The notes beneath the pieces are model-generated. The model was not told the DNA's origin. It saw only the letters and a list, made by a program, of their open reading frames with translations, and made no database searches. Shown in pieces: positions 1-64,000 of a stretch of 64,000 nt of DNA; position 1 is the first letter of the stretch; every line of letters begins with the position of its first letter. The translations under genes were made by a program, and so were the position numbers. This DNA comes from an uncultured Clostridia bacterium. Its GTDB lineage: Bacteria; Bacillota; Clostridia; Christensenellales; Aristaeellaceae. The stretch spans positions 1 to 64,000 of the forward strand of contig CAMVHE010000008.1 in assembly GCA_947167215.1 (NCBI GenBank). The letters run 5' to 3'.

Positions 1-148
1 TTTCATCATAACGCATGGCCTGAGCCTCACCGAAGGTGGAGAGCACCATCGTGATGGCTGCGGTCAGCGTGGTTTTGCCGTGGTCAACGTGACCGATTGT
101 TCCGATGTTTACGTGCGGCTTTTTCCGCTCGAATTTTTGCTTTGCCAT
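1..148 (-). CDS. tuf: Elongation factor Tu, N-terminal fragment (cut by window edge)
   Basis: The first 49 codons of EF-Tu, the GTPase that delivers aminoacyl-tRNA to the ribosome. The start ATG is at 146-148 and the reading begins [20 protein letters not shown], followed by the P-loop region [12 protein letters not shown]. The rest of the gene lies outside the window. It follows fusA by 45 bases on the same strand, so it is the last visible gene of the str operon. A ribosome binding site (GGAGGATTATAAAATGGC on the minus strand) supports the start. Confidence 0.97.
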
Positions 149-193
149 TTTATAATCCTCCAGTTTGCCGGATTCCCGGCAAATGCTTAAATG

Positions 194-2263
194 TTAATGA
201 GTGCCACAAACCTTTTCCTGAATGGACTTGGGAACAGGCTCATAGTGTTCGGGCTGCATGCTGTATACGCCGCGTCCCTGGGTCCTGGAACGAAGGGCCG
301 TTGCATAGCCAAACATTTCAGACAGCGGTACCATTGCATGAATTTCCTGGGCAGTGCCATTGGCATCCATACCCTCAATGCGGCCGCGGCGGGAATTCAG
401 GTCGCCGATAACGTCGCCCATGTACTCCTCCGGCACCGTGACGTCCACCTTCATGATCGGCTCAAGCAGCACGGGATCGGCTTTGGCCAGAGCAGCCTTG
501 AAAGCCATGGATCCTGCAATCTTGAAAGCGACTTCAGAAGAGTCAACCTCATGATAGGAACCGTCATATACGGAAACATGGAAGTCCACGACCTCATATC
601 CGCCCAGCAGGCCGTTCTTGGCAGCCTCGCGGATACCGGCGTCGATCGGAGCAATGAATTCCTTCGGAATGGAACCGCCAACGGTATCGTTGCTGAAGGA
701 ATAGCCTGCACCGGGCTCCACCGGAGAAATCTCGATCCAGCAGTCACCGTACTGGCCGTTACCACCGGTCTGACGGACATAACGTCCTTCAGCCTTGGCA
801 GCCTTGCGGATGGTCTCACGGTATGCCACCTGCGGTGCGCCTACCGTTGCTTCCACCTTGAACTCACGCAGCAGGCGGTCGACGATGATTTCCAGATGCA
901 GCTCGCCCATGCCCGCGATGATGGTCTGTCCGGTTTCCTGGTTGGTATAGGTCTTGAAGGTCGGGTCTTCTTCTGCCAGACGCAGAAGTGCCAGCACCAT
1001 CTTTTCCTGACCAGCCTTGGTCTTGGGCTCGATGGCCACCTGAATAACAGGCTCCGGGAATTCCATCTTCTCAAGGATGATGGGATGCTTGTCATCGCAC
1101 AGGGAATCACCGGTAGTGGTGTCCTTGAAACCGACTACGCCGCAGATATCGCCGGCATAGATCTCGTCAATTTCCTTCCGCTCATTGGCATGCATCTGCA
1201 GAATACGGCCGATGCGCTCCCGCTTGCCCTTGGTGCTGTTGTAAACATAGGAGCCGGAGCCAATATGTCCGGAATACACGCGGACAAAGGAAAGCTTGCC
1301 TACGAAAGGATCTGTCATGATCTTGAAAGCCAGTGCGGAGAACGGAGCGCTGTCGCTCGCCTCACGGGTGATTTCCTCTTCGGTGTGGGGATCAATTCCC
1401 TTGACCGGCGGGATGTCCACCGGGCTCGGCATGTAGTCAACAATCGCATCCAGCAGGAGCTGTACGCCCTTGTTGCGGTAGGAAGTACCGCAGAGCATGC
1501 CGTAGAAACTGCAGTCGATGGTGCCCTTGCGGATAGCTGCCTTGACTTCTTCAATAGTCGGCTCTTCGCCTTCCATGAACTTCTCCATGATGGTATCGTC
1601 GATGTCTGCCAGAGCTTCGATGAGCTCATCGTGGTAGAGCTGGGCTTCTTCCATCATGTCGGCAGGAATCTCCTCATCCCGGTAATCCTTGCCCATGTCA
1701 TCATAGTAGACCTCAGCACGCATGGTGACCAGGTCAATGATGCCGCGGAAGGAAGCTTCGGCTCCGATCGGGATCTGGAGAGGATGTGCATTGGCATGCA
1801 GACGCTCATGCAGCTGATCCTTCACGCGGAAGAAATCTGCACCAACAATGTCCATCTTATTGATGTACGCGATCCGGGGAACCTGATAGTGTTCCGCCTG
1901 ACGCCATACGGTTTCAGACTGGGGTTCTACACCGCCCTTGGCAGCGAACACCGCAACTGCGCCGTCAAGAACGCGCAGGGAGCGTTCCACTTCGACCGTG
2001 AAGTCGACGTGGCCGGGGGTGTCAATGATATTGATGCGATGGTCTTTCCAGTAGCAGGTAGTGGCAGCAGAGGTAATCGTGATGCCGCGTTCCTGTTCCT
2101 GTACCATCCAGTCCATGGTGGCAGCGCCTTCATGAACTTCGCCAAGTTTATGGGTTTTGCCAGTGTAATAAAGAATACGTTCCGTCGTCGTCGTCTTGCC
2201 AGCGTCGATATGCGCCATAATGCCAATATTACGGACCATGTTCAAAGCATGGGTTCTAGGCAT
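194..2263 (-). CDS. fusA: Elongation factor G
   Basis: 689-residue translational GTPase that drives ribosomal translocation. The start at 2263 ([20 protein letters not shown]) is preceded by AAGGAG and gives the usual EF-G N-terminus; a longer in-frame extension lacks family support. The P-loop ([15 protein letters not shown]), switch II (DTPGHVDF) and guanine-specificity motif (NKMD) are all present, and the length is normal. It lies 57 bases after rpsG and just before tuf, the standard str operon order. Nothing suggests a second-copy or fusidic-resistance paralogue. Confidence 0.98.
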
Positions 2264-2320
2264 ATTTTTTTCTCCTTTTTCAACAGCAACCGCGGCCGGA
2301 TCGGCCGCGGCAGCTTCCAA

Positions 2321-2791
2321 TTACCAACGATAATGTGCGAAAGCCTTGTTGGATTCTGCCATACGATGCATTTCTTCCTTGCGCTTTACGGCAGCACCAG
2401 CGTTATTGCTTGCGTCAATGATCTCTGCACACAGGCGTTCCGCCATGGTCTTCTCGCCGCGCTTGCGGGAGAAATCCACCAGCCAGCGCAGTGCCAGGGT
2501 CTGACGGCGCTCGGGGCGGATCTCAATCGGGACCTGATAGGTCGCGCCGCCTACACGGCGGGCCTTGACTTCGAGGCTCGGCAGAATGTTCTGCAGAGCG
2601 TCATTGAAGACTTCCATGGCTTCCTTGCCAGTCTTGGCAGCAACCATATCAAAAGCCTGATAGCAGACGGTCTGCGCGATTCCGCGCTTGCCGTCCAGCA
2701 TGATCTGGTTGATCAGCTTCGTAACGATGGTGTTGCCGTATACGGGATCCGGCAGCACTTCTCTCTTCGGTATAAAACCACGTCTAGGCAT
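2321..2791 (-). CDS. rpsG: 30S ribosomal protein S7
   Basis: 156 residues, the normal length for S7, which nucleates assembly of the 30S head and contacts the E-site tRNA. It begins [20 protein letters not shown] and ends [12 protein letters not shown], both typical. The minus-strand ribosome binding site AGGAGG sits just upstream (CAGGAGGTAAACCCATG). It lies between rpsL and fusA but is separated from rpsL by an unusually long 257-base spacer that may carry a regulatory RNA structure. Confidence 0.98.
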
Positions 2792-3048
2792 GGGTTTACC
2801 TCCTGATACTCGGTCTAGCGAATTGCTTCGCTTGGTTCAAAAACAGCATGGCCACCTGGCCACAGCGCCGCCGTCTCAGCAAAAACATAAGGCATGCTGT
2901 GGATCTAGCACACGGTCCTGCCCGCGAAAGTCGTTTTCCGCCTGCTGTTCCTGGACAGACAGAACTCTTTCGCTTCGCGACCGGCCACCCAGCTGGGCCG
3001 ACGTATCCTCCGATACTGGGAGGGCGTCACTTAGTTACAAAGCAGATC
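2792..3048 (-). other. Long rpsL-rpsG spacer
   Basis: 257 bases without a credible gene between rpsL and rpsG, where bacterial str operons usually have a short gap. Read on the minus strand it contains several self-complementary stretches, for example TCGCGAAGCGA and a GTGGCCAGGTGGCCA element, and ends in the rpsG ribosome binding site. A structured leader for S7 feedback control is a reasonable guess by analogy with E. coli S7 control of the str operon, but no known element was recognised. Confidence 0.4.
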
Positions 3049-3423
3049 TTACTTCTTGGGACGCTTTGCACCGTACTTGGACCTGGCCTGCATACGCTTG
3101 TCAACGCCGGCAGCATCCAGGGCACCACGGATAATATGATAACGGACACCAGGCAGGTCACGAACACGGCCGCCGCGGATCAGCACGACAGAGTGCTCCT
3201 GCAGGTTGTGGCCGATGCCCGGAATGTAGCATGTACCTTCAATGCCGTTGGTCAGGCGAACACGAGCGATTTTGCGCAGCGCAGAGTTAGGCTTCTTGGG
3301 GGTTGTCGTCTTTACAGACAGGCAAACACCGCGCTTCTGCGGGCATTTTTGCAGGATAGGAGCGGTGGGCTTTGCAGGCGCCGCTTTTCTTCCGTTCCGG
3401 ATCAATTGATTGATCGTTGGCAT
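3049..3423 (-). CDS. rpsL: 30S ribosomal protein S12
   Basis: 124-residue decoding-centre protein. The conserved [12 protein letters not shown] and [12 protein letters not shown] segments are present, including the lysines that mutate to streptomycin resistance in other bacteria; both carry the sensitive-type lysine. It starts at 3423 with a good AGGAGG sequence (TTAGGAGGTGCTTCCATG). It follows the L7Ae-like gene by about 90 bases and belongs to the same transcript. Confidence 0.98.
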
Positions 3424-3513
3424 GGAAGCACCTCCTAAATTTCTTCATAACAATTGGAACACTTGCTGATTTCTATCATGAACCCGAAATGGGATACATG
3501 CAAAAGGATGCTG

Positions 3514-3759
3514 TTACTTCAGGATTGCTGCGGCGGCTGCCCGGACTGCTATGCCGAAGCCGCGCCCCAGTTCTTCCATCGTCTCTATCTGCGTGCAGGG
3601 GATATTGCGCTCATAGCATCGGTCCACCACACGCTTGGTCAGGATCAGGTCTGCATCGCCGGCTACATAGGCACGTTCCACGCGGCCTTCCTCCAGTGCA
3701 CGGAGCACCTGTTTCGTCCCCACAACAGAGGGTTTTCCCTGCGAAAGCGTACCGGCCAT
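3514..3759 (-). CDS. L7Ae-family ribosome-associated protein (YbxF/RplGB-like)
   Basis: 81-residue small RNA-binding protein of the L7Ae/L30e/Gadd45 family. VVGTKQVLRALEEGRVERAYVAGDAD and the C-terminal GRGFGIAVRAAAAAIL match the B. subtilis YbxF type, which binds kink-turn RNA. I choose the ATG at 3759 (MAGTLSQGKP) because it has AGGAAAGGGTG upstream and matches family length; an ATG 10 codons earlier is weaker. First gene of the str operon, as in B. subtilis. A sigma-A promoter lies about 65 bases upstream. Confidence 0.9.
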   Translation of the reverse strand: MAGTLSQGKPSVVGTKQVLRALEEGRVERAYVAGDADLILTKRVVDRCYERNIPCTQIETMEELGRGFGIAVRAAAAAILK

Positions 3760-3825
3760 GTCAATCACCCTTTCCTGATGCCTTTCCATACGTTCCCTAC
3801 GGACGTTTGGACAGCAAACGCCGAT

Positions 3826-3854
3826 ATCTTACCATTTTGCCATTTTCTTGTCAA
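3826..3854 (-). promoter_or_regulatory. Promoter of the str operon
   Basis: Read on the minus strand: TTGACA, a 17-base spacer, then TAAGAT. This is a near-consensus sigma-A promoter about 67 bases upstream of the L7Ae-like gene. No rpoB or rpoC gene lies upstream in this window, so the operon appears to start here. Confidence 0.8.
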
Positions 3855-4028
3855 CCCTAATTTTTCCAAAGATAGCAGACCTTTTCTGTGCTATTTTCCC
3901 TCATGTTTTCCACCTTTTCCGGGCTTCTGCGGGGAAAGGGCGAGGGGGACAGCCGAATGCACCGGAAAGGGGATCCCCTTCCGCTGTTTTTCGCTTTCAG
4001 GAAAAGCTTTTTCCTGCCCGGCAGCCGG

Positions 4029-4057
4029 TTGCCGGCGGCTCCCTCCTGTGGTACAGT
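4029..4057 (+). promoter_or_regulatory. Probable promoter of the ammonia-lyase gene
   Basis: TTGCCG at 4029-4034, a 17-base spacer and TACAGT at 4052-4057, about 30 bases before the gene start at 4088. A plausible sigma-A promoter with an imperfect -35 box. The 328-base gap between the two divergent genes (3760-4087) thus carries one promoter in each direction. Confidence 0.55.
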
Positions 4058-4087
4058 GAGCCCATGGATTTTCTACGGAGGTATGCC

Positions 4088-5278
4088 ATGATTGCAATGA
4101 CCGTTTCTCCTCACCGTCCCTGTCCGGACTCCCTGCTCCTTCCCTTTTCACCCTCCGCCGGCCTGCAGGCCCGGGAATTTCACCGGGGTATCCCCGGCTA
4201 TGCGCCCACGGCACTCCATTCCCTGCCCGGACTGGCGGATGCCGCCGGCATTCAGGGCATTTATGTCAAGGATGAAAGCACCCGTTTCCGCCTGAATTCC
4301 TTCAAGTCCCTCGGCGCCACTTTCGCGGTGGCCTGTCTTCTGAAGAAGCGTCTCGGCCTGCCGTCCCTTTCCTACGAAAGCCTGGTTTCCGCCGAAGTCC
4401 AGCCGCTGCTGAGCGGCCTTACGCTCATTACCGCAACCGATGGCAATCACGGCCGGGGCGTGGCATTCACGGCAAAGGCGCTCGGCATGCATGCCGTGGT
4501 CTACCTGCCCCGCGGCACCGTTCCCGAACGCCTTCAGAACATCCGCGCCCTCGGTGCAGATGCCTCCATCCTGGATCTTTCCTATGATGAATGCGTGGAA
4601 AAGGCCGCACAGGATGCCCGGGATCACGGGTGGCTGCTGATCCAGGACACTTCCTTTGACGGTTATGAAGAGGTTCCCCGGCTCATCATGCAGGGCTATA
4701 CCACCATCGGCGCGGAAATTCTCTCCCAGCTCGGCGATATCTGCCCCACCCATATTTTCCTGCAGGCCGGCGTGGGCTCCATGGCCGCAGCAATGACCGC
4801 TTTTTTCCACCAGGCCTTTCCCGGCCGGGAACCGGTCATCGTCATTGTGGAACCGGAAAAGGCGGACTGCCTGTTTCAGACCGCAAAGGCCAATGACGGC
4901 TCCCTGCACTGCATTACCAGCGAGATGAATACCATCATGGCCGGTCTTGCATGCGGGGTTCCCTGCAGCATTGCCGCAGATATTCTTCTTTCCCATGCAG
5001 ACTATTTTGCCGCTATTCCGGACGGCATTGCAGCCACGGGCATGCGTATCCTGGCGAATCCCCTGCCCGGCGATCCATCCATCGTTTCCGGGGAAAGCGG
5101 AGCCTCCGCCTTTGGAACCCTCATGGCTCTGCTCAGAAATACCGATCCGCATTCCATCCGGCTCCGGAATATGCTGGGTCTTTCTTCCGGCAGCCGGGTT
5201 CTGGTCCTCTCCACCGAAGGCGCAACGGACCGGGAGAATTACCGGCGGATTCTCTGGGATGGCGCCTTTCCCGGCTGA
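4088..5278 (+). CDS. dpaL: Diaminopropionate ammonia-lyase (PLP enzyme)
   Basis: 396-residue fold-type II PLP enzyme that splits 2,3-diaminopropionate into pyruvate and two ammonia. The PLP-lysine motif is RLNSFKSLGA, and TATDGNHGRGVAF gives the Asn/Gly phosphate-side loop; VGSMAAA and SGESGASAFG match the DpaL/YgeX subgroup better than threonine dehydratase. The start at 4088 is chosen for its ACGGAGG site eight bases upstream; a longer upstream reading is rejected as it lacks homology. Single gene with its own promoter and terminator. Substrate is assigned from family similarity only. Confidence 0.85.
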   Translation: MIAMTVSPHRPCPDSLLLPFSPSAGLQAREFHRGIPGYAPTALHSLPGLADAAGIQGIYVKDESTRFRLNSFKSLGATFAVACLLKKRLGLPSLSYESLVSAEVQPLLSGLTLITATDGNHGRGVAFTAKALGMHAVVYLPRGTVPERLQNIRALGADASILDLSYDECVEKAAQDARDHGWLLIQDTSFDGYEEVPRLIMQGYTTIGAEILSQLGDICPTHIFLQAGVGSMAAAMTAFFHQAFPGREPVIVIVEPEKADCLFQTAKANDGSLHCITSEMNTIMAGLACGVPCSIAADILLSHADYFAAIPDGIAATGMRILANPLPGDPSIVSGESGASAFGTLMALLRNTDPHSIRLRNMLGLSSGSRVLVLSTEGATDRENYRRILWDGAFPG

Positions 5279-5349
5279 TGTCCGGAATGCGCCGTTTCCC
5301 AGTCCCTTCCTTTCCGGACGCCTATCATTGTTTTCCCTGTTGCAGACAG

Positions 5350-5386
5350 GCAAAGCGGATTCACCGGAATCCGCTTTGCTTTTTTT
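5350..5386 (+). terminator. Rho-independent terminator after dpaL
   Basis: Perfect 12-base inverted repeat GCAAAGCGGATT / AATCCGCTTTGC with a 6-base loop, followed by a run of seven T. It lies 72 bases after the dpaL stop. Confidence 0.92.
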
Positions 5387-5465
5387 CATTTTCTGTGCAT
5401 TTTTTTCGGAACGAATGTTTATTATGCGGAGCTTCCCGGTCCGTTCCAAACCAGAGGGGACGTCG

Positions 5466-6182
5466 TCACCCTTCCGCCGGCCTTCCTTTTCCAGGCTGTC
5501 TTCGGCTGATCACATACTCTGCCAGTGCACCGCATACCAGCCCTGAAACATGGGCAATGATCGTAAAAGCGTTGGGCATGATCAGGAACGTCGTGGAAAT
5601 AAAGTAAACGATCAGATAACCCGCGGCGGCTCTGCCTAATTCCTTCCTGCAATAGGTTCTGTCCTGGAGGCATTTTGTCAGAATCATGCCCATCACGGAT
5701 GCAATCCATCCGGATGCGCCCATGCTGATCTTGTATTCACTTCCCAGAAATCCAAAGTACAGCAGGTCCGCTATCAGGCAATTTAACGCAGTCAGTACCA
5801 GAAACAGCAGGATCATTTTCGGCGTGCCGTATTTTCTTTCGATATGGTTTCCGGCAATAAACAATGCAATCAGGTTCATGATAATATGCGCAATATGAGC
5901 GTGTGTGACCACAACGGTATATATTCTCCACAGCTGGCCTGAAAGAACTTCCTTGTAGCCGTGCCCCAGCAGATCATTCAGATGACCTCCCCAGATTCCT
6001 ATGCATTTGAAGATGAATATGTCATCCTGCGTTATCTCTTCACCGTTCTCCTGATAATCATGGATCAGGCTTTCAGCCGTCGATCCCGTATCCGGCGATA
6101 CCACAAATATATTGAGTATGTATACGATGATGGCGAGCAGAATGACGATATTCGTGAATGTCACGATGCTTTTTCTTTTCAT
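5466..6182 (-). CDS. Rhomboid-family intramembrane serine protease
   Basis: 238-residue multi-pass membrane protein. The rhomboid catalytic features are present: H94...H99...N103 in the second core helix, the GASG motif with Ser157, and His211 in a later helix. A first hydrophobic helix (residues 8-28) precedes an extracytoplasmic loop with Trp64 and Trp85. It would cleave membrane-anchored substrates; the substrate is unknown. It lies just beyond the terminator of the RiPP locus, on the same strand, so a link to that locus is possible but unproven. SD AAAGGA precedes the ATG. Confidence 0.85.
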   Translation of the reverse strand: MKRKSIVTFTNIVILLAIIVYILNIFVVSPDTGSTAESLIHDYQENGEEITQDDIFIFKCIGIWGGHLNDLLGHGYKEVLSGQLWRIYTVVVTHAHIAHIIMNLIALFIAGNHIERKYGTPKMILLFLVLTALNCLIADLLYFGFLGSEYKISMGASGWIASVMGMILTKCLQDRTYCRKELGRAAAGYLIVYFISTTFLIMPNAFTIIAHVSGLVCGALAEYVISRRQPGKGRPAEG

Positions 6183-6297
6183 TCTTTCACAATCCTTTCT
6201 TTTCCTGCATCAGCAATATCCCTGCCGGGAAAAGCTTCGATGGAAACAGGGGACCCTGCCGTCTTTTCACGGGAATCCGGAATAATGCCGCAGACGC

Positions 6298-6329
6298 AAA
6301 AAGAGGCAGCACGCAAAATGTGCTGTCTC
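6298..6329 (-). terminator. Terminator closing the RiPP biosynthetic operon
   Basis: On the minus strand GAGACAGCAC, a 7-base loop, GTGCTGCCTC (one mismatch) and then TTTTT. It comes after the radical SAM gene and a short in-frame extension, and before the rhomboid gene. Confidence 0.85.
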
Positions 6330-6336
6330 CTTTGAT

Positions 6337-6453
6337 TCATAGGATTTCCAGCTTCCTCACCAAATGACAGAGGTTTTCGGAAAACACCTTTATTTTTCCT
6401 GTTAAGGGATTCAGAGGAAAAACGCCATGCCCGTTATCCTTCAGATATCTCAT
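6337..6453 (-). CDS. Possible 38-residue small protein or in-frame tail of the radical SAM gene
   Basis: After the TAG that ends the radical SAM gene (6520-6522) the same reading frame stays open for 60 more codons and ends with TGA at 6337. Within it an ATG at 6453 would start a 38-residue protein, MRYLKDNGHGVFPLNPLTGK and onward. No clear ribosome binding site precedes this ATG. The stretch looks protein-like, with balanced composition. It may be a separate small gene, a former C-terminal domain cut off by a TAG mutation, or chance. Family not recognised. Confidence 0.3.
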   Translation of the reverse strand: MRYLKDNGHGVFPLNPLTGKIKVFSENLCHLVRKLEIL

Positions 6454-6519
6454 GGCCTCATTTCCATCATCCGGACACGGGCATGTCTGCCATCGGAGAA
6501 CAGCAGGCTTTACGCCAGT

Positions 6520-7533
6520 CTATCTCAAAACATATTCATTCAGCTTCCAGGCCGTACACGGTTCATGTCCCTTGTAAATGCCACCATACATTTTATCCGT
6601 GATGGCAATGCACGGCCTGCAGTATTTCTGCAGGCTGCACCCGCTGCACGGTTCCCGCAGATCCTCTTCAAAATGCCGGATTTTCTGGATCAGTTCGGAT
6701 TTTTCAAGATATTCATCCAGGCTGCTGAAATCTTCGTAATAATCGAGATGTCTGCAGGGAGAATAATGGCCTTCCGTATTTACGCTGTAGATGTAAATTC
6801 CGGCTCCGCATCCCCGCGTAGGTCCCGAATTGAAATTTCCAATCCATCCGTAGTTGTAAACCAGTGCACGGAGCGGAGAAAAGCAGGCTTCCGGGACAAT
6901 GTCTACCTTGCCATGATATGCATGGATAAAGTCGGATATCTGCTTCATCTGCTCCCCGGAAGGATAGCTGGACAGACAGTCCTTGGCATCCGGTTTGAAC
7001 ATGATGATATCAACCGTCTGAATGTTGTATTTTTCTGCCAATGCAACAATGTTCGGAAAATCATCCGTATTATTCGAATGCATAACCCAGTTGATGTAGC
7101 TGTTCGGGAAATGGTTCTCGCTGAGTACCTGCAGGCCATTGATCGCATATTGATACCCGTCCCTCGTAAGGGCATTGATTTCCTCCGTTGAACCGTTTAA
7201 GGAAATGCAGATGCCGGTCACGCCGGCGTCCACCAGCTTTTTCAGCACTTCACTGTCAAAATGCCATCCCGAGAGAGCTACATTGACATTCTCGACTTTC
7301 CCTGCGGCATATTCGATAAGCTCATACAGATATGGATAGCAGAGGGTCTCCCCGCCGCTCAGGCTTACCGTGATTGCCCCATGGTCTGCAGCTTCCCTGA
7401 TGCGCGCTTTTGCCACTTCCGGATCAATATGCTTTCCGCCTTCCAGATGGCAGTAACACTGCGGGCACCGCAAGGGGCAGCTGTTTGTCAGTTCCACATT
7501 GATGCTTACAATCTGATTATCTTTCACGTCCAT
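6520..7533 (-). CDS. Radical SAM / SPASM-domain peptide maturase
   Basis: 337-residue radical SAM enzyme. CxxxCxxC (C19, C23, C26) binds the catalytic 4Fe-4S cluster, and LSGGETL is the SAM-binding motif. The C-terminal part carries a SPASM-like Cys set (GCGAG, SPCRHLDY, CSGCSLQKYCRPC, EPC), which holds auxiliary iron-sulfur clusters in peptide-modifying enzymes. The start at 7533 has AAGGAA upstream. It is 57 bases after the YcaO gene and last in the operon with the Nif11-type precursors, so a role in modifying their cores is likely. The chemistry (crosslink, epimerisation or other) cannot be told. Confidence 0.85.
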   Translation of the reverse strand: MDVKDNQIVSINVELTNSCPLRCPQCYCHLEGGKHIDPEVAKARIREAADHGAITVSLSGGETLCYPYLYELIEYAAGKVENVNVALSGWHFDSEVLKKLVDAGVTGICISLNGSTEEINALTRDGYQYAINGLQVLSENHFPNSYINWVMHSNNTDDFPNIVALAEKYNIQTVDIIMFKPDAKDCLSSYPSGEQMKQISDFIHAYHGKVDIVPEACFSPLRALVYNYGWIGNFNSGPTRGCGAGIYIYSVNTEGHYSPCRHLDYYEDFSSLDEYLEKSELIQKIRHFEEDLREPCSGCSLQKYCRPCIAITDKMYGGIYKGHEPCTAWKLNEYVLR

Positions 7534-7590
7534 AACCGATTCCTTCCGATATCTTGCCGTCCCCCGGTACATGCGGGTCCGCGAAATGGA

Positions 7591-9381
7591 TCACGGAATC
7601 AGCCGGGACAGCAGTTCCTCCTGGGAAACTTTGCTCTCAGCCATTGCCTTTTTAATCCTGCGCATGATTTTTTCCACGGTCGGATAAGTACAGGCACTGC
7701 CGGCATAGTCACAGGATGCACAGTCATAACACCGGACCGGTCTGAACATCTTTCGAAGTGCCAGCGCCGGCTCTTTCAGCAGGTCATCCACCTTTTTTAC
7801 GATTTCTTCCGGATAATAGGTACGGATTACAGCCTCTGTCTCGCCGCTCTCCATCCCGCCTGCGCGCAATCGTACATATTCCGCCGCACAGGCATAGAAC
7901 CTGCGGTCTTCTTCTCTCGATTCCGTAGAAGCAAGGTGGCGGAATCCGTCCATCGCATCGCTGTACCTGCCGTCTTTATACAGTAGCAGAATCAGAATCT
8001 TTTTGGTCATGACATCTTCATCTGCAAAGGGAATGCCCGAAAACCAGGAAATGTTATTTTCCAGGATGGATTCTCCCTTAAACAGGATAAGCGTCTTTAA
8101 ACGCTTTTCCTCCGCTTCACTCAGGTCAGGGAAATGAAGCATTGATTCCCTTGCCCGGGCAATCGTCCGGATTTCCCGGATATGCTGCTCGGTGATCGGG
8201 AAAATCTCACTCATCCCGGGTACCAGCACCTGATAGGACGGGAACCCAAGATGGGAAACATCACGGATCAAAACACTGTATCCTTCGTTCTTTATGATGT
8301 TTAACAGCTTAAACATCATTTCCCGGTTGGACAGCTTCTGCCATCCTTCCCGGCTTTCAAAGGGATAGTCCGGCTTTCCAGCCAGAAAACTTGCCGGATA
8401 AGAGCCATATCCCATTTTCGTCAGATTGGCAATATTCTCCCTGTGCTGGCAGACCTTGTCACTGTCGATCCGGTTCATGGAAGTAAAAGATTCCAGATTC
8501 TTTCCCTGCAGTGCCTCTGTCAGGGTTCTCTCCACGGACACTTCAAAAGAAGGATGGCAGGAGAAGTGTACGCCAAAGCACCCGCGTTCCCGGTCAACAA
8601 TCACGACTGCCGTTGCGGGGATCCCTTTTCCAAGGGAACAATCCCTCAAAGAGACACGGTATCTTCCGGACTCTTCAATTTTGCGGATCAGGCTGCCGAT
8701 TTCCAGGCAGTCAATATATTCCCTTGGTACTTCCGGCGGAACAGTCCCCCGAATGATCTCTACGTTTGCATACCTCTCCAGTATCTCGGAAAGGCCCTGC
8801 ACCAGTGCTTCTTCGAGAGTATTTCCGGCAGCCATGCCATTGCTTCCATAAAAGTTCAGCAGCAGTTCCAATGGAAGATAAATGATCCGTTTCCGGTCCA
8901 TATCCACGTAGGGAACGCACCGGATCAAGTCATCTTTCCCATTGATATTCCACATTGGTTCCCGCAGGAAAGCAATTTTATCCTCCAGACGTTCGATCTG
9001 AAGTTCTCTGAAGAGGAATTGAAAGAAAGGATCATCCTGCAGGGCAACAGTTTCCGCTGAAACCTCCACTTCATCCGGAGACCGGACAAAGCCGCCCTCT
9101 TTCTGTAATTCCGGGGACTCCCTGCTTAAGGAAAGCATCCCATTCTGAATACGCTCAATTAATTCAGCATATCCGCTTGCCAGAGCGTATGCCTGATCTG
9201 TCCCTTTTCCATTTGTTCCAAGTGATGAAGGATAAATCGACACCCTGTTCGACAGCGCACCGTCATATTCTGCATCAATCCAGTTCACCACCGGAAGGAG
9301 TCCCATCTTTCCTAAAATCTGATCAATTGTATGTATGGTCTCCTGCGGGGTTCGCTCTTTGAATTTATTATATTCATACAT
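7591..9381 (-). CDS. Stand-alone YcaO-domain protein with C-terminal Cys cluster
   Basis: 596 residues. The YcaO ATP-binding signatures are visible: SGYAELIER (E73, E76, R77) and EEALVQGLSEILER (E191, Q195, E199, E202), with a third Glu-rich stretch VERTLTEALQ. YcaO enzymes use ATP to activate peptide amides, giving azolines, thioamides or amidines. No E1-like/ThiF partner, TfuA or dehydrogenase gene lies nearby, so this one acts alone or with the radical SAM enzyme. After the YcaO core there is a helical, TPR-like part and a CxxCxxCx6C cluster (C551, C554, C557, C564) that could bind Zn or Fe-S. The PxPxP tail of azoline-forming YcaOs is missing. Confidence 0.85.
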   Translation of the reverse strand: MYEYNKFKERTPQETIHTIDQILGKMGLLPVVNWIDAEYDGALSNRVSIYPSSLGTNGKGTDQAYALASGYAELIERIQNGMLSLSRESPELQKEGGFVRSPDEVEVSAETVALQDDPFFQFLFRELQIERLEDKIAFLREPMWNINGKDDLIRCVPYVDMDRKRIIYLPLELLLNFYGSNGMAAGNTLEEALVQGLSEILERYANVEIIRGTVPPEVPREYIDCLEIGSLIRKIEESGRYRVSLRDCSLGKGIPATAVVIVDRERGCFGVHFSCHPSFEVSVERTLTEALQGKNLESFTSMNRIDSDKVCQHRENIANLTKMGYGSYPASFLAGKPDYPFESREGWQKLSNREMMFKLLNIIKNEGYSVLIRDVSHLGFPSYQVLVPGMSEIFPITEQHIREIRTIARARESMLHFPDLSEAEEKRLKTLILFKGESILENNISWFSGIPFADEDVMTKKILILLLYKDGRYSDAMDGFRHLASTESREEDRRFYACAAEYVRLRAGGMESGETEAVIRTYYPEEIVKKVDDLLKEPALALRKMFRPVRCYDCASCDYAGSACTYPTVEKIMRRIKKAMAESKVSQEELLSRLIP

Positions 9382-9473
9382 ACCTTAATTCCTCTGTAAT
9401 CCGTTCAAATAAAGAATATCCCGAACCATTCATTCATATCGGAAAAAAACCGGCATCATGTAATGATTTTTAT

Positions 9474-9500
9474 TCCCCTCTGCCTAAGGCAGAGGGGAAA
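9474..9500 (-). promoter_or_regulatory. Strong hairpin between last precursor and YcaO gene
   Basis: TTCCCCTCTGCC / GGCAGAGGGGAA, a perfect 12-base inverted repeat with a 3-base loop, 11 bases after precursor 1. No T-run follows in either direction, so it is not a standard terminator. It fits an mRNA-stabilising or partial-attenuation hairpin that keeps precursor levels above enzyme levels. That function is an inference. Confidence 0.7.
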
Positions 9501-9510
9501 GAAATTATAA

Positions 9511-9795
9511 TTACCAATAAGAAGCAAACTTTGCAACGGTCTTGACGGCGGGTTTCAACCAGCCCCAGCTGAAGCCGCCGGCTACATCTTCGAGATCGTC
9601 TTCGCTCAGTTCGGAGGAAGTCATCTTTTCCTTCAGGGCATACATTTCTTTGCCTGCTTCGAGGATCTCATCCATCGTGAACTCATAGCCGTTCTCCGCC
9701 AGGCATTTCTGAGCGTCTTCGGGCTTCATGGGTGCTATCTTATCCAGCAGTTCTGCATTCTCAAATACTGGTTTCCATTTCTCGCTAAGTGCCAT
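9511..9795 (-). CDS. Nif11-type RiPP precursor peptide 1
   Basis: 94 residues. A 74-residue Nif11-like leader (MALSEKWKPVFENAELL..., DEILEAGKEMYALKEK, ELSEDDLEDVAGG) ends in a double-Gly site for C39 peptidase. The 20-residue core is rich in Trp and Lys (WGWLKP, VKTVAK) and ends SYW, with three Lys and no acidic residue or Cys. It could fold as a cationic amphipathic helix. Likely substrate of the downstream YcaO and radical SAM enzymes and of the NHLM exporter. A GGAGG site precedes the ATG at 9795. Confidence 0.9.
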   Translation of the reverse strand: MALSEKWKPVFENAELLDKIAPMKPEDAQKCLAENGYEFTMDEILEAGKEMYALKEKMTSSELSEDDLEDVAGGFSWGWLKPAVKTVAKFASYW

Positions 9796-10056
9796 ATTTA
9801 TTTACCTCCGCTTTCTTTCATTATTGTTGGTTTTATGGTTCGGGTATTCTGTGTTTCATGGATGCCGGTTTTTTTCTGGCATAAATGACTGTATTTTACC
9901 GCATCGATACTGTCTTTTCCCTGCGGGCTGTCCGCCGGGCAGCGGCAGCATCGATGCACATTTTCAGGGGATCCATCTCCGGCAGAACGAAACATTTCCT
10001 CATTCCGCCGGCATGGATTTCACTGCCCCTGTCCTATTTATCTTTCCTTTACTCCA
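9796..10056 (-). other. Spacer between precursors 1 and 2
   Basis: 261 bases with no convincing gene. On the minus strand it contains a GCATCGATGC palindrome and a partner GTATCGATGC about 45 bases later, which could pair as a stem. No clear promoter or terminator is seen, so precursor 1 is probably read through from the operon promoter at 10843. Confidence 0.4.
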
Positions 10057-10347
10057 TTACCAAGCAGAAAGGATCTTTCCAACCGTCTTGCAGACCTTTT
10101 CCACCGTGCCCCAGTTAATCCTGACTCCGCCGGCCACATTCTCCAGGTCGTCATCATTCAGTTCTCCGGAATCCATCCGCTGACGGATGGCATACAGTTC
10201 TTTTCCTGCTTCAAGGATCTCGTCAAGGGTGAAATCATAGCCGTTTTCGGCAAGAACCTTCTGTGCTTCTTCCGGCTGCATCGGAACAACCTTCATCGCA
10301 AGTTCTTCATTTTCAAATACTGGTGCCCATTTTTCGCTCAGTGCCAT
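10057..10347 (-). CDS. Nif11-type RiPP precursor peptide 2
   Basis: 96 residues. The leader is nearly the same as in precursors 1 and 3 (MALSEKWAPVFENEELAMKV..., LDEILEAGKELYAIRQ, DDDLENVAGG), with the Gly-Gly site at residues 73-74. The 22-residue core starts VRINWG, contains one Cys (KVCKTV) and ends SAW. It has four Lys/Arg and one Glu. The start at 10347 is preceded by AAGGAG. It lies in one operon with precursors 1 and 3. Confidence 0.9.
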   Translation of the reverse strand: MALSEKWAPVFENEELAMKVVPMQPEEAQKVLAENGYDFTLDEILEAGKELYAIRQRMDSGELNDDDLENVAGGVRINWGTVEKVCKTVGKILSAW

Positions 10348-10455
10348 TTTTCATTACTCCTTTTTTAGATTTTTAGATTTCCCTATTCTGTTGAAGCCCT
10401 TCCATGCTTTTCCCCTGCGTTCTGTCCATAAAAGGCAGCCCGCAAAACATAGAGG

Positions 10456-10740
10456 TTACCACCTTGAAAGAGCTTTGGCAGCACATTGAACAACAATTCC
10501 TATTACGAAGATGCTGACTCCTCCGGATACGTTCTCCAGATCCTCTTCATCAATCTCTCCGGACAGCTGCTGATTGCGGATGGCATACAGCTCTTTTCCT
10601 GCTTCCAGAATTTCGTCCAGGGTGAATTCAAAACCATTCTCCGCAAGGACTTTCTGCGCCTCTTCCGGCTGCATCGGAACAATTTTCTTTGCGAGCTCCT
10701 CGTTTTCAAATACCGGGGTCCATTTTGCACTCAGTGCCAT
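10456..10740 (-). CDS. Nif11-type RiPP precursor peptide 3
   Basis: 94 residues, starting at 10740 (MALSAKWTPVFENEELAKKI), which matches the starts of precursors 1 and 2; GGAGGAGGAAG lies upstream. The leader ends DEEDLENVSGG at residue 74. The 20-residue core is more hydrophobic (FVIGIVV), has one Cys (VQCAAK) and ends SRW. First gene after the ECF-like promoter at 10843-10869, so it heads the precursor-YcaO-radical SAM operon. An in-frame extension 27 codons upstream has no family support. Confidence 0.9.
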   Translation of the reverse strand: MALSAKWTPVFENEELAKKIVPMQPEEAQKVLAENGFEFTLDEILEAGKELYAIRNQQLSGEIDEEDLENVSGGVSIFVIGIVVQCAAKALSRW

Positions 10741-10842
10741 TTTTCTTCCTCCTCCTTCTTCTGTAACCGTTCCGGCTGCCGGTTCCTCTGAATTCTTCCC
10801 GGCCGCCTTCTTTATTATCATTTCCGGTTTGTTTCACTCGTT

Positions 10843-10869
10843 ATACACCGGAAACAGAAAAGCGTTACA
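10843..10869 (-). promoter_or_regulatory. ECF-like promoter of the precursor operon
   Basis: Minus strand TGTAACG, 14 bases, GTGTAT, about 100 bases before precursor 3. The same two boxes with identical spacing occur at 28157-28183 before the leader-like gene; the intervening TTTTC is also shared. An AAC-type -35 with a TTTT stretch is typical of ECF sigma promoters. Two ECF sigma genes are in this locus. Confidence 0.65.
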
Positions 10870-11039
10870 GCATTTTGCCAACAGTTTGAAAGAAATTTCC
10901 GTTTTTCCGAGAGTCAGGCGCTTTTTCCGGATTCCGCCGTCTGCTTCAGAACGATAAAGGCAGGACGGTTCTCCTTTCCTCCCGCAGAAGCCCGTCGAAA
11001 TCCGATAAAAGGGAGGCCGTCAGACCCCGGCAGCTCCGT

Positions 11040-11345
11040 TTAAGTCCTTCCTCCGCCGCCATGAAAGCGGTTTCCCCGGAGCAGCCGGGAAGCTGTCCAG
11101 CCCAGGAGCCAGAAACTCGGGCCGGCACCTCCGGAAACATTTTCCAGCACGTCCTCGCTTAATTCCCCTTCTCCGGGGTCTGTCATCTCTGCCAGTTCCC
11201 GGAGCAGCTGTTCCGCCTCCGCGGCATCTGCTTCCTCCCCATATTCAGCGAGCAGTGCCCGGAAGGCTTCCTTGTCCTCACATTGGTTCGCCCTTTCGAT
11301 AAACATCGGCTCACTCAGAAAGGAAAGGCTTTTTTTCTCACTCAT
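11040..11345 (-). CDS. Divergent Nif11-like RiPP precursor peptide 4
   Basis: 101 residues, starting at 11345 after AAAGGAG. The N-terminus (MSEKKSLSFLSEPMFIERAN) differs from the other three, but ELSEDVLENVSGG is the same leader end with a double-Gly site at residues 72-73. The 28-residue core begins AGPSFWLLGW and finishes with a basic, Gly-rich tail (RGNRFHGGGGRT), not with Trp. It lies 52 bases after the LRR gene, so it belongs to the transport operon and not to the operon of precursors 1-3. It may be a second product or a signal peptide. Confidence 0.78.
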   Translation of the reverse strand: MSEKKSLSFLSEPMFIERANQCEDKEAFRALLAEYGEEADAAEAEQLLRELAEMTDPGEGELSEDVLENVSGGAGPSFWLLGWTASRLLRGNRFHGGGGRT

Positions 11346-11397
11346 TTTTTTCTCCTTTCTGTTCCTTTCGGAAAGAAATGAATCGGGTTTTCCGGCA

Positions 11398-14300
11398 TCA
11401 ATACCGCTTGTACTGATATCTCTTCTGGAGGAATCCTCCGTCATCCTTGAGCCAGTCTCTGGAGAAATGTTTCTTGCTGTAGAGATTATTCCAGTCAGAT
11501 TCCACTCCGAGGAGGATGAATTCCTTGCCGTTTTTGTTGTAAATGTTCTGGACAATCCGCTCTCCGACGTAATCCAGGGAACGCGGGAGAACAATCTTCG
11601 TAATGGCTTCGCAGTCCTTGAAAGCCCTTGCTCCAAGATGCGTAACGCCGATGTACTTGTTCCGTTCTCCTTCCATCTTTCCCTCCGGGAGTTCCATGCC
11701 CGTCAGCTTCTTGCACCCCATGAATGCTTCGTCACCGATTTTTCTCAGGGAAAGCGGTATCTCTATCGTCGTGATTTCCGTGCAGTCACTGAATACGCCG
11801 TTTCCAAGTTCTTCAATGCCGTCCTGAAGCGTGATGCTTACAAGTCCCGAACATCCCTTGAAAACATTGTTTCCAACCACACGGACATTCTGCTTGATCA
11901 GCAGTTCCCGTGCCCGCGTGCATCCTTCAAAGGCGCCGTCGCCGACGGTATTCGCATTGAGTTCAATTTTATCCAGCTTGGTACAGTCGAGGAAAGCATC
12001 CCGTCCGATCGAGCTGACGGTATCCGTCATCACGACATTCACCAGGGACTCCCATTTCTGGAATACTCTGTCCGGAATCGCCGGGGTATCAATCTCCAGC
12101 GTTTCTATTCCGGCAAGGCCGCTGAAGGTGTTCATTTCAAACGGCACACCGATGGTCAGGGTTTTGAGGTTCGTGCAGTCCTGGAAGATCTGGTTGCCCA
12201 CCGCAGCTGCATTCGGCCTCAGGATCGCTGTATCCATCCGGTTGCATCCGCGGAATGCATAATCGCTGACCGCTGTCACTGAGCCGCCGAGGTTCACCGA
12301 GCGGAGCGCTGTGCAGTCCATAAAGGCGGAATCGCCGATTCTTACATCACCCCACTGGGGAAGTGTAATTCCTTCGATGGAAGAACAGCCGGCAAATGCA
12401 TTTCTTCCTATAATGCACGGATCGCTCATTCCAAAGGAAACGGAGCGGACGGTGGTGCATTTTTCGAATGCACTGATGCCGATATCCAGTGCGGCACCTG
12501 CCGGGAAATCCACAATCTCCAGGGCAGAGCATTCGGAAAAAGCTTTCGAACCGATGTTCAGTGCCTTCCTCATGGGGAAGGAAACCGTTGTCAGCCTGGT
12601 GCAGCCGGAGAAAGCGCTTTCTCCCAGGGTTCCAATGGAATCGGGAAGCGTCAGCTGCGTCAGCGCAGAACAGCCGGAAAAGGCAAATGCACCGATGGAC
12701 TCCACCTTTTCCCCGAGTTTCAGGTTTTTGAGGTTGGAACAGCCGGAGAAGGTTCCTTCCGGAACTTCGCTGGTATCAATATCCAGTGTTTCCAGGGAAG
12801 TCAGGCCGGAAAAAGCATCGGCTGTAAAGGGAACGGTAAGCCGGAGCGTTTTCAGGCTGCTGCACTCCAGGAATGCCTTGTTCCCGATCGTCGTCTGGGT
12901 TCCATGGAAAGAAACATTATCCATGGCGGTGCAGCCCCGGAATGCATAGGCGCCAACCGAGGAAATCGCGTCCGTTACATCCACGCCCAGCAGTGCGCTG
13001 CATCCGGAGAACGCAGCATTCCCGAGGCTGATATCGCCGTACTCCGGGAAGGAAATCGATTCCATGGAAGTGCATCCCGTGAAAGCGTTGTTTCCAACCA
13101 CGCAGGGATCGGACATCCCAAAGGATACCGAGTGGATGGCAGTGCATTTTTCAAATGCGTTGGCACCGATGTCCAGAGCAGCTCCTGCCGGGAAATCTGC
13201 AGCCTGCAGTGCCGTACATTCCGAGAATGCCTTTGTGCCGATACTCAGCGCACGCTTCATGGGGAAGGTGACGGAGGCCAGACGTGAGCATCCGGAGAAA
13301 GCGCTTTCTCCCACGGATTCAATGGCATCTGGGAGCGTCAGCTGGGTAAGCGAAGAGCATCCCATGAAGGCAAATTCTTCTATGGTCTTAACAGAATCTC
13401 CCAGCTTCAGGTTTTTCAGATTTGTACATCCGGAAAAGGATTTGGAAGGAATCGTCTGTGCATCCACTTCGAGGGTTTCCAGGGAAGCAATGCCCGAAAA
13501 CGCATCTTCCGTAAAAGGTACCGTCAGCTTCAGCGTCTTGAGGCTGCTGCACTCCATAAAGACCTTGTTTCCAATGGAGGTGTTCGAACCATGGAAGGAA
13601 ACGCTGTCGAGGGCGGTGCAGCCCCGGAAGGCATAGGAACCAACGGAAGAAATGGCATCCGTTACATCCACGCCCAGGAGGGCAGTGCAGCCGGAGAATG
13701 CAGAATTGCCGATCGTAATACTGCCGTTGCTGGGGAAGGTAATGGTCTCGATGGCAGTGCACCCCGTAAAGGCGCCGCTGCCGATATCCGTCTTCTGGTT
13801 CTCCGTGAAGGCCATCTTTTTCAGTGCCTTGCAGCCGGAGAAAGCATCATTGCCGATCATGGCAGCTGCCTGTTCGGGAAGCGTGACTTCCCGCAGCGCG
13901 GTACATCCGTTGTAGGCATTATCCCCGATCATAATCGGAATGTTCGCAGGGAAAACCACTTTTTCCAGTGCCGTGCAGTTTCCGAAAGCATTGTTTCCAA
14001 CCTGCAGCAGCTTTCCCGGCAGATCAATGCTGACCAGCGCGGAACATCCGTTAAATGCATTGTCGCCGATGGCAGTCAGCGTTTCCGGAAGCGTAATGCT
14101 GTTCAGCGCCTTGCAGCCGTTAAAGAGGTTGTCTGCAACCTTTGTCATGCCGTTTCCGATCTGCACGGTTTCGAGTGCCGTACAATTGCGGAAAGCGGCC
14201 GTCTCGGGGCTCATGTTCAGCTCCAGGTTGACAAATGCGGTGCAGCCGGAAAAACAGCCCAGTCCCAGTTCGGACACGCCCGAACCGATCGTGACATCCT

Positions 14301-14982
14301 TCAGTGCCGTACAGCCGGAGAAAACATACTTGCCAATGGACAGGTTTTCACCATCAATCTCCACATGGGAAAGTGCCGTACAGCCGGAGAAAGCATAATC
14401 CCCGATCGAAGCGATTCCGGAGCTGAAGTCGATCCGGGTAAGCTCGGGGCATGCGGAAAAGGCATAGCTTCCGATTTCCCGTACATCATCACCGATCACA
14501 ATATTCCGGACCTTCGGAATATTCGCGCAGGCATATTCGGATACACTGGTTACGCCCTGTCCCAGGGTAATCGTCGTTACATGGTCCAGCAGCTGTCCGC
14601 CATTATTCTCTGCCTGTACCTTAAGCTGACCGATCTCTGCGATTTTATCCGTCACCGGTCCGCCTTCCAGCAGCAGTTCACCGTCAGAATAAAGCGTATA
14701 TCTCAGTCCGTTGGAAAGCGGATTTCTGGAGAGTGCTTTTCTGGCAGACTGGTTCGCCGGTGCCGTCTGAACCGTTGAAGTCTGTGTCTCCGATGTACCG
14801 GTGGTTTCTCCCGTGTCCGTTTTTGCGGGTTCTGCCGTTCTCGGAGCCATCGTTGCAACCGCATCAATGGTCCGGTTATTGGAGCCCGAAGAACCGGAAT
14901 CTCCGCAGCCCGTCACAAGAAACAAAGCAAGCATCAGAAGCGCGAATATTTCCAGTTTCCTTGTGAATTCTTTCTTTTTCAT
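11398..14982 (-). CDS. BspA-type leucine-rich-repeat lipoprotein
   Basis: 1194 residues. The start at 14982 (MKKKEFTRKLEIFALLMLAL) gives a lipoprotein signal with lipobox LVTGC. A Thr/Ser-rich linker follows, then about 40 LRR_5 repeats of 21-24 residues of the form AFSGCTALxxVxIPxxVxxIG. A 229-residue super-repeat is seen in at least two clear copies (687-base period). BspA-type surface proteins bind host proteins or other cells in other bacteria. It overlaps the TIR-FHA stop by ATGA, so it is co-translated with the secretion set. A membrane-anchored surface, binding or immunity role is possible. Confidence 0.9.
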   Translation of the reverse strand: MKKKEFTRKLEIFALLMLALFLVTGCGDSGSSGSNNRTIDAVATMAPRTAEPAKTDTGETTGTSETQTSTVQTAPANQSARKALSRNPLSNGLRYTLYSDGELLLEGGPVTDKIAEIGQLKVQAENNGGQLLDHVTTITLGQGVTSVSEYACANIPKVRNIVIGDDVREIGSYAFSACPELTRIDFSSGIASIGDYAFSGCTALSHVEIDGENLSIGKYVFSGCTALKDVTIGSGVSELGLGCFSGCTAFVNLELNMSPETAAFRNCTALETVQIGNGMTKVADNLFNGCKALNSITLPETLTAIGDNAFNGCSALVSIDLPGKLLQVGNNAFGNCTALEKVVFPANIPIMIGDNAYNGCTALREVTLPEQAAAMIGNDAFSGCKALKKMAFTENQKTDIGSGAFTGCTAIETITFPSNGSITIGNSAFSGCTALLGVDVTDAISSVGSYAFRGCTALDSVSFHGSNTSIGNKVFMECSSLKTLKLTVPFTEDAFSGIASLETLEVDAQTIPSKSFSGCTNLKNLKLGDSVKTIEEFAFMGCSSLTQLTLPDAIESVGESAFSGCSRLASVTFPMKRALSIGTKAFSECTALQAADFPAGAALDIGANAFEKCTAIHSVSFGMSDPCVVGNNAFTGCTSMESISFPEYGDISLGNAAFSGCSALLGVDVTDAISSVGAYAFRGCTAMDNVSFHGTQTTIGNKAFLECSSLKTLRLTVPFTADAFSGLTSLETLDIDTSEVPEGTFSGCSNLKNLKLGEKVESIGAFAFSGCSALTQLTLPDSIGTLGESAFSGCTRLTTVSFPMRKALNIGSKAFSECSALEIVDFPAGAALDIGISAFEKCTTVRSVSFGMSDPCIIGRNAFAGCSSIEGITLPQWGDVRIGDSAFMDCTALRSVNLGGSVTAVSDYAFRGCNRMDTAILRPNAAAVGNQIFQDCTNLKTLTIGVPFEMNTFSGLAGIETLEIDTPAIPDRVFQKWESLVNVVMTDTVSSIGRDAFLDCTKLDKIELNANTVGDGAFEGCTRARELLIKQNVRVVGNNVFKGCSGLVSITLQDGIEELGNGVFSDCTEITTIEIPLSLRKIGDEAFMGCKKLTGMELPEGKMEGERNKYIGVTHLGARAFKDCEAITKIVLPRSLDYVGERIVQNIYNKNGKEFILLGVESDWNNLYSKKHFSRDWLKDDGGFLQKRYQYKRY

Positions 14983-16631
14983 CTCATTCGCCTCCTCCGA
15001 GAACCTCTCGAATGCACTGTGTCCTCCGATGAATTCCCCTCTTCCGCGGCAGGCTGCTCCTTCTTTTCCGGTTCGGGCTCTTTTCCCTTCAGGTAAACTG
15101 TCTGGAACAGGAAGTGCTCTCCTCCCATGCGGATGTTCGTTCCGTCCCGGAGTACCGCCTCTGCATTGTGAATTTTCTGGCCGTCCAGATAACTGCCGTT
15201 GGTGCTGTGGTCGACCAGTACCCACTCGTTATCCCGGTGAATCACATCTGCGTGTTCGCTGCTGATCCGGTTGCTGGACATTGCGCCGCAGGGCCATTCA
15301 TAGCCGCGTCCCAGTTCGATATTGTCTTTGGTCAGGAAGAGCGCTCCGCCGTATTCACTGGAAAGCAGATAGCTCACCTTCCCTGCATTTTCGATCTGCT
15401 CGGACATCTCCCCTACTGCAACCGCAAAGCTTATACCATTCGGCCGGGCTACTTCCACCAGAGCAATTCCGAAGATTTCTTCCATTTTCTCCGGCTCCAG
15501 CTGGACGCCGTCCAGCCAGGTTCCGTTTGCCGATTTCAAATCCTGGACATAATACCTGCCGTCCCTGGTAAGGATTCTGCAGTGCTTCCGTCCCACTTTA
15601 TCCTTTTCATCACTGATCTGGATATCGCTGCCTTTCTGCCGTCCGACCAGTGTTTCAATGCCGGTACTGATCGTGAAGCTCCCATCGGCGAGATCGATGA
15701 ACAGCACCCTCTGGGATCCTTCATCCAGCACTGTTTTCCTCTCGCCGGAAGGTCCCTGGACCTCCTCCTCCTCAATATCGTCCTCCAGCACCGTAAACCC
15801 AGGATTCTTTGCTGCAGAAGACTTTTTCCCGGGATTCACCGGGCCGGGTTTTGGAGCCGGTTCAGGAGCCGGTTCGTAATGCGGCTTTGGTGGCGGCGCA
15901 GGAGCCGGTTCGTAGTGCGGCATCGGCGGCGTCGGCGGAGTCGGAGTCGGTGGCGGAGTCGGCGTCGGATCCGGTGTCGGCGTCGGAGTCGGTGGTGGTG
16001 TCGGCGTCGGTGTCGGCGTCGGATCCGGTGTCGGCGTCGGCGTCGGTGGTGGTGTCGGCGTCGGCGTCGGTGGTGGTGTCGGCGTCGGTGGTGGTGTCGG
16101 TATTTCCACTGCCATAATGTTCGGTTTTACAACCTCTTCCTGCTTCTGTTCCTGCCCTTTTTCCTGAATGGGCTGGACCACAATAGAAGGGTCAGCCGGT
16201 CCCAGGCAGTCTTTGATTCCATCCGCGGCAAGCAGCTGGTCAAAAAAGCTGCTTCCCGCTTCCCTGGACCACATGACATGCTGGGTCCTGCTCAGCTGCA
16301 TCCGCATTCCCAAAGACAGCGTAGTCTCCTCTAGCCGGATGCAAAGCATATTTTTCTTTTCCTGGACAGCAAATGTCTGTTCCTGGCGGCAGTTATTGGA
16401 CTCCGTATAGGCTTTACTGAGGAAAATCAGGCACAGTTCGCAGTCGCTCAGATGCTGGGCGATTTCTTCCGGCCAGTCTGCCCCGGCCTTGATGCCGCGG
16501 TCATACCACACGCGGCATCCCGAACGTGCCAGCTGTTCCACAATGGGATATACCTTTCCGGCATCCTCATGGGAGTAGCTGATAAAGACATATTTTTCCT
16601 TTCCTTCATAGGGAAGGGCATTACAGGTCAT
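14979..16631 (-). CDS. TIR domain protein with two FHA domains
   Basis: 550 residues. An N-terminal TIR domain (about 12-140: KYVFISYSHED, VWYDRGIKAGADWPEEI) keeps a Glu84 in SNNCRQE where NAD-cleaving TIR enzymes have the catalytic Glu. A Pro-Thr repeat (about 178-245) is followed by two FHA domains (about 320-395 with GRKHC and SANGTWLDG; about 450-530 with SSEHADVI and STNGSYLDG) that bind phospho-Thr. The ATG at 16631 overlaps the STAS stop (TGATG), with GGAGGG upstream. With kinases and PP2C phosphatases in the locus, it looks like a phospho-controlled scaffold or effector. TIR activity is unproven. Confidence 0.85.
   Translation of the reverse strand: MTCNALPYEGKEKYVFISYSHEDAGKVYPIVEQLARSGCRVWYDRGIKAGADWPEEIAQHLSDCELCLIFLSKAYTESNNCRQEQTFAVQEKKNMLCIRLEETTLSLGMRMQLSRTQHVMWSREAGSSFFDQLLAADGIKDCLGPADPSIVVQPIQEKGQEQKQEEVVKPNIMAVEIPTPPPTPTPPPTPTPTPPPTPTPTPDPTPTPTPTPPPTPTPTPDPTPTPPPTPTPPTPPMPHYEPAPAPPPKPHYEPAPEPAPKPGPVNPGKKSSAAKNPGFTVLEDDIEEEEVQGPSGERKTVLDEGSQRVLFIDLADGSFTISTGIETLVGRQKGSDIQISDEKDKVGRKHCRILTRDGRYYVQDLKSANGTWLDGVQLEPEKMEEIFGIALVEVARPNGISFAVAVGEMSEQIENAGKVSYLLSSEYGGALFLTKDNIELGRGYEWPCGAMSSNRISSEHADVIHRDNEWVLVDHSTNGSYLDGQKIHNAEAVLRDGTNIRMGGEHFLFQTVYLKGKEPEPEKKEQPAAEEGNSSEDTVHSRGSRRRRMR
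15895..16110 (-). repeat. Pro-Thr coding repeat in the TIR-FHA gene
   Basis: Tandem GTCGGC/GGTGTC units on the plus strand encode PTPTP/PPPTP on the minus strand and form the linker between TIR and FHA domains. Low-complexity DNA prone to length change. Confidence 0.85.
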
Positions 16632-17002
16632 CACTTGCTCCCTCCTTCCAGGATTTCCACGGAATGGGTAATGTGTGCCCGCTCCAGCTGTTTATATACT
16701 TCCGGTGAAGGACCACGCAGGCACAGGCCGTGATCCGTGGATTCCGCCATCTGTACCGCGTCCAGAATGGCACCCATGCTTCCGCTGGTCATCCTTTTCG
16801 CACCGGACAGGTCAACAACGATATCCATTCCCATGGAAGCCAGTGCCATGAGTTCCTGCTTGAAATCTATTTCGGAACGCTCATTCAGGCTTCCCGTGAC
16901 AAATAATGTCAGACCATTGCCTTCTTCAGCTCCATGCAGGCGCACGATTTCCTTGCCTTCATTGGTCCAGACGATATCCGGGCCATCCATTTTCCGTTCC
17001 AT
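16631..17002 (-). CDS. STAS-domain (anti-sigma-antagonist-like) protein
   Basis: 123 residues. A STAS fold is suggested by LTLFVTGSLNERSEIDFKQE and IVVDLSGAKRMTSGSMGAIL, the latter matching the SpoIIAA-type loop with Ser residues that can be phosphorylated and then reset by a PP2C phosphatase. It sits between the second NHLM ABC transporter and the TIR-FHA gene, with no anti-sigma kinase of the SpoIIAB type nearby. A partner-switching role with the PP2C enzymes is possible but inferred. Confidence 0.75.
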   Translation of the reverse strand: MERKMDGPDIVWTNEGKEIVRLHGAEEGNGLTLFVTGSLNERSEIDFKQELMALASMGMDIVVDLSGAKRMTSGSMGAILDAVQMAESTDHGLCLRGPSPEVYKQLERAHITHSVEILEGGSK

Positions 17003-17004
17003 AT

Positions 17005-19581
17005 TTATTCTCCCCCTTCCGCAAGCTGACGGATAGCCATCCTGCGGAATAGTCCGTCATGCGCCATCAGCGTTTCATAATTTCCTTCATCGATCAGTTT
17101 GCCGTTCTCCATCACCAGAATGCGGTCACATGCCTGGATCGTGCTCAGCCTGTGTGCAATGACAATACGTGTTACATTCATTCTTTCAAGGCTCTCGCAC
17201 ACTTTGGACTGGGTTACATTATCCAGTGCGCTGGTGGCTTCGTCGAACAGAAGCACGGCAGGCTTATTATAAATTGCACGGGCAATCAGAATACGCTGCT
17301 GCTGTCCGCCGGAAACCGTATTTCCGCTTTCACTGACCACCGTATGGATGCCCATGGGCATGGAGTCAATGTCCCGCTTCAATCCTACCGCTTCAACCAC
17401 TTCATTCACGCGGTCAATATTGGGCTTGGACGCCGTTATGGTAATGTTTTCAAAAATGCTTCCGGAGATCAGCTTGCCATTCTGCAGCGCGGTTCCCAGT
17501 TTTTTGCGGAGAGAATGCTTATCCATGGTGCTGACATCTTTCCCGTCGTAAAGCACCTGGCCGGAATCCGGTTTTTCAAAGCCCAGAAGCAGTTTCATGA
17601 TCGTCGACTTTCCGCATCCGGAAGGTCCGACGATGCCCACATACTCACCCGGCTGGATCGTAAAGGAAACATTGTGCAGAATCGTCCGCCCGCCGGGCAC
17701 GTAGGAGAAAGTCACGTTCCGCAGTTCTACGCCGCCCTTGAGCTCCTCAATGACGTCCTTTCCGTCGCTGCTTTCCACTTCTGCATCCATGATGGGCTTC
17801 AGCCTGTCCAGCCTCGGCTTCATTTCCCGGTAAGCAAGGAACTCCTGAACCAGCGCAATCATTGCTCCCGAGAATGAACCGAAAGCGGTATTGAAAGCCA
17901 TATAATTACCGGAGGTCGTATCCATGTTCTTGTGGACCACCAGGAAATAGAAGATCATGGAAAAGATGGTTGGCGCTGCATCCCGGATAATGTCACAGAA
18001 ATCGCTGATCCGGTTGCTTCGTATTGAAGCCTGCTGGGATTCCGCCGTCGGAACCGTATACTCAAGAATCGCGCGCTGCTCTGCACCGGCCATCCGGATC
18101 TTGCTGACGCCATCCAGGAACTGATACAGCTTGCCCACTGAAGCACCATTCAAGTCGGCAATCTTCTGCCTGTATTTCATGGTCAGGGTGGAAAGTCCGT
18201 AAACCAGCGCCGCATAGACCGGAACCATGAGAACGCCCGGAAGCGTCAGCTTGCTGGAATAGTGGATCATCTGGAAAAGATAGATCAGCGACCACACCGC
18301 GGTAATGCCTGCTTCCAGTACTTTGCTGATCAGGCTGTTGGCTGTCTGGCCAAACTCTGCCAGCCGCTGTGCCATATCCGCGCTGTCAAACTTCCGCAGG
18401 AAACCTTCCTCCAGTCGGAAGACACGATGATAGATCGCATCCTGGAGCTGGTATCCTGCACGGCTGGCAACCCGGAAGTTGTAGAGATTCTTTACCAGCG
18501 TAAAGAATACGTTTCCCAGCATGATAGAAGCAATCACCGCGCTGATCTGAATGACCGAGCTCTGATCGCTCATCGGGATGTAGTCATCGTAGATTTTCTG
18601 ATTCAGCATCGGCAGCAGGAATCCGATCAGCGTACATACCAGGCTGAGCAGAACAATCCGGACCACATCGCTGGTCTGTACACTCTTCATGACATAGGCA
18701 ATCAGGTTTTTGCTTGTCAGTTTCTCATCCGGGAGCGTCCTGCTGATGACATATGCCTGCGGCGAAATTGTTTCTGCCACAGCCTTATCCAGTTTTTTGT
18801 AGCTCTTATCCGCACTGTTATAGATTCTGTACCTGCCGCCCGCTGTCGGAATACAGGCAACCGGATCCCCGTCAATCGAAGAGATCAGCATACCGCAGTC
18901 ACAGGTATACCAGTCGGAATCAAGGACAACCGGCCTGTTCAGGAATCCGGAAATCCTCGATATTTCGGGAAGCGACACATCGCCTCCGCTGGATGCCACA
19001 ACCCGGTCCCAGGGGGCCACGGTCACCCCGAGCTTTGAGCACGCAAATACCACGGTTTCATAAAGTGCGCTTCCATCCGCAACAATCGGTTCATCTCCTC
19101 CGGAGATGGCTCCCGCAATAATGCGTCCCTGGCGTTCCCGGATGTCTACTTCTTCCTTTGCGCCGTGGCGGATCACGCCGGCTTCCTGTGCTTCTCTTCC
19201 CTTGTAAATCTGCGCCAGACTTCCCTCAAAGCCGTCTGCCGCATAATCATCTTCACTCACTCCCTGGGCAAGAATGAATTTTTTGCGCAGAAAGCGCGTA
19301 TTCAGCTTCGTGTCATGCCGGAGCGTCAGTTCGCCGTTTTTGGCAATGATGGCAAAGCGCCAGTTTTCATGGTTGGTTCCTACCCAGCTGAGTGCAGGAA
19401 TGACATCGCCTTCCCCTGCTTCCATCAGGGTAAGCATGCTGTCCTTGGAATGTCCGCTTTCGTCCCATTTGGCAATACGGACGAAAGCAGTTCCCGCCTC
19501 AATGAGCCAGCCTTCTTTCGGATCATGGGTAAATAGGACTTCTGAACCCGACAGGCGGATCACATTGTCTTTTTCTTCCAT
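17005..19581 (-). CDS. NHLM-type export ABC transporter, ATP-binding/permease protein without peptidase
   Basis: 858 residues: a long N-terminal cytoplasmic region (about 1-300), a six-helix ABC transmembrane domain (about 310-580), then an ATPase with Walker A GPSGCGKS, signature VSGGQQQ, Walker B AVLLFDEATS and H-loop AHRLS. No C39 peptidase. This is the pattern of the second ABC protein of NHLM (nitrile hydratase leader microcin) export systems. The gene follows the C39-ABC gene by 15 bases and likely pairs with it. A GGGGGTGAGC site precedes the ATG. Confidence 0.88.
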   Translation of the reverse strand: MEEKDNVIRLSGSEVLFTHDPKEGWLIEAGTAFVRIAKWDESGHSKDSMLTLMEAGEGDVIPALSWVGTNHENWRFAIIAKNGELTLRHDTKLNTRFLRKKFILAQGVSEDDYAADGFEGSLAQIYKGREAQEAGVIRHGAKEEVDIRERQGRIIAGAISGGDEPIVADGSALYETVVFACSKLGVTVAPWDRVVASSGGDVSLPEISRISGFLNRPVVLDSDWYTCDCGMLISSIDGDPVACIPTAGGRYRIYNSADKSYKKLDKAVAETISPQAYVISRTLPDEKLTSKNLIAYVMKSVQTSDVVRIVLLSLVCTLIGFLLPMLNQKIYDDYIPMSDQSSVIQISAVIASIMLGNVFFTLVKNLYNFRVASRAGYQLQDAIYHRVFRLEEGFLRKFDSADMAQRLAEFGQTANSLISKVLEAGITAVWSLIYLFQMIHYSSKLTLPGVLMVPVYAALVYGLSTLTMKYRQKIADLNGASVGKLYQFLDGVSKIRMAGAEQRAILEYTVPTAESQQASIRSNRISDFCDIIRDAAPTIFSMIFYFLVVHKNMDTTSGNYMAFNTAFGSFSGAMIALVQEFLAYREMKPRLDRLKPIMDAEVESSDGKDVIEELKGGVELRNVTFSYVPGGRTILHNVSFTIQPGEYVGIVGPSGCGKSTIMKLLLGFEKPDSGQVLYDGKDVSTMDKHSLRKKLGTALQNGKLISGSIFENITITASKPNIDRVNEVVEAVGLKRDIDSMPMGIHTVVSESGNTVSGGQQQRILIARAIYNKPAVLLFDEATSALDNVTQSKVCESLERMNVTRIVIAHRLSTIQACDRILVMENGKLIDEGNYETLMAHDGLFRRMAIRQLAEGGE

Positions 19582-19596
19582 ATGCTCACCCCCCGC

Positions 19597-21744
19597 TTAA
19601 GTACTCTGGACAAGCGTCCGATACGGGCCGTCCTGCTTCATCATGCCGGCGTGAGTTCCTCTCTGGATAATTTTTCCATCACGCATCACGATGATCTCAT
19701 TGCAGTCGCGAATCGTGCTCAAACGGTGTGCAACAATAACGCAGGTGCATCCTCTTCGCCGTATATTATCCATAACCTGTTTTTCGACGACCGGGTCCAG
19801 TGCGCTTGTCGCCTCGTCCATGATAAGAATTGTCGGATTCGTCGTTAATGCTCTTGCAATCTCCAGTCTCTGCCGCTGGCCGCCGGAAAGGTTCGATGCA
19901 TTTTCCTCCAGCGTGTAATCATAGCCGCCCGGCTGCTGCATGATAAAATCATGAATACAGGCATCCTTTGCAGCCTGTTCCATATCTTCCTCCGGAATTG
20001 CCCGGTTCCAGAGGGTCAGGTTATCCCTGACCGTCCCGGAAAAAATGGAAATATTCTGACTGATCGTCGCAATGCTGGCGCTCAGCGATTTCCGCGGAAT
20101 CTGCTCAATACGCTTGCCGCCGAACAGGACATCCCCGTCCCAGGGCGTGTACAGTCCGCTGATAACTTTCGAAATCGTGCTCTTGCCGCATCCGGACGGA
20201 CCAACGAAAGCAATGGATTCACCGCTGTGCAGCGTAAAACTGAAATCCTCGATCAGCGGATTCTTCAGGCGGCTGTAGCCGAAGGTGACGCCACGAAGCT
20301 CCACCGTACCGTTCAGCTTGCCTGCTGCAGAGGTTTCTGCATCCCGCTTGACAGTGAATACACGGTCCATGGGATATTTCTCGATATCCTCAACGCGGCC
20401 GATGTTGGACTTCATCTTTTCAAAATTCTTGAAGAAGGTGACCAGTTTCTTCACCGGTTCGGAGAAAGAATCGAACAGCGAATTGAAGGCAATCAGCATG
20501 CCGACAGTCATTTCGCCCTTAATACAGAGAATACCGCCGACCATGAGAATCAGAACGTCTGTAATTTTACCGGCAACGTCCGGAATCAGGCCGATCACCT
20601 GCTGGAAACGGTTCAGCCGCTGTTCCATGCCGGCCATCTTTGCCTGATATCCCAGCAGACGGTTGCTGTATTCCATCTCCGCGCCGCCTGCCTTGATCGT
20701 GTCCGTAATGCTGAGTCCGGCGCAGACCGCACCATACAGCTTGCCGTTGCTCATCTGCAGCCGGTTCGTGGAGTCGGCGATCACCTTGCTGCTGATAAGC
20801 ACCGATGCCAGACAGACCACGACATTGCCGAGACCGATCACGGTCAGGACAGGGCTGTAGAAGAAAAGCACCACCAGATAGAAAAGTGCGGTGATGAGGT
20901 TCAGGATGGACTCGCCCATCTCGCCTGCCACAAAGTGATTGATGTCCGTATTGTTGTTCATCCGGCTGACCAGGTCGCCCACATACCGCTGATCAAAAAA
21001 GCTCATCGGCATCTTGAACATGTGGCCCAGAAAACCATAGCCGCTGGTCAGCGTCATCTTGCTTTCCAGTTTCTGAAGCAGAAGGTTCCGGTAGTACGTA
21101 AGGCCTTCCTTCAGTACCAGACTGACGCCGGTTGCCACCAGGAGCTTGGTCAGCCAGTCCTTGTATCCGTTTCCCAGAATATCATCAAAGAAAATCTGGG
21201 ACAGAATGGGAAGAACCAGTCCGGGGAAAATCAGAAGGAAGCCGATATAGATCAGCTTGAAGAGTACCCCGTATTCGCCCTGCATACGCCTCTGCAGGAA
21301 GGACAGGGTCGTCGACTTGCGCTTTTCCTTGACAAACTTATCCGTCTTGTTGAATACGAGAACCACACCGGTAAAGCATTCATCCAGCTCTTCCAGTGTC
21401 AGTCTTCTGCGCCCCATTGCCGGATCATTGATGTAGGCATATTTGCCCTTGAAACCTTCGAAGACAACAAAGTGGTTAAAATTCCAGTGGATAATACAGG
21501 GAAGCTGAATGTCCCGAAGCGCTTCCGGTTCCCGACGGTAGCCCTTGCATTCCAGGCCGTATTTCCTTGCCGCTTTCAGGATGTTTTTCGCATTACAGCC
21601 GTCACGGGAAACACCGGTTTCCTCTCTCATCTGTTCCAGCGGCAGGTACTTTCCATAATATCCGAAGATCATGGAAAGCGATGCTGCTCCGCATTCCGTC
21701 GCTTCCATCTGATAAACGGTAGGCGTTTTGACGTAATGCTTCAC
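19597..21744 (-). CDS. NHLM-type peptidase/permease/ATPase (C39 exporter)
   Basis: 715 residues. The N-terminal C39 Cys protease has Cys18 in ATECGAASLSMI, His91 in NHFVVFEG and Asp107 in INDPAMG, and cuts leaders after double-Gly. A transmembrane domain (about 160-440) and an ABC ATPase (GPSGCGKS, LSGGQRQR, ILIMDEATS, AHRLS) follow. It would remove the Nif11-type leaders during export of the four precursors. Directly downstream of the HlyD-like gene (2-base gap) and upstream of the second ABC gene. This is the typical NHLM_micro_ABC1 layout. Confidence 0.92.
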   Translation of the reverse strand: MKHYVKTPTVYQMEATECGAASLSMIFGYYGKYLPLEQMREETGVSRDGCNAKNILKAARKYGLECKGYRREPEALRDIQLPCIIHWNFNHFVVFEGFKGKYAYINDPAMGRRRLTLEELDECFTGVVLVFNKTDKFVKEKRKSTTLSFLQRRMQGEYGVLFKLIYIGFLLIFPGLVLPILSQIFFDDILGNGYKDWLTKLLVATGVSLVLKEGLTYYRNLLLQKLESKMTLTSGYGFLGHMFKMPMSFFDQRYVGDLVSRMNNNTDINHFVAGEMGESILNLITALFYLVVLFFYSPVLTVIGLGNVVVCLASVLISSKVIADSTNRLQMSNGKLYGAVCAGLSITDTIKAGGAEMEYSNRLLGYQAKMAGMEQRLNRFQQVIGLIPDVAGKITDVLILMVGGILCIKGEMTVGMLIAFNSLFDSFSEPVKKLVTFFKNFEKMKSNIGRVEDIEKYPMDRVFTVKRDAETSAAGKLNGTVELRGVTFGYSRLKNPLIEDFSFTLHSGESIAFVGPSGCGKSTISKVISGLYTPWDGDVLFGGKRIEQIPRKSLSASIATISQNISIFSGTVRDNLTLWNRAIPEEDMEQAAKDACIHDFIMQQPGGYDYTLEENASNLSGGQRQRLEIARALTTNPTILIMDEATSALDPVVEKQVMDNIRRRGCTCVIVAHRLSTIRDCNEIIVMRDGKIIQRGTHAGMMKQDGPYRTLVQST

Positions 21745-21746
21745 TT

Positions 21747-22688
21747 TCAGTCACCTCCGCTCCAGATTTCCTTAAGCTTTGTGAAAAGCTTGGAAATTGG
21801 CGGTTCCTTCTTGATGATAAAGCGTACCGTTCCCTGTGCGCCATACGTCACTTCCTGCGTCATGCCCTTCTCATTGCTCCACCAGATCTGTCCGTTACTG
21901 GTATGGAGTCCCAGAGTTACCGCCGCAACAGGGATGTTGTCCTTGGCAAAAGTCGTTGCCTGGTTGTTTTCCTTGCCGAGCACTTTGCCCATGGAAGTCG
22001 TGGATGCGGGCTGGCTGTCCACATTCAGGATATATCCCGCCATGTGCCCGTAGGTCTGGCTGTTCGCGTACGTCAGGGTGACCTGGACATCATCCCGTCC
22101 GTCATCCTGGGCCTGGGGGAAAATGCTGGTGACCAGGTTGTACAGCCATGCCGGACCCCGTTTCACTTTCTCCGTATCCTTCGGCCAGCCAAGCATGCCG
22201 GCATTGGTCACTTTCCGGATATCCTTGAAGGGAACGTATGCCACAACCACCCGGTCCGCCTGGGTAAGCGGGCTTACCCGGACAACCTCGCTGTTCTGCG
22301 TAATGGAAGAGCCGGGCAGAACCGACACTTCGGACACAATACCATTCTGGTCGGAGATGATCTCCCGTTCCTTCCCATCCGGAAGTCCCACAACCATCAG
22401 AACCTCGCCCTCATGGATCTCTGCTCCTTCTCCCACCAGAAGCCGGACAACCGTTCCCGTTTCCGTGGAGTATACAGCGTTGGTGCTGACCGGAGATACC
22501 ACCTGGCAGGGGGCCGTTACGGTAGTCGGAAGGCTTCCGTATACGGACCACACACCGGCAACCACAATCATCAGCGTGATTGCAATCAGGACAAGCCAGG
22601 ACAGCGGCGAGGTAATCTTCAGCGTCTTATCCAGCTGTTCAGGATTAGAGATTCTTTCAAGGGACGCTTTACGGTAAAGTTCGGGCAT
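21747..22688 (-). CDS. NHLM-type secretion accessory protein (HlyD-like)
   Basis: 313 residues. One N-terminal membrane helix (about 28-50) and an extracytoplasmic part with a split biotinyl/lipoyl-like domain (TGTVVRLLVGEGAEIHEGEV, GIVSEVSVLPGSSI). This is the short HlyD/membrane-fusion form that goes with NHLM exporters, also in single-membrane bacteria. AAAGGAG precedes the ATG at 22688. It heads the export genes and lies 67 bases after the second sigma factor gene. Confidence 0.85.
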   Translation of the reverse strand: MPELYRKASLERISNPEQLDKTLKITSPLSWLVLIAITLMIVVAGVWSVYGSLPTTVTAPCQVVSPVSTNAVYSTETGTVVRLLVGEGAEIHEGEVLMVVGLPDGKEREIISDQNGIVSEVSVLPGSSITQNSEVVRVSPLTQADRVVVAYVPFKDIRKVTNAGMLGWPKDTEKVKRGPAWLYNLVTSIFPQAQDDGRDDVQVTLTYANSQTYGHMAGYILNVDSQPASTTSMGKVLGKENNQATTFAKDNIPVAAVTLGLHTSNGQIWWSNEKGMTQEVTYGAQGTVRFIIKKEPPISKLFTKLKEIWSGGD

Positions 22689-22755
22689 ATTTCATTCTCC
22701 TTTCTCAACCCGTCTATCTACAAGATGCTATGTTTCCCTTACGGATTACTGCCTG

Positions 22756-23271
22756 CTACATAAGTGCCTCAAGCGTTGTGAGCGCCCCGGAAAGATGGTC
22801 CCGGACCGTTTCCGGCGCCATTCCCGTCCGTTTCGCAATTTCCGGTTCGGACAATCCGTGAAACCATTTTAATATCGCGATTTCCCGGGTTTCTTCCGGC
22901 AGACGCTTCAGTGCCTCCGCCACCCGGTCCCGGAATTCCGACATTTCTGCCGCCCGGGATACAGGGTCTTCTGCACCGTCTGCTGCAAAGCCCCATGTAT
23001 GGACCAGTGCTTCTGACGGAGAACCCCGTTCCATATTCTTCAGGCAGGTCATGGCTATCGAAAAGATCCATGTGCATTCGCTTGCCTTTGCCGGGAGATA
23101 CAGATCGTACTGCTGTCTTGCAAGCAGAAAGATCTGCCCGGCAATTGTCTCCGCATCTGCTCTGCCTGCGCCGTTCACCGTCAAATAGCGGAAAACCTTC
23201 GGATACCATTCATGATAGAAGGTATCATAGCTTCTCTTTATTCTGTGCTTCTCATATCCCCGTTTTTCCAT
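22756..23271 (-). CDS. ECF-type RNA polymerase sigma factor B
   Basis: 171 residues with sigma-70 region 2 (FYHEWYPKVFRYLTVNGAGRADAETIAGQ, CTWIFSIAMTCLKN) and region 4 helix-turn-helix (RLPEETREIAILKWFHGLSEPEIAKRTGM). It is clearly related to the sigma factor at 33626-34186; both share KWFHGLS. It lies directly upstream of the export genes and no classical anti-sigma gene is adjacent. It may direct transcription of the export or precursor genes. A GAAGGGGAT site precedes the ATG. Confidence 0.88.
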   Translation of the reverse strand: MEKRGYEKHRIKRSYDTFYHEWYPKVFRYLTVNGAGRADAETIAGQIFLLARQQYDLYLPAKASECTWIFSIAMTCLKNMERGSPSEALVHTWGFAADGAEDPVSRAAEMSEFRDRVAEALKRLPEETREIAILKWFHGLSEPEIAKRTGMAPETVRDHLSGALTTLEALM

Positions 23272-23581
23272 GATAAATCCCCTTCATATTTCTTTCTGGG
23301 CAATTCAGTGCATAGATAATTAGGTGCAATCCAGTGTGTCTCTGTTGATCCCGTTCCTTTGCTTCTCTCCTTTTGTTATCAGACGGCCGGAATCTTTTCC
23401 CGGCCGGTTTCCGGGATGAATCTCTTCGGGGAGACAATCGGATGCTGAAGAAATAACACAGACAGATGATCCGGCTCCGGAATCTGAAGCGGAAATCACG
23501 GCAGCAGGCATACATCCTGCACCCGGTTCAATGGATTTTCCGGTATCCTCTTTTTTCAGGAGGTCTGCTTCCCCTCCGGAT
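23272..23581 (-). other. Spacer between SH3/FN3 protein and sigma factor B
   Basis: 310 bases without a firm gene. A 63-codon reading frame (23320-23511, minus) has no ribosome binding site and a Ser-rich composition, and I do not call it. No strong promoter was seen, though a TTGCAC box lies about 50 bases before the sigma start without a good -10 partner. Confidence 0.4.
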
Positions 23582-25576
23582 TTATTTTATCCTGTCCATA
23601 ATGTCCGTATAGCTTGCAAGGATATATCCTTCCGCAGTCAATGTTTTTTCCACTTCGGTCTCCGACTCGACAGGAATGTATATGCGGACATGAAGATAAT
23701 ATTCATTATCATCCGCCAGAACCAGCTCCTTGACATCCGCTTCCATGCCGACCTTCGCCACGGTTCTTGACTTTTCTCCGTTTGCTCCCGGTTCACTTCT
23801 TAAATTGATGTTCCTGCCCTGAATCGTTACCTTGACGGGCAGCGTTCCAAATCCATTGTACACATCATCCAGCAGTTCGATTTCCGATGCTCCTACCGCG
23901 ATTGCCTTCTGATGTATCTCATTCATTTCCTCATCGCTCAGATTCTTAAGATCCGTATACTTGGCAGGTACGTATCCCTGAATGAATTTGGGAAGATTGG
24001 TGGATTCCCCCCTGTCGTTCCACTGTATCACTTTCTGGCTGATGCGTACGTACCAGTTGCCTTCGCGTTTGTCCTTATAGAGTCCGTAAATCTTCAGCGT
24101 CTCTCCATATCCTACATTTTCAGGGCCTTTTTTGCCGTTTTCGTTGGGCTCATGCCTCAGCAGAATCTTCGTTTTCGCCGTCACGCTTGTCAGCGGGAGG
24201 TCATCACTCCGCCCTGAAGCCTTTGTTTCCGGCATCTGGGCAGTCACGGCCGCTGGCGTCCGCACCGGTGCCGGCGTGGGCGTGGGATGCGTGCCCGTAC
24301 GGATCTGCATCACACGGGAAGGCTCGGATGCCCTTCCGTCTGCAGAAAGTGCAGTTACCGTAATTTCATAATCCGTATTTTCCACCAGCCTCTGAATCAG
24401 TGTATCCGTCTGGTCCGTTGAGCGGATGGCTTCATCCCCGCTGGCCAGATTTTTCCAGCGAACACGATACTGCTTTGCATTCGCGACTGCACCCCACTGC
24501 ACCCGTATCTCGTTATAGCCAGTCAGACTTCCCTGCGCCACCGGCGCATCGATCGGCTTCGGCGTAGGAGTGGGTGTAGGCGTCGGCTTTGGTGTCGGTG
24601 TCGGACTGGGTGTTGGCGTCGGCTTTGGTGTCGGCGTCGGGCTGGGCGTCGGCTTTGGCGTCGGCGTCGGGCTGGGCGTCGGCTTTGGTGTCGGCGTCGG
24701 ACTGGGTGTCGGCTTTGGTGTCGGCGTGGACGTCGGCTTTGGTGTCGGCGTCGGGCTGGGCGTCGGCTTTGGTGTCGGCGTCGGAGTCGGGCTCGGCGTC
24801 GGCGCTGGTGTCGGCTTCTGCTGAGTCTTCACGGTTTTAACCTCAGAAGCCCGGGATTCCGTCCCGTCAGCAGAAAGCGCCGTCACGGTAAATTCGTACC
24901 TGGTATTTTCCTTAAGACCGGGGACATCCGTTCTGATTTCCGGGACTACCTGTGTACTTGTTTCCCTGCTGTTTTCCGGTTTCCAGTCCACCCGATATTT
25001 TACTGCGTAGGGGACTTCTTTCCACCAGAGCTTCACCATGTCATATCCTTCAGGCCGGATCATCACAATCTCCGGTGCCCTCAGCACAAGCGGCGTCGGT
25101 TCCGGTGTTGGTGTTGGTGTCGGCACTGCCGTCGGTGCAGGCGTCGGCTTTGGTGTCGGCGTGGACGTCGGCACTGCTGTCGGTGCAGGCGTCTTTTCCT
25201 GTGCCGCGGCCGCTGCTGTCACGGCTGCAGATTTTTCGAGGAACTGCCGTACCTCACTCGGAGTCATTTCCCGAATGCTCTGTGCATGCACGTACCCCTG
25301 CATCCCATTGTCATAATCGACCAGCATCCACCATTGTCCGTTCTCATCACAGACAATTTCCAGCAGCTGAACCGTTTCCCCCTCTTTCAGCTGATATCTG
25401 GAATAGGAATTCTCCTCCGGTCTGATACGCAGCGGAACGTTTCCCTCCTGGATTCTTCCATAGCCTTCCATTTTCATCGGTTCCGGCGTCGGCGTTGCCG
25501 TGGTTTCCCGTTTCAGCGCTTCCGCCGGAACAAAGAAACACACCATTATCAGCAAAAAACAACAAATACGCTTCAA
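23582..25576 (-). CDS. Secreted SH3b / fibronectin type III protein with Pro-Thr linkers
   Basis: 664 residues from a TTG start at 25576, with AGGAGAGG upstream. Signal peptide ([20 protein letters not shown]), SH3b-like domain (about 35-108), Pro-Thr linker, FN3 domain (about 165-250), a long Pro-Thr-Lys repeat, second FN3 domain (about 345-430), then two more SH3b-like parts at the C-terminus. The first 115 residues are clearly paralogous to those of the protein at 30697-31743. Such domains suggest binding to cell wall or surface proteins. Function unknown; in this locus it may be a surface sensor or scaffold. Confidence 0.8.
24552..24825 (-). repeat. Pro-Thr-Lys coding repeat in the SH3b/FN3 gene
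   Basis: Tandem GGCTTTGGTGTCGGCGTC-type units on the plus strand, encoding [11 protein letters not shown] on the minus strand. Long perfect units (18-30 bases) recur, so copy number could vary by slippage or recombination. A shorter repeat of the same kind lies at about 25095-25195. Confidence 0.85.
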
Positions 25577-25813
25577 TTGGATCCTCTCCTCACAAGATTG
25601 GCACAGGCGTTTTGTAGTATGACGATCTTAAATAACAAAGGACTCGGATGGCAGCAGCTTGATTGCGCTCTCCGAAAACAGAAGGAGAATGCCATGAAAG
25701 CCGTCCGTTCCGGCACATCACGGTATTATTGCCATGTATTGCGCGGTTTCTCCCATCCGGGACTTGATTCACCGCGGTTATTATATTCCGCCCCACTTTG
25801 TTTTTTCTTTCTC

Positions 25814-25822
25814 ATTATAGCA
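25814..25822 (-). promoter_or_regulatory. Extended -10 promoter before the SH3b/FN3 gene
   Basis: TGCTATAAT on the minus strand, with no good -35 box. It lies about 240 bases before the TTG start at 25576. The same TGCTATAAT element is seen before the genes at 34703, 41554 and 59443. Together with the terminator at 26265 it marks a separate transcription unit. Confidence 0.6.
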
Positions 25823-26041
25823 CATTGTTTTGTTCAATATCTACCAAATTGCCGTACTTCTGATTATTTTTCTTGTATTTTTCCGAGCATTATGTTGTGA
25901 AAATATTAACAATGTTGTTTTGGCTGTATAGGCTGATTCGTGTTTTCCTCGCCCCGATCCTCCCGATCAGGCTGCAGACGAATCCGGAAAGCATGCAGTC
26001 CCACAGTTTTTCCCGGTCTCATCCCCTTCCTCTCCGGAATA

Positions 26042-26080
26042 GAAAAAGCGCAGGGCCAGAAGGAAACCAGCCTTGCGCTT
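26042..26080 (-). terminator. Terminator-like hairpin
   Basis: Minus strand AAGCGCAAGG, 15 bases, CCCTGCGCTT (one mismatch), followed by TTTCT. It lies about 75 bases after the promoter-like element at 26121-26149. Confidence 0.6.
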
Positions 26081-26099
26081 GAAAAAGGCAGCAAGCCCC

Positions 26100-26149
26100 T
26101 TTCCTGTAATGTCTTCTTTAAGTATACAGGAAAAGAAGAAGCATGCCTA
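26100..26149 (-). promoter_or_regulatory. Promoter-like element with overlapping inverted repeat
   Basis: Minus strand TAGGCA (26144-26149), 17-base spacer, TATACT (26121-26126). A perfect 9-base inverted repeat, TTTCCTGTA (26100-26108) and TACAGGAAA (26125-26133), covers the -10 box and start site like an operator. The transcript would end at the terminator about 75 bases on. Confidence 0.4.
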
Positions 26150-26260
26150 TCATCCTATCGGATGATTTTTTATTACAAAATTATTAAATCCGCAACACCT
26201 GTCCATGCCGGCTTCATTTCCGCAGAACCTTGCCCGCTGTGGATCGGATTCCGTGCATTC

Positions 26261-26306
26261 AAAAGGTGCACACCGGATCATCCGAGATTGCGATCCGGCA
26301 TGCACC
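26261..26306 (-). terminator. Terminator after the pseudokinase gene
   Basis: GGTGCATGCCGGATC and GATCCGGTGTGCACC pair over 15 positions with one mismatch, followed by TTTTG on the minus strand, 13 bases after the stop at 26319. Confidence 0.8.
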
Positions 26307-26318
26307 TTCTCCCTGTCA

Positions 26319-27173
26319 TCAGAGTGCAACAACAATATGAAGCAGGTCTCCTCCCTGCACCGGCGTTCTTTCATGCTTCAGCTGTTCCAGGCAGGCCTTT
26401 CTCATTTCTTCCGCACTGCCCCACCGCTGATCCGGCGTCAGCATCAGCCCCTTCTCCAGAATAGGCCTCCATCCTTCCGGTACAACGCTCATATCCATAT
26501 TCAGGCAGCGTATGGCACGTTCCGGCGCAGAAGGCGGCACGGTACCGGACAGTACCGCATACAGGGATGCACAAAGGCTGTAAATATCCGTTCTTCCGTC
26601 TTCCCTGCCGAAACCGGAATACTGCTCCAGTGCCGCATACCCGTTTTCCGGCATGTCCCGGAATCTTCCCGAGGCCGATTTAAAAAACGGAATCCGCATG
26701 CCGTCCAGTCCCAGTATCCCCATGTGGTCATCATAATAAATGTTTCCCGGAGAAATGCCGCGGTGGATCCATCCGGCAGCATGCAGATGCTGCAATTCCG
26801 CCAGCAGGGCAGGTACTGCCGCCAGCATTCTGGCCGTTTCCGGCCGTCTCTGTTCCAGCGACATTCCGCACGGTGCAGCCAGGACTGCCCAGCAGGCTTC
26901 CTCATTTTTCACCAGGTCGCATATGCTGCAGACGTTTGCAATGCCCCGGATAGAAGCAATTGCCCGGACCTGTGCGACAAATTCATCGGCGGTCAGTTTC
27001 CCCTCATCCGGAGTATACTGCAACAGCCGCACCTGACGGTCTGACTTTCTGTCTGTCCCTGCATAGACGCGGCACATTCCGCTGGAAGAAAGCTGCCCCG
27101 TGATCTCATAGCGTTCCCCGAGCAATGTTTTCTGCGTAAAGGGAATGGCATCCCTGCAATCATTTTCCTTCAT
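26319..27173 (-). CDS. Protein-kinase-like protein, probable pseudokinase
   Basis: 284 residues with a Ser/Thr-kinase fold: a glycine-loop remnant (GQLSSSGMCRVYAG), helical C-lobe and the APE-like YAALEQYSGFGREDGRTDIYSL segment that aligns with the kinase at 28415. Key residues are lost: the beta-3 Lys position reads VRLLQY, HRD is HRG (Gly139), and DFG reads DGM. No C-terminal membrane helix. The ATG at 27173 comes one base after the PP2C stop, suggesting translational coupling. It may sense ligand or bind the phosphatase. Weak residual activity cannot be excluded. Confidence 0.8.
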   Translation of the reverse strand: MKENDCRDAIPFTQKTLLGERYEITGQLSSSGMCRVYAGTDRKSDRQVRLLQYTPDEGKLTADEFVAQVRAIASIRGIANVCSICDLVKNEEACWAVLAAPCGMSLEQRRPETARMLAAVPALLAELQHLHAAGWIHRGISPGNIYYDDHMGILGLDGMRIPFFKSASGRFRDMPENGYAALEQYSGFGREDGRTDIYSLCASLYAVLSGTVPPSAPERAIRCLNMDMSVVPEGWRPILEKGLMLTPDQRWGSAEEMRKACLEQLKHERTPVQGGDLLHIVVAL

Positions 27174-27174
27174 C

Positions 27175-27912
27175 TCAATCACCACCAGAGGACTGAATCA
27201 TCGCTGCAACGGCCGTATTATTATCTGTATCCTTTCCATAGCGTCTCAGCAGAATCTCCCGCATGCGTTCCATCCATGTTTTTGCATTATCCGCGTTTTC
27301 CAGTTCAGCAAGCATCTCCCGTTCATAAATCAGTTCCCAGAACCCATCGCTGCATAGAAGAAATGCATCCCTGGGCATGACATCCAGTTCATCCGTATCA
27401 ATTTTTACATTGGGCGCCGCCCCGATTGCCCGGATCAGAATACTCCGGTCCTGGTGGCCGCGGATTTCATCCGGCGAGATTTCTCCCACCATCGCGGCAA
27501 TCTGGCTTGCACTGTGATCTACTGTCTGATACAGAATCCCGCCGTTCCGGAACTGATAGATCCGCGAATCCCCGACATGGGAGGCAATGGCTTTCTCTTT
27601 TCCGATCCACAGCGCGGCAATGGTTGTTTTCATGCGTTTGCCGCCCTGGTTCAATTCGAGAATTTTCTGGTTTGCCTCTTCAATGGCGGCTTCCAGCGCT
27701 TCCGTGCTGACCTCGTGTTCATGCAGAAGTTTATCCTGGAGCGTTTTGATGGTCATTTCCGATGCCGTTTTCCCGTCGCCACATCCGCCTAACCCGTCTG
27801 CAACCATCAAAAGCACCGTATGCTCTCCGATCATCATGCAGAGCGAATCCTCGTTCTGCCTCCGTGATCCGATATCGCTGTAAGGGGTAAGGCTGACACT
27901 CATGCTGCTCAT
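27175..27912 (-). CDS. PP2C-family Ser/Thr protein phosphatase B
   Basis: 245 residues with PP2C metal-binding motifs in order: RRQNEDS, MVADGLGGCGDGK, ASHVGDSRIY, DHSASQ, LLCSDGFWE and DNNTAVA. The acidic residues for two metal ions are kept, so it should be active. It overlaps the leader-like gene by ATGA and the pseudokinase follows one base later. It is paralogous to the phosphatase at 31758-32483 along its whole length. It would reverse phosphorylation by the locus kinase, for example on FHA-bound targets or the STAS protein. Confidence 0.92.
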   Translation of the reverse strand: MSSMSVSLTPYSDIGSRRQNEDSLCMMIGEHTVLLMVADGLGGCGDGKTASEMTIKTLQDKLLHEHEVSTEALEAAIEEANQKILELNQGGKRMKTTIAALWIGKEKAIASHVGDSRIYQFRNGGILYQTVDHSASQIAAMVGEISPDEIRGHQDRSILIRAIGAAPNVKIDTDELDVMPRDAFLLCSDGFWELIYEREMLAELENADNAKTWMERMREILLRRYGKDTDNNTAVAAMIQSSGGD

Positions 27913-28106
27913 TTTTTCCCGTCTCCTTTAGGGATTTCTGGCCATTCCGGCGCCTTGCTCGCAGCTGCAACCCATTCCAGCTCATCTTCACTGAGCTCCT
28001 GGAGCCGGTTTTCTGTCTCTGCCAGCAGACGGGATAACTGGTCATCCTGTGGAGAAAAACGCTCCATTTCTCCCAACAAAGTCAAAAGCGCCTCTGTTTT
28101 TTTCAC
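27909..28106 (-). CDS. Small leader-peptide-like protein
   Basis: 65 residues from a GTG at 28106, chosen because AAGGAGGGGGAG lies just upstream; an ATG 15 codons earlier has no ribosome binding site. The end of its helical part, LQELSEDELEWVAAA, closely resembles the ELSEDDLEDVAGG leader end of the precursors, but Gly-Gly is replaced by Ala-Ala. A 17-residue acidic/Pro-rich tail follows. It may be an uncleaved leader mimic acting as regulator, chaperone or kinase partner. It is preceded by the same ECF-like promoter as the precursor operon and overlaps PP2C by ATGA. Confidence 0.7.
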   Translation of the reverse strand: MKKTEALLTLLGEMERFSPQDDQLSRLLAETENRLQELSEDELEWVAAASKAPEWPEIPKGDGKK

Positions 28107-28156
28107 GTCATTCTCCCCCTCCTTTCGCGATGCAAAACGCTCATCCTTCATTTGTC

Positions 28157-28183
28157 ATACACGACGGACCGAAAAACGTTACA
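28157..28183 (-). promoter_or_regulatory. ECF-like promoter of the leader-like/PP2C/pseudokinase operon
   Basis: Minus strand TGTAACG, 14 bases, GTGTAT, 51 bases before the GTG at 28106. Same boxes and spacing as at 10843-10869; no other copy was noticed in the intergenic parts of the locus. Confidence 0.65.
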
Positions 28184-28414
28184 CGCCATTTTCCGGTTTC
28201 CGCCTCCCGTCCGGCACCGGAAAGCCGGAAAAAGCTTTGCTGCAGCAAGCTTCTTCCGCTCCGGATATCTTTCTTTCTCCGGCAGAAAAATTTCTGACCC
28301 TATTATGAAACGTGTGTTATCTCAACCCGAATTTTTCCGTCCAGCCGGATGTTTCAGAAAGCTGGATTCCTTTTTCCCGTCAGATTGTTCCTCTTTCCTG
28401 TCCCGATTTTCCGG

Positions 28415-30610
28415 TTACTTCACAATGCGGACGCTTTCCGCTGCGGTCACAAGCTGCAGCTCATCTTCGTCCGTCCAGTTCCCTGACCAGTCGATCATTG
28501 CAACCGAGACATAGAACCCCGGCAGTCCCGCTATGATTTCATGCAGCGGCTCACTTGCATTCTCCTTATTGATATAGTACTGCGCAAAGTAGCTCTTCCC
28601 GGACAGCTCCCGTTCCTCTCCGTTGATGTACTCCACTTCCAGGCTCTTTTCAATTTCCGTGGTTTCCCTCATCTTCGCAAGAACGTTTTCAATGGAGCCT
28701 TCCCTCTCCAGCAGGGTGTGCAGATTTCCGTCAAAGTCTTCCTCGGACGGAATAATGCACATTACCCACCATGTGTGCATTGAATTTGCAACATCTGCTG
28801 ATTCTTCGGCATAGATATCGTAGCCCGCCTGGCTTTCCTGCACGAAAAGTCCTGCCGGAAGCACAATCTCCAGGGTGCCGTAATCGCCCAGGTCCGCTTC
28901 ATACAGAGCAGTGGGAGCAGAAGATACTTCCGTTGATGCCCCGCGTGCAACATCCTGCTGCGGTACTGTCAGCAGATTTGCAAGCGAATTGACCACGGAC
29001 TTCTCCGGCGTCGGTGTGAGTTCCGGGACCGGCGTGGGTGTCGGCGTCGTTGCCGGAGATGGCGTCGGCGTCGGCGTCGGCGCCGGGGATGGCGTCGGTG
29101 TCGGTGCCGGAGACGGCGTGGGCGTCGTTGCCGGAGATGGTGTGGGTGTCGGTGCAGGGGATGGCGTCGGCGTCGCTGCCGGAGATGGTGTGGGTGTCGG
29201 TGCAGGGGATGGCGTCGGCGTTTCAACTGCCGGTGTTGCTGTGGCCGGGGATGCTGTCGGCTGAACCTCCGGACGTTTTCCGAGCTTCGGCACGATCAGA
29301 ATGGATCCCAGGATGATTACTGCAATGATAATCAGCGCCACAAGGATTCCCTGTACCATCAGCTGCTTCCGTTTTTTCTTTTCGGCTTCTTCCTGCTCCC
29401 GCTTCTTCTTCTCCTCTGCAGCCCGGCGTGCTTCCGCTTCCCGTCTTCTCTGCTCTTCCTGTCTTTTCCGGACTTCCGCTTCCTGTCTCTTTCGTTCTTC
29501 CTCTTCCTGTCTTCTTCGTTCCTCTTCCCGACGTTTTCGTTCCAGCTCCTCCGCCTGTCTCCGAAGTTCTTCCTCCTTGCGGCGGGTTTCTTCTTCCTGT
29601 CTTTTCAGTTCTTCCGTCCTGCGGCGGGTTTCCTCTTCCTGTTTCCGAAGTTCTTCCTGCCTTCTCAGCTCTTCGGCTCTCCGGCGTTCTTCCTCGTCGT
29701 CCCCTTCCAGCACCGTTCCGCTGATCGTTGTCCGGATTGCCCTGGTAAGGCGTGCTGCCATAATCTGGGCCGACGCATACCGTTCCTCCGGCCGGAGGGA
29801 CATGGCCTTCATGATCACCTTGTCCACTCCGGGAGTTGTATCCGCCCCTACCTCCGAAGGCATTTTGACATCATCTTTGAAAACCCTGTCCGGTGCGCTC
29901 TCCGGCACGATTCCCGTCAGGCAGTAGTACATCGTGGCACCAAAGGCATAAATATCCGTCCACGGTCCCTGTTTTCCATGCATGGAATACTGTTCATGCG
30001 GCGCATATCCATGTTTCAGCATCACCGTCAGGCTGTGATTGCCCTCCACCGCCCGGCTGGCGCCGAAGTCATACAGCTTCAGCGTATTATCCGGCATCAG
30101 AATGATGTTGTCCGGGCTGATATCGCGGTGAATCAGTCCCAGCCGGTGCACGCTGTCCAGCGCCTGCAGCAGCGGGATCGCCAGCGGAATCAGTTCCTTT
30201 TCCGAAAGCTGGCCCCTTTCATCGGTCAGCTTTTTCAGGGTAATGCCCTGAAGGAACTCCATGACGATGTACGAGGTGCCATTGGCATCAAAGAAGTCCT
30301 GCACCCGGACAATCTGCGGAATGTGTGCGCATTTCGCCAGCAGGCGCGCCTCCCCGAGGAATCGCTCCCGCCATTTTCCAAAGTCCGACCCGATTTTTCC
30401 GCCGGTCATGGAAACATGAACGGAAACGCTGTTATTGCGGTTTGCATATCCCCGCGGAAAGAATTCCTTTACTGCTACTTCAATATCCAGTATTTTATCG
30501 TGTGCCCGGTAAGTGATGCCGAATCCTCCCTGCCCCAGCACATCTTCAATGATATATCGCTCCTGAATCTCCGTTCCCGGTTTTAATACCCATTGGTCCT
30601 GATCAATCAC
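28415..30610 (-). CDS. Membrane Ser/Thr protein kinase with Pro-Thr stalk
   Basis: 731 residues from a GTG start after AGGTGAG. The N-terminal kinase domain is complete: LGQGGFG loop, Lys48 in VAVKEFF, HRD with Asp163, DFG with Asp181 and TDIYAFGA. Then come a long charged coiled coil (about 310-430; EERRRQEEE-type), one membrane helix ([20 protein letters not shown]), an outside Pro-Thr-Ser repeat stalk and a C-terminal domain of about 180 residues without a recognised family. It looks like a receptor kinase whose outer domain senses a signal. Its targets may be the FHA-bound proteins in the locus. Confidence 0.9.
29010..29235 (-). repeat. Pro-Thr-Ser coding repeat in the receptor kinase gene
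   Basis: Tandem units such as GGCGTCGGCGTC and GCCGGAGATGG encode PTPTPSPA on the minus strand. It forms the extracytoplasmic stalk. Third example of this repeat type in the locus. Confidence 0.85.
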
Positions 30611-30696
30611 TCATCTCACCTGGCTTTCCGCTATCCTTTTGCTTGGTTCATCCGGGAGAATAATCCTCCATGCATGCCCGATATCTGTTTTCCGCA

Positions 30697-31743
30697 TCAG
30701 AGGATTCCCGAGTCCGTGTCCAGCCAGATAACAGGCCGAACGAAGTTCTCCGTAATAATGACGCTTCCGCTTTCCAGGGAACCATATGGGGACACATACG
30801 ACGCCCGGTTCTGGTATTCGCCGGGTGAACGCAGCCACCAGTGGCAGGCGCCATTGCTTCCTGTCAACGCGGCTCTTGCCTTTGCCCTTGCCGTCAGCTG
30901 GCAGATTCTGTCGCTGTCGGATGCAAAATATTTATTTGCCTCTGCATAGCTGAGAAGGAAAACATTATCCGAAGTGCTGTTTCCTCCGTAGGAGGCATAG
31001 CTGCTGTTTCCCGCGGCCCCGGAATTATCCGTGGTCATCGTCAGGATGGCCTTTCTCTCTTCCGAGTTGAATGCAGTCCGGAGGAAAGTGTTGTTGAGCC
31101 AGTAGCGCAGCGAACAGTCTTCCCATGTAATGCTTGCATACTCCCTGTTATACGGTCTTGACTCAAGCCCGAAGCGGCTGATCACCAGCGCTTTGTTTCC
31201 CTGCACTTCCAGTACCAGCCACTCAATGGGGTCCATTCCGTTTGCCGTATTGTTATCCTGCTCATACCGGCCGAAACGGATGATATCGCCCACACGGACG
31301 GCACCGTTTCCCTGCACCTGTGCACTCTGATTCTGGGAAGCCTGCACAGAAGCTGCAGAGGAAGCGCCGGTATTGCCGGAACCGGATGCCGCTTCCAGGT
31401 CGGCAAGATACTGTCTTACCTCCCCCGGCGTCATTTCCTGCACCGTTTCTGCCCGCACATAACCCAGCATCCCGGTATCATAGCTGACGTAGATCCACCA
31501 TTGTCCCTGTTCATCCGTCAGGAGCTCCTTCAGTTCAACTACGTCTCCCTTCTGAAGCTGGCAGCGGATAAATGCATTCTCCTCCGGTGTTGCGAGAAGT
31601 CTGCTTCCTCCCTCCTGAACGCGGCCGTAACCATTCAGCAAGACCGGCTCCGGAGTAGGAGTTGCAGCGACTTCCCGTTTAAGTGCCTCTGCCGGCATGA
31701 AAAAGCAGGCCATTATCAGGAACAAAAAGCAAAAGCGTCTCAT
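30697..31743 (-). CDS. Secreted SH3b protein with DUF6273-like domain
   Basis: 348 residues. Signal peptide (MRRFCFLFLIMACFFMPAEA), SH3b-like domain (about 35-110), Ser/Gln-rich linker (about 120-145), then a DUF6273-type domain (VGDIIRFGRYEQD, IEWLVLEVQGNKALVISRFG, CHWWLRSPG), which is common in surface proteins of gut Clostridia. The first 115 residues match the SH3b/FN3 protein at 23582-25576, showing duplication. Its ATG lies 14 bases after PP2C A. Role unknown; probably a surface binding protein. Confidence 0.82.
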   Translation of the reverse strand: MRRFCFLFLIMACFFMPAEALKREVAATPTPEPVLLNGYGRVQEGGSRLLATPEENAFIRCQLQKGDVVELKELLTDEQGQWWIYVSYDTGMLGYVRAETVQEMTPGEVRQYLADLEAASGSGNTGASSAASVQASQNQSAQVQGNGAVRVGDIIRFGRYEQDNNTANGMDPIEWLVLEVQGNKALVISRFGLESRPYNREYASITWEDCSLRYWLNNTFLRTAFNSEERKAILTMTTDNSGAAGNSSYASYGGNSTSDNVFLLSYAEANKYFASDSDRICQLTARAKARAALTGSNGACHWWLRSPGEYQNRASYVSPYGSLESGSVIITENFVRPVIWLDTDSGIL

Positions 31744-31757
31744 CGGTTTTCCCCCAT

Positions 31758-32483
31758 TTATCCAACTATTGCAACTGCAGCGGTATTATTATCACTCTGA
31801 TAATCTCTTCTCGCTTCCACAATCTTTACCATTCTTTCGAGCCACTGGTCCGCATTGTCTGCCCCGTTCAGCGCATCAATCATCTCTTCTTCCAGGATCA
31901 GCTCCCAGAAGCCGTCGCTGCACAGCAGGAATCCGTCTCCCCTGCAGACATCCAGACTGTCGGTATCCATTTTGTCTCCGGAATCCGCTCCCAGTGCACG
32001 AAGCAGCACATTTCTTTCTTCATGCCCCCGGATCTGGGAAGGGGTGATCTCTCCAAGCTTGACCGCCAGCTGGCTCATGCTGTGGTCTTCCGACTGGTAA
32101 TATACACTCCCCTGCCGGAACTGGTAGATTCTCGTGTCTCCCACGTGGGATGCCAGGGCACGGTTCCCATAGATCCAGAGAGCAGTAATCGTACTTTTCA
32201 TGCGTTTATACTGCGTCTGCTGCCGGAGGATCCGTCCGTTCGCTTCCCGGATGGTGCTTTCAAGGCGGTCCTCATCGAACAGCATGCTGGCATCATATGC
32301 CTCTTTCATGCAGGCAATGGCAATACCGGATGCGACCTCTCCGTTTCCGCATCCGCCCAGACCGTCGGCCACGGCAAGAAATGCCGTATTATCCCTGATC
32401 CATGCACCAACGGAGTCTTCGTTTACTTCCCGCCCGCCGCGATCCGTAAATGTTGCAACGGTAATACGGCTCTGCTCTGTCAT
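31758..32483 (-). CDS. PP2C-family Ser/Thr protein phosphatase A
   Basis: 241 residues from the ATG at 32483 (MTEQSRITVATFTDRGG), preceded by GAGGAGGAG. PP2C motifs REVNEDS, AVADGLGGCGNGE, ASHVGDTRIY, DHSMSQ, LLCSDGFWE and DNNTAAV are intact. A longer in-frame start 12 codons earlier is less likely. It is paralogous to the phosphatase at 27175-27912 and lies upstream of the SH3b/DUF6273 and receptor kinase genes, so it is the natural partner of that kinase. Confidence 0.92.
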   Translation of the reverse strand: MTEQSRITVATFTDRGGREVNEDSVGAWIRDNTAFLAVADGLGGCGNGEVASGIAIACMKEAYDASMLFDEDRLESTIREANGRILRQQTQYKRMKSTITALWIYGNRALASHVGDTRIYQFRQGSVYYQSEDHSMSQLAVKLGEITPSQIRGHEERNVLLRALGADSGDKMDTDSLDVCRGDGFLLCSDGFWELILEEEMIDALNGADNADQWLERMVKIVEARRDYQSDNNTAAVAIVG

Positions 32484-32591
32484 ACTGCTCCTCCTCTGCT
32501 GATTCTCTTTCAACTGCACCGGCTTCTCTTCTGAAACCGTTTTCTTCCATGGTGTCCCGCCCTGTAGCCGGCGGTCTTCTTCAGGGGATTT

Positions 32592-33437
32592 TTACCCACA
32601 CGAGGGATAGATGCATTCCAGTGTTTCCCAGAGGTCCGCGCCCCGATCCGTCTCCGAAAGGCGCATCTCCGCTTCCCGGATCAGGTCCCGGGCCCTCGCT
32701 TCCGCGTTCTGCAGGTCATCTCCCGCATAATGCTGAAGCCTTCCGCCGGGTCTGAAAGTCTCCCCCTCCAGCCCCAGGAAGCGCAGGGCAAGAAGGCGGT
32801 CATAAGTGCCAAAGGCAGCCAGAAGCCCGATGCAGTCCGCATAGATTTCATCCCTCAGTGCATCCTTATCCTCCGGCCATTTTCTCTGACACACAAAATG
32901 GCAAAGTTCATGATATTTGCGGATTTCAATGGAACTGGCCTGCCAGGCTTCTGGGGTCATCCCCACATCTTCCGCCGGGATATCGCTGTACGGTCCTCCG
33001 CTCAGCAGGATCAGCGTATCGCAGTAGTTCTCCTTCCGGGATGTGAATCTGCGGAACTCTTCATTCCAGTCAAGGTTTCCTTCCGCCTCATACGCCTGTC
33101 TGTGCGCACGGATTTTTTCCCAGTTAATCAGTCCCCGGATAATCCCTGCCCCTACCGAAGGAAGGATCTCCACCGGTTCACACCGGTAGGCAAGCGCACG
33201 GTAGGCATGTTCAAAGTCCTGGCGGTCCGGCAGAACCACCACTTCCGCCGTTCCGGCCGGGGTCCGGATCTGCTCCAGCAGGACGTCCTCCGGCTTCAGA
33301 AAGCTCAGCTCCCTGCGCGGGGGATTCCCCCGGAGCACTGCATCCTTATATTCCTCTGTTTTGCTTTCGCCTTCTGCAATCGGCATCAGAAGCTGTGCAT
33401 AGCGTCGGGAAAGCATCTCCAGTATTTTCTCGGCCAT
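32592..33437 (-). CDS. Unknown protein with HExxH metallopeptidase-like motif
   Basis: 281 residues, starting at 33437 (MAEKILEMLSRRYAQ) with GGAGGAG upstream. It carries YHELCHFVCQRKW followed by DEIYADCIGLLAAFG, an HExxH motif with a Glu about 20 residues later as in gluzincin-type zinc proteins. No signal peptide or membrane helix, so it would be cytoplasmic. No family recognised. It lies between sigma factor A and PP2C A, about 190 bases after the sigma gene. It might process a regulatory protein, but the motif alone does not prove protease activity. Confidence 0.7.
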   Translation of the reverse strand: MAEKILEMLSRRYAQLLMPIAEGESKTEEYKDAVLRGNPPRRELSFLKPEDVLLEQIRTPAGTAEVVVLPDRQDFEHAYRALAYRCEPVEILPSVGAGIIRGLINWEKIRAHRQAYEAEGNLDWNEEFRRFTSRKENYCDTLILLSGGPYSDIPAEDVGMTPEAWQASSIEIRKYHELCHFVCQRKWPEDKDALRDEIYADCIGLLAAFGTYDRLLALRFLGLEGETFRPGGRLQHYAGDDLQNAEARARDLIREAEMRLSETDRGADLWETLECIYPSCG

Positions 33438-33625
33438 ACGATACTCCTCCATTCTTCCCGGTCCGGATCTTCCCGGAGCAGAAATCATTCCGATCCATGC
33501 TTTATCATAGCAAATCCAGGTTCCATTTACCAGACCGGCGCGCATTTTTTCCCGCCTTCCGGGACATCCTGCATGGCGCTGCCGGCCGGCGGCTGTACGG
33601 ACGGGCACCTTTTCCCTCCGCCGCA

Positions 33626-34186
33626 TCATTCCCCCAGGTCAGAGAGCATCTCTTCCATCCTGTCCAGTGCGCGGGACAGCCTTGTCCTGACTGCACCGGC
33701 CGCAATCCCCATCCGGTCCGCAATTTCCTGCGCAGACAGTCCATGAAACCATTTCATTATCATCATTTCGCGGGTATCTTCGGGAAAACCAAGCAGTGCT
33801 TCCGCTACCCGGCTGCGGATTTCCGTCATACAGGCCGCCTGGTATGCCGGGTCATTTTTCGTTCCGAGAAGGTCTCCCAGGGAATCCAGGTCCACATACT
33901 CCTGCCTGTCCCGCACTGCATTCTTCCACCGGCTGATGGCAATCATGAAAATCCAGGTGGATTCACTGGCCCTTTCCGGATCATAGCGGTCATAATGCTG
34001 CCATGCATACAGAAAGGTCTGGGAAGCAATATCCTCTGCATCGGAAACGCTGCTGCACCTGCTGCTCAGATAATGCAGAACTTTGGAATACCATGCACGG
34101 TAAAAGTCCTCAAAGGGACGTTTTGCTCTGGGAACGGTTGTCTGCTGTCCGGGCGTGCCCGGAAAAGAAAGCACTTTTGTCTTCAT
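33626..34186 (-). CDS. ECF-type RNA polymerase sigma factor A
   Basis: 186 residues. Region 2 (FEDFYRAWYSKVLHYLSSR, DAEDIASQTFLYAWQHYDRY, STWIFMIAISRWKN) and region 4 (FPEDTREMMIMKWFHGLSAQEIADRMGI) are clear. It is paralogous to sigma factor B (22756-23271). First gene of the accessory locus, with a good ribosome binding site (GGAGGTCATACC) and a TATAAT about 175 bases upstream. No anti-sigma gene follows, which suggests control by another route, for example phosphorylation by the locus kinase. Confidence 0.9.
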   Translation of the reverse strand: MKTKVLSFPGTPGQQTTVPRAKRPFEDFYRAWYSKVLHYLSSRCSSVSDAEDIASQTFLYAWQHYDRYDPERASESTWIFMIAISRWKNAVRDRQEYVDLDSLGDLLGTKNDPAYQAACMTEIRSRVAEALLGFPEDTREMMIMKWFHGLSAQEIADRMGIAAGAVRTRLSRALDRMEEMLSDLGE

Positions 34187-34269
34187 GGTATGACCTCCTG
34201 TTCACAGGCGATCGCCATCCGGCTGTTTTCCTTCTGCGTCGCTGCGGAAAAAGGGGCCTCTGCCCTTTC

Positions 34270-34311
34270 TTTCCAGAAACACCCGCTTCCTGTTTCGCCG
34301 GTTTCTGGAAA
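34270..34311 (-). promoter_or_regulatory. Hairpin in the sigma factor A leader
   Basis: TTTCCAGAAAC (34270-34280) and GTTTCTGGAAA (34301-34311) form a perfect 11-base inverted repeat with a 20-base loop in the 5' leader of the sigma gene. No T-run follows. It could be an operator or an RNA element. Confidence 0.5.
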
Positions 34312-34359
34312 TCCGTATGAATTCTTCTGCTTATGCTCAGTTTTTCCATCCTTTTGAGT

Positions 34360-34365
34360 ATTATA
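34360..34365 (-). promoter_or_regulatory. Probable -10 box of sigma factor A
   Basis: TATAAT on the minus strand, about 175 bases upstream of the ATG; the -35 box is poor (AGTCAT at 17-base spacing). Confidence 0.45.
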
Positions 34366-34627
34366 CTACACTTTTGCAGAATATGACTACTATCTTTCCC
34401 GTTTCCTGCTTTTTTTGGGAATGGGACAGAGGCATCCTTTTATTCGGGCGGTTCCTCTACAGGACCGGGAATATGTCCGGCGGAAAGAACTCATATAACG
34501 AGTGAAATTGCGGGCTGAAAGTGTCATTTCCGGGGTTTCCGCCAATATTCCGGTACTCTTTTCCCTTCAGGTGGCCTGCCGCAGGGTAAACCGCAGTAAA
34601 AGAAACCTACCCAAAGCCAAATATATA

Positions 34628-34636
34628 TGCTATAAT
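34628..34636 (+). promoter_or_regulatory. Extended -10 promoter of the WG-repeat gene
   Basis: TGCTATAAT, 67 bases before the ATG at 34703; -35 box weak. Confidence 0.65.
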
Positions 34637-34702
34637 ATTTTCAGTCCTTGATTGGAATCGAAATTATTTATCGGGCTTTACTGCCGAAAGGAGCTATCTG
34701 CT

Positions 34703-36334
34703 ATGAAAAAACGGTCTCTGGTTGCTTTTCTTGCCCTTACCCTTTTTCTGTGCTGTTTCTGCACTTCACTGGCGGAAACCACCCATTTTTCCCTGATTGC
34801 CAGCGACATCGGGTTCTCCAGATTCGCCGATGTTCTCTATTACCGTCCGGCAGATTCGAATTACTATTATCTGATTGATGCAGACGGTCAGCGGATCACC
34901 TCGGAGCCTTATGTCTCCATCAACACTTCTTCTTCCCACCCCTTCTTTGTCGTCAAGGTCGCTTCCGATGACGGCATGCACTGCAGCGGCCTCATTGATA
35001 TCGAGGGCAAGACGCTCATTCCGCCCCAGTATGATGACATTGAAGTCTTTTCCGAGCGCTGGTACGCCGGCATCAACCTGACGCCCTCCACCGCCGATGA
35101 AAAAGACTATACGTTTACCAACTACAGCACCAATGAAAAGACTTTCTGGCGCATTGATACGGTTGACTTCTACTACCGCGGCGCACTGGCCGGCACCCTC
35201 ACCCGCTCCGACTACGGCGATTCGTCCACCGTCGCACACGGTGATTATATCTGCGTGAAAAACCGTGCCAACGAAAACATCTACTACAATAAATACATGC
35301 AGCGGTCCCCCGTTCCTGCCGAATACAGTTCGGAATTCGTCTCTGTAAGATACAACGGCACCTACGCCAACCAGCACCAGGGCTCCGGACAGATGGCCTT
35401 CGTTCCCGGCTGTACGCTGACGGCAGACGAAGTGGATAAAGCTTATAACTATGACCATGGAATCATGTATAACCTGGACGGCTCCATTGCCTTCGCCCCA
35501 AAGCAGAATTATGACAGCATCCGCGATTATCATGGAGACTATGCCATCGTTTCCATGAACAGCAAAAAAGGCCTGATCGACAAGATGGGCAATGAAATCA
35601 TCCCGCTGGAGTACGATGACCTCGGAAATTATGAAGATGAATATCTGAAATACGGCTATATTTCCGCCGTCAAGGACGGCAAATTCGGTTTCGTGGATGC
35701 ATCCGGCAGGCCGACAACTCCTTTCACCTATGCTTCCGATATTGTCAATTCCCGCGGTACCTTCGCAAGCATCAAAAATCTGGACGGCAAGTACATTGTC
35801 ATTTCTGCCGCCGTCGGAGAATTCCCCGAGCACTATGCTGAAGTCTCCTTTGGCAGTTCCTATGGCTCCCTCGCCTTTGTCGCCCAGAACGACTACAAGC
35901 AGTACAGCCTCATTGACCTTTACGGCAATACCATCATTCCGTTCGGCGATGAGTATCGCTACATTTACGTGAACGCCGGCCATGTGGCATATGCCAGCAA
36001 GGGAAACCGTCAGTACGAAGTATTCCACCTGGATGTTGCACCGGCCAGCTCCAGCGCTGCTCCGGCTGCTCCGATGGTCAACAGTGTGAACCCTGCTGAC
36101 TTCCAGGCTGCGGCTGCCAATTCCAGCGCTGCTTCTCCCGCTGCTTCCTCTGCAGGAGATGGCACCTGGACCTGTGCAAGCGGTCATGCCGGAAATACCG
36201 GAAAATTCTGCACCGAATGCGGTGCTCCCAAGCCCGAAGCTCCCAAGGCTTCCTTCTGCACCAACTGCGGACATAAATTTGAAGGCGAAGTGCCCAAGTT
36301 CTGCCCGGACTGCGGTGCCAAGCAGCATGACTGA
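34703..36334 (+). CDS. Secreted WG-repeat protein with C-terminal zinc ribbons
   Basis: 543 residues from the ATG at 34703 (AAGGAG upstream). Signal peptide (MKKRSLVAFLALTLFLCCFC) and then WG/KWG-type beta repeats, e.g. GLIDIEGKTLIPPQYDDIEV, GLIDKMGNEIIPLEYDDLGN and FGFVDASGRPTTPFTYASD. After an Ala/Ser/Pro linker come two zinc-ribbon motifs (CASG...CTECG and CTNCG...CPDCG). Zinc ribbons are usually cytoplasmic, so their place on an exported protein is odd. WG repeats mediate protein binding. Single gene with own promoter and terminator, divergent from sigma factor A. Function unknown. Confidence 0.82.
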   Translation: MKKRSLVAFLALTLFLCCFCTSLAETTHFSLIASDIGFSRFADVLYYRPADSNYYYLIDADGQRITSEPYVSINTSSSHPFFVVKVASDDGMHCSGLIDIEGKTLIPPQYDDIEVFSERWYAGINLTPSTADEKDYTFTNYSTNEKTFWRIDTVDFYYRGALAGTLTRSDYGDSSTVAHGDYICVKNRANENIYYNKYMQRSPVPAEYSSEFVSVRYNGTYANQHQGSGQMAFVPGCTLTADEVDKAYNYDHGIMYNLDGSIAFAPKQNYDSIRDYHGDYAIVSMNSKKGLIDKMGNEIIPLEYDDLGNYEDEYLKYGYISAVKDGKFGFVDASGRPTTPFTYASDIVNSRGTFASIKNLDGKYIVISAAVGEFPEHYAEVSFGSSYGSLAFVAQNDYKQYSLIDLYGNTIIPFGDEYRYIYVNAGHVAYASKGNRQYEVFHLDVAPASSSAAPAAPMVNSVNPADFQAAAANSSAASPAASSAGDGTWTCASGHAGNTGKFCTECGAPKPEAPKASFCTNCGHKFEGEVPKFCPDCGAKQHD

Positions 36335-36370
36335 TTTCCCGTCAGGCCAACCCATCCAAATCATCCCTAT

Positions 36371-36415
36371 TAAAAAATGCGGTCCGCCAGATCAATTCTG
36401 GCGGCCCGTATTTTA
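36371..36415. terminator. Bidirectional terminator
   Basis: CCGCCAGA, 5-base loop, TCTGGCGG, flanked by AAAAAA on the left and TATTTTATT on the right. Serves the convergent WG-repeat (+) and GH127-like (-) genes. Confidence 0.85.
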
Positions 36416-38329
36416 TTCCCCTGATTCATACAGGAAGACCCGCATTTCTCCCTTTCCCCGGTTTGCCCACAGGCAGTAGGGGATAAAGCGGATCACCGCT
36501 GCCTTCCGGCGGACGGAATGCTCCGTGCTGTAAAGCCGGTCATCTGCAGCCTCGAGGCGCCAGCCCGGAGCTTCCAGCAATGAAAACCCGTTCAGCTTCT
36601 CCGGAATCACCCGCAGGGGAACCTTTTCCGGCAGGCGGAGCAGATGGAGGCTGTCCCCGTTATCCGCCTCCTCCGCACAGTAAACCACCGGTCCCATGCG
36701 CACGGCAGCCTGCATCGCGCAGTCCCTTACCCGGGCATTGGCATAGACCCTTTCCGGAGTCAGCTCCAGTTCCATCTGAAGGCAGTCCTCTGAAAAGGGA
36801 CCGGACAGATACAGATATCCGTCTTTTTCCCGGTATTCCGCAGGCTTTCCGTTTTTCTTCAGCGTATAGCGGTGCACCCATTCCGGCAGATGCAGTGCCA
36901 GGTCGGCCTCTCCGGACACGGTGATGGCGATTTCCCCGCTCCGGGGATAATCGGTATCTATCCGCAGGGAAACAGGCCTTTCCCCTGCCCGGATGCGGTA
37001 TGTGCCGCTGACGTAAAGGTGCACTGCGGCGAGATTCTCCGATACGGAGACGGCATACCGGGGAAGGCTGCTGAGCAGGCGGCCCAGGTTCGGCGGACAG
37101 CAGGCGCAGGCCAGCCATGGCTTCCGCTCCGGTGCCACATGCTGCTTTCCCGGGTCCTTCTCATCTGCTTCCGGAAACACCGTCAGGGGATTCACATAAA
37201 AGTAGCGCTTCATGTCCATGCTCATGCCTGCCAGGCAGGTATTATAGAGCGCGGCTTCCATCGCATCCGCGTATTTCCCCCGAAGGTCTCCCTGCAGCAT
37301 GCGGGCGGCAAAAAAGACAAGGGCCACGCTGGCACAGGTTTCCGCATACGCCCTGTCTCCCGGCAGGTCATAATCGAAGGTAAATGCCTCCCCGATATAC
37401 GTGGAGCCTACCCCGCCGGTCAGATACATGCGCTGTCTTGTCACATTGTCAAAAAGCGTTTTGCATGCCCTGAAAAGCGCTTCATCCTCCGTACGCAGGG
37501 CAACATCCGCCATTCCGCTGGCCAGATACAGGGCTCGGACCGCATGCCCTTCCATTTTCGTCTGCCTGCGCACCGGCAGGTGGCTCTGAAAATACTTGAG
37601 GCCATAGGCGCCGTTGGCAAAGAACTCCCGGGAAAGCTTCCGCTGCTCTTCCTCGTAGTAGGAAGGCTGCTTTCCCCGTTCGTCAATAAAATACTTCGCC
37701 AGACGCAGGTATTTTTCCTCCCGTGTCAGATCATACAGCCTGCAGAGGGCCAGTTCAATCTCGGGGTGACCCGGGTAGCCGTGGCACTGCCCTTCCCCCG
37801 GCCCGAAGAAATCCGCAATATAATCGATGTACCTGCGCAGGACCTCCAGCACCCGGGATTTTCCGGTAGCCTCATAATAGGCAACCGCTCCCTCCAGCAG
37901 GTGCCCCGCACAGTACAGTTCGTGGCAGTCCCGGAGATTCGTAAAGCGCTTCGTGAGGTCCGTGCAGGTAAAATAGGTATTCAGGTATCCATCCGGCTGT
38001 TGGGCGGCTGCCAGGAGTTCCACCGCTGCATCTGCTTCTGCCTCCAGTTCCGGGTCCGGATGGGCCATCAGGCAGTATGCCGCTGCCTCCAGCCACTTTC
38101 CCAGATCACTGTCCTGAAAGACATAGCCGTAGAATTCTCCCTGGGAGATCCCTGCCGCAATCCGGAAGTTCTCAATGCAGTGGGACTTTTCGATGCCCGG
38201 AATCTCATCATTCAGGACCTTCCACTGATACGGAAGCATGGTTTTCCGGATTCCCTCCAGGATCGGGCCGAAAACGCCGCCCTGTATCCTGGCAGACGCG
38301 GGGGATATCATTTCTGCTGGTCTGTTCAT
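36413..38329 (-). CDS. GH127-like glycoside hydrolase (beta-L-arabinofuranosidase family)
   Basis: 638 residues from the ATG at 38329 (MNRPAEMISPA), preceded by AGGAGGAGC; a 54-codon upstream extension is rejected. The C-rich ACACCPPNLGRLLSSL segment and DRAYAETCASVAL provide the Cys/Glu set that binds Zn and acts as nucleophile in GH127 enzymes. An alpha/alpha-barrel with a C-terminal beta part is expected. No signal peptide, so it acts on imported oligosaccharides. It is followed by the bidirectional terminator. No sugar transporter lies next to it, so the true substrate is open. Confidence 0.85.
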   Translation of the reverse strand: MNRPAEMISPASARIQGGVFGPILEGIRKTMLPYQWKVLNDEIPGIEKSHCIENFRIAAGISQGEFYGYVFQDSDLGKWLEAAAYCLMAHPDPELEAEADAAVELLAAAQQPDGYLNTYFTCTDLTKRFTNLRDCHELYCAGHLLEGAVAYYEATGKSRVLEVLRRYIDYIADFFGPGEGQCHGYPGHPEIELALCRLYDLTREEKYLRLAKYFIDERGKQPSYYEEEQRKLSREFFANGAYGLKYFQSHLPVRRQTKMEGHAVRALYLASGMADVALRTEDEALFRACKTLFDNVTRQRMYLTGGVGSTYIGEAFTFDYDLPGDRAYAETCASVALVFFAARMLQGDLRGKYADAMEAALYNTCLAGMSMDMKRYFYVNPLTVFPEADEKDPGKQHVAPERKPWLACACCPPNLGRLLSSLPRYAVSVSENLAAVHLYVSGTYRIRAGERPVSLRIDTDYPRSGEIAITVSGEADLALHLPEWVHRYTLKKNGKPAEYREKDGYLYLSGPFSEDCLQMELELTPERVYANARVRDCAMQAAVRMGPVVYCAEEADNGDSLHLLRLPEKVPLRVIPEKLNGFSLLEAPGWRLEAADDRLYSTEHSVRRKAAVIRFIPYCLWANRGKGEMRVFLYESGE

Positions 38330-38400
38330 GCGCTCCTCCTGTTGTCCGCAGGCCGCGGAACACCTTCCCTTTCCCGAAAGGGTACTGCCTGCGGAAGGTA

Positions 38401-38432
38401 AAGAAATGCCAGAAACAGCTAGGTTTCTGGCT
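38401..38432 (-). terminator. Terminator of the dap operon
   Basis: Perfect 9-base stem GCCAGAAAC / GTTTCTGGC with a 6-base loop and ATTTCTTT on the minus strand, 7 bases after dapH. Confidence 0.88.
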
Positions 38433-38438
38433 TTCTGT

Positions 38439-39131
38439 TTACAGTTCGCGAAGGGCATCCACCAGTGCGGTCTTGCTCTCCGTCTTTTCATCCTTCATCT
38501 TGATGATCCTTGCAGGAACACCTGCCACCACTGCGTTTTCCGGAACGTCCTGCGTGACCACCGCGCCGGCAGCCACTACAGCACCATTGCCGATGGAAAC
38601 GCCTTCCAGGACCACCGCATTGGCCCCGATCATGACATGGTCTCCGACCATGACCGGCTTTGCGCTGGCAGGCTCAACAACGCCGGCAAGAACCGTGCCG
38701 GCACCCACGTGGCTGTACGCGCCGACGATGGCCCGTCCGCCCAGGACAGCGCCCATGTCAATCATCGTGCCTTCCCCGACGACGGCCCCGATGTTGATTA
38801 CGGCTCCCATCATAATCACTGCCCCGTCATGGATCTCCACCTTTTCCCGGATGATGGCACCCGGCTCAATGCGGGCATTGATGTTCTTCATATCCAGCAG
38901 CGGAATCGCCGAGTTGCGGCATTCATTTTCAATGACCATGTCGTCAATATCTGCTGCATGCGCCTTGAGCACCGGCTCAATATCCGCCCATTCCCCCATG
39001 ACCACCTGGTCCCCGACGCCAAAGACATGGCATCCAGGGAACGGGATCCCGGCACTGGCTTTCAGGTATACCTTTACCGGCGTCTTCTTCTTGGAGGAGC
39101 GGATGGTTTCAATGATTTCATAAGCGTCCAT
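38439..39131 (-). CDS. dapH: Tetrahydrodipicolinate N-acetyltransferase
   Basis: 230 residues. The N-terminal DapH domain ([20 protein letters not shown]) and a left-handed beta-helix of hexapeptide repeats ([40 protein letters not shown]) match the acetyl-type enzyme that feeds lysine and cell-wall diaminopimelate synthesis through N-acetylated intermediates. It lies 1 base after dapB in the operon. The succinylase form (DapD) is longer and different at the N-terminus. Confidence 0.93.
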
Positions 39132-39132
39132 A

Positions 39133-39849
39133 TCATTTTTCTCCGAATAATACGTCTTCCATCGTATAGCGTCCGGGAGCTGCCGTCATGGCAAACTGTG
39201 CTGCCCTGAGTGCTCCCCGGGCAAAAATCTCCCGGCTGTCTGCCCGGTGGCGCAGCTCAATTTCTTCCAGCGGCCCGTAGAAGAGCACCCGGTGCTCCCC
39301 TGCCACGGTCCCGCCGCGCAGCGCATGGATGCCGATCTCGTTCTGCCGTTTCATGCGGCCGGAACGACCGTACACCTGGGGCGTATTGCCGGAGATATCC
39401 GCTTTTTCCGCCAGCAGCAGTGCCGTACCGCTGGGGGCGTCTTCTTTCATCCGGTGGTGCGTCTCCACGATTTCGATATCAAAGTCCTCTCCCAGCGCCT
39501 CTGCCGCCATCCGGGTCAGACGGGCCAGAACGGTGACACCCGTGGAGAAGTTATTGGTCCAGACCACCGGCAGAGTGTCCGCTGCCGAAAGAATGGCCTG
39601 CTGCTCTTCTTCGGAATAGCCGGTCGTACCGATAACAACCGGAAGCTGCTTTCTCGCAGCTGTTTCGAGGATCATGGGAAGATTGCCCGGATAGGAAAAA
39701 TCCATGATGAGCTCCGCATCCGGAATCTCCTCCAGGGAGGCAGAATGGTCCGGACCCACGAAGCCCGCAATCTCCACGTCCGGCATGGAGGCCGCAATGC
39801 TGGCAATCATCCTGCCCATACGGCCGTCGCCCACAATGGCAATCTTCAT
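39133..39849 (-). CDS. dapB: 4-hydroxy-tetrahydrodipicolinate reductase
   Basis: 238 residues. N-terminal Rossmann motif [12 protein letters not shown] (GxGxMG), [13 protein letters not shown], and the substrate/catalytic [19 protein letters not shown] with the two His and the Lys of DapB. Reduces dihydrodipicolinate with NAD(P)H in lysine/DAP synthesis. It overlaps dapA by ATGA. The length is slightly below the E. coli enzyme but normal for Clostridia. Confidence 0.95.
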
Positions 39850-40721
39850 GCCTTCACCCCCGCCAGCGCCCGGCGCACCTGTTCCCTGCCTGCAGCGGAG
39901 ATCTCATAGAGCGGCAGGCGGTATCCGCCCACGTCCATTCCCAGCTGGTTCATGGCCTCTTTCACCGGAATCGGGTTCACTTCGCAGAAGAGGGCATCGA
40001 TCAGCTCCAGATAGCGCAGCTGCAGGAGCCGTGCCTGTTCCACATCCCCGCGGAGGTAGGATGCAACCATCTCATGCGTCTCCCTGGGGCAGATATTTGC
40101 CAGCACGGAGATCACGCCGCTGCCGCCCAGGCTCAGAATAGGCACAATCATGTCGTCGTTTCCGGAAAACATGACAAAGTCATCGCTTACCAGTCTCGCG
40201 ATTTTGGCCGCATAGGAGATGTTTCCGCTTGCTTCCTTGATTCCTGCAATATTCGGGTGTTTTGCCAGCCGGGCACAGCAGGCGGGAGAAATGGAGCAGC
40301 CGGTTCTTCCGGGAACGTTATAGAGGATGACCGGCTTATCAATGGCATCCGCCACATCCGCAAAATGATGGTACATGCCTTCATCATTTGCCTTCACATA
40401 ATAGGGGGTAATGAGAAGGACCGCATCCGCACCCATGCGTGCATACTTGATGCTCTTCTCCATCTGGGTCTGCGTGCTGTTGGAACCTGCGCCCACAATC
40501 ACCGGAATACGGCCGTTTACCGTTTCCAGAATGCATTCTGCCACCTGGTCATCTTCCTCATGACTCATGGTACTGGATTCCCCCGTCGTACCCAGAGCCA
40601 CCAGACCGTCCGTACCATTTTCAATCTGCCAGTTGACCAGTTCCTTCAGTTTTTCAAAGTTGACGCTTCCATCCTTCTGAAAAGGCGTCACCAGTGCCGT
40701 GTAACTTCCCTGAAATTTCAA
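39846..40721 (-). CDS. dapA: 4-hydroxy-tetrahydrodipicolinate synthase
   Basis: 291 residues from a TTG start at 40721 (reads MKFQGSYTALVTPFQKDGSV), with AAGGAGG nine bases upstream; a longer frame into the GNAT gene is rejected. TIM barrel with GTTGESST, YNVPGRTG (catalytic Tyr) and GIKEASGN (Schiff-base Lys). It condenses pyruvate and aspartate semialdehyde, the first step of the DAP branch. Third-base overlap with dapB and 20 bases after the GNAT gene. Confidence 0.95.
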   Translation of the reverse strand: MKFQGSYTALVTPFQKDGSVNFEKLKELVNWQIENGTDGLVALGTTGESSTMSHEEDDQVAECILETVNGRIPVIVGAGSNSTQTQMEKSIKYARMGADAVLLITPYYVKANDEGMYHHFADVADAIDKPVILYNVPGRTGCSISPACCARLAKHPNIAGIKEASGNISYAAKIARLVSDDFVMFSGNDDMIVPILSLGGSGVISVLANICPRETHEMVASYLRGDVEQARLLQLRYLELIDALFCEVNPIPVKEAMNQLGMDVGGYRLPLYEISAAGREQVRRALAGVKA

Positions 40722-40741
40722 TGGCTGGTACCTCCTTGTGC

Positions 40742-41554
40742 TCAATAATTCTTGCCCAGCAGGAGTTCTTCCGTCTGGATCCATTCGAATCCGCACCGCT
40801 TCATAAGCCGTATTGCGCTGGTATTGCGCCGCACCACCCTGGACACCAGGAAGGGTACCTGCTGCCTTGTCAGCTGCATTGCCGCTTCCTCAATCATTGC
40901 CGTCGCCACGCCTTTGCCGCGCCATTTGGGTTCCACGCCCACCATCTGCATCATGGCTTCCTTCTGGTTGCCCGTGATCAGCAGGCTTCCCACATAATCG
41001 CTGCCTGCATAGACCGATTTGGCGATAAAAACGTTTTCCTGCATCCGCGCATTCAGCCATTCCGCGGCATGCTCCACGTCTCCGAAGTCCTTCAGACGCA
41101 GAAGGAATTCCTCCCGTCGCGGACGGGTGGAAAGGTCCGTATCAATCACCTGTGTGCCCATCGGGCTGTAGTTCCGGCGTCTTCCCTCCGTGGCAGGGAC
41201 CTTAAGGACAAAGAGTTCCAGTCCGTCGAAATCATCGAAACCGAGATTCACGAAATAGTCGTGCTTTTCCTGATCATCCAGCGCACAGCGGGTATACAGT
41301 CTGGCGGCCACCTCTCCTTTTTCTGCCTTGATGCGCTCTGCCCTCGCAGACAATGCACCATAGAGCGTATCCCTTGCCATGGGATGCGCATTCAGAATCA
41401 TCTCAACATCCAGCGGGCGGTCCGGATACATTTTTTTTACCAGGCGGTAGATCACGGCGCCTCTGCCGATCTCTATGCCTGCGTCATCGATCACGATGAA
41501 GCTGTCTTCCCGCGGTGCGGGGCCCACGCCCGTTGCCGGCTGATATATCCTCAT
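40742..41554 (-). CDS. GNAT-family N-acetyltransferase (two-part)
   Basis: 270 residues. The C-terminal half has the acetyl-CoA motif VGVEPKWRGKGVATAMIEEA and NTSAIRLMKRCGFEW. The N-terminal half (RDTLYGALSAR, CALDDQEKHDYFVNLGFDDF) resembles a degenerate second GNAT unit. First gene of the operon with dapA-dapB-dapH and has its own promoter. Substrate unknown; its position may be chance or point to an amino-acid-related role. Confidence 0.8.
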   Translation of the reverse strand: MRIYQPATGVGPAPREDSFIVIDDAGIEIGRGAVIYRLVKKMYPDRPLDVEMILNAHPMARDTLYGALSARAERIKAEKGEVAARLYTRCALDDQEKHDYFVNLGFDDFDGLELFVLKVPATEGRRRNYSPMGTQVIDTDLSTRPRREEFLLRLKDFGDVEHAAEWLNARMQENVFIAKSVYAGSDYVGSLLITGNQKEAMMQMVGVEPKWRGKGVATAMIEEAAMQLTRQQVPFLVSRVVRRNTSAIRLMKRCGFEWIQTEELLLGKNY

Positions 41555-41615
41555 GTTTGCTCCTACTATCCATGGTTCCTTAAAACGGGAAAGCCTTCCC
41601 CTTTAAGTTGTGCGT

Positions 41616-41645
41616 ATTATAGCATACGGTTTTTCGTCTTCGCAA
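41616..41645 (-). promoter_or_regulatory. Promoter of the GNAT-dap operon
   Basis: TTGCGA, 18-base spacer, TATAAT on the minus strand, with TGC before the -10; about 60 bases before the GNAT start. Confidence 0.75.
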
Positions 41646-41664
41646 GTTTTCCGGATTCCCGGGC

Positions 41665-43035
41665 TCACCGGCCCGCGCGTTCCCGGCCGTAGGGATGCCA
41701 TCTGCCCTGCAGGAACAGGATGCCGAAAAGCACAAACAGCAGCATGTTATGCCCGATCATGCAGCCCCAGGCAGAAACAAGGCCAAGATGCATTAGCCGG
41801 GTACACACAAAGGTGCCTGCGATGCGCACGCCCCACATTCCCAGGACGTTATAGACCAGCGGGATGGCTGTCAGGCCGACGCCCTGCATCATGCCTTCCA
41901 CCACAATCGGCACTCCGTAAAACGGCTCGGATACCGCCACCATCTTCAGCACCGTCGTCCCGAGCCGGACCACTTCCGGGTCCCGGGAGAAGATGCACAC
42001 CAGCGGCTCTGCAAAGAAAAACAGCAGGGTGCCGGAAACCAGCATCAGCGAGATTTCCAGCGGAAGTATGGTCCTGCCCAGGTTCTGGAGCTGCTTCCGG
42101 TCGCCGGCGCCGTAGGCATTTCCTGCCAGTGTCGCTGCCGCCGTCTGCATTCCCCAGCCCGGAATGTAAAAAGCGGATTCCACGGTATTGGCCACCGTAT
42201 GCGCAGCGGTGGATATGTCCCCCAGGCTGTTAATCATCGCCGCAAAGGTTACATACCCGAGGGAAGTGGCAAAGCGCTGGAGCATATTGGGAACTGCCAC
42301 CCGGAAGCATGGCCGGAGAATAGCGGGGTCCGGCCGGATTCGCTGCCCCCGCGGAGAGATTTCCGGATGACGCCACAATGCCAGGAAGATGACAATGCCG
42401 CCCACCGTATAGGCCACCGCTGAAGCTGCCGCCGCGCCTTCCACGCCCCATCCCATCCCGGGAATGGTGATGTTTCCCCTCACCCGCGTGGGATAGATCA
42501 GCAGATAGTTCAGCGTCACATTGATCAGGTTCACCGCAATACCCACCCGCATGGGGGTGCGGGTGTCTCCCACGCTCCGGAGAATCGTCCCCAGGATAAT
42601 GGTGGACGTCCGGAACAGCATCGGCGAATAGAGGATCAGAAAGTAGCGTCCTGCCAGGGTCCGGATGGAAGGATCCACCTGCATCCAGACGGGGACCTTC
42701 ATGGCGACGCCCATGGTCAGCCCGGTAAAGAACAGGCCCACCAGGAGAACCATCAGCAGGGACTGGCCGCTTGCCGCTCTGGCTTTCTGTTTGTTCCCTG
42801 CTCCGAAGGCCTGGGAAATATATGCCAGGAACCCCACCCCGATGGCCGAAACGGTGCTTCCGATCATCCAGTTCACCGTGGACGTTGCACCCACTGCTGC
42901 CGTAGCCTGCGTTCCCAGAGATCCCACCATGGCAGTATCGATATACTGCACGGCGGTCTGCATGAACTGCTCCAGCATCGTCGGCCATGCCAGCGTAAAT
43001 ATGGTTCCCAGCATTTTTTCCTTTTTCTGCTCCAC
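41665..43035 (-). CDS. MATE-family multidrug/Na+ efflux transporter
   Basis: 456 residues with 12 predicted membrane helices and two homologous MatE halves (PTMLEQFMQTAVQYIDTAMVG in the first, PNMLQRFATSLGYVTFAAM in the second). MATE proteins export cationic drugs or metabolites using Na+ or H+ gradients. The start MEQKKEKMLGTIFTLAWP is typical. It lies about 100 bases after a GNAT gene on the same strand. Its substrate cannot be told from the sequence. Confidence 0.92.
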   Translation of the reverse strand: MEQKKEKMLGTIFTLAWPTMLEQFMQTAVQYIDTAMVGSLGTQATAAVGATSTVNWMIGSTVSAIGVGFLAYISQAFGAGNKQKARAASGQSLLMVLLVGLFFTGLTMGVAMKVPVWMQVDPSIRTLAGRYFLILYSPMLFRTSTIILGTILRSVGDTRTPMRVGIAVNLINVTLNYLLIYPTRVRGNITIPGMGWGVEGAAAASAVAYTVGGIVIFLALWRHPEISPRGQRIRPDPAILRPCFRVAVPNMLQRFATSLGYVTFAAMINSLGDISTAAHTVANTVESAFYIPGWGMQTAAATLAGNAYGAGDRKQLQNLGRTILPLEISLMLVSGTLLFFFAEPLVCIFSRDPEVVRLGTTVLKMVAVSEPFYGVPIVVEGMMQGVGLTAIPLVYNVLGMWGVRIAGTFVCTRLMHLGLVSAWGCMIGHNMLLFVLFGILFLQGRWHPYGRERAGR

Positions 43036-43133
43036 TTGGATTTGCCTCTTTCTTCTGCAATGGAAATCGATGTCCTGTCTGCTTCTTCCCGCTGCCGGCT
43101 CCGGACCTGCGCCGGAGGGAAACGGGAATCCGT

Positions 43134-43613
43134 TTACAGTTCGTGATAGTTAGGACAGATGTTTTCATAACGCCCGTCCTTCCTGCGGAAACCGCCGGGA
43201 AGGACGCCCAGCTGGGTAAAGCCCAGCCGCTCATACAGGTGGCGTGCATGGAGGTTGCTCTCCACCACGGCATTGAACTGGAGCACACGGAATCCCAGTT
43301 CCCTGCCTTTCTTCAGGCTGTCCAGAACCAGCTTCTCCCCGATATGCCTGCCCCGCATCCTGGAGGAAACCGCATAGCTGGCGTTGCAGATGTGCCCGCA
43401 TCGTCCCACATTATTGGGATGGAGAATATATAGTCCCAGGATTTTCCCGTCTTCCTCGGCAACGCCGGTATAGCTCTGGGATGCAAAGAAAGCGGTGCCC
43501 ATCCCGATGTCCAGGCATTCCTCCTGCGGAAAAGCAGCGCCTTCCTCCACCACTTCATTCCAGATCTGAATGAGGTTTTCGATGTCCTTCTGCGTATACT
43601 CCCGGATAATCAT
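43134..43613 (-). CDS. GNAT-family N-acetyltransferase
   Basis: 159 residues. Acetyl-CoA motif SSRMRGRHIGEKLVLDSL, then NLHARHLYERLGFTQLGVLPGGFRRKDG, which is close to the phosphinothricin/YhfO-like subgroup and to uncharacterised Clostridial acetyltransferases. Begins MIIREYTQKDIENLIQIWNE. Located upstream of the MATE gene. Substrate unknown. Confidence 0.88.
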   Translation of the reverse strand: MIIREYTQKDIENLIQIWNEVVEEGAAFPQEECLDIGMGTAFFASQSYTGVAEEDGKILGLYILHPNNVGRCGHICNASYAVSSRMRGRHIGEKLVLDSLKKGRELGFRVLQFNAVVESNLHARHLYERLGFTQLGVLPGGFRRKDGRYENICPNYHEL

Positions 43614-43714
43614 TCCTGCCTTCTCCTCCAGTATGCATTTTTTCCGGCTGCTGCCTTTCCTGCGGTCTCCATGTTTTCCCGCCCTCCGGGAAGCAGCCGG
43701 TGCCTGAACTCAAA

Positions 43715-43746
43715 AGAAAAACCGTCTCGCTCGGCGAAACGGTTTT
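43715..43746 (-). terminator. Terminator of the ribosomal superoperon
   Basis: Minus strand AACCGTTTCGC, 3-base loop, GCGAGACGGTT (one G-U pair), then TTTCTTTT, just after rplQ. Confidence 0.9.
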
Positions 43747-43752
43747 AAAAAC

Positions 43753-44265
43753 TCAGATCAGCTCAAGAACAACCATCTCTGCTCCGTCGCCACGACGCGG
43801 GCCCTTCTTCAGGATCCGGGTGTAGCCGCCGGCGCAGTTCTGTTCAGCATTCCTGGCCTTGTACTTGGGGCCGATTTCCCTGAACATCTTCTCGACGCAG
43901 GGATACTTGACCTCAGCGGTCCTCTCCTTGTAGGCCTTCTTGGTCTCGTCCTCTTTCATGGGAACATTGACATTGTACAGGTAGGCCATGATGCGGCGGC
44001 GAGCAGCAAGCTTGCTGGGCGCATCATTGGTGAAGGTCTGGGTCGTCGACTGGCCCTTGTCATTGACAAAGGTCTTCTCGACAGTAACGTTGTTATCACA
44101 CTCGTTAATCGCAAGGGTGATCAGGCGCTCGGCCATCCTGCGTACTTCCTTGGCCCGTGCCAGGGTCGTCTCGATGCGTCCATACCAGATAAGGTTTGTA
44201 ACCTGATTGCGAATGAGTGCTTTTCTCTGCGAGGCTGTACGGCCAAGCTTACGCTGAGTAGCCAT
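43753..44265 (-). CDS. rplQ: 50S ribosomal protein L17, extended form
   Basis: 170 residues, compared with about 112-127 in most Bacillota. The N-terminal part (MATQRKLGRTASQRKALIRNQVTNL) and C-terminal part (RILKKGPRRGDGAEMVVLELI) are standard. Two insertions are seen: a Thr-rich FVNDKGQSTTQTFTNDAPSK loop and a charged stretch MKEDETKKAYKERTAEVKYP with VEKMFREIGPKYKARNAEQN. Last gene of the alpha operon, before the terminator. Confidence 0.95.
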   Translation of the reverse strand: MATQRKLGRTASQRKALIRNQVTNLIWYGRIETTLARAKEVRRMAERLITLAINECDNNVTVEKTFVNDKGQSTTQTFTNDAPSKLAARRRIMAYLYNVNVPMKEDETKKAYKERTAEVKYPCVEKMFREIGPKYKARNAEQNCAGGYTRILKKGPRRGDGAEMVVLELI

Positions 44266-44404
44266 GTGAATACCCTCCTTATTTGATCCGCCTCCTGCAA
44301 ATACAGTTCCTCACACGGGGCGGATGCCCCATGCCCATATTTCCCTTAGGCGCGACCTTATTTACGGTAATACGGACATGGCATTGTGTCATGTCCGATG
44401 TTGT

Positions 44405-45349
44405 TTACTCCTCGCTGGTGCGCAGGGCAAGGCCCAGTGCTGCCAGCTTCTGCTCGACCTCTTCAAGAGACTTCTTGCCGAGGTTGCGAACCTTCATCAT
44501 ATCGTCCTGATTCCTCTGAACCAGTTCGGATACGCTGTTGATGCCTGCCCGCTTCAGGCAGTTATATGCCCGTACAGACAGGTCCAGCTCTTCAATGGTC
44601 ATCTCCAGAACCTTCTCGCGATGATCATCTTCCTTCTCATTGAATCCGATGGTCACCACCTGATCGGTCAGATCCATGAAAAGCTTAAGGTGTCCGACCA
44701 GAATCTTGGCTGCCGTGCTGATTGCTTCATCCGGCTGGACGCTTCCGTCCGTCCAGATTTCCAGCGTCAGGCGGTCGTAGTCAATAACGTCCCGGGAACG
44801 CGTGGGATCCACGGTGTAATTGACGCGCTTGGTCGGGGTGTAGATCGAATCCGTCGGAATTACTCCGATTGGCGTATTCGGAGTCTTGTTGTGGTCTGCG
44901 CTCACATAGCCGCGTCCCTTGGTAATGGTCAGATGCATCACCAGGTCTGCGTCCTCATTGAGCGTTGCAATGTGAAGGTCCTTATTGATGACTTCAATCT
45001 GATCATCCACATCCAGCACTGCAGCCGTCAGCTCGCAGGGTCCTTTTGCGTTGATCGTGATCGTCTTGGGGCCATCACAATACAGCTTTGCAGACAATTC
45101 CTTCAGATTCAAAATGATTTCCGCCACATCCTCTTTGACACCGGGAATGGCAGAGAACTCATGCTGAATGCCTTCAATGCGGATACTTGAAACGGCAACG
45201 CCGGGCAAAGAGCTCAGCAGGACACGGCGAAGGGAATTCCCCAGTGTCTGACCAAAACCATGCTCAAGCGGTTCGATAACAAACTTGCCATAGCTGTCGC
45301 TGACATCTACACGCTCGATACGGGGCTTTTCCATATCCAATTCGATCAT
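44405..45349 (-). CDS. rpoA: RNA polymerase alpha subunit
   Basis: 314 residues: N-terminal assembly domain ([21 protein letters not shown]) and C-terminal domain ([29 protein letters not shown]) that binds UP elements and activators. Normal length. It sits between rpsD and rplQ as in most bacteria, with GGAGAAG before the start at 45349. Confidence 0.98.
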
Positions 45350-45388
45350 TTACACTTCTCCTCCTCACTTGCCGTCCAATGCCACATT

Positions 45389-45985
45389 TTAACGAGAATA
45401 AAGCTCGACAATGAGATGCTCCTCGATCGGGCAGTCGATATCTTCCCGTGTGGGCATAGCGACGACGTTGCCGGTCAGGGCGGCAGCCTCGAAGGTCAGC
45501 CACTTGGGCGTCACAGCACCGGTGCCTTCACGCAGCGCCTTGAACATCTCCTGCTCACGGCTGCGCTCACGGACGGTGATCACATCTCCAACCTTCACGG
45601 AGTAGGAGGGGATGTCCACCTTCTTGCCATTGACAAGAATGTGACCGTGTACGATGACCTGACGGGCCATCCTGCGGGTCTTGGCCAGTCCCAGACGATA
45701 CACAACATTATCAAGACGCAGCTCGAGGAGCTTCAGCAGGTTTTCACCGGTGATGCCCTTCATGTTGCTGGCCTTCAGATAATAACGATGGAACTGCTTC
45801 TCGAGCACGCCATAGACAAACTTGACTTTCTGCTTTTCCTTCAGCTGGGTTCCATACTCAGAAACCTTCTTGCGCCGATTTCCGCCAGGATTGCGGTTAG
45901 ACTTCTTGTTGCCGTATCCCATGACTGCCGGAGAAACACCAAGGCTCCTGGCTTTCTTTGCGATAGGCTCTTTATTATTCGCCAT
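45389..45985 (-). CDS. rpsD: 30S ribosomal protein S4
   Basis: 198 residues; primary 16S rRNA binder and translational repressor in the alpha operon of other bacteria. The S4 RNA-binding domain ([34 protein letters not shown]) is clear. The N-terminus lacks the four-Cys zinc motif found in some S4 paralogues (reads [20 protein letters not shown]), so it is the zinc-independent form. AAGGAGGAC precedes the start. Confidence 0.97.
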
Positions 45986-46010
45986 TTTCTTTTGTCCTCC
46001 TTACAAATCC

Positions 46011-46412
46011 TTACACGCGGCGGCGCTTCGGCGGACGGCATCCGTTATGCGGAATCGGCGTCACGTCTTTGATCATATTCACTTCGAGGCCCGCTGCCTG
46101 CAGGGAACGGATGGCTGCCTCACGTCCGGAACCCGGACCCTTGACATACACCTCTACGGTCTTCAGGCCGTAGTCCATTGCTGCCTTTGCAGCCGTCTCA
46201 GCTGCAGTCTGTGCTGCAAACGGCGTAGACTTCTTGCTTCCGCGGAAGCCCAGGCCGCCGGCAGATGCCCAGCTGAGAGCATTGCCCTGAAGATCGGTAA
46301 TGGTGACAATCGTGTTGTTAAAGGAAGAGCGGATATGTGCCGCACCGCGCTCAACAACCTTGCGCTCACGACGCTTGCGCGTTGTCTTCTTCAGCTTTTG
46401 CTTAGGTGCCAT
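46011..46412 (-). CDS. rpsK: 30S ribosomal protein S11
   Basis: 133 residues, with the typical [22 protein letters not shown] and the C-terminal [18 protein letters not shown]. Component of the 30S platform near the Shine-Dalgarno helix. It lies between rpsM and rpsD. Confidence 0.98.
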
Positions 46413-46428
46413 AGTCAGTTACTCCTCC

Positions 46429-46806
46429 TTACTTGTCTGCCTTCTTCTTTCCGGCAATCGTCTTCTTCGGGCCCTTCCTGGTCCGAGCATTCTGCTTGGT
46501 GTTCTGTCCGCGAACCGGAAGACCACGACGATGCCGTACTCCGCGGTAGCTGCCGATTTCCATCATGCGCTTAATGTCCAGAGAGACATCGCGGCGGAGA
46601 TCGCCTTCTACCTTCAGATTATGTTCAATATATTCACGAATCTTGTTGACGTCCTGCTCACTGAGATCTTTCACGCGGGTGTCAGGATTGACTCCGGTAG
46701 CTTCAAGAATCTGCTGAGATGTCTTGACGCCGATACCAAAGATATACGTCAGTCCGTATTCGACCCGCTTCTCGCGAGGCAGGTCTACGCCAGAAATACG
46801 TGCCAT
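46429..46806 (-). CDS. rpsM: 30S ribosomal protein S13
   Basis: 125 residues. [26 protein letters not shown] at the start and [25 protein letters not shown] at the basic tail are standard. It contacts the P-site tRNA and the 50S subunit in the head. First large gene of the alpha group, after rpmJ. Confidence 0.98.
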
Positions 46807-46924
46807 TCTTTTACCTCCGAACTGTATTCCTTTTCTTTCGGTTTACATTTATGAGAAATCGCATGGATCACAGGGTATTTCCTGCGCAGCCGCCCAAGCG
46901 ATCCTTCCTGTTCATCTTTGAAAA

Positions 46925-47038
46925 TTAACCCTGTTTCTGCTTATGCTTCGGGTTTTCGCAGATCACCATGATGCGACCTTTGCGCTTGATGATCTTGCAC
47001 TTTTCACAAATCGGTTTCACAGACGGTCTAACCTTCAT
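46925..47038 (-). CDS. rpmJ: 50S ribosomal protein L36
   Basis: 37 residues, [20 protein letters not shown] then [17 protein letters not shown]. The CxxC...C...H zinc-binding set (C11, C14, C27, H32) is complete. Found by reading the gap between infA and rpsM; it is the usual gene there. The final residue pattern KQKQG replaces the shorter QRQG. Confidence 0.96.
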
Positions 47039-47061
47039 TGTCCGTTTCCTCCTCGCTCTCC

Positions 47062-47283
47062 TCAGCCCTTGCTTCGCCAGGTAATACGTCCCCTGGTGAG
47101 GTCATAGGGAGAGATTTCAACTTTCACTTTGTCTCCGGGATAAATCCGAATGAAGTTCATCCGGATCTTTCCTGAAATCTGGGCGATGATTTTGTGTCCG
47201 CCAGCTACTTCAACGCGAAAATTCGCATTGGGCAGTGCTTCAACAACTACGCCCTCCACTTCAATATTGTCGCTCTTGGGCAA
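47062..47283 (-). CDS. infA: Translation initiation factor IF-1
   Basis: 73 residues, S1-like OB fold: [58 protein letters not shown]. Blocks the A site during initiation. Located upstream of rpmJ as usual. Confidence 0.97.
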
Positions 47284-47295
47284 TGTTAACCCTCC

Positions 47296-47583
47296 TTATG
47301 GTTCAACAGCGCCTGCCATGATGGCATCCAGGGCATGCCGCAGATCTGCATCGGTTACCTGCTTCCCGGAAGCAATCCGTTCCGCAATGTCTCCTGCATA
47401 CTGCGGCATGGCCCGCAGATGTTTAATCTTCTTCTTCTTTGGAGCCTGAATTTTCCTGACCCGGCCATCTGCAATCATGACGTACGGACTTTCCGCAACC
47501 GAAACGATCACGTAGTAGTGTCCCTGGTCATGGCCGGCCTTCGACAGGACAACCCGCCCGACTTCCATCGGAATTAAATTCAT
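47296..47583 (-). CDS. KOW-domain RNA-binding protein
   Basis: 95 residues. The N-terminal part GRVVLSKAGHDQGHYYVIVS is a KOW motif like that in L14e-type ribosomal proteins and Clostridial YlxR-era RNA-binding proteins. KKKKIKHLRAMP is a basic segment. It lies between adk and infA, where many Bacillota have map (methionine aminopeptidase); map is absent here and this KOW gene fills the space, as in many Clostridia. Probably ribosome-associated. Confidence 0.82.
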   Translation of the reverse strand: MNLIPMEVGRVVLSKAGHDQGHYYVIVSVAESPYVMIADGRVRKIQAPKKKKIKHLRAMPQYAGDIAERIASGKQVTDADLRHALDAIMAGAVEP

Positions 47584-47622
47584 CTTGCTCTCCCCTGTAA
47601 GTCAGGCAGCAGCTCCTCATGC

Positions 47623-48252
47623 TTACTTGTCCGCATCAAGAACCGCCAGGACTGCTTTGGTGCACTCCTCCATCGGCTGAGTTCCGTCAATGGCATGAAG
47701 AATGCCTTTTTCTGTATAGTAAGCAATCAGCGGCGCAGTCTGATCATGATATACCGTAAGCCGGCTGAGCACCGTTTCCGGTTCGTCATCCTTCCTGCGA
47801 ATCAGCTTGGCACCGCACTTTTCGCAATCCTCGCGTCCTGCAAGGTTTGCCGTGTGGTACGTGGCCCCGCATGCGGGACACACACGCCGTCCGGACAGAC
47901 GGTTCACCAGTACGTCGTCAGCAACTTCAATGTCAACAACCGCCTGGATGTCTGCAAAAGCGGAAAGTGCTTCCGCCTGAGCCACTGTCCGAGGGAAACC
48001 ATCGAGAATGTAACCGTTCTTGCAGTCATCCTGCTGTAAACGGTCGCGGACGATGTTGATCACAACAGAGTCCGGTACCAGCAGTCCCTTTTCCACGTAG
48101 GACTTGGCTTCAAGTCCTACGGGAGTTTCGGCCTTCATCGCTGCGCGAAGAATGTCGCCGGTGGAAATCTGGGGGATGCCCAGTCTCTCACATACACGTA
48201 CTGCCTGCGTACCTTTTCCTGCACCAGGAGGGCCTAAAAAAATCACATTCAT
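47623..48252 (-). CDS. adk: Adenylate kinase
   Basis: 209 residues. P-loop FLGPPGAGKGTQA, NMP-binding region QISTGDILRAA, lid with four Cys (CPACG...CEKCG) that binds Zn as in many Gram-positive enzymes, and DGFPRTVAQAE. It balances AMP, ADP and ATP. It lies downstream of secY in the spc operon. Confidence 0.97.
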   Translation of the reverse strand: MNVIFLGPPGAGKGTQAVRVCERLGIPQISTGDILRAAMKAETPVGLEAKSYVEKGLLVPDSVVINIVRDRLQQDDCKNGYILDGFPRTVAQAEALSAFADIQAVVDIEVADDVLVNRLSGRRVCPACGATYHTANLAGREDCEKCGAKLIRRKDDEPETVLSRLTVYHDQTAPLIAYYTEKGILHAIDGTQPMEECTKAVLAVLDADK

Positions 48253-48277
48253 ACAAACACCTCGCGAGGGGAGTTGT

Positions 48278-49522
48278 TCATCCCAAGAAACCTTTATGAT
48301 GGCGCATGACCATCTGTGCTTCGATAGCGCGGATCGTTTCGATACCCACAGAGACAGCGATCAGAATGGAGCTTGCTGCAAAAGGCGTGCTGATACCGGC
48401 CACACGGGTAAGGAGGGTCGGAATGGTCGCCAGGACTGCCAGGAACAATGCGCTGAACAACGTGAGACGCGAAGAAATTCTGGAAAGATAATCGCTTGTC
48501 GCTCTTCCCTGACGAATACCCGGGATAATACCACCGTTCTGCTGGATATTTTTGGAGATATCCACCGGATTGAAGGTGATGGAGGTGTAGAAGTAGGTGA
48601 AAGCGATGATCAGAAGTGCAAGCACAATCTGATAGCCGAACCCGCTCTGGAACCGACTCCACCAGAGGTTAATGGCAGAATCCGGGAAGAAAGCGAAAAT
48701 GGTTGCCGGGAACTGAAGAATGGCAAAGCCAAAGATCAGCGGCATAACGCCAGTAGCGTTGAGCTTCATGGGGATGAAGGTGGACTGACCGCCGTACATC
48801 TTGCGGCCAACAACGCGCTTGGCATACTGAACGGTGACGCGGCGCTCGCCCATGTCAACAAAGGTGATTGCCACGATCATGATAACGAAAGTCAGGATGA
48901 TTGCAATGACGGCAATGATGCCGACCGTTCCCTCGGCAACGCCTGCAATCGCGCTGACCATCCAGTTGAAGAGGTTCGATACGATACCAGCCATGATCAG
49001 GAGGCTGATGCCGTTTCCGATGCCATTCTCCGTGATGCGCTCACCGATCCACATGGCAAGGGCTGTGCCCGCTGCCATGGACAGACCGATAACCACGTAC
49101 CAGATGCCGCCCTTGGAAGTCGCACGCATCGCAAACACGAGGCCGACTGCCTGAACGAAAGCCAGGACAACCGTCAGATAACGGGAATACTCCGTGATCT
49201 TCTTGCGGCCTTCCGGGCCTTCCTTGGACAGCTTCTCCAGAGCCGGAATGGCAACCGTCAGGAGCTGGAAGATAATGCTGGCATTAATGTATGGGGTAAT
49301 ACCCATGGCCATGATGGTCATGTTAGAGAAGGAACCACCGGTCATCATGTTCATGAATCCCAGAATCGAGAACTGGTCAATGACGTTCGCCACCTGGGAC
49401 AGATTCATGCCAGGAACCGGAATAACGCTTAAAAGACGATAGATCAGCAACATTCCGAAGGTGTAGATGATCTTCTTCCGCAGTTCGGGAATGCGCCAAG
49501 CTGTTCTGATTTTCTCTAGCAT
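48278..49522 (-). CDS. secY: Protein translocase subunit SecY
   Basis: 414 residues with ten membrane helices. Pore protein for Sec export. MLEKIRTAWRIPELRKKIIY at the start, the plug/helix 2 region GITPYINASIIFQLL, and cytoplasmic loop residues GGQSTFIPMKLN...GVMPLIF are typical. Usual position between rplO and adk. It would handle the signal-peptide proteins of the accessory locus. Confidence 0.98.
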   Translation of the reverse strand: MLEKIRTAWRIPELRKKIIYTFGMLLIYRLLSVIPVPGMNLSQVANVIDQFSILGFMNMMTGGSFSNMTIMAMGITPYINASIIFQLLTVAIPALEKLSKEGPEGRKKITEYSRYLTVVLAFVQAVGLVFAMRATSKGGIWYVVIGLSMAAGTALAMWIGERITENGIGNGISLLIMAGIVSNLFNWMVSAIAGVAEGTVGIIAVIAIILTFVIMIVAITFVDMGERRVTVQYAKRVVGRKMYGGQSTFIPMKLNATGVMPLIFGFAILQFPATIFAFFPDSAINLWWSRFQSGFGYQIVLALLIIAFTYFYTSITFNPVDISKNIQQNGGIIPGIRQGRATSDYLSRISSRLTLFSALFLAVLATIPTLLTRVAGISTPFAASSILIAVSVGIETIRAIEAQMVMRHHKGFLG

Positions 49523-49523
49523 A

Positions 49524-49964
49524 TCAGATCACCTCAGCAGTTCCGCCAGCCGCTTCAATCTTCTCCTTTGCCGAGGCCGTATACTTGGCGGCTTTCACCG
49601 TCAGCTTCTTGGTAAGTTCGCCGCTTCCCAGAATCTTGAGACCGTCCAGTTCCTTCCGGATGATCTTCTTCTCGGCCAGCAATGCTGCGGTCACGACGGT
49701 GCCTTCCTCGAAGCAATCGAGAGCGCCAACGTTGACGGTAGCAAACTGCTTTGCAAAGATGTTCTTGAAGCCGCGCTTCGGCAGCTGACGGACGAGGGGC
49801 ATCTGGCCGCCTTCAAATCCGGGACGCTTTCCGCCGCCACTACGGGCTTTTGCACCCTTGTGGCCTTTACCGGACGTCTTACCCAGTCCGGATCCCACGC
49901 CACGGCCCTTGCGGCGCGGCGCGGTGGTAGAGCCCAGTGCGGGCTTGAGTTCGTTCAACTTCAT
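49524..49964 (-). CDS. rplO: 50S ribosomal protein L15
   Basis: 146 residues. [30 protein letters not shown] and the Gly/Lys-rich tail [26 protein letters not shown] are the L15 signature. Late 50S assembly protein. It ends one base before secY. Confidence 0.98.
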
Positions 49965-49976
49965 GGTGAATCCTCC

Positions 49977-50159
49977 TTAGTCGCCAATTTCGACTACCGA
50001 CACCAGATGCTTTACCTTGAAGATCATGCCGCGGATGGCGGGGGTATCTTCAAACACCTTGGTGGAGTTGACCTTGTGCAGACCCAAAGCTTCTACAATC
50101 CTGATGTGATTCGGCTTGCTGGAGACAGGAGACTTCACAAGTTTAACCTGCAGTTTCAT
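49977..50159 (-). CDS. rpmD: 50S ribosomal protein L30
   Basis: 60 residues, the short bacterial form (MKLQVKLVKSPVSSKPNHIR, EALGLHKVNSTKVFEDTPAI). It lies between rpsE and rplO, its usual place. Confidence 0.97.
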   Translation of the reverse strand: MKLQVKLVKSPVSSKPNHIRIVEALGLHKVNSTKVFEDTPAIRGMIFKVKHLVSVVEIGD

Positions 50160-50173
50160 ATCTCTTTTCCTCC

Positions 50174-50731
50174 TTAACCAAGCAGCTCTTCCACAGTCTT
50201 GCCGCGAAGCTTTGCAACCTCTTCCGCATTGCGGAGGGCTGCCAGTCCATTAAGCGTGGCTTTCACCATGTTGATCGGATTGTTTGAGCCATAGCTCTTG
50301 GTGCGAATGTCCTTCACGCCGCACAGCTCAAGCACTGCACGGGCGGGGCCGCCGGCGATAACGCCGGTGCCTTCGGGAGCGGGCAGCAGCACGACTTCGC
50401 CAGTGCCGAAACGGCCGGTGGCTCCGTGTGGAATGGAGGTTCCCTTCAGGCTGACATTAATGAGATGCTTTTTGGCATCTTCCGCAGCTTTGCGCGCTGC
50501 TTCAGGAATTTCAGTGGCTTTTCCAATGCCGCATCCTACGCGACCCTTGCCGTCGCCCACAACCACCAGCGCTGCGAAGCGCATGTTGCGGCCGCCCTTA
50601 ACGGTCTTCGATACACGGTTAATGGAAACCATTTTCTCCTGAAACTCGCTTTCCGGGCGGCGCTCACGGCGCGGACCCCGCTCGCGGCGCTCGCCGCGAT
50701 CCTGCGGTTTTCTATCCATGTTCTGAGGCAT
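50174..50731 (-). CDS. rpsE: 30S ribosomal protein S5
   Basis: 185 residues. Core motifs [24 protein letters not shown] and [16 protein letters not shown] are standard. The N-terminal tail is Arg/Glu-rich ([20 protein letters not shown]) and longer than in E. coli. Involved in translational fidelity. AAGGAGG precedes the start at 50731. Confidence 0.97.
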
Positions 50732-50751
50732 GTTAGTGTATCCTCCTTGAA

Positions 50752-51120
50752 TCAGAAGTCGAGGCCCGCTTCACGGGCGCCTGCAGCAACCTCGGCTACG
50801 CGGCCGGTATAGACATATCCGCCGCGGTCGAAGACGACCTGCTTGATGCCGGCAGCCAGAGCACGCTCTGCAACCGTCTTGCCAACCAGTTTGCTGGCAC
50901 CCTTCTTGTCGAGCTCAGCAAGCTGTCCCTTGACCTGGGGATCCAGCGTAGAGCAGGAAACCAGGGTCCTCTGGGTGGTATCATCGATGACCTGTACATA
51001 GATGTGGTTCAGGCTGCGATACACGCACAGACGCGGCATCTCGGGCGTGCCGCTGATCTTCTTACGTACACGCTCGTGACGGATTCTGCGAACCTCATTG
51101 CGATCGCGTTTATTGAACAT
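50752..51120 (-). CDS. rplR: 50S ribosomal protein L18
   Basis: 122 residues, begins [22 protein letters not shown] and ends with [14 protein letters not shown]. Binds 5S rRNA in the central protuberance together with L5. It lies between rplF and rpsE. Confidence 0.98.
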
Positions 51121-51138
51121 AAGCGTTCACTCCCTTCC

Positions 51139-51681
51139 TTACTTCTTACCTGTCTTGCCTTCCTTGCGGCGGATAACCTCATCCTCGTACTTGATACCCT
51201 TTCCGAGGTAGGGCTCCGGCTTGCGGATGGCGCGAATGTCTGCGGCCATATTGCCGACCTGCTGCTTGTCAATGCCATTGACCTCAATGGTCGTTGCACT
51301 GGGGGTTGCGAAGCTGATGTGCTCCGGAGCCTCGATGACTACAGGATGGCTGAAGCCGATGTTGATGGTCAGCGTGTTTCCCTTGGCCTCGGCACGATAG
51401 CCGGTACCCACCAGATTGAGGGTCTTCTTGAAGCCGGTGGTCACACCGATAACCATGTTATTGATGAGAGCACGGTACAGACCGTGGAAAGCACGATTCT
51501 GCTTCTCGTCATTCGGACGGGACACATGAACATGTCCGTCTTCGACCTTGACTGTGATGTTCTTGTTGATCGCCTGTTCGAGCTGGCCCTTGGGTCCCTT
51601 CACGACAACAACGTTGTCATCGGTAACCGTAATGGTAACGCCGGCCGGGACAGCAATCGGATGTCTTCCAATTCGAGACAT
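51139..51681 (-). CDS. rplF: 50S ribosomal protein L6
   Basis: 180 residues with two L6 repeats (MSRIGRHPIAVPAGVTITV; GTGYRAEAKGNTLTINIGFSH). It supports the factor-binding region of the 50S subunit. Standard length and position. Confidence 0.98.
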   Translation of the reverse strand: MSRIGRHPIAVPAGVTITVTDDNVVVVKGPKGQLEQAINKNITVKVEDGHVHVSRPNDEKQNRAFHGLYRALINNMVIGVTTGFKKTLNLVGTGYRAEAKGNTLTINIGFSHPVVIEAPEHISFATPSATTIEVNGIDKQQVGNMAADIRAIRKPEPYLGKGIKYEDEVIRRKEGKTGKK

Positions 51682-51707
51682 TGTATTTACCTCCGTTTCA
51701 GCGTCTA

Positions 51708-52106
51708 TTACCAGATAAAGGCGAGAACTTCGCCGCCAACGTTGGCCTGACGGGCCTGCTTATCGGTCATGACGCCCTTGGACGTGGACACGATAGCGAT
51801 TCCGAGACCGCCCAGAACCTTGGGCAGATCTTCACACTGACTGTAAACACGCAGTCCGGGACGGCTGATGCGCTTGAGTCCCACAATAACTGCCTGCTTC
51901 TTGTCGGTGTACTTGAGGCCGATCTTGATCTGTCCGGCCAGGCCGTCATCGATCAGATCTACACTTTTGATATAACCTTCGTCAAGCAGGATTTTAGCGA
52001 TCGACTTCTTCATATTGGAAGCGGGGATCATTACGGTATCGTGCTTGGCAACCTGAGCATTGCGGATGCGTGTGAGCATATCTGCAATGGGATCATTTAC
52101 GAGCAT
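51708..52106 (-). CDS. rpsH: 30S ribosomal protein S8
   Basis: 132 residues. [20 protein letters not shown] and the C-terminal [31 protein letters not shown] are the S8 signature. It binds helix 21 of 16S rRNA and represses the spc operon in E. coli. Confidence 0.98.
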
Positions 52107-52118
52107 TTCTGTCCCTCC

Positions 52119-52304
52119 TTACCAGCTGGCCTTACGGACACCAGGAATCTGTCCCTTATAAGCCAGTTCTCGGAAACAAATGCGGCAAACACCATACTTG
52201 CGAAGCACGGAGTGCGGACGGCCGCACAGACGGCAGCGCGTATAGGCACGGGTCGAAAACTTCGGGGTCCGCTGCTGTTTGTTGATCATGCTGGTCTTAG
52301 CCAT
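52119..52304 (-). CDS. rpsN: 30S ribosomal protein S14, zinc-binding type
   Basis: 61 residues from the ATG at 52304 ([20 protein letters not shown]). [21 protein letters not shown] gives the two CxxC pairs of the short zinc form (RpsN1/RpsZ). A frame 20 codons longer is upstream but the ribosome binding site and homology favour this start. Confidence 0.97.
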
Positions 52305-52318
52305 ATTTGTCCTCCTCT

Positions 52319-52861
52319 TTACCTTGTGAACGGCATACCAAGCAGCTGAAGCAGTTCCTTGCACTCTTCATCCGTCTTGGCCGTGGTCACAAAGATCATT
52401 TCCATACCCCGTACCTTTTCGACCTTATCATAGTCGATTTCGGGGAACAGAAGCTGTTCACGAATACCCAGGGAGTAATTTCCGCGGCCGTCGAAAGCCT
52501 TGTCGGAAACGCCATGGAAGTCGCGAACACGGGGCAGTGCGATGTTCATCAGCTTGTCAGCGAACTCGTACATCCGCTCACCGCGCAGGGTTACTTTCGC
52601 ACCAACATTCATGCCTTCGCGCAGCTTGAAGTTTGCGATGGACTTCTTGGCCTTCGTGACCACAGCCTTCTGGCCGGCGATCTGCTCAAGTTCCTTCACA
52701 GCACCTTCAAGTGCCTTGGGGTTATCTTTGCAATCACCGAGACCCATGTTGATGACGATCTTTTCGATCTTCGGGATCTCGTTGACGTTCTTGTAGCCGA
52801 ACTTCTGCTGCAGGGCAGGAACGGCTTCGGTCACATACTTATCGTAAAGACGCGTATCCAT
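52319..52861 (-). CDS. rplE: 50S ribosomal protein L5
   Basis: 180 residues from the ATG at 52861 ([20 protein letters not shown]), with AGGAGGATAC upstream; 16 extra in-frame codons are rejected. [13 protein letters not shown] and [23 protein letters not shown] are L5 signatures. It links 5S rRNA to the large subunit. Confidence 0.98.
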
Positions 52862-52878
52862 TTCTGTATCCTCCTGCA

Positions 52879-53253
52879 TTAATCTATCGTCGTGCCGCAC
52901 TTCTTGCACACACGAACCTTGTTGCCATTCTCAAGCACCTGGTAGCCAACGCGGACACCGCGCTTGCACTTCGGGCAGATCAGCATGACGTTGGATGCTG
53001 CGATGGCGGCTTCCTTGGACACGATCTGACCGGCACCACCCTGCTGCTGCGGTCTCATGTGGCGCTTGCAAATGTTGACACCTTCAACAATAACACGGTC
53101 ATACTTCTTGACCCTGTTCTTGCCCATCATAGAGGGCTGACGATTGTTGGGATCGGTCTTGTCGACATAAGGAATCACGGAGAGGACTTCGCCCTCTTTG
53201 CCCTTATCCTTACCAGTGATCACAACAACCCTATCCTTTGCACGGATATGCAT
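52879..53253 (-). CDS. rplX: 50S ribosomal protein L24, slightly extended
   Basis: 124 residues from the ATG at 53253 ([20 protein letters not shown], the KOW motif). Compared with about 100-105 in most bacteria it has an extra segment [18 protein letters not shown]. It still has the C-terminal [12 protein letters not shown]...CKKCG zinc-type pairs. Early 50S assembly protein near the exit tunnel. Confidence 0.95.
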
Positions 53254-53269
53254 ACTTCTCGCTACCTCC

Positions 53270-53638
53270 TCACAGAACTTCGGGCGCAAGAGAGACGATC
53301 TTCATAAAGTCGTGTTCGCGAAGTTCACGCGCGACCGGCCCAAAGATACGGGTGCCTCTCGGCTGCTTGTCGGCACCGATGATAACTGCGGCGTTATCAT
53401 CGAACCGGATGTACGAACCGTCCGGACGACGGTAGCTCTTGTGCACACGGACGATAACGGCCTTCACGACATCGCCTTTTTTTACAACGCCGCCGGGCGT
53501 TGCACTCTTAACCGAAGCCATGATGACGTCACCAACCGAGCCGGTCTGACGGAAAGAACCGCCCATGACACGGAAGCACATGATTTCCTTAGCGCCGGTA
53601 TTGTCGGCGACCTTAAGACGCGTTTGCGGCTGAATCAT
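53270..53638 (-). CDS. rplN: 50S ribosomal protein L14
   Basis: 122 residues, exactly the usual length. [49 protein letters not shown]. Located at the inter-subunit face. Upstream of rplX by 16 bases. Confidence 0.98.
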
Positions 53639-53667
53639 TGTGTTTTTTCCTCCTTATCAGCAAGCGA

Positions 53668-53928
53668 TTACTTCGCCTTCTCGATGATCTCGACGAGGCG
53701 CCAACGCTTGTCACGGCTCAGCGGACGAGTTTCCATCACGCGCACGGTATCTCCGATGCCGCATTCGTTGTTCTCGTCATGTGCCTTAATTTTGGTAGTA
53801 CGGTTGATAATCTTACCGTAAAGGGGATGACGAACGCGATACTTAACTGCGACGGTAATTGTCTTGTCCATCTTATCGCTGACAACGACACCAACGCGAG
53901 TCTTGCGCATTCCTCTTTCTTCAGACAT
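53668..53928 (-). CDS. rpsQ: 30S ribosomal protein S17
   Basis: 86 residues: [34 protein letters not shown] and [24 protein letters not shown]-fold rRNA binder. Between rpmC and rplN. Confidence 0.98.
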
Positions 53929-53948
53929 AATGCGTTTCTCCTTTCGAG

Positions 53949-54149
53949 TTACGCCTGAGCCTTAAGCTCAAGGCTGCGCAGCGCAGTTTTTGCACGGGCG
54001 ATATCGCGCTTGGTCTTGACCAGTGCAGTGTGATCACTCAGATTGTTGGTCACTTTCTGGAAGCGCAGGTTGAAGAGTTCCTTCTTCAGCTCGGCGATCT
54101 TGTCATTCAGCTCGGCTGCAGACAGATCACTGTACGTGTTCTTCTTCAT
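53949..54149 (-). CDS. rpmC: 50S ribosomal protein L29
   Basis: 66 residues, helical hairpin: [23 protein letters not shown] and [22 protein letters not shown]. It overlaps rplP by one base. Lies at the tunnel exit with L23, where trigger factor and SRP bind. Confidence 0.97.
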
Positions 54150-54580
54150 TACGCCTCACCGCCTTCGTCTGCTTTAGTCTTCATGATGATCTTGGTCTTG
54201 AGGGGCAGCTTGTGGGAGGCCAGACGCAGTGCTTCACGTGCATCGGACTCGGCAACGCCCTTGATCTCAAAGAGTACACGGCCGGGCTTTACAACCGCAA
54301 CCCAGTACTCGGGGGAACCTTTACCGGAACCCATGCGGGTCTCGGCAGGCTTTTCAGTAATCGGTTTGTCAGGGAAGATCTTGATCCATACCTGACCACC
54401 ACGCTTGGTATAACGGGTGAGAGCCACACGAGCGGCCTCAATCTGGCGAGCGGTAACCCATGCCGGTTCGGTAGCCACAAGGCCGATGTCACCGTATGCC
54501 AGGAAATTACCACGCTGCGCCTTGCCCTTCATGCGACCGCGGAAGACGCGGCGGCGCTTTACTCTTTTCGGCATTAACAT
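54149..54580 (-). CDS. rplP: 50S ribosomal protein L16
   Basis: 143 residues: [43 protein letters not shown]. Organises the A-site and peptidyl-transferase side. Overlaps rpmC by one base, so the two are coupled. Confidence 0.98.
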
Positions 54581-54583
54581 GGT

Positions 54584-55312
54584 TTACTTGCCTCCTTCGG
54601 TCTTCACCGGAGCCGCCTTTTTCGCAGCAGGAAGAACCTGTCCTTTATAAATCCAAACCTTGACGCCCAGACGGCCGTATGCAGTCTTCGCCTCGGCAAA
54701 GCCGTAGTCGATGTCAGCACGCAGGGTCTGCAGCGGGATGGAACCTTCATGATATCCCTCGGAACGGGCAATGTCAGCACCGCCCAGACGGCCGGCCACG
54801 CTGGTCTTGATGCCCTTGGCACCGGCACGCATGGAGCTCTGCAGGCACTTCTTCATGGCCCGACGGAAGGAAACACGGTTCTCCAGCTGAGCAGCGATGT
54901 TCTCTGCCACGAGCTGTGCATCCAGATCCGGGTTCTTGATTTCCTGGACATTCAGGATAACCTGAACGTTCTTGCCACCCAGCTTCTTGGTGATAGCAGA
55001 TTTGATTTTTTCAATGTTGGCGCCGTTGGTACCGATAACGATGCCGGGCTTTGCCACGTTGAGCGTTACGGTAACGCGGAGCTTGTCGTTGTCAAAACGA
55101 CGCTCGATGCCGATCTGGGAAACGCCGGCATCATACAGCTTCACGCTCTTCTTGCTCTTGTCGTCCACGAACTCGAGGTTCTTGATCATATCACGGAGCT
55201 TCGCGTCAGAAACGAGATTGTCCGCAAAATTCTTCTTATCCGCATACCAGGTGGAGCTCCAGTCCTTGATGACACCAACGCGAGCGCCATGCGGATTAAC
55301 TTTCTGGCCCAT
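54584..55312 (-). CDS. rpsC: 30S ribosomal protein S3
   Basis: 242 residues: [22 protein letters not shown] domain [16 protein letters not shown], and C-terminal [24 protein letters not shown]. Part of the mRNA entry channel. Its ATG overlaps the rplV stop (TGATG). Confidence 0.98.
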
Positions 55313-55707
55313 CAGATAACCTCCTTCATCTGGTCAAGCACAATCGTGATGTGGCAGGTACGCTTGAGCATCGGAGATGCGCTGCCGCGGTTCCGTGCCA
55401 CATACCGCTTGAGCGTGGGACCAGGATTGGCATATACCTCAGCAACGTAGAGGGAACCACGGTCCATTTCATTATTTTCTTCTGCATTTGCCATTGCAGA
55501 GAGGAGCAGCTTCTCCATGACAGGGGCGGCTGCTTTCTGGGTGTACATGAGAATGGCGAGTGCATCCTCAGCCTTCTTGCCGCGAATCAGATCCGCGACA
55601 ATGCCAGCCTTGCTGGGTGCAATGCGGACATACTTGGCGACAGCATGAGGCCGTTTGTCACGATTCTCTTTGCGAGCCTTAGCTTTTTCACGAATTCTTG
55701 TTGCCAT
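55312..55707 (-). CDS. rplV: 50S ribosomal protein L22
   Basis: 131 residues from the ATG at 55707 ([20 protein letters not shown]), preceded by GAGGTGAGG; a GTG three codons earlier is possible. [20 protein letters not shown] and the tunnel-loop region [17 protein letters not shown] are clear. The 20-residue basic N-terminus is longer than in E. coli. Confidence 0.97.
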
Positions 55708-55719
55708 ACGCCTCACCTC

Positions 55720-56001
55720 TTACTTTCCGCCGGAAGACTTTTCGGAACCGGCATGACCACGGAAGGTCCTGGTCGGTGCGAATTCTCCCAGTTTATGTCC
55801 TACCATCTCTTCGACGATATAAACCGGCACATGCTTGCGTCCATCATAGACAGCGATGGTGTGTCCTACCATCTGCGGGAAAATCGTAGATGCACGGGAC
55901 CATGTCTTAAGAACACTCTTCTTGCCGGATTCATTCATTGCCTCGACCCTTTTGAGGAGCTTTTCAGCAACATAGGGGCCTTTCTTGACCGATCTGCTCA
56001 T
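55720..56001 (-). CDS. rpsS: 30S ribosomal protein S19
   Basis: 93 residues: [44 protein letters not shown]. Partner of S13 in the 30S head. Standard position between rplB and rplV. Confidence 0.98.
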
Positions 56002-56016
56002 TGATGAATCCTCCTA

Positions 56017-56850
56017 TTACTTCTTCCCGGCACGCTTGACAATCTTCTTGTCAGAGTACTTGTTGTGCTTACGCGTCTTGAGACCCAGTGCAGGCTTGCC
56101 CCACGGGGTAACAGGTGCCGGAAGTCCAACCGGGCTCTTGCCTTCGCCACCACCATGCGGATGATCGCAGGGGTTCATAACAACGCCGCGGACTGCCGGA
56201 CGGACGCCCATGTGACGGGTACGGCCTGCTTTGCCGACGCGAACATTGCTGTAGTCCGTGTTGCCCACGGTACCGATGGTTGCCTTCGCATCCATGGAGA
56301 TCATGCGGACCTCGCCGGAGGGAAGACGGACCTGGGCATATTCCCCTTCCTTAGCCATCAGCTGAGCAGCATCGCCTGCGCTGCGGACCAGCTGGCCGCC
56401 GCGGCCCGGAATGATCTCCACATTGTGGATCAGAGTACCGAGCGGGATGTTGCGGAGGGGCAGTGCATTGCCGGGCTTGATATCAGCGTTGTCGCCGCTG
56501 AGCAGCACGTCGCCGACCTTCAGGTCAAGCGGTGCAAGGATGTAGCGCTTCTCGCCGTCTGCATAGTTCAGCAGAGCGATGAAAGCGGTACGGTTCGGAT
56601 CGTACTCGATCGCGGCAACCTTGGCAGGGACATTGTCCTTGTTCCGCTTGAAATCGATGATGCGGTACTTCACCTTGTTTCCGCCACCCTGGTGACGAAC
56701 GGTGATCTTGCCCTGATTGTTGCGGCCGGCATGTTTCTTCTTAATCTCAACCAGAGATTTTTCCGGTGTCTTCTTGGTGACTTCCTCAAAGGTCAGAACC
56801 GACATGAAACGTCTTGCTGGGGAAGTCGGCTTATAAACACGAATAGCCAT
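56017..56850 (-). CDS. rplB: 50S ribosomal protein L2
   Basis: 277 residues: [20 protein letters not shown], the conserved [21 protein letters not shown] loop with the His needed near the peptidyl-transferase centre. Normal length. Confidence 0.98.
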
Positions 56851-56868
56851 TTGTCTTTAACCTCCCGT

Positions 56869-57165
56869 TTACTGCGCCATGCCGTCGAAGAACTCAATCG
56901 TCTTAGAGTCTTTCTTCAGCGTAACATAAGCCTTCTTGATTTCGGGCGTACGGCCGGAGTAGCGGCCCTGACGCTTGATCTTGCCCAGGGTACGAAGCGT
57001 ATTGACGCTCTCAACCTTCACATCAAATACTGCTTCCACAGCCTGCTTGATCTCAATCTTATTGGCATCGAGTGCTACCTGAAATACGTAGCGCTTGCCT
57101 TCGAATCCATTATAGGCCTTCTCCGTCATGATCGGGCGGAGAATGATATCATGAGGATTTTTCAT
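56869..57165 (-). CDS. rplW: 50S ribosomal protein L23
   Basis: 98 residues: MKNPHDIILRPIMTEKAYNG, VEAVFDVKVESVNTLRTLGK. Docking site for trigger factor and SRP at the tunnel exit. Overlaps the rplD stop by one base. Confidence 0.98.
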   Translation of the reverse strand: MKNPHDIILRPIMTEKAYNGFEGKRYVFQVALDANKIEIKQAVEAVFDVKVESVNTLRTLGKIKRQGRYSGRTPEIKKAYVTLKKDSKTIEFFDGMAQ

Positions 57166-57788
57166 TATACATAAACCTCCTCAACCTGCTGCACCGCATC
57201 CTGGGTGATGATGAATTTCTCATTTGCCAGAATGTCGAGAACGTTGATCGTGTTCACATAAGCCGTCTTAAGGCCGGGGATGTTGGCTGCTGCGCGGGTA
57301 ATCGTCTCATCCGGGCCAGCCAGAACCAGCAGAGCGGTCTTATTCACGCCAAGGTTCTTCATGATCTTGGCAACTTCGCGGGTCTTCGGTGCCGTGAGGG
57401 AGATCTTATCGAGAACGATCATCTCCTGCTCGTTTACCTTGGCGGTAAGCACACCCTTGATAGCCAGGCGGCGAACCTTCTTGGGGACGTTGATGACATA
57501 ATCACGGGGCTTTGGTGCAAATACCACGCCGCCATGGGTGAACTGAGGTGCACGGTTGCCATGATGACGTGCATTGCCAGTGCCCTTCTGGCGATAAATC
57601 TTGCGTCCGCCTCCGCGTACTTCGCCGCGGGTCTTGGCAGACTGCGTGCCCTGGCGCTTGGCGGCCAGCTGGCTGCGAACAACCAGGTGGATGGCAGCTT
57701 CGTTGATCTCGGCACCGAAGATTTCGTCCTTCAGTTCGATTTCACCGACATTTGCGCCTTCCTGATTCAGCATTGCAATTTTCGGCAT
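57165..57788 (-). CDS. rplD: 50S ribosomal protein L4
   Basis: 207 residues: the tunnel-loop segment KTRGEVRGGGRKIYRQKGTGNARHG-like (residues about 52-75) is present. In E. coli L4 represses the S10 operon; whether that holds here is unknown. Standard order after rplC. Confidence 0.98.
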   Translation of the reverse strand: MPKIAMLNQEGANVGEIELKDEIFGAEINEAAIHLVVRSQLAAKRQGTQSAKTRGEVRGGGRKIYRQKGTGNARHHGNRAPQFTHGGVVFAPKPRDYVINVPKKVRRLAIKGVLTAKVNEQEMIVLDKISLTAPKTREVAKIMKNLGVNKTALLVLAGPDETITRAAANIPGLKTAYVNTINVLDILANEKFIITQDAVQQVEEVYV

Positions 57789-57807
57789 TGTAATGATTCC
57801 TCCTTAC

Positions 57808-58449
57808 TTAGGCCTTCACGGAATCACGAATGACAAGAGTTCCGCCATTCGGGCCCGGTACTGCGCCACGCACGAGAAGAAGATTGCGATCGGCATCCAC
57901 ACGAACCACGCTGAGGTTCAGCGTCGTCACACGGTCAACACCGTAATGACCAGGCATCTTCTTGTTCTTGAAAACACGGGACGGGTCGGAGTTTGCACTC
58001 ATGGAACCTACGCCACGATGATACTTGGAACCATGGGCCATCGGGCCGGTGTGATGATTCCAACGCTGAATGACGCCGCTGTATCCATGACCCTTGGATG
58101 TACCAGTTACATCCACATGATCGCCTGCTGCGAACACATCTACCTTGATCTCGTCGCCTACGTTGTACGTGCTGCAGTCCTCAAGGCGAAGTTCGCGAAG
58201 CGTTCTGGTGGGTTCGACATTCGCCTTGGCAAAATGACCCTTCTGGGGCTTGTTGACGAGCTTCTCTGCACGATTCGGTGCATAAGCATCAAATCCAACC
58301 TGGATTGCTTCGTATCCGTCCTTCTCAACCGTCTTCTTCTGAACGACGGGGCACGGACCAGCCTGAATAACGGTGACGGGGATCAGGCGGCCGTCTTCGG
58401 CAAAGATCTGCGTCATGCCGATCTTTTTTCCGACGATACCTTTTTTCAT
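57808..58449 (-). CDS. rplC: 50S ribosomal protein L3
   Basis: 213 residues: [46 protein letters not shown] with the conserved Gln region near the peptidyl-transferase centre. Early 50S assembly protein. Normal length. Confidence 0.98.
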
Positions 58450-58466
58450 CTTACTTTACCTCCTGA

Positions 58467-58775
58467 TCACAGTTTGATCTCGATTTCCACACCTGCCGGA
58501 AGATCGAGCTTTTCCATTGCATCAAACGTGGCGCGCGTAGGATTCTGAACATCGATCAGACGCTTGTGGGTGCGCTGCTCAAACTGCTCGCGAGAATCTT
58601 TATACTTATGCGGTGCACGCAGGATCGTTACGACCTCACGCTCAGTGGGAAGCGGAATCGGTCCTGAAACCTTCGATCCGGTGCGGCGCGCCGTCTCGAC
58701 AATGCGCTCTGCTGCTTGGTCTACGAGGCTGTGCTCATAAGCCCAGAGCTTAATACGGATTTTCTTGCTGGCCAT
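58467..58775 (-). CDS. rpsJ: 30S ribosomal protein S10
   Basis: 102 residues: [59 protein letters not shown]. First gene of the superoperon; also the NusE antitermination factor. GGAGGAAATG supports the start at 58775. The promoter lies about 160 bases upstream. Confidence 0.98.
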
Positions 58776-58935
58776 TTCATTTCCTCCTTATTCGTACTCA
58801 AGTACGACTGCTTGGCATTTTGCCCTGCATGACGGATCTTGAGCCGTCGTCCGATTAGCGGACATGGTCCACAACAGTTACCTCACTGGCCAGTGAGCAA
58901 TCTGCTGCTTCATTCCTTTGCAGACATCGGTCGAT

Positions 58936-58964
58936 ATTATATTCTAAATCATTTTTCGAGGCAA
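58936..58964 (-). promoter_or_regulatory. Promoter of the S10-spc-alpha superoperon
   Basis: Minus strand TTGCCT, 17-base spacer, perfect TATAAT, inside an AT-rich stretch (58935-59080) that could act as an UP element. The leader of about 150 bases to rpsJ contains a perfect CTCACTGG/CCAGTGAG palindrome at 58882-58897. Confidence 0.85.
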
Positions 58965-59372
58965 TACTCTTTTTAAATTTTTTTGAATTTTTTGCATTTT
59001 ATTTGTCCGTCGGATTATTTCTTAAATCGTTTAAATTCAATATGTTTAAATATTACTTGCTTTTCTAATTGATTCCATCGCAATATTTGTCCACCCCTCC
59101 GGGCGTTTAGTTTTCACCTGTTCTATCCACGCCTCCGGGTGTTTCCTATTGTTGCGCACGCATGTCCTCCTGTGCTATATATAAGGAAGAAACTCCCCCG
59201 GATCCCCTTTTTCTCTTCCGGCCTTCTGTTTTTCGCTTTCCTCGCCCGGGATGCATTTCCTCACTGCCCTCCTGCTCCCTCTGCGGGCTGCATCCCGCTT
59301 TCTCTGCCCTGCCGTATCCCATGCCTTCCGCCTTCTTCCTCCCGGCAATTGGCTTGTATGCTAAACTGGAGA
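58965..59372. other. Intergenic region between the superoperon and the kinase-like gene
   Basis: About 400 bases with no credible gene. The first 115 bases are very AT-rich. Two near-identical 18-base direct repeats lie at 59091-59108 and 59127-59144. The rest is C/T-rich on the plus strand and without recognised elements. Confidence 0.5.
59091..59144. repeat. Pair of 18-base direct repeats
   Basis: CCACCCCTCCGGGCGTTT and CCACGCCTCCGGGTGTTT, 36 bases apart start to start (about 3.4 helical turns), 16 of 18 positions equal. Confidence 0.6.
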
Positions 59373-59401
59373 GTGACTTTTCTGGTCCTTTATGCTATAA
59401 T
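59373..59401 (+). promoter_or_regulatory. Promoter of the cytidylate-kinase-like gene
   Basis: GTGACT, 17-base spacer, perfect TATAAT preceded by TGC, 42 bases before the ATG. Confidence 0.75.
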
Positions 59402-59442
59402 TTCAGTGTGGCATTTTCCTGTAATGACAAGGAGGGACTGCA

Positions 59443-60066
59443 ATGTCAAATCCATTAATTATCACCATTGGTCGTGAATATGGAAGTGGCGGCCGGCAGA
59501 TCGGTGAAATGGTAGCCAAGGAGCTCGGCATCGCATATTACGATAAGGAGCTCATCAAATTAGTCGCCGAAAAGAGTGGCTTCTCTCATGAATTCATTGA
59601 GGATAATGAACAGCGTACTTCCAACGGCTTTATGCAGAACTGGGCAGCCTCTTCCGCATATTCCAACGGTTTCTTTTCCACACAGTACCTGCCTCTTTCC
59701 GAGGCACTGTTCATCTCCCAGTCTCAGGCTATCCGGGAGATCGCTGAAAAAGAAAGTGCAGTTATCGTAGGACGCTGTGCGGATTATATTCTTGCCGGAC
59801 GCAAGCATACCATCAATATCTTCATTCATGCCCCCACGGAAGTCCGGGTCGCCCGCATCATGAAGCTCCACAACATTGACGAGGCATCCGCCCTCAAGGA
59901 GATCGCCAAGTCGGACAAGGAGCGCGGCAATCATTATTTCCGTTATACCGACCAGAAATGGGGCAAGGCGCAGAACTATGACCTTTGCATCAATTCTGCC
60001 CTGATGAGCATCGACAAAATCGTCAAGATGATTGTCCGCGTTGCTCAGATTGAAGAAGAAAAGTAA
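59443..60066 (+). CDS. Cytidylate-kinase-like family protein
   Basis: 207 residues. P-loop-type start IITIGREYGSGGRQIGEMVAKELGI, VGRCADYIL and VEVRVARI-type lid segment (TEVRVARIMKLHNID) match the Cytidylate_kin2 family, which is common in gut Clostridia and distinct from canonical Cmk. A nucleotide monophosphate kinase role is likely but the substrate is not established. Single gene with AAGGAGG upstream and its own promoter. Confidence 0.85.
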   Translation: MSNPLIITIGREYGSGGRQIGEMVAKELGIAYYDKELIKLVAEKSGFSHEFIEDNEQRTSNGFMQNWAASSAYSNGFFSTQYLPLSEALFISQSQAIREIAEKESAVIVGRCADYILAGRKHTINIFIHAPTEVRVARIMKLHNIDEASALKEIAKSDKERGNHYFRYTDQKWGKAQNYDLCINSALMSIDKIVKMIVRVAQIEEEK

Positions 60067-60097
60067 GCATACGGAAATGAGAATCCTTTATCCCCAT

Positions 60098-60134
60098 CAA
60101 AAAAATCCCTCAGGCATGGACCTGAGGGATTTCT
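60098..60134. terminator. Terminator hairpin after the kinase-like gene
   Basis: Perfect 12-base stem AAATCCCTCAGG / CCTGAGGGATTT with a 6-base loop. The T-run is strong only on the minus strand (TTTTTTT) and weak on the plus strand (TTTCT), so it may also stop transcripts running in from the PucR gene. Confidence 0.82.
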
Positions 60135-60151
60135 GATATCGGAGTGAACCT

Positions 60152-60640
60152 ATGACAAAGGAACAGTATCAAAAGATTACAGACAGGACAAGAACATTGC
60201 TGCATGGACGGGTATGGCTTCTGCAGGTTCCGACCGTGCTGTGCGCAGGTATCTACGGCTTCCTTTTTCTCCTGCAGTTCTCCAAAGGCACCTTCCCGCT
60301 GCGGTACTGCCTTTTTCCCCTGACCTGTTTTGTACTTGTCAGTCTGCTGCGTACGCTGATCAACCGGACACGGCCTTATGATTTTTTTCATCTGCCGCCT
60401 GTCGGTTCCTATCTTCCCGGAAAGGGCAAGAGCATGCCCAGCCGCCATGCCGCATCTGCCACGGCGATTGCCCTGGCAGTTCTGAGCGTTGTTCCCAATC
60501 CCGCATTCCGCATTTTCTGCATTCTTCTGTGTCTGCTGATCTGCAGCCTCCGCGTCTTTTCCGGTTTTCATTACCCGTCGGACGTCATAGCAGGCATGCT
60601 GCTGTCAGCCGGAATCTTCCTGCTGTTTATGATACGCTAA
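60152..60640 (+). CDS. PAP2-family membrane phosphatase
   Basis: 162 residues with about five membrane helices. The three PAP2 motifs are INRTRPYD, PSRHAASA and LRVFSGFHYPSD, with the catalytic His in the last two. Such enzymes dephosphorylate undecaprenyl pyrophosphate or phosphatidic acid derivatives. The first motif is shortened compared with KxxxxxxRP. GGAGTG precedes the ATG. It converges with the PucR-type regulator (3-base gap). Confidence 0.85.
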   Translation: MTKEQYQKITDRTRTLLHGRVWLLQVPTVLCAGIYGFLFLLQFSKGTFPLRYCLFPLTCFVLVSLLRTLINRTRPYDFFHLPPVGSYLPGKGKSMPSRHAASATAIALAVLSVVPNPAFRIFCILLCLLICSLRVFSGFHYPSDVIAGMLLSAGIFLLFMIR

Positions 60641-60643
60641 AAC

Positions 60644-61783
60644 TCATCCTTTTTCCATCTGGCTGAAGAGGACCAGAATGGCAAGATACATTTCGAAAGC
60701 CCGGTCATCCGAAATGCCAAAGAAGTCCTGTACCTTTGCAAGACGATAGCGGACCGTATTCGGATGCTGGCCGATCACCCTTGCAGTCTTTGTAATATCC
60801 AGATGATACAGCACATAGGCCTCCACCGTATCCATCAGAACGTTTTTATTCATCCGGTCAAAGTTGCGAAGGCGTGACAATGCTTTTTTGGCCTGCTGCT
60901 GGGCAAAGTCATCCTGAAGCAGCGGCATGATGAAGGCATAGAGTCCAAGGCCGTCTGCCGTGCAGCAGAACTGCGGCTCCAGTTCGGCTTTCTGAGCCGC
61001 ATAGACACTCTCACAGAGAAAGATGCCAATCTTCTGCGGATCCAGGCACGGGTTGGAGATACCCACGTAGTAATCCCCTTCCTGGGACCTCAGGCACCGG
61101 AGAAGATCCTCTGCATATTCCGTGCTTGAAATCTCGCCTTCCTGAAGGCGGCAGAACGCAACAAGCTTGCCATGCCAGCCCATGACGATATACCGTTTTT
61201 TCAGGTTCGGGTTTTCATTCAGCAGGTGTTCAAACCGCTCCTCCAGTGAAACATGCGCTTTGCGCTTTCCAATGGTCAGAACCCCGTAGGCAAAGGAGCT
61301 TTCCGGGTTGATCTGCCGCATGCGTTCCCGGATCTGTGCAGGAGAAAAAGTACCCCGGATCATGGAATCCAGCGTATCCTCATACCCGATGAAGGGATTC
61401 TTGTTGCGGATAAGGTCCGTAACCCGCAGGATGACATCCTCAATATAGGTATTGTCAAACTGAAAGATCGGCGTATGCAGCTGATTGGCACGTTCAAGAA
61501 CTTCCTGCGGCAGTTCCTGGAAATATGCCGTTTTAACCAGGAAACCAGCAACCCCCTGATCCAGCAGGGCAAGCATCGACTGGGAAACGAGGGTAATGTC
61601 CTCCCTGGCATAGGCCAGGGTTGTCACCACCAGATCACCCCGGTAAAAGTCAGGCAGTTTCATCCGGGAAGGATCATATTCAAACAGCACCGCGGCAGTT
61701 ACGGTTCGGTCTATGCCTTTGGCGCCGGCGACCAAATGGAGATTATGAAACTGTAAACGAAACAGATCCTTCAGATAAATCAT
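60644..61783 (-). CDS. PucR-family transcriptional regulator
   Basis: 379 residues. N-terminal PucR-type ligand domain (MIYLKDLFRLQFHNLHLVAG, VAGFLVKTAYFQELPQEVLERA), a GGDEF-like middle region (about 160-280) and a C-terminal helix-turn-helix (LDITKTARVIGQHPNTVRYRLAKVQDFFG). PucR/CdaR-type proteins control purine, amino-acid or sugar-acid genes. No obvious target lies next to it. It follows rplL after a terminator. Confidence 0.88.
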   Translation of the reverse strand: MIYLKDLFRLQFHNLHLVAGAKGIDRTVTAAVLFEYDPSRMKLPDFYRGDLVVTTLAYAREDITLVSQSMLALLDQGVAGFLVKTAYFQELPQEVLERANQLHTPIFQFDNTYIEDVILRVTDLIRNKNPFIGYEDTLDSMIRGTFSPAQIRERMRQINPESSFAYGVLTIGKRKAHVSLEERFEHLLNENPNLKKRYIVMGWHGKLVAFCRLQEGEISSTEYAEDLLRCLRSQEGDYYVGISNPCLDPQKIGIFLCESVYAAQKAELEPQFCCTADGLGLYAFIMPLLQDDFAQQQAKKALSRLRNFDRMNKNVLMDTVEAYVLYHLDITKTARVIGQHPNTVRYRLAKVQDFFGISDDRAFEMYLAILVLFSQMEKG

Positions 61784-61805
61784 CTTTTGACCTCCAGCAC
61801 TTTAC

Positions 61806-61841
61806 AAAAAAGGAGCACAGACGTGCTCCTTTTTGTTTTTT
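61806..61841 (-). terminator. Terminator of the rplJ-rplL operon
   Basis: AAAAAGGAGCAC, 4-base loop, GTGCTCCTTTTT followed by TTTGT on the minus strand; perfect 12-base stem, 7 bases after rplL. Confidence 0.92.
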
Positions 61842-61848
61842 GCAAGAA

Positions 61849-62223
61849 TTACTTGATTTCGACGGTTCCGCCGGCCTCAGTGATCTTGGCCTTGACAGTC
61901 TCGGCTTCTTCCTTGGAAACGGCTTCCTTCAGCGTCTTGGGAGCGCCTTCGACCATGTCCTTGGCATCCTTCAGGCCCAGGCCCGGTACGACTTCACGCA
62001 CAGCCTTGATAACAGCAACCTTCTTGGCAGCGTCAAATCCGGTCAGGATAACGTCAAATTCAGTCTTCTCCTCTTCAGCAGGAGCAGCAGCGCCGGCAGC
62101 ACCACCGACAACAACAGGAGCAGCGGCAGAAACGCCGAACTTCTCTTCCAGAGCCTTTACCAGCTCGGAAGCTTCAATCAGAGTCAAGTTCTCGATTGCA
62201 GATACGATCTCATTGATATCCAT
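61849..62223 (-). CDS. rplL: 50S ribosomal protein L7/L12
   Basis: 124 residues: N-terminal dimer domain [20 protein letters not shown], Ala-rich hinge ([15 protein letters not shown]), C-terminal factor-binding domain [29 protein letters not shown]. Stalk protein that recruits translational GTPases. 120 bases after rplJ. Confidence 0.98.
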
Positions 62224-62343
62224 AATAAACCTCCATAATTTTTAATTCTTAATCTCCTCGGATGGGGAGACGCCCCGTACAGGGGCTTTCTACTGGTTGA
62301 AACACTGCCATTCAGGCAGCGAACCCTGAGATATTAGCCAGCC

Positions 62344-62868
62344 TTACTCTGCAGCGCCGTTCCCGGCCTTCTTGTCTGCAATAGCCTGAATAACATAGGC
62401 CAGTGCACGAGCCTGGGAATTGAGGCAGCCCATGATTTTGGCAATGAGCTGTTCGCGGGGCAGGATATCCGCCAGAGCCTTTACCTGCTCAACGGTCTGC
62501 ACCTCACCGTCCATGACGCCGCCCTTGATGGTCAGCGGGGACTCCTTCTTGTCCTTTTCAGCACCAGCGATAAACTCCTTGATGATCTTGGGACCAGAAA
62601 CAGGATCCTTCTCGCTGAATACATAGGCGTTCGGTCCTTCGAGAACTTCCTTATCCATCGTGATGCCCTTGTTGGCAAGAGCACGACGCATCAAGGTATT
62701 CTTGAGAACACAATACTCTACGCCGGCCTCACGGCACTTTGCACGCAGAGCAGTAACAGCCTCGACTGTCAGCTTGTTATACTCAACAACTACAATAGAC
62801 TCAGCCTTTTCGATCTTCTCTTCAATTTCAGAGACAGCGACCTTTTTGGCTTCGAGATTCTGAGACAT
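62344..62868 (-). CDS. rplJ: 50S ribosomal protein L10
   Basis: 174 residues from the ATG at 62868 (MSQNLEAKKVAVSEIEEKIE); 33 in-frame codons upstream belong to the leader. TVEAVTALRAKCREAGVEYCVLKNTLMRRAL is the rRNA-binding region; the C-terminal helix NSQARALAYVIQAIADKK binds L12 dimers. It regulates its own mRNA through the leader. Confidence 0.97.
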   Translation of the reverse strand: MSQNLEAKKVAVSEIEEKIEKAESIVVVEYNKLTVEAVTALRAKCREAGVEYCVLKNTLMRRALANKGITMDKEVLEGPNAYVFSEKDPVSGPKIIKEFIAGAEKDKKESPLTIKGGVMDGEVQTVEQVKALADILPREQLIAKIMGCLNSQARALAYVIQAIADKKAGNGAAE

Positions 62869-63055
62869 AACCTTCTTCCTCCTTCCTCTGTCAATCCGCG
62901 CTTCCTCCGCGGAAGCATCTATTCCAAACAGAAAACCCCTGCGCTGGGCGCAAGGGTACGAATTCATTCATGTACTCTCGCACCTCGGCTGGCAGATCAA
63001 AGATCCATTAAGATGCCTCACCAGCTGTCTTAGGCACAGATTTTCAGTTCGAACA
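62869..63055 (-). promoter_or_regulatory. L10 leader (ribosomal protein autoregulatory RNA) with attenuator
   Basis: The leader of rplJ has the L10-leader hallmarks on the minus strand: CCTAAGACAGCTGGTG, a TTAATG, then GCCAGCCGAGGTG. This is the conserved kink-turn/L10(L12)4-binding region. Further down CCCTTGCGC, CCA, GCGCAGGGG followed by TTTTC can form an attenuator. Excess L10-L12 complex should bind and lower expression. Confidence 0.85.
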
Positions 63056-63061
63056 GGCGTT

Positions 63062-63090
63062 AGTTTACCATCCGTTTCTCTCCTTGTCAA
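63062..63090 (-). promoter_or_regulatory. Promoter of rplJ-rplL
   Basis: Minus strand TTGACA, 17-base spacer, TAAACT, directly upstream of the L10 leader. Confidence 0.82.
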
Positions 63091-63111
63091 CAGGAGATTA
63101 TGGATTTCCCG

Positions 63112-63148
63112 AAAAAACGGTCTGTCCTTCCTTTGCAGGAAAGACAGA
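63112..63148 (-). terminator. Terminator after rplA
   Basis: TCTGTCTTTCC, 6-base loop, GGAAGGACAGA (one G-U pair) and then CCGTTTTTT on the minus strand, 7 bases after rplA. Confidence 0.88.
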
Positions 63149-63154
63149 TCAGAA

Positions 63155-63844
63155 TCAGAACTTCAGAGAGTTGAGCTTGATTCCGGGGCCCATGGTAGAG
63201 GACAGAACTACGCTCTTCAGATAGACGCCCTTTGCTGCGGCAGGCTTTGCACGAACGATAGCGCCCATCAGAGCGTTGAGGTTCTCGGTCAGCTGCTCAG
63301 CAGTGAAAGATTTCTTGCCGATCGGGCAGTGGATGATAGCGCTCTTGTCAAGACGATACTCGACTTTACCGGCTTTAATCTCCTTGATAGCACGGGCTAC
63401 TTCCATGGTTACGGTGCCGCTCTTGGGGTTAGGCATGAGACCTTTCGGACCAAGGATACGACCAATACGGCCGACAACACCCATCATATTGGGGGTAGCA
63501 ACGACCACATCAAAATCAAACCAGTTTTCCTTCTGGATCTTCTCTACCAGCTCTTCTGCACCGACATAGTCAGCACCGGCTGCTTCAGCATCTTTGGCCT
63601 GATCGCCCTTTGCAAAAACCAGAACGCGGACCTTCTTGCCCGTTCCGTTCGGCAGAACGACGGCACCACGTACCTGCTGATCTGCCTGACGGGGGTCAAC
63701 GCCCAGGCGGACAGAAACCTCGAGGGTCTCATCAAAGCCGGCCTTTGCGGTCTGCAGGGCGAGCTTTACGGCCTCTTCGGGATCATACTGCTTCTGTCTG
63801 TCGAACAGCTTCAGGCTGTCAGCATACTTTTTTCCGTGTTTCAT
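63155..63844 (-). CDS. rplA: 50S ribosomal protein L1
   Basis: 229 residues: [47 protein letters not shown]1-stalk protein that helps E-site tRNA release and can act as repressor of its mRNA. Usual place between rplK and rplJ. Confidence 0.98.
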
Positions 63845-63917
63845 GTTTATTCCTCCTTGTGGTACAAACGGAAGATTCCTCCCACGTCGTTATTGATTAC
63901 TATTCCTTCTTCGTCGC

Positions 63918-64000
63918 TTAAGCATCCGCAACGGTGATACCCATGGAGCGGGCAGTGCCCTTTACCATGCTCATTGCAGCCTCGATGCTTCCAGCGTTAA
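63918..64000 (-). CDS. rplK: 50S ribosomal protein L11, C-terminal fragment (cut by window edge)
   Basis: The last 26 codons, LNAGSIEAAMSMVKGTARSM then GITVADA, before a TAA at 63918-63920. This is the end of L11, the GTPase-centre protein. The rest lies beyond the window. Confidence 0.93.
   Translation of the reverse strand, partial: NAGSIEAAMSMVKGTARSMGITVADA

What the first reader, a model, noticed from the sequence alone, without database searches (positions are those of the whole stretch)
6298..34186. A 28-kb minus-strand locus joining Nif11-type RiPP production, NHLM export and a full phospho-signalling set
Seen: sigma A, HExxH protein, PP2C, SH3b/DUF6273, receptor kinase, leader-like protein, PP2C, pseudokinase, SH3b/FN3, sigma B, HlyD-like, C39-ABC, second ABC, STAS, TIR-FHA-FHA, LRR lipoprotein, four precursors, YcaO, SPASM radical SAM, terminator; all one strand, many stops and starts overlapping. 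Known: each family exists, and NHLM transporters go with Nif11/nitrile-hydratase leaders (Haft and colleagues). Inference: this is one functional system in which export or peptide production is gated by Ser/Thr phosphorylation and ECF sigma factors.
Basis: partly seen in the sequence, partly recalled or inferred. Interest (0 to 1): 0.9.

Follow-up and report, generated by a model that had tools for sequence, protein, structure and literature searches.

The report
Peptide exporter with built-in phospho-signalling
Bacteria related to gut Clostridia carry a recurring gene block in which a machine that trims and exports small modified peptides comes with its own protein kinase, phosphatases and phospho-readers, plus a small protein that looks like a peptide's export tag with the cutting site replaced, which suggests, but does not yet show, that export is switched by signalling.

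Summary
In detail: 22 minus-strand genes (34186 to 6520) encode a Nif11/NHLM peptide exporter, four leader peptides, YcaO, radical SAM, two sigma factors, a Ser/Thr kinase, a pseudokinase, two PP2C, STAS and TIR-FHA-FHA. The neighbourhood is not accidental. On an exporter tree every locus with FHA, kinase or PP2C falls in one clade of 18 loci (FHA 10, kinase 9, PP2C 6; 0 of 71 rows outside), and six more clade genomes carry STAS-TIR-FHA on another contig. All four full-length TIR-FHA-FHA genes in 308 family genomes sit behind ABC2-STAS. But 13 exporter loci of the same genus lack these genes, so the signalling marks a subtype. New here: the 'leader-like protein' belongs to an unnamed family that keeps the residues by which C39 peptidases grip leaders but has Ala-Ala where Gly-Gly is cut (61 of 61 members above 30 bits). 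A sigma gene lies beside it in 33 of 40 loci read, and 73 of 82 genomes with it have an NHLM exporter. Model: kinase, PP2C and FHA gate the exporter, and the leader mimic reports its state to transcription. The gating is inferred, not shown.

The parts
33626..34186 (-). ECF sigma factor A (keeps DAED motif)
   Evidence: Pfam Sigma70_r2 and r4_2; alignment
32592..33629 (-). DUF7005 protein with HELCH (HExxH)
   Evidence: PF22541 223 bits; 16 ORFs, window included, in the scanned loci
31758..32519 (-). PP2C phosphatase 1, metal-binding motifs intact
   Evidence: PF13672; alignment
30697..31743 (-). exported SH3b (weak match) + DUF6273 protein
   Evidence: PF19789 104 bits, PF08239 18.4 bits below cut-off; in L070 DUF6273 is fused to a kinase
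28415..30610 (-). receptor Ser/Thr kinase, active-site motifs intact (VAVK, HRD, DFG)
   Evidence: PF00069 108 bits; alignment
27909..28151 (-). leader mimic: leader motif L-12, E-8, L-7, V-4 kept, AA at -2,-1 instead of GG; overlaps PP2C2 by 4 bases
   Evidence: no Pfam or NCBIfam family
27175..27912 (-). PP2C phosphatase 2, metal-binding motifs intact
   Evidence: PF13672; alignment
26319..27185 (-). pseudokinase (HRG and LDG in place of HRD and DFG, no VAIK lysine)
   Evidence: PF00069 20 bits, below cut-off; alignment
23582..25576 (-). exported SH3b + FN3 protein
   Evidence: PF08239, PF00041
22756..23271 (-). ECF-like sigma factor B (DAET in place of DAED)
   Evidence: Sigma70_r4_2; sequence
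21747..22688 (-). short NHLM HlyD adaptor
   Evidence: TIGR03794 103.7 bits, below cut-off
19597..21744 (-). NHLM ABC1, C39 peptidase-ABC exporter
   Evidence: TIGR03796 974.6 bits
17005..19581 (-). NHLM ABC2
   Evidence: TIGR03797 729.9 bits
16631..17002 (-). STAS-domain protein
   Evidence: PF01740
14979..16634 (-). TIR-FHA-FHA protein; phospho-Thr-binding residues of the second FHA conserved
   Evidence: PF13676, PF00498 x2; R443, S458, H461, N479 invariant in 8 of 8
11398..14982 (-). LRR lipoprotein (lipobox VTGC)
   Evidence: PF13306 LRR_5 712 bits; start codon and lipobox by eye
11040..11345 (-). Nif11-type precursor 1 (divergent)
   Evidence: TIGR03798 16.7 bits, below cut-off; own HMM; start
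10456..10740 (-). Nif11-type precursor 2
   Evidence: TIGR03798 30.1 bits; start with ribosome-binding site
10057..10347 (-). Nif11-type precursor 3
   Evidence: TIGR03798 32.1 bits
9511..9795 (-). Nif11-type precursor 4
   Evidence: TIGR03798 36.0 bits, over cut-off
7591..9381 (-). YcaO-domain enzyme, E. coli YcaO-like
   Evidence: PF02624 176.6 bits; NF040716 225 bits, below cut-off
6520..7572 (-). radical SAM/SPASM-like enzyme
   Evidence: PF04055 78.6 bits; NCBIfam matches all below their cut-offs in the 25 shown
6307..6325 (-). terminator-like hairpin

Best explanation
This is a phospho-regulated subtype of the Nif11/NHLM peptide exporter. Shown by sequence: a recurring module of exporter (HlyD, C39-ABC1, ABC2), sigma factor, STAS and TIR-FHA, often with kinase and PP2C, with Nif11-leader peptides in most cases and with variable maturases. 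Inferred: the receptor kinase and the exported SH3b, LRR and DUF6273 proteins sense an envelope or neighbour signal; the kinase puts phosphate on Thr of a partner at the exporter; the second FHA domain of TIR-FHA-FHA binds that phospho-Thr and, with STAS, switches the exporter; the PP2Cs reset it. Also inferred: the small leader mimic docks on the C39 domain as a leader does but cannot be cut at Ala-Ala, so it holds or reads the exporter and passes its state to the sigma factor or the phospho-module. Exporter readiness would thus be coupled to peptide gene expression, as FlgM does for the flagellum by another route (FlgM recalled).
For: Conserved synteny in other genera. On the ABC1 tree (90 rows, quick method) all FHA, kinase and PP2C loci fall in one 19-row clade (18 loci, SH-aLRT 98): FHA 10, kinase 9, PP2C 6 of 18 on the exporter contig, each 0 of 71 rows outside (Fisher for FHA 9e-9). 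Six more clade genomes carry STAS-TIR-FHA on another contig, four of them next to the leader mimic; FHA presence then needs 3 changes on the tree. Full-length TIR-FHA-FHA: 4 of 308 family genomes, all 4 directly behind ABC2-STAS. FHA2 residues R443, S458, H461, N479 invariant in 8 of 8; the domain aligns to the Rad53 FHA1 domain (its phospho-Thr contacts recalled). Leader mimic, 61 unique members of 30 bits or more: AA 61, Leu-12 59, Val/Leu/Ile-4 59, Leu/Met-7 48; these are positions that a C39 domain grips (PMC6363468, passages). In the predicted model the motif lies in a helix (55-64; mean pLDDT 72, pTM 0.29). Sigma gene adjacent and co-directional in 33 of 40 loci. Genomes with the mimic: 73 of 82 have an NHLM exporter against 70 of 226 without it (p 1e-20; within-genus CMH z 6.7, on the 250 of 308 genomes with an inferred genus).
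Against: No interaction, substrate or phospho-site is shown. Kinase and PP2C are seen in only 9 and 6 of the 18 clade loci (flanks are limited); Schaedlerella (L102) shows no PP2C. STAS lacks the usual serine context in most FHA-type loci, so it may be a scaffold. Only 11 of 40 leader-mimic loci have ABC1 within the stretch read, though six loci already seen at an exporter were left out of those 40. AA is part of what the search model looked for, so 61 of 61 is partly by construction; an N-terminal-only model gave AA in all 64 listed hits, but within loci found with the full model. The co-occurrence counts genomes by HMM hit; the hit protein was examined in 50 of the 82. One search shows FHA genes elsewhere in all 14 control genomes. 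The mimic's model has no defined tertiary fold (pTM 0.29).
Confidence: 0.5

Rival explanations
1. The signalling genes control only transcription: the kinase/PP2C/STAS/FHA relay acts on the sigma factors, and the exporter is merely one target of the regulon.
For: A sigma gene lies beside HlyD in 17 of 18 clade loci (the 18th contig starts inside ABC1); the leader mimic lies beside sigma in 33 of 40 loci; sigma B has DAET where relatives have DAED-like motifs, and phosphorylation of Thr at that site activates ECF43 sigmas (PMC8999054, passages).
Against: Sigma A and the clade sigmas beside HlyD keep acidic residues there. In 4 of 4 family genomes STAS-TIR-FHA sits directly behind ABC2 rather than beside the sigma.
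Confidence: 0.3
2. The neighbourhood is accidental: two or three unrelated operons lie in a row.
For: A gap of 742 bases and a promoter-like site split the run in two; 13 same-genus exporter loci lack signalling.
Against: The same genes recur with the exporter in other genera and track one exporter clade.
Confidence: 0.04
3. TIR, kinase and PP2C form an anti-phage defence module that travels with the exporter.
For: PADLOC models match the TIR protein (37.6 bits), the kinase (PD-T4-6, 177.8 bits) and the PP2Cs (58-64 bits); Glu at the recalled TIR catalytic position is kept in 9 of 11.
Against: Kinase models of this kind match Hanks kinases in general (inference); no NAD-sensing effector among the 22 locus proteins scanned with Pfam; TIR is missing in L075/L080 and lacks the Glu in L071 and L114, while FHA2 residues stay.
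Confidence: 0.08
4. The small leader-like protein is just a peptide precursor with an unusual cleavage site.
For: Same C-terminal motif as Nif11 leaders, followed by a tail of about 10-20 residues in most.
Against: Ala-Ala instead of Gly-Gly in 61 of 61 (with the bias named above); sits with sigma, PP2C or STAS genes.
Confidence: 0.15

Closest known systems
NHLM/Nif11 peptide export systems (Haft, Basu and Mitchell 2010, PMC2887384, passages read)
   Same: ABC1 and ABC2 over curated cut-offs, Nif11 leaders with Gly-Gly, maturases nearby. That paper already notes a large Ser/Thr kinase beside NHLP-Burk precursors in Burkholderia.
   Different: Adds kinase, PP2C, STAS, TIR-FHA-FHA, sigma factors and a leader mimic as a recurring set; the word sigma does not occur in that paper's main text.
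Threonine phosphorylation pathway of type VI secretion (PpkA, PppA, Fha; PMC3953482, abstract read)
   Same: Ser/Thr kinase, PP2C and FHA protein encoded with a secretion machine; there the FHA protein reads phospho-Thr of a machine part.
   Different: The machine is a peptide ABC exporter of Clostridia; TIR and STAS domains, sigma factors and leader mimic are not part of the pathway as described in that abstract.
ECF43-type sigma factors activated by phosphorylation (PMC8999054, passages)
   Same: ECF sigma encoded near a Hanks kinase.
   Different: Sigma A keeps DAED; only sigma B departs (DAET).
C39 leader recognition by LahT150 (PMC6363468, passages)
   Same: Hydrophobic residues at -4, -7, -12 and an acidic residue at -8 are mostly kept in the leader mimic.
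   Different: Ala-Ala at the cleavage pair.

Membership tests
NHLM/Nif11 export system | C39-ABC1 of TIGR03796 | tested here: met
   974.6 bits, cut-off 853.3
NHLM/Nif11 export system | ABC2 of TIGR03797 | tested here: met
   729.9 bits, cut-off 709.4
NHLM/Nif11 export system | HlyD of TIGR03794 | tested here: inconclusive
   103.7 bits, cut-off 156.2; short form
NHLM/Nif11 export system | Nif11-leader precursors ending in Gly-Gly | tested here: met
   One of four over cut-off, two just under, one at 16.7 bits; GG in all four sequences
T6SS threonine phosphorylation pathway | kinase, PP2C and FHA protein with intact motifs | tested here: met
T6SS threonine phosphorylation pathway | T6SS apparatus genes | tested here: not met
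   No Tss family among Pfam hits of the 22 locus proteins; the rest of the genome was not searched
T6SS threonine phosphorylation pathway | phospho-Thr on a machine part bound by FHA | not testable with these tools
   needs phosphoproteomics and a binding assay
ECF43 phospho-activated sigma factor | acidic DAED motif lost | tested here: not met
   Sigma A DAED; sigma B DAET is the one partial case
TOMM (thiazole/oxazole) cluster | SagD-type YcaO | tested here: not met
   TIGR03604 52.5 bits, cut-off 219.25
Thoeris-type TIR defence | TIR protein paired with an NAD-sensing effector (recalled) | tested here: not met
   No such partner among the 22 locus proteins scanned with Pfam
FlgM-like exporter-coupled anti-sigma factor | small protein binds sigma and is removed through the exporter (recalled) | not testable with these tools
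   Only co-encoding with sigma and the leader-like motif are shown

The most novel reading that the evidence does not exclude
A widespread family of 60-80 residue proteins imitates the export leader of RiPP precursors but cannot be cut, and serves as a sensor that reads whether the peptide exporter's peptidase site is free. It passes this to its co-encoded ECF sigma factor, or in this locus to a kinase/PP2C/FHA relay. That would be a new kind of exporter-coupled regulator.
Probability: 0.35. Interest if true: 0.88.

Novelty: new variant of a known kind. Interest (0 to 1): 0.76.

Why it matters
Phospho-Thr gating of a secretion machine is known from type VI secretion; here similar parts are attached to an unrelated peptide exporter of Clostridia. 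It gives a concrete hypothesis for when uncultured gut and rumen Clostridia release RiPPs, and the leader mimic offers a testable link between exporter state and transcription. Two named isolates carry the STAS-TIR-FHA-kinase module beside the exporter: Schaedlerella arabinosiphila DSM 106076 and Flavonifractor sp. An112.

Tried and rejected
Phospho-activated sigma factor as the general mechanism: rejected, because acidic residues are kept in the clade sigmas beside HlyD. N-terminal extension of ABC2 as a phospho-receiver specific to this subtype: rejected, because it is found in NHLM ABC2 outside the clade too. TIR as a conserved NADase: not settled; Glu at the recalled catalytic position in 9 of 11. 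Defence module: see rivals. Plasmid origin: no near match of 6300-24000 in PLSDB. Nif11 as the necessary partner of the signalling: weakened, because Schaedlerella and Flavonifractor have the module but no TIGR03798 match in the whole genome at E 0.001. L086 and L119 show no precursor in the stretch read, but their genomes have TIGR03798 matches elsewhere. The PF07862 search of the own genome gave nothing, as that model scores these leaders low. Whole-protein PDB search of TIR-FHA-FHA only hit proline-rich and similar low-complexity stretches; domain searches worked better. Fold prediction of the leader mimic gave three helices with low pTM (0.29); I did not search it against structure libraries. 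Five more high-scoring ABC1 loci (G123, G230, G236, G145, G219) show no kinase, PP2C, FHA or TIR in the stretches fetched, one of them only 7.4 kb.

Rows dropped or limited: same-genus loci L031-L049 were first read with single-sequence searches and later with the HMMs. Three loci (L090, L139, L147) did not enter the tree. 29 of the 90 tree loci are under 15 kb, so absences there are weak. Of the 13 same-genus loci, three score under the TIGR03796 cut-off, and one contig is 6 kb. The 40 leader-mimic loci read with flanks were chosen from the 82 genomes and leave out loci already read at an exporter. The within-genus test used 250 of 308 genomes, whose genus I inferred from the order of handles.
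Full report
What is there. The window lies on contig C8 (65,987 bases) of a 3.83 Mb assembly in 204 contigs, 96% complete and 7% contaminated. Between a terminator-like hairpin at 6307-6325 and the start of sigma A at 34186 lie 22 genes on the minus strand. The exporter is a true NHLM type: ABC1 974.6 bits and ABC2 729.9 bits, both over their curated cut-offs; the HlyD is a short form below its cut-off. Four precursors carry the leader motif with Gly-Gly (one of four over the TIGR03798 cut-off), and the cores of three end in Trp. Genes overlap by 4 to 11 bases at five junctions; the longest gap is 742 bases. Flanking genes are ordinary (rhomboid, WG-repeat, GH127).

Is the neighbourhood accidental? 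First, against: within the same genus, 13 exporter loci (12 in other genomes, one more in this genome at contig C69) have no kinase, PP2C, FHA or TIR hit in what was fetched. So NHLM exporters live without the signalling set. Second, for: three other genera of the family carry sigma-HlyD-ABC1-ABC2-(STAS)-(TIR)FHA-LRR with kinases and Nif11 precursors, two of them also with PP2C. In one of them the kinases are fused to LRR_5, DUF6273 or FMN-binding domains; LRR_5 and DUF6273 stand in separate exported proteins here. In another the kinase has only a weak FN3 match (below cut-off).

I scanned these with HMMs seeded on the window and built an ABC1 tree of 90 rows by the quick method. All rows with FHA, kinase or PP2C fall in one 19-row clade (two rows are the same locus, so 18 loci; SH-aLRT 98). 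Counted on the exporter contig: FHA in 10 of 18, TIR 10, STAS 12, kinase 9, PP2C 6, sigma 17, Nif11 precursor 11, YcaO 1 (this window). Of 71 rows outside: FHA 0, kinase 0, PP2C 0, TIR 1 (L130, a long branch), STAS 16, sigma 17. Nine of the 71 are same-genus loci; they were scanned (no FHA, TIR, kinase or PP2C) and are not in the STAS and sigma counts. Fisher for FHA 9e-9. STAS and sigma are thus wider than the subtype; FHA, kinase and PP2C mark it.

Many gaps in the clade are contig ends. A search of those genomes found STAS-TIR-FHA for L077, L078, L091, L092, L097 and L099 on other contigs. For L078 the two contig ends share about 80 bases with one difference (by eye), so it is the same locus; for L077 the other contig runs from TIR-FHA and STAS into ABC2, which fits a split locus. 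For the other four the linkage to the exporter is not shown; two of them (L091, L092) also bring PP2C or a kinase. L082 has a TIR protein without a linked FHA, and L087 has TIR fused to LRR_5 with no FHA. With these, 16 of 18 loci have the FHA protein, and the pattern needs 3 changes on the tree.

The reverse test. The TIR-FHA-FHA profile searched in 308 genomes of the family gives full-length matches in four: this window, G045, G097 and G280. All four sit directly behind ABC2-STAS. The other listed matches cover only a part, mostly the TIR. In a sample of 396 genomes of the order, the only full-length match was the window.

Are the signalling parts intact? The kinase has its Lys, HRD and DFG; the second kinase-like protein has lost them and is a pseudokinase. 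Both PP2Cs keep the DGLGG, GDSR/GDTR, SDG and DNNT motifs. In the second FHA domain Arg443, Ser458, His461 and Asn479 are invariant in 8 of 8 relatives, despite 25-36% identity overall; the domain aligns to Rad53 FHA1, where the matching Arg, Ser and Asn bind phospho-Thr (recalled). So phospho-Thr reading is likely; the partner is unknown. The STAS protein lacks the usual serine context in most FHA-type loci (L114 keeps SSGG), while 7 of the 8 STAS proteins aligned from loci outside the clade have SSAG.

The leader mimic. It matches no Pfam or NCBIfam family. A profile finds relatives in the signalling loci, next to PP2C (window, L070) or directly before STAS (L087, L114, L119 and L283-L286; L114 and L119 are weak matches), and in four same-genus exporter loci directly before a sigma gene, overlapping it. 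In 61 unique members of 30 bits or more the two residues at the Gly-Gly position are Ala-Ala in 61, position -12 is Leu in 59, -4 is Val, Leu or Ile in 59, -7 is Leu or Met in 48, and -8 is acidic in 55. Work on the C39 domain LahT150 reports that residues at -4, -7 and -12 fill a groove of the peptidase and that leaders end in Gly-Gly, Gly-Ala or Gly-Ser (PMC6363468, PMC10885120; passages only). The grip is kept and the cut site is replaced. Caution: Ala-Ala is part of the model used to find them; a model of the N-terminal half alone gave 64 listed hits, all with Ala-Ala (58 by pattern, 6 by eye, one of these listed twice), but in loci already found with the full model. AlphaFold gives three helices, the last (55-64) over the motif, without a confident overall fold.

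The leader mimic beyond this locus. In 308 family genomes it is found in 82 at E 1e-5; 143 have an NHLM ABC1 at E 1e-150. Both: 73; mimic alone: 9; exporter alone: 70; neither: 156. Within genera the association holds (CMH z 6.7). The matching protein was examined in 50 of the 82 genomes, partly printed, partly by script. In 40 such loci, one per genome, read with up to 10 kb of flank, a sigma gene lies directly beside it in the same direction in 33 (gaps -101 to +7 bases; 13 of them exactly -4); ABC1 lies within reach in 11. So the pair mimic-plus-sigma is scattered in genomes that mostly own an exporter. That pattern suits a small protein that reads the exporter and acts on its sigma factor; it would also fit a sigma regulon that includes the exporter.

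Mechanism. Shown: recurring gene set, clade restriction, intact catalytic and phospho-binding residues, leader mimic with replaced cut site and sigma coupling. Inferred: the kinase senses an envelope signal; phospho-Thr at the exporter recruits TIR-FHA with STAS; PP2C resets; the mimic docks on C39 and couples exporter state to sigma or the phospho-relay. Signalling sits with the exporter even where no Nif11 precursor is seen: Schaedlerella and Flavonifractor have none by TIGR03798 in the whole genome, so their cargo must be another peptide or have a divergent leader.

Compared with what is known. The exporter is a member of the NHLM family. The regulation would work like the T6SS threonine phosphorylation pathway but is not a member of it, as no T6SS gene is in the locus. 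Haft and colleagues note a large Ser/Thr kinase beside NHLP-Burk precursors, so a kinase near such peptides has been seen before. I found no report of this set or of the leader mimic in six searches of open PMC papers (listings only, apart from the papers named); most subscription journals are not held.

Limits. The contig is in a bin with 7% contamination, and none of the 28 other genomes of the genus searched carries this subtype, so the host assignment could be wrong; the reading of the locus does not depend on it. Absences on short contigs are weak. Nothing here shows activity.

Noticed in passing
window 32592-33629; L073, L079, L082, L094, L103, L104, L110, L111, L124, L127, L129, L132, L133, L137, L141: DUF7005 (HExxH protein of unknown function) recurs beside NHLM exporters, also outside the signalling clade: a candidate accessory protease.
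   Followed up: partly
window 22756-23271: Sigma B has DAET where relatives have DAED-like motifs, and no region-2 Pfam match; it could be a direct kinase target.
   Followed up: partly
L132, L141, L125 (Peptococcaceae- and Syntrophomonas-type loci): Longer proteins ending in a leader-like motif with VAAG directly follow a sigma gene, two with a zinc-ribbon-like tail; possibly an older branch of the leader mimic.
   Followed up: no
L075 11821-14217: VWA-FHA protein beside the module in G231, another possible phospho-reader.
   Followed up: no
L048 (own genome, contig C69): A second NHLM-type exporter in the same genome (ABC1 798.5 bits, just below cut-off) with its own YcaO, radical SAM and three Nif11-like leader ORFs, without signalling genes.
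   Followed up: partly
L088, L094, L103, L104, L111, L118, L122: STAS proteins with an SSAG serine motif lie near NHLM exporters that show no kinase or FHA.
   Followed up: no
window 9511-10741: Cores of precursors 2, 3 and 4 all end in Trp, as do several relatives (for example in L073, L079, L082, L084); a possible site for the maturases.
   Followed up: no
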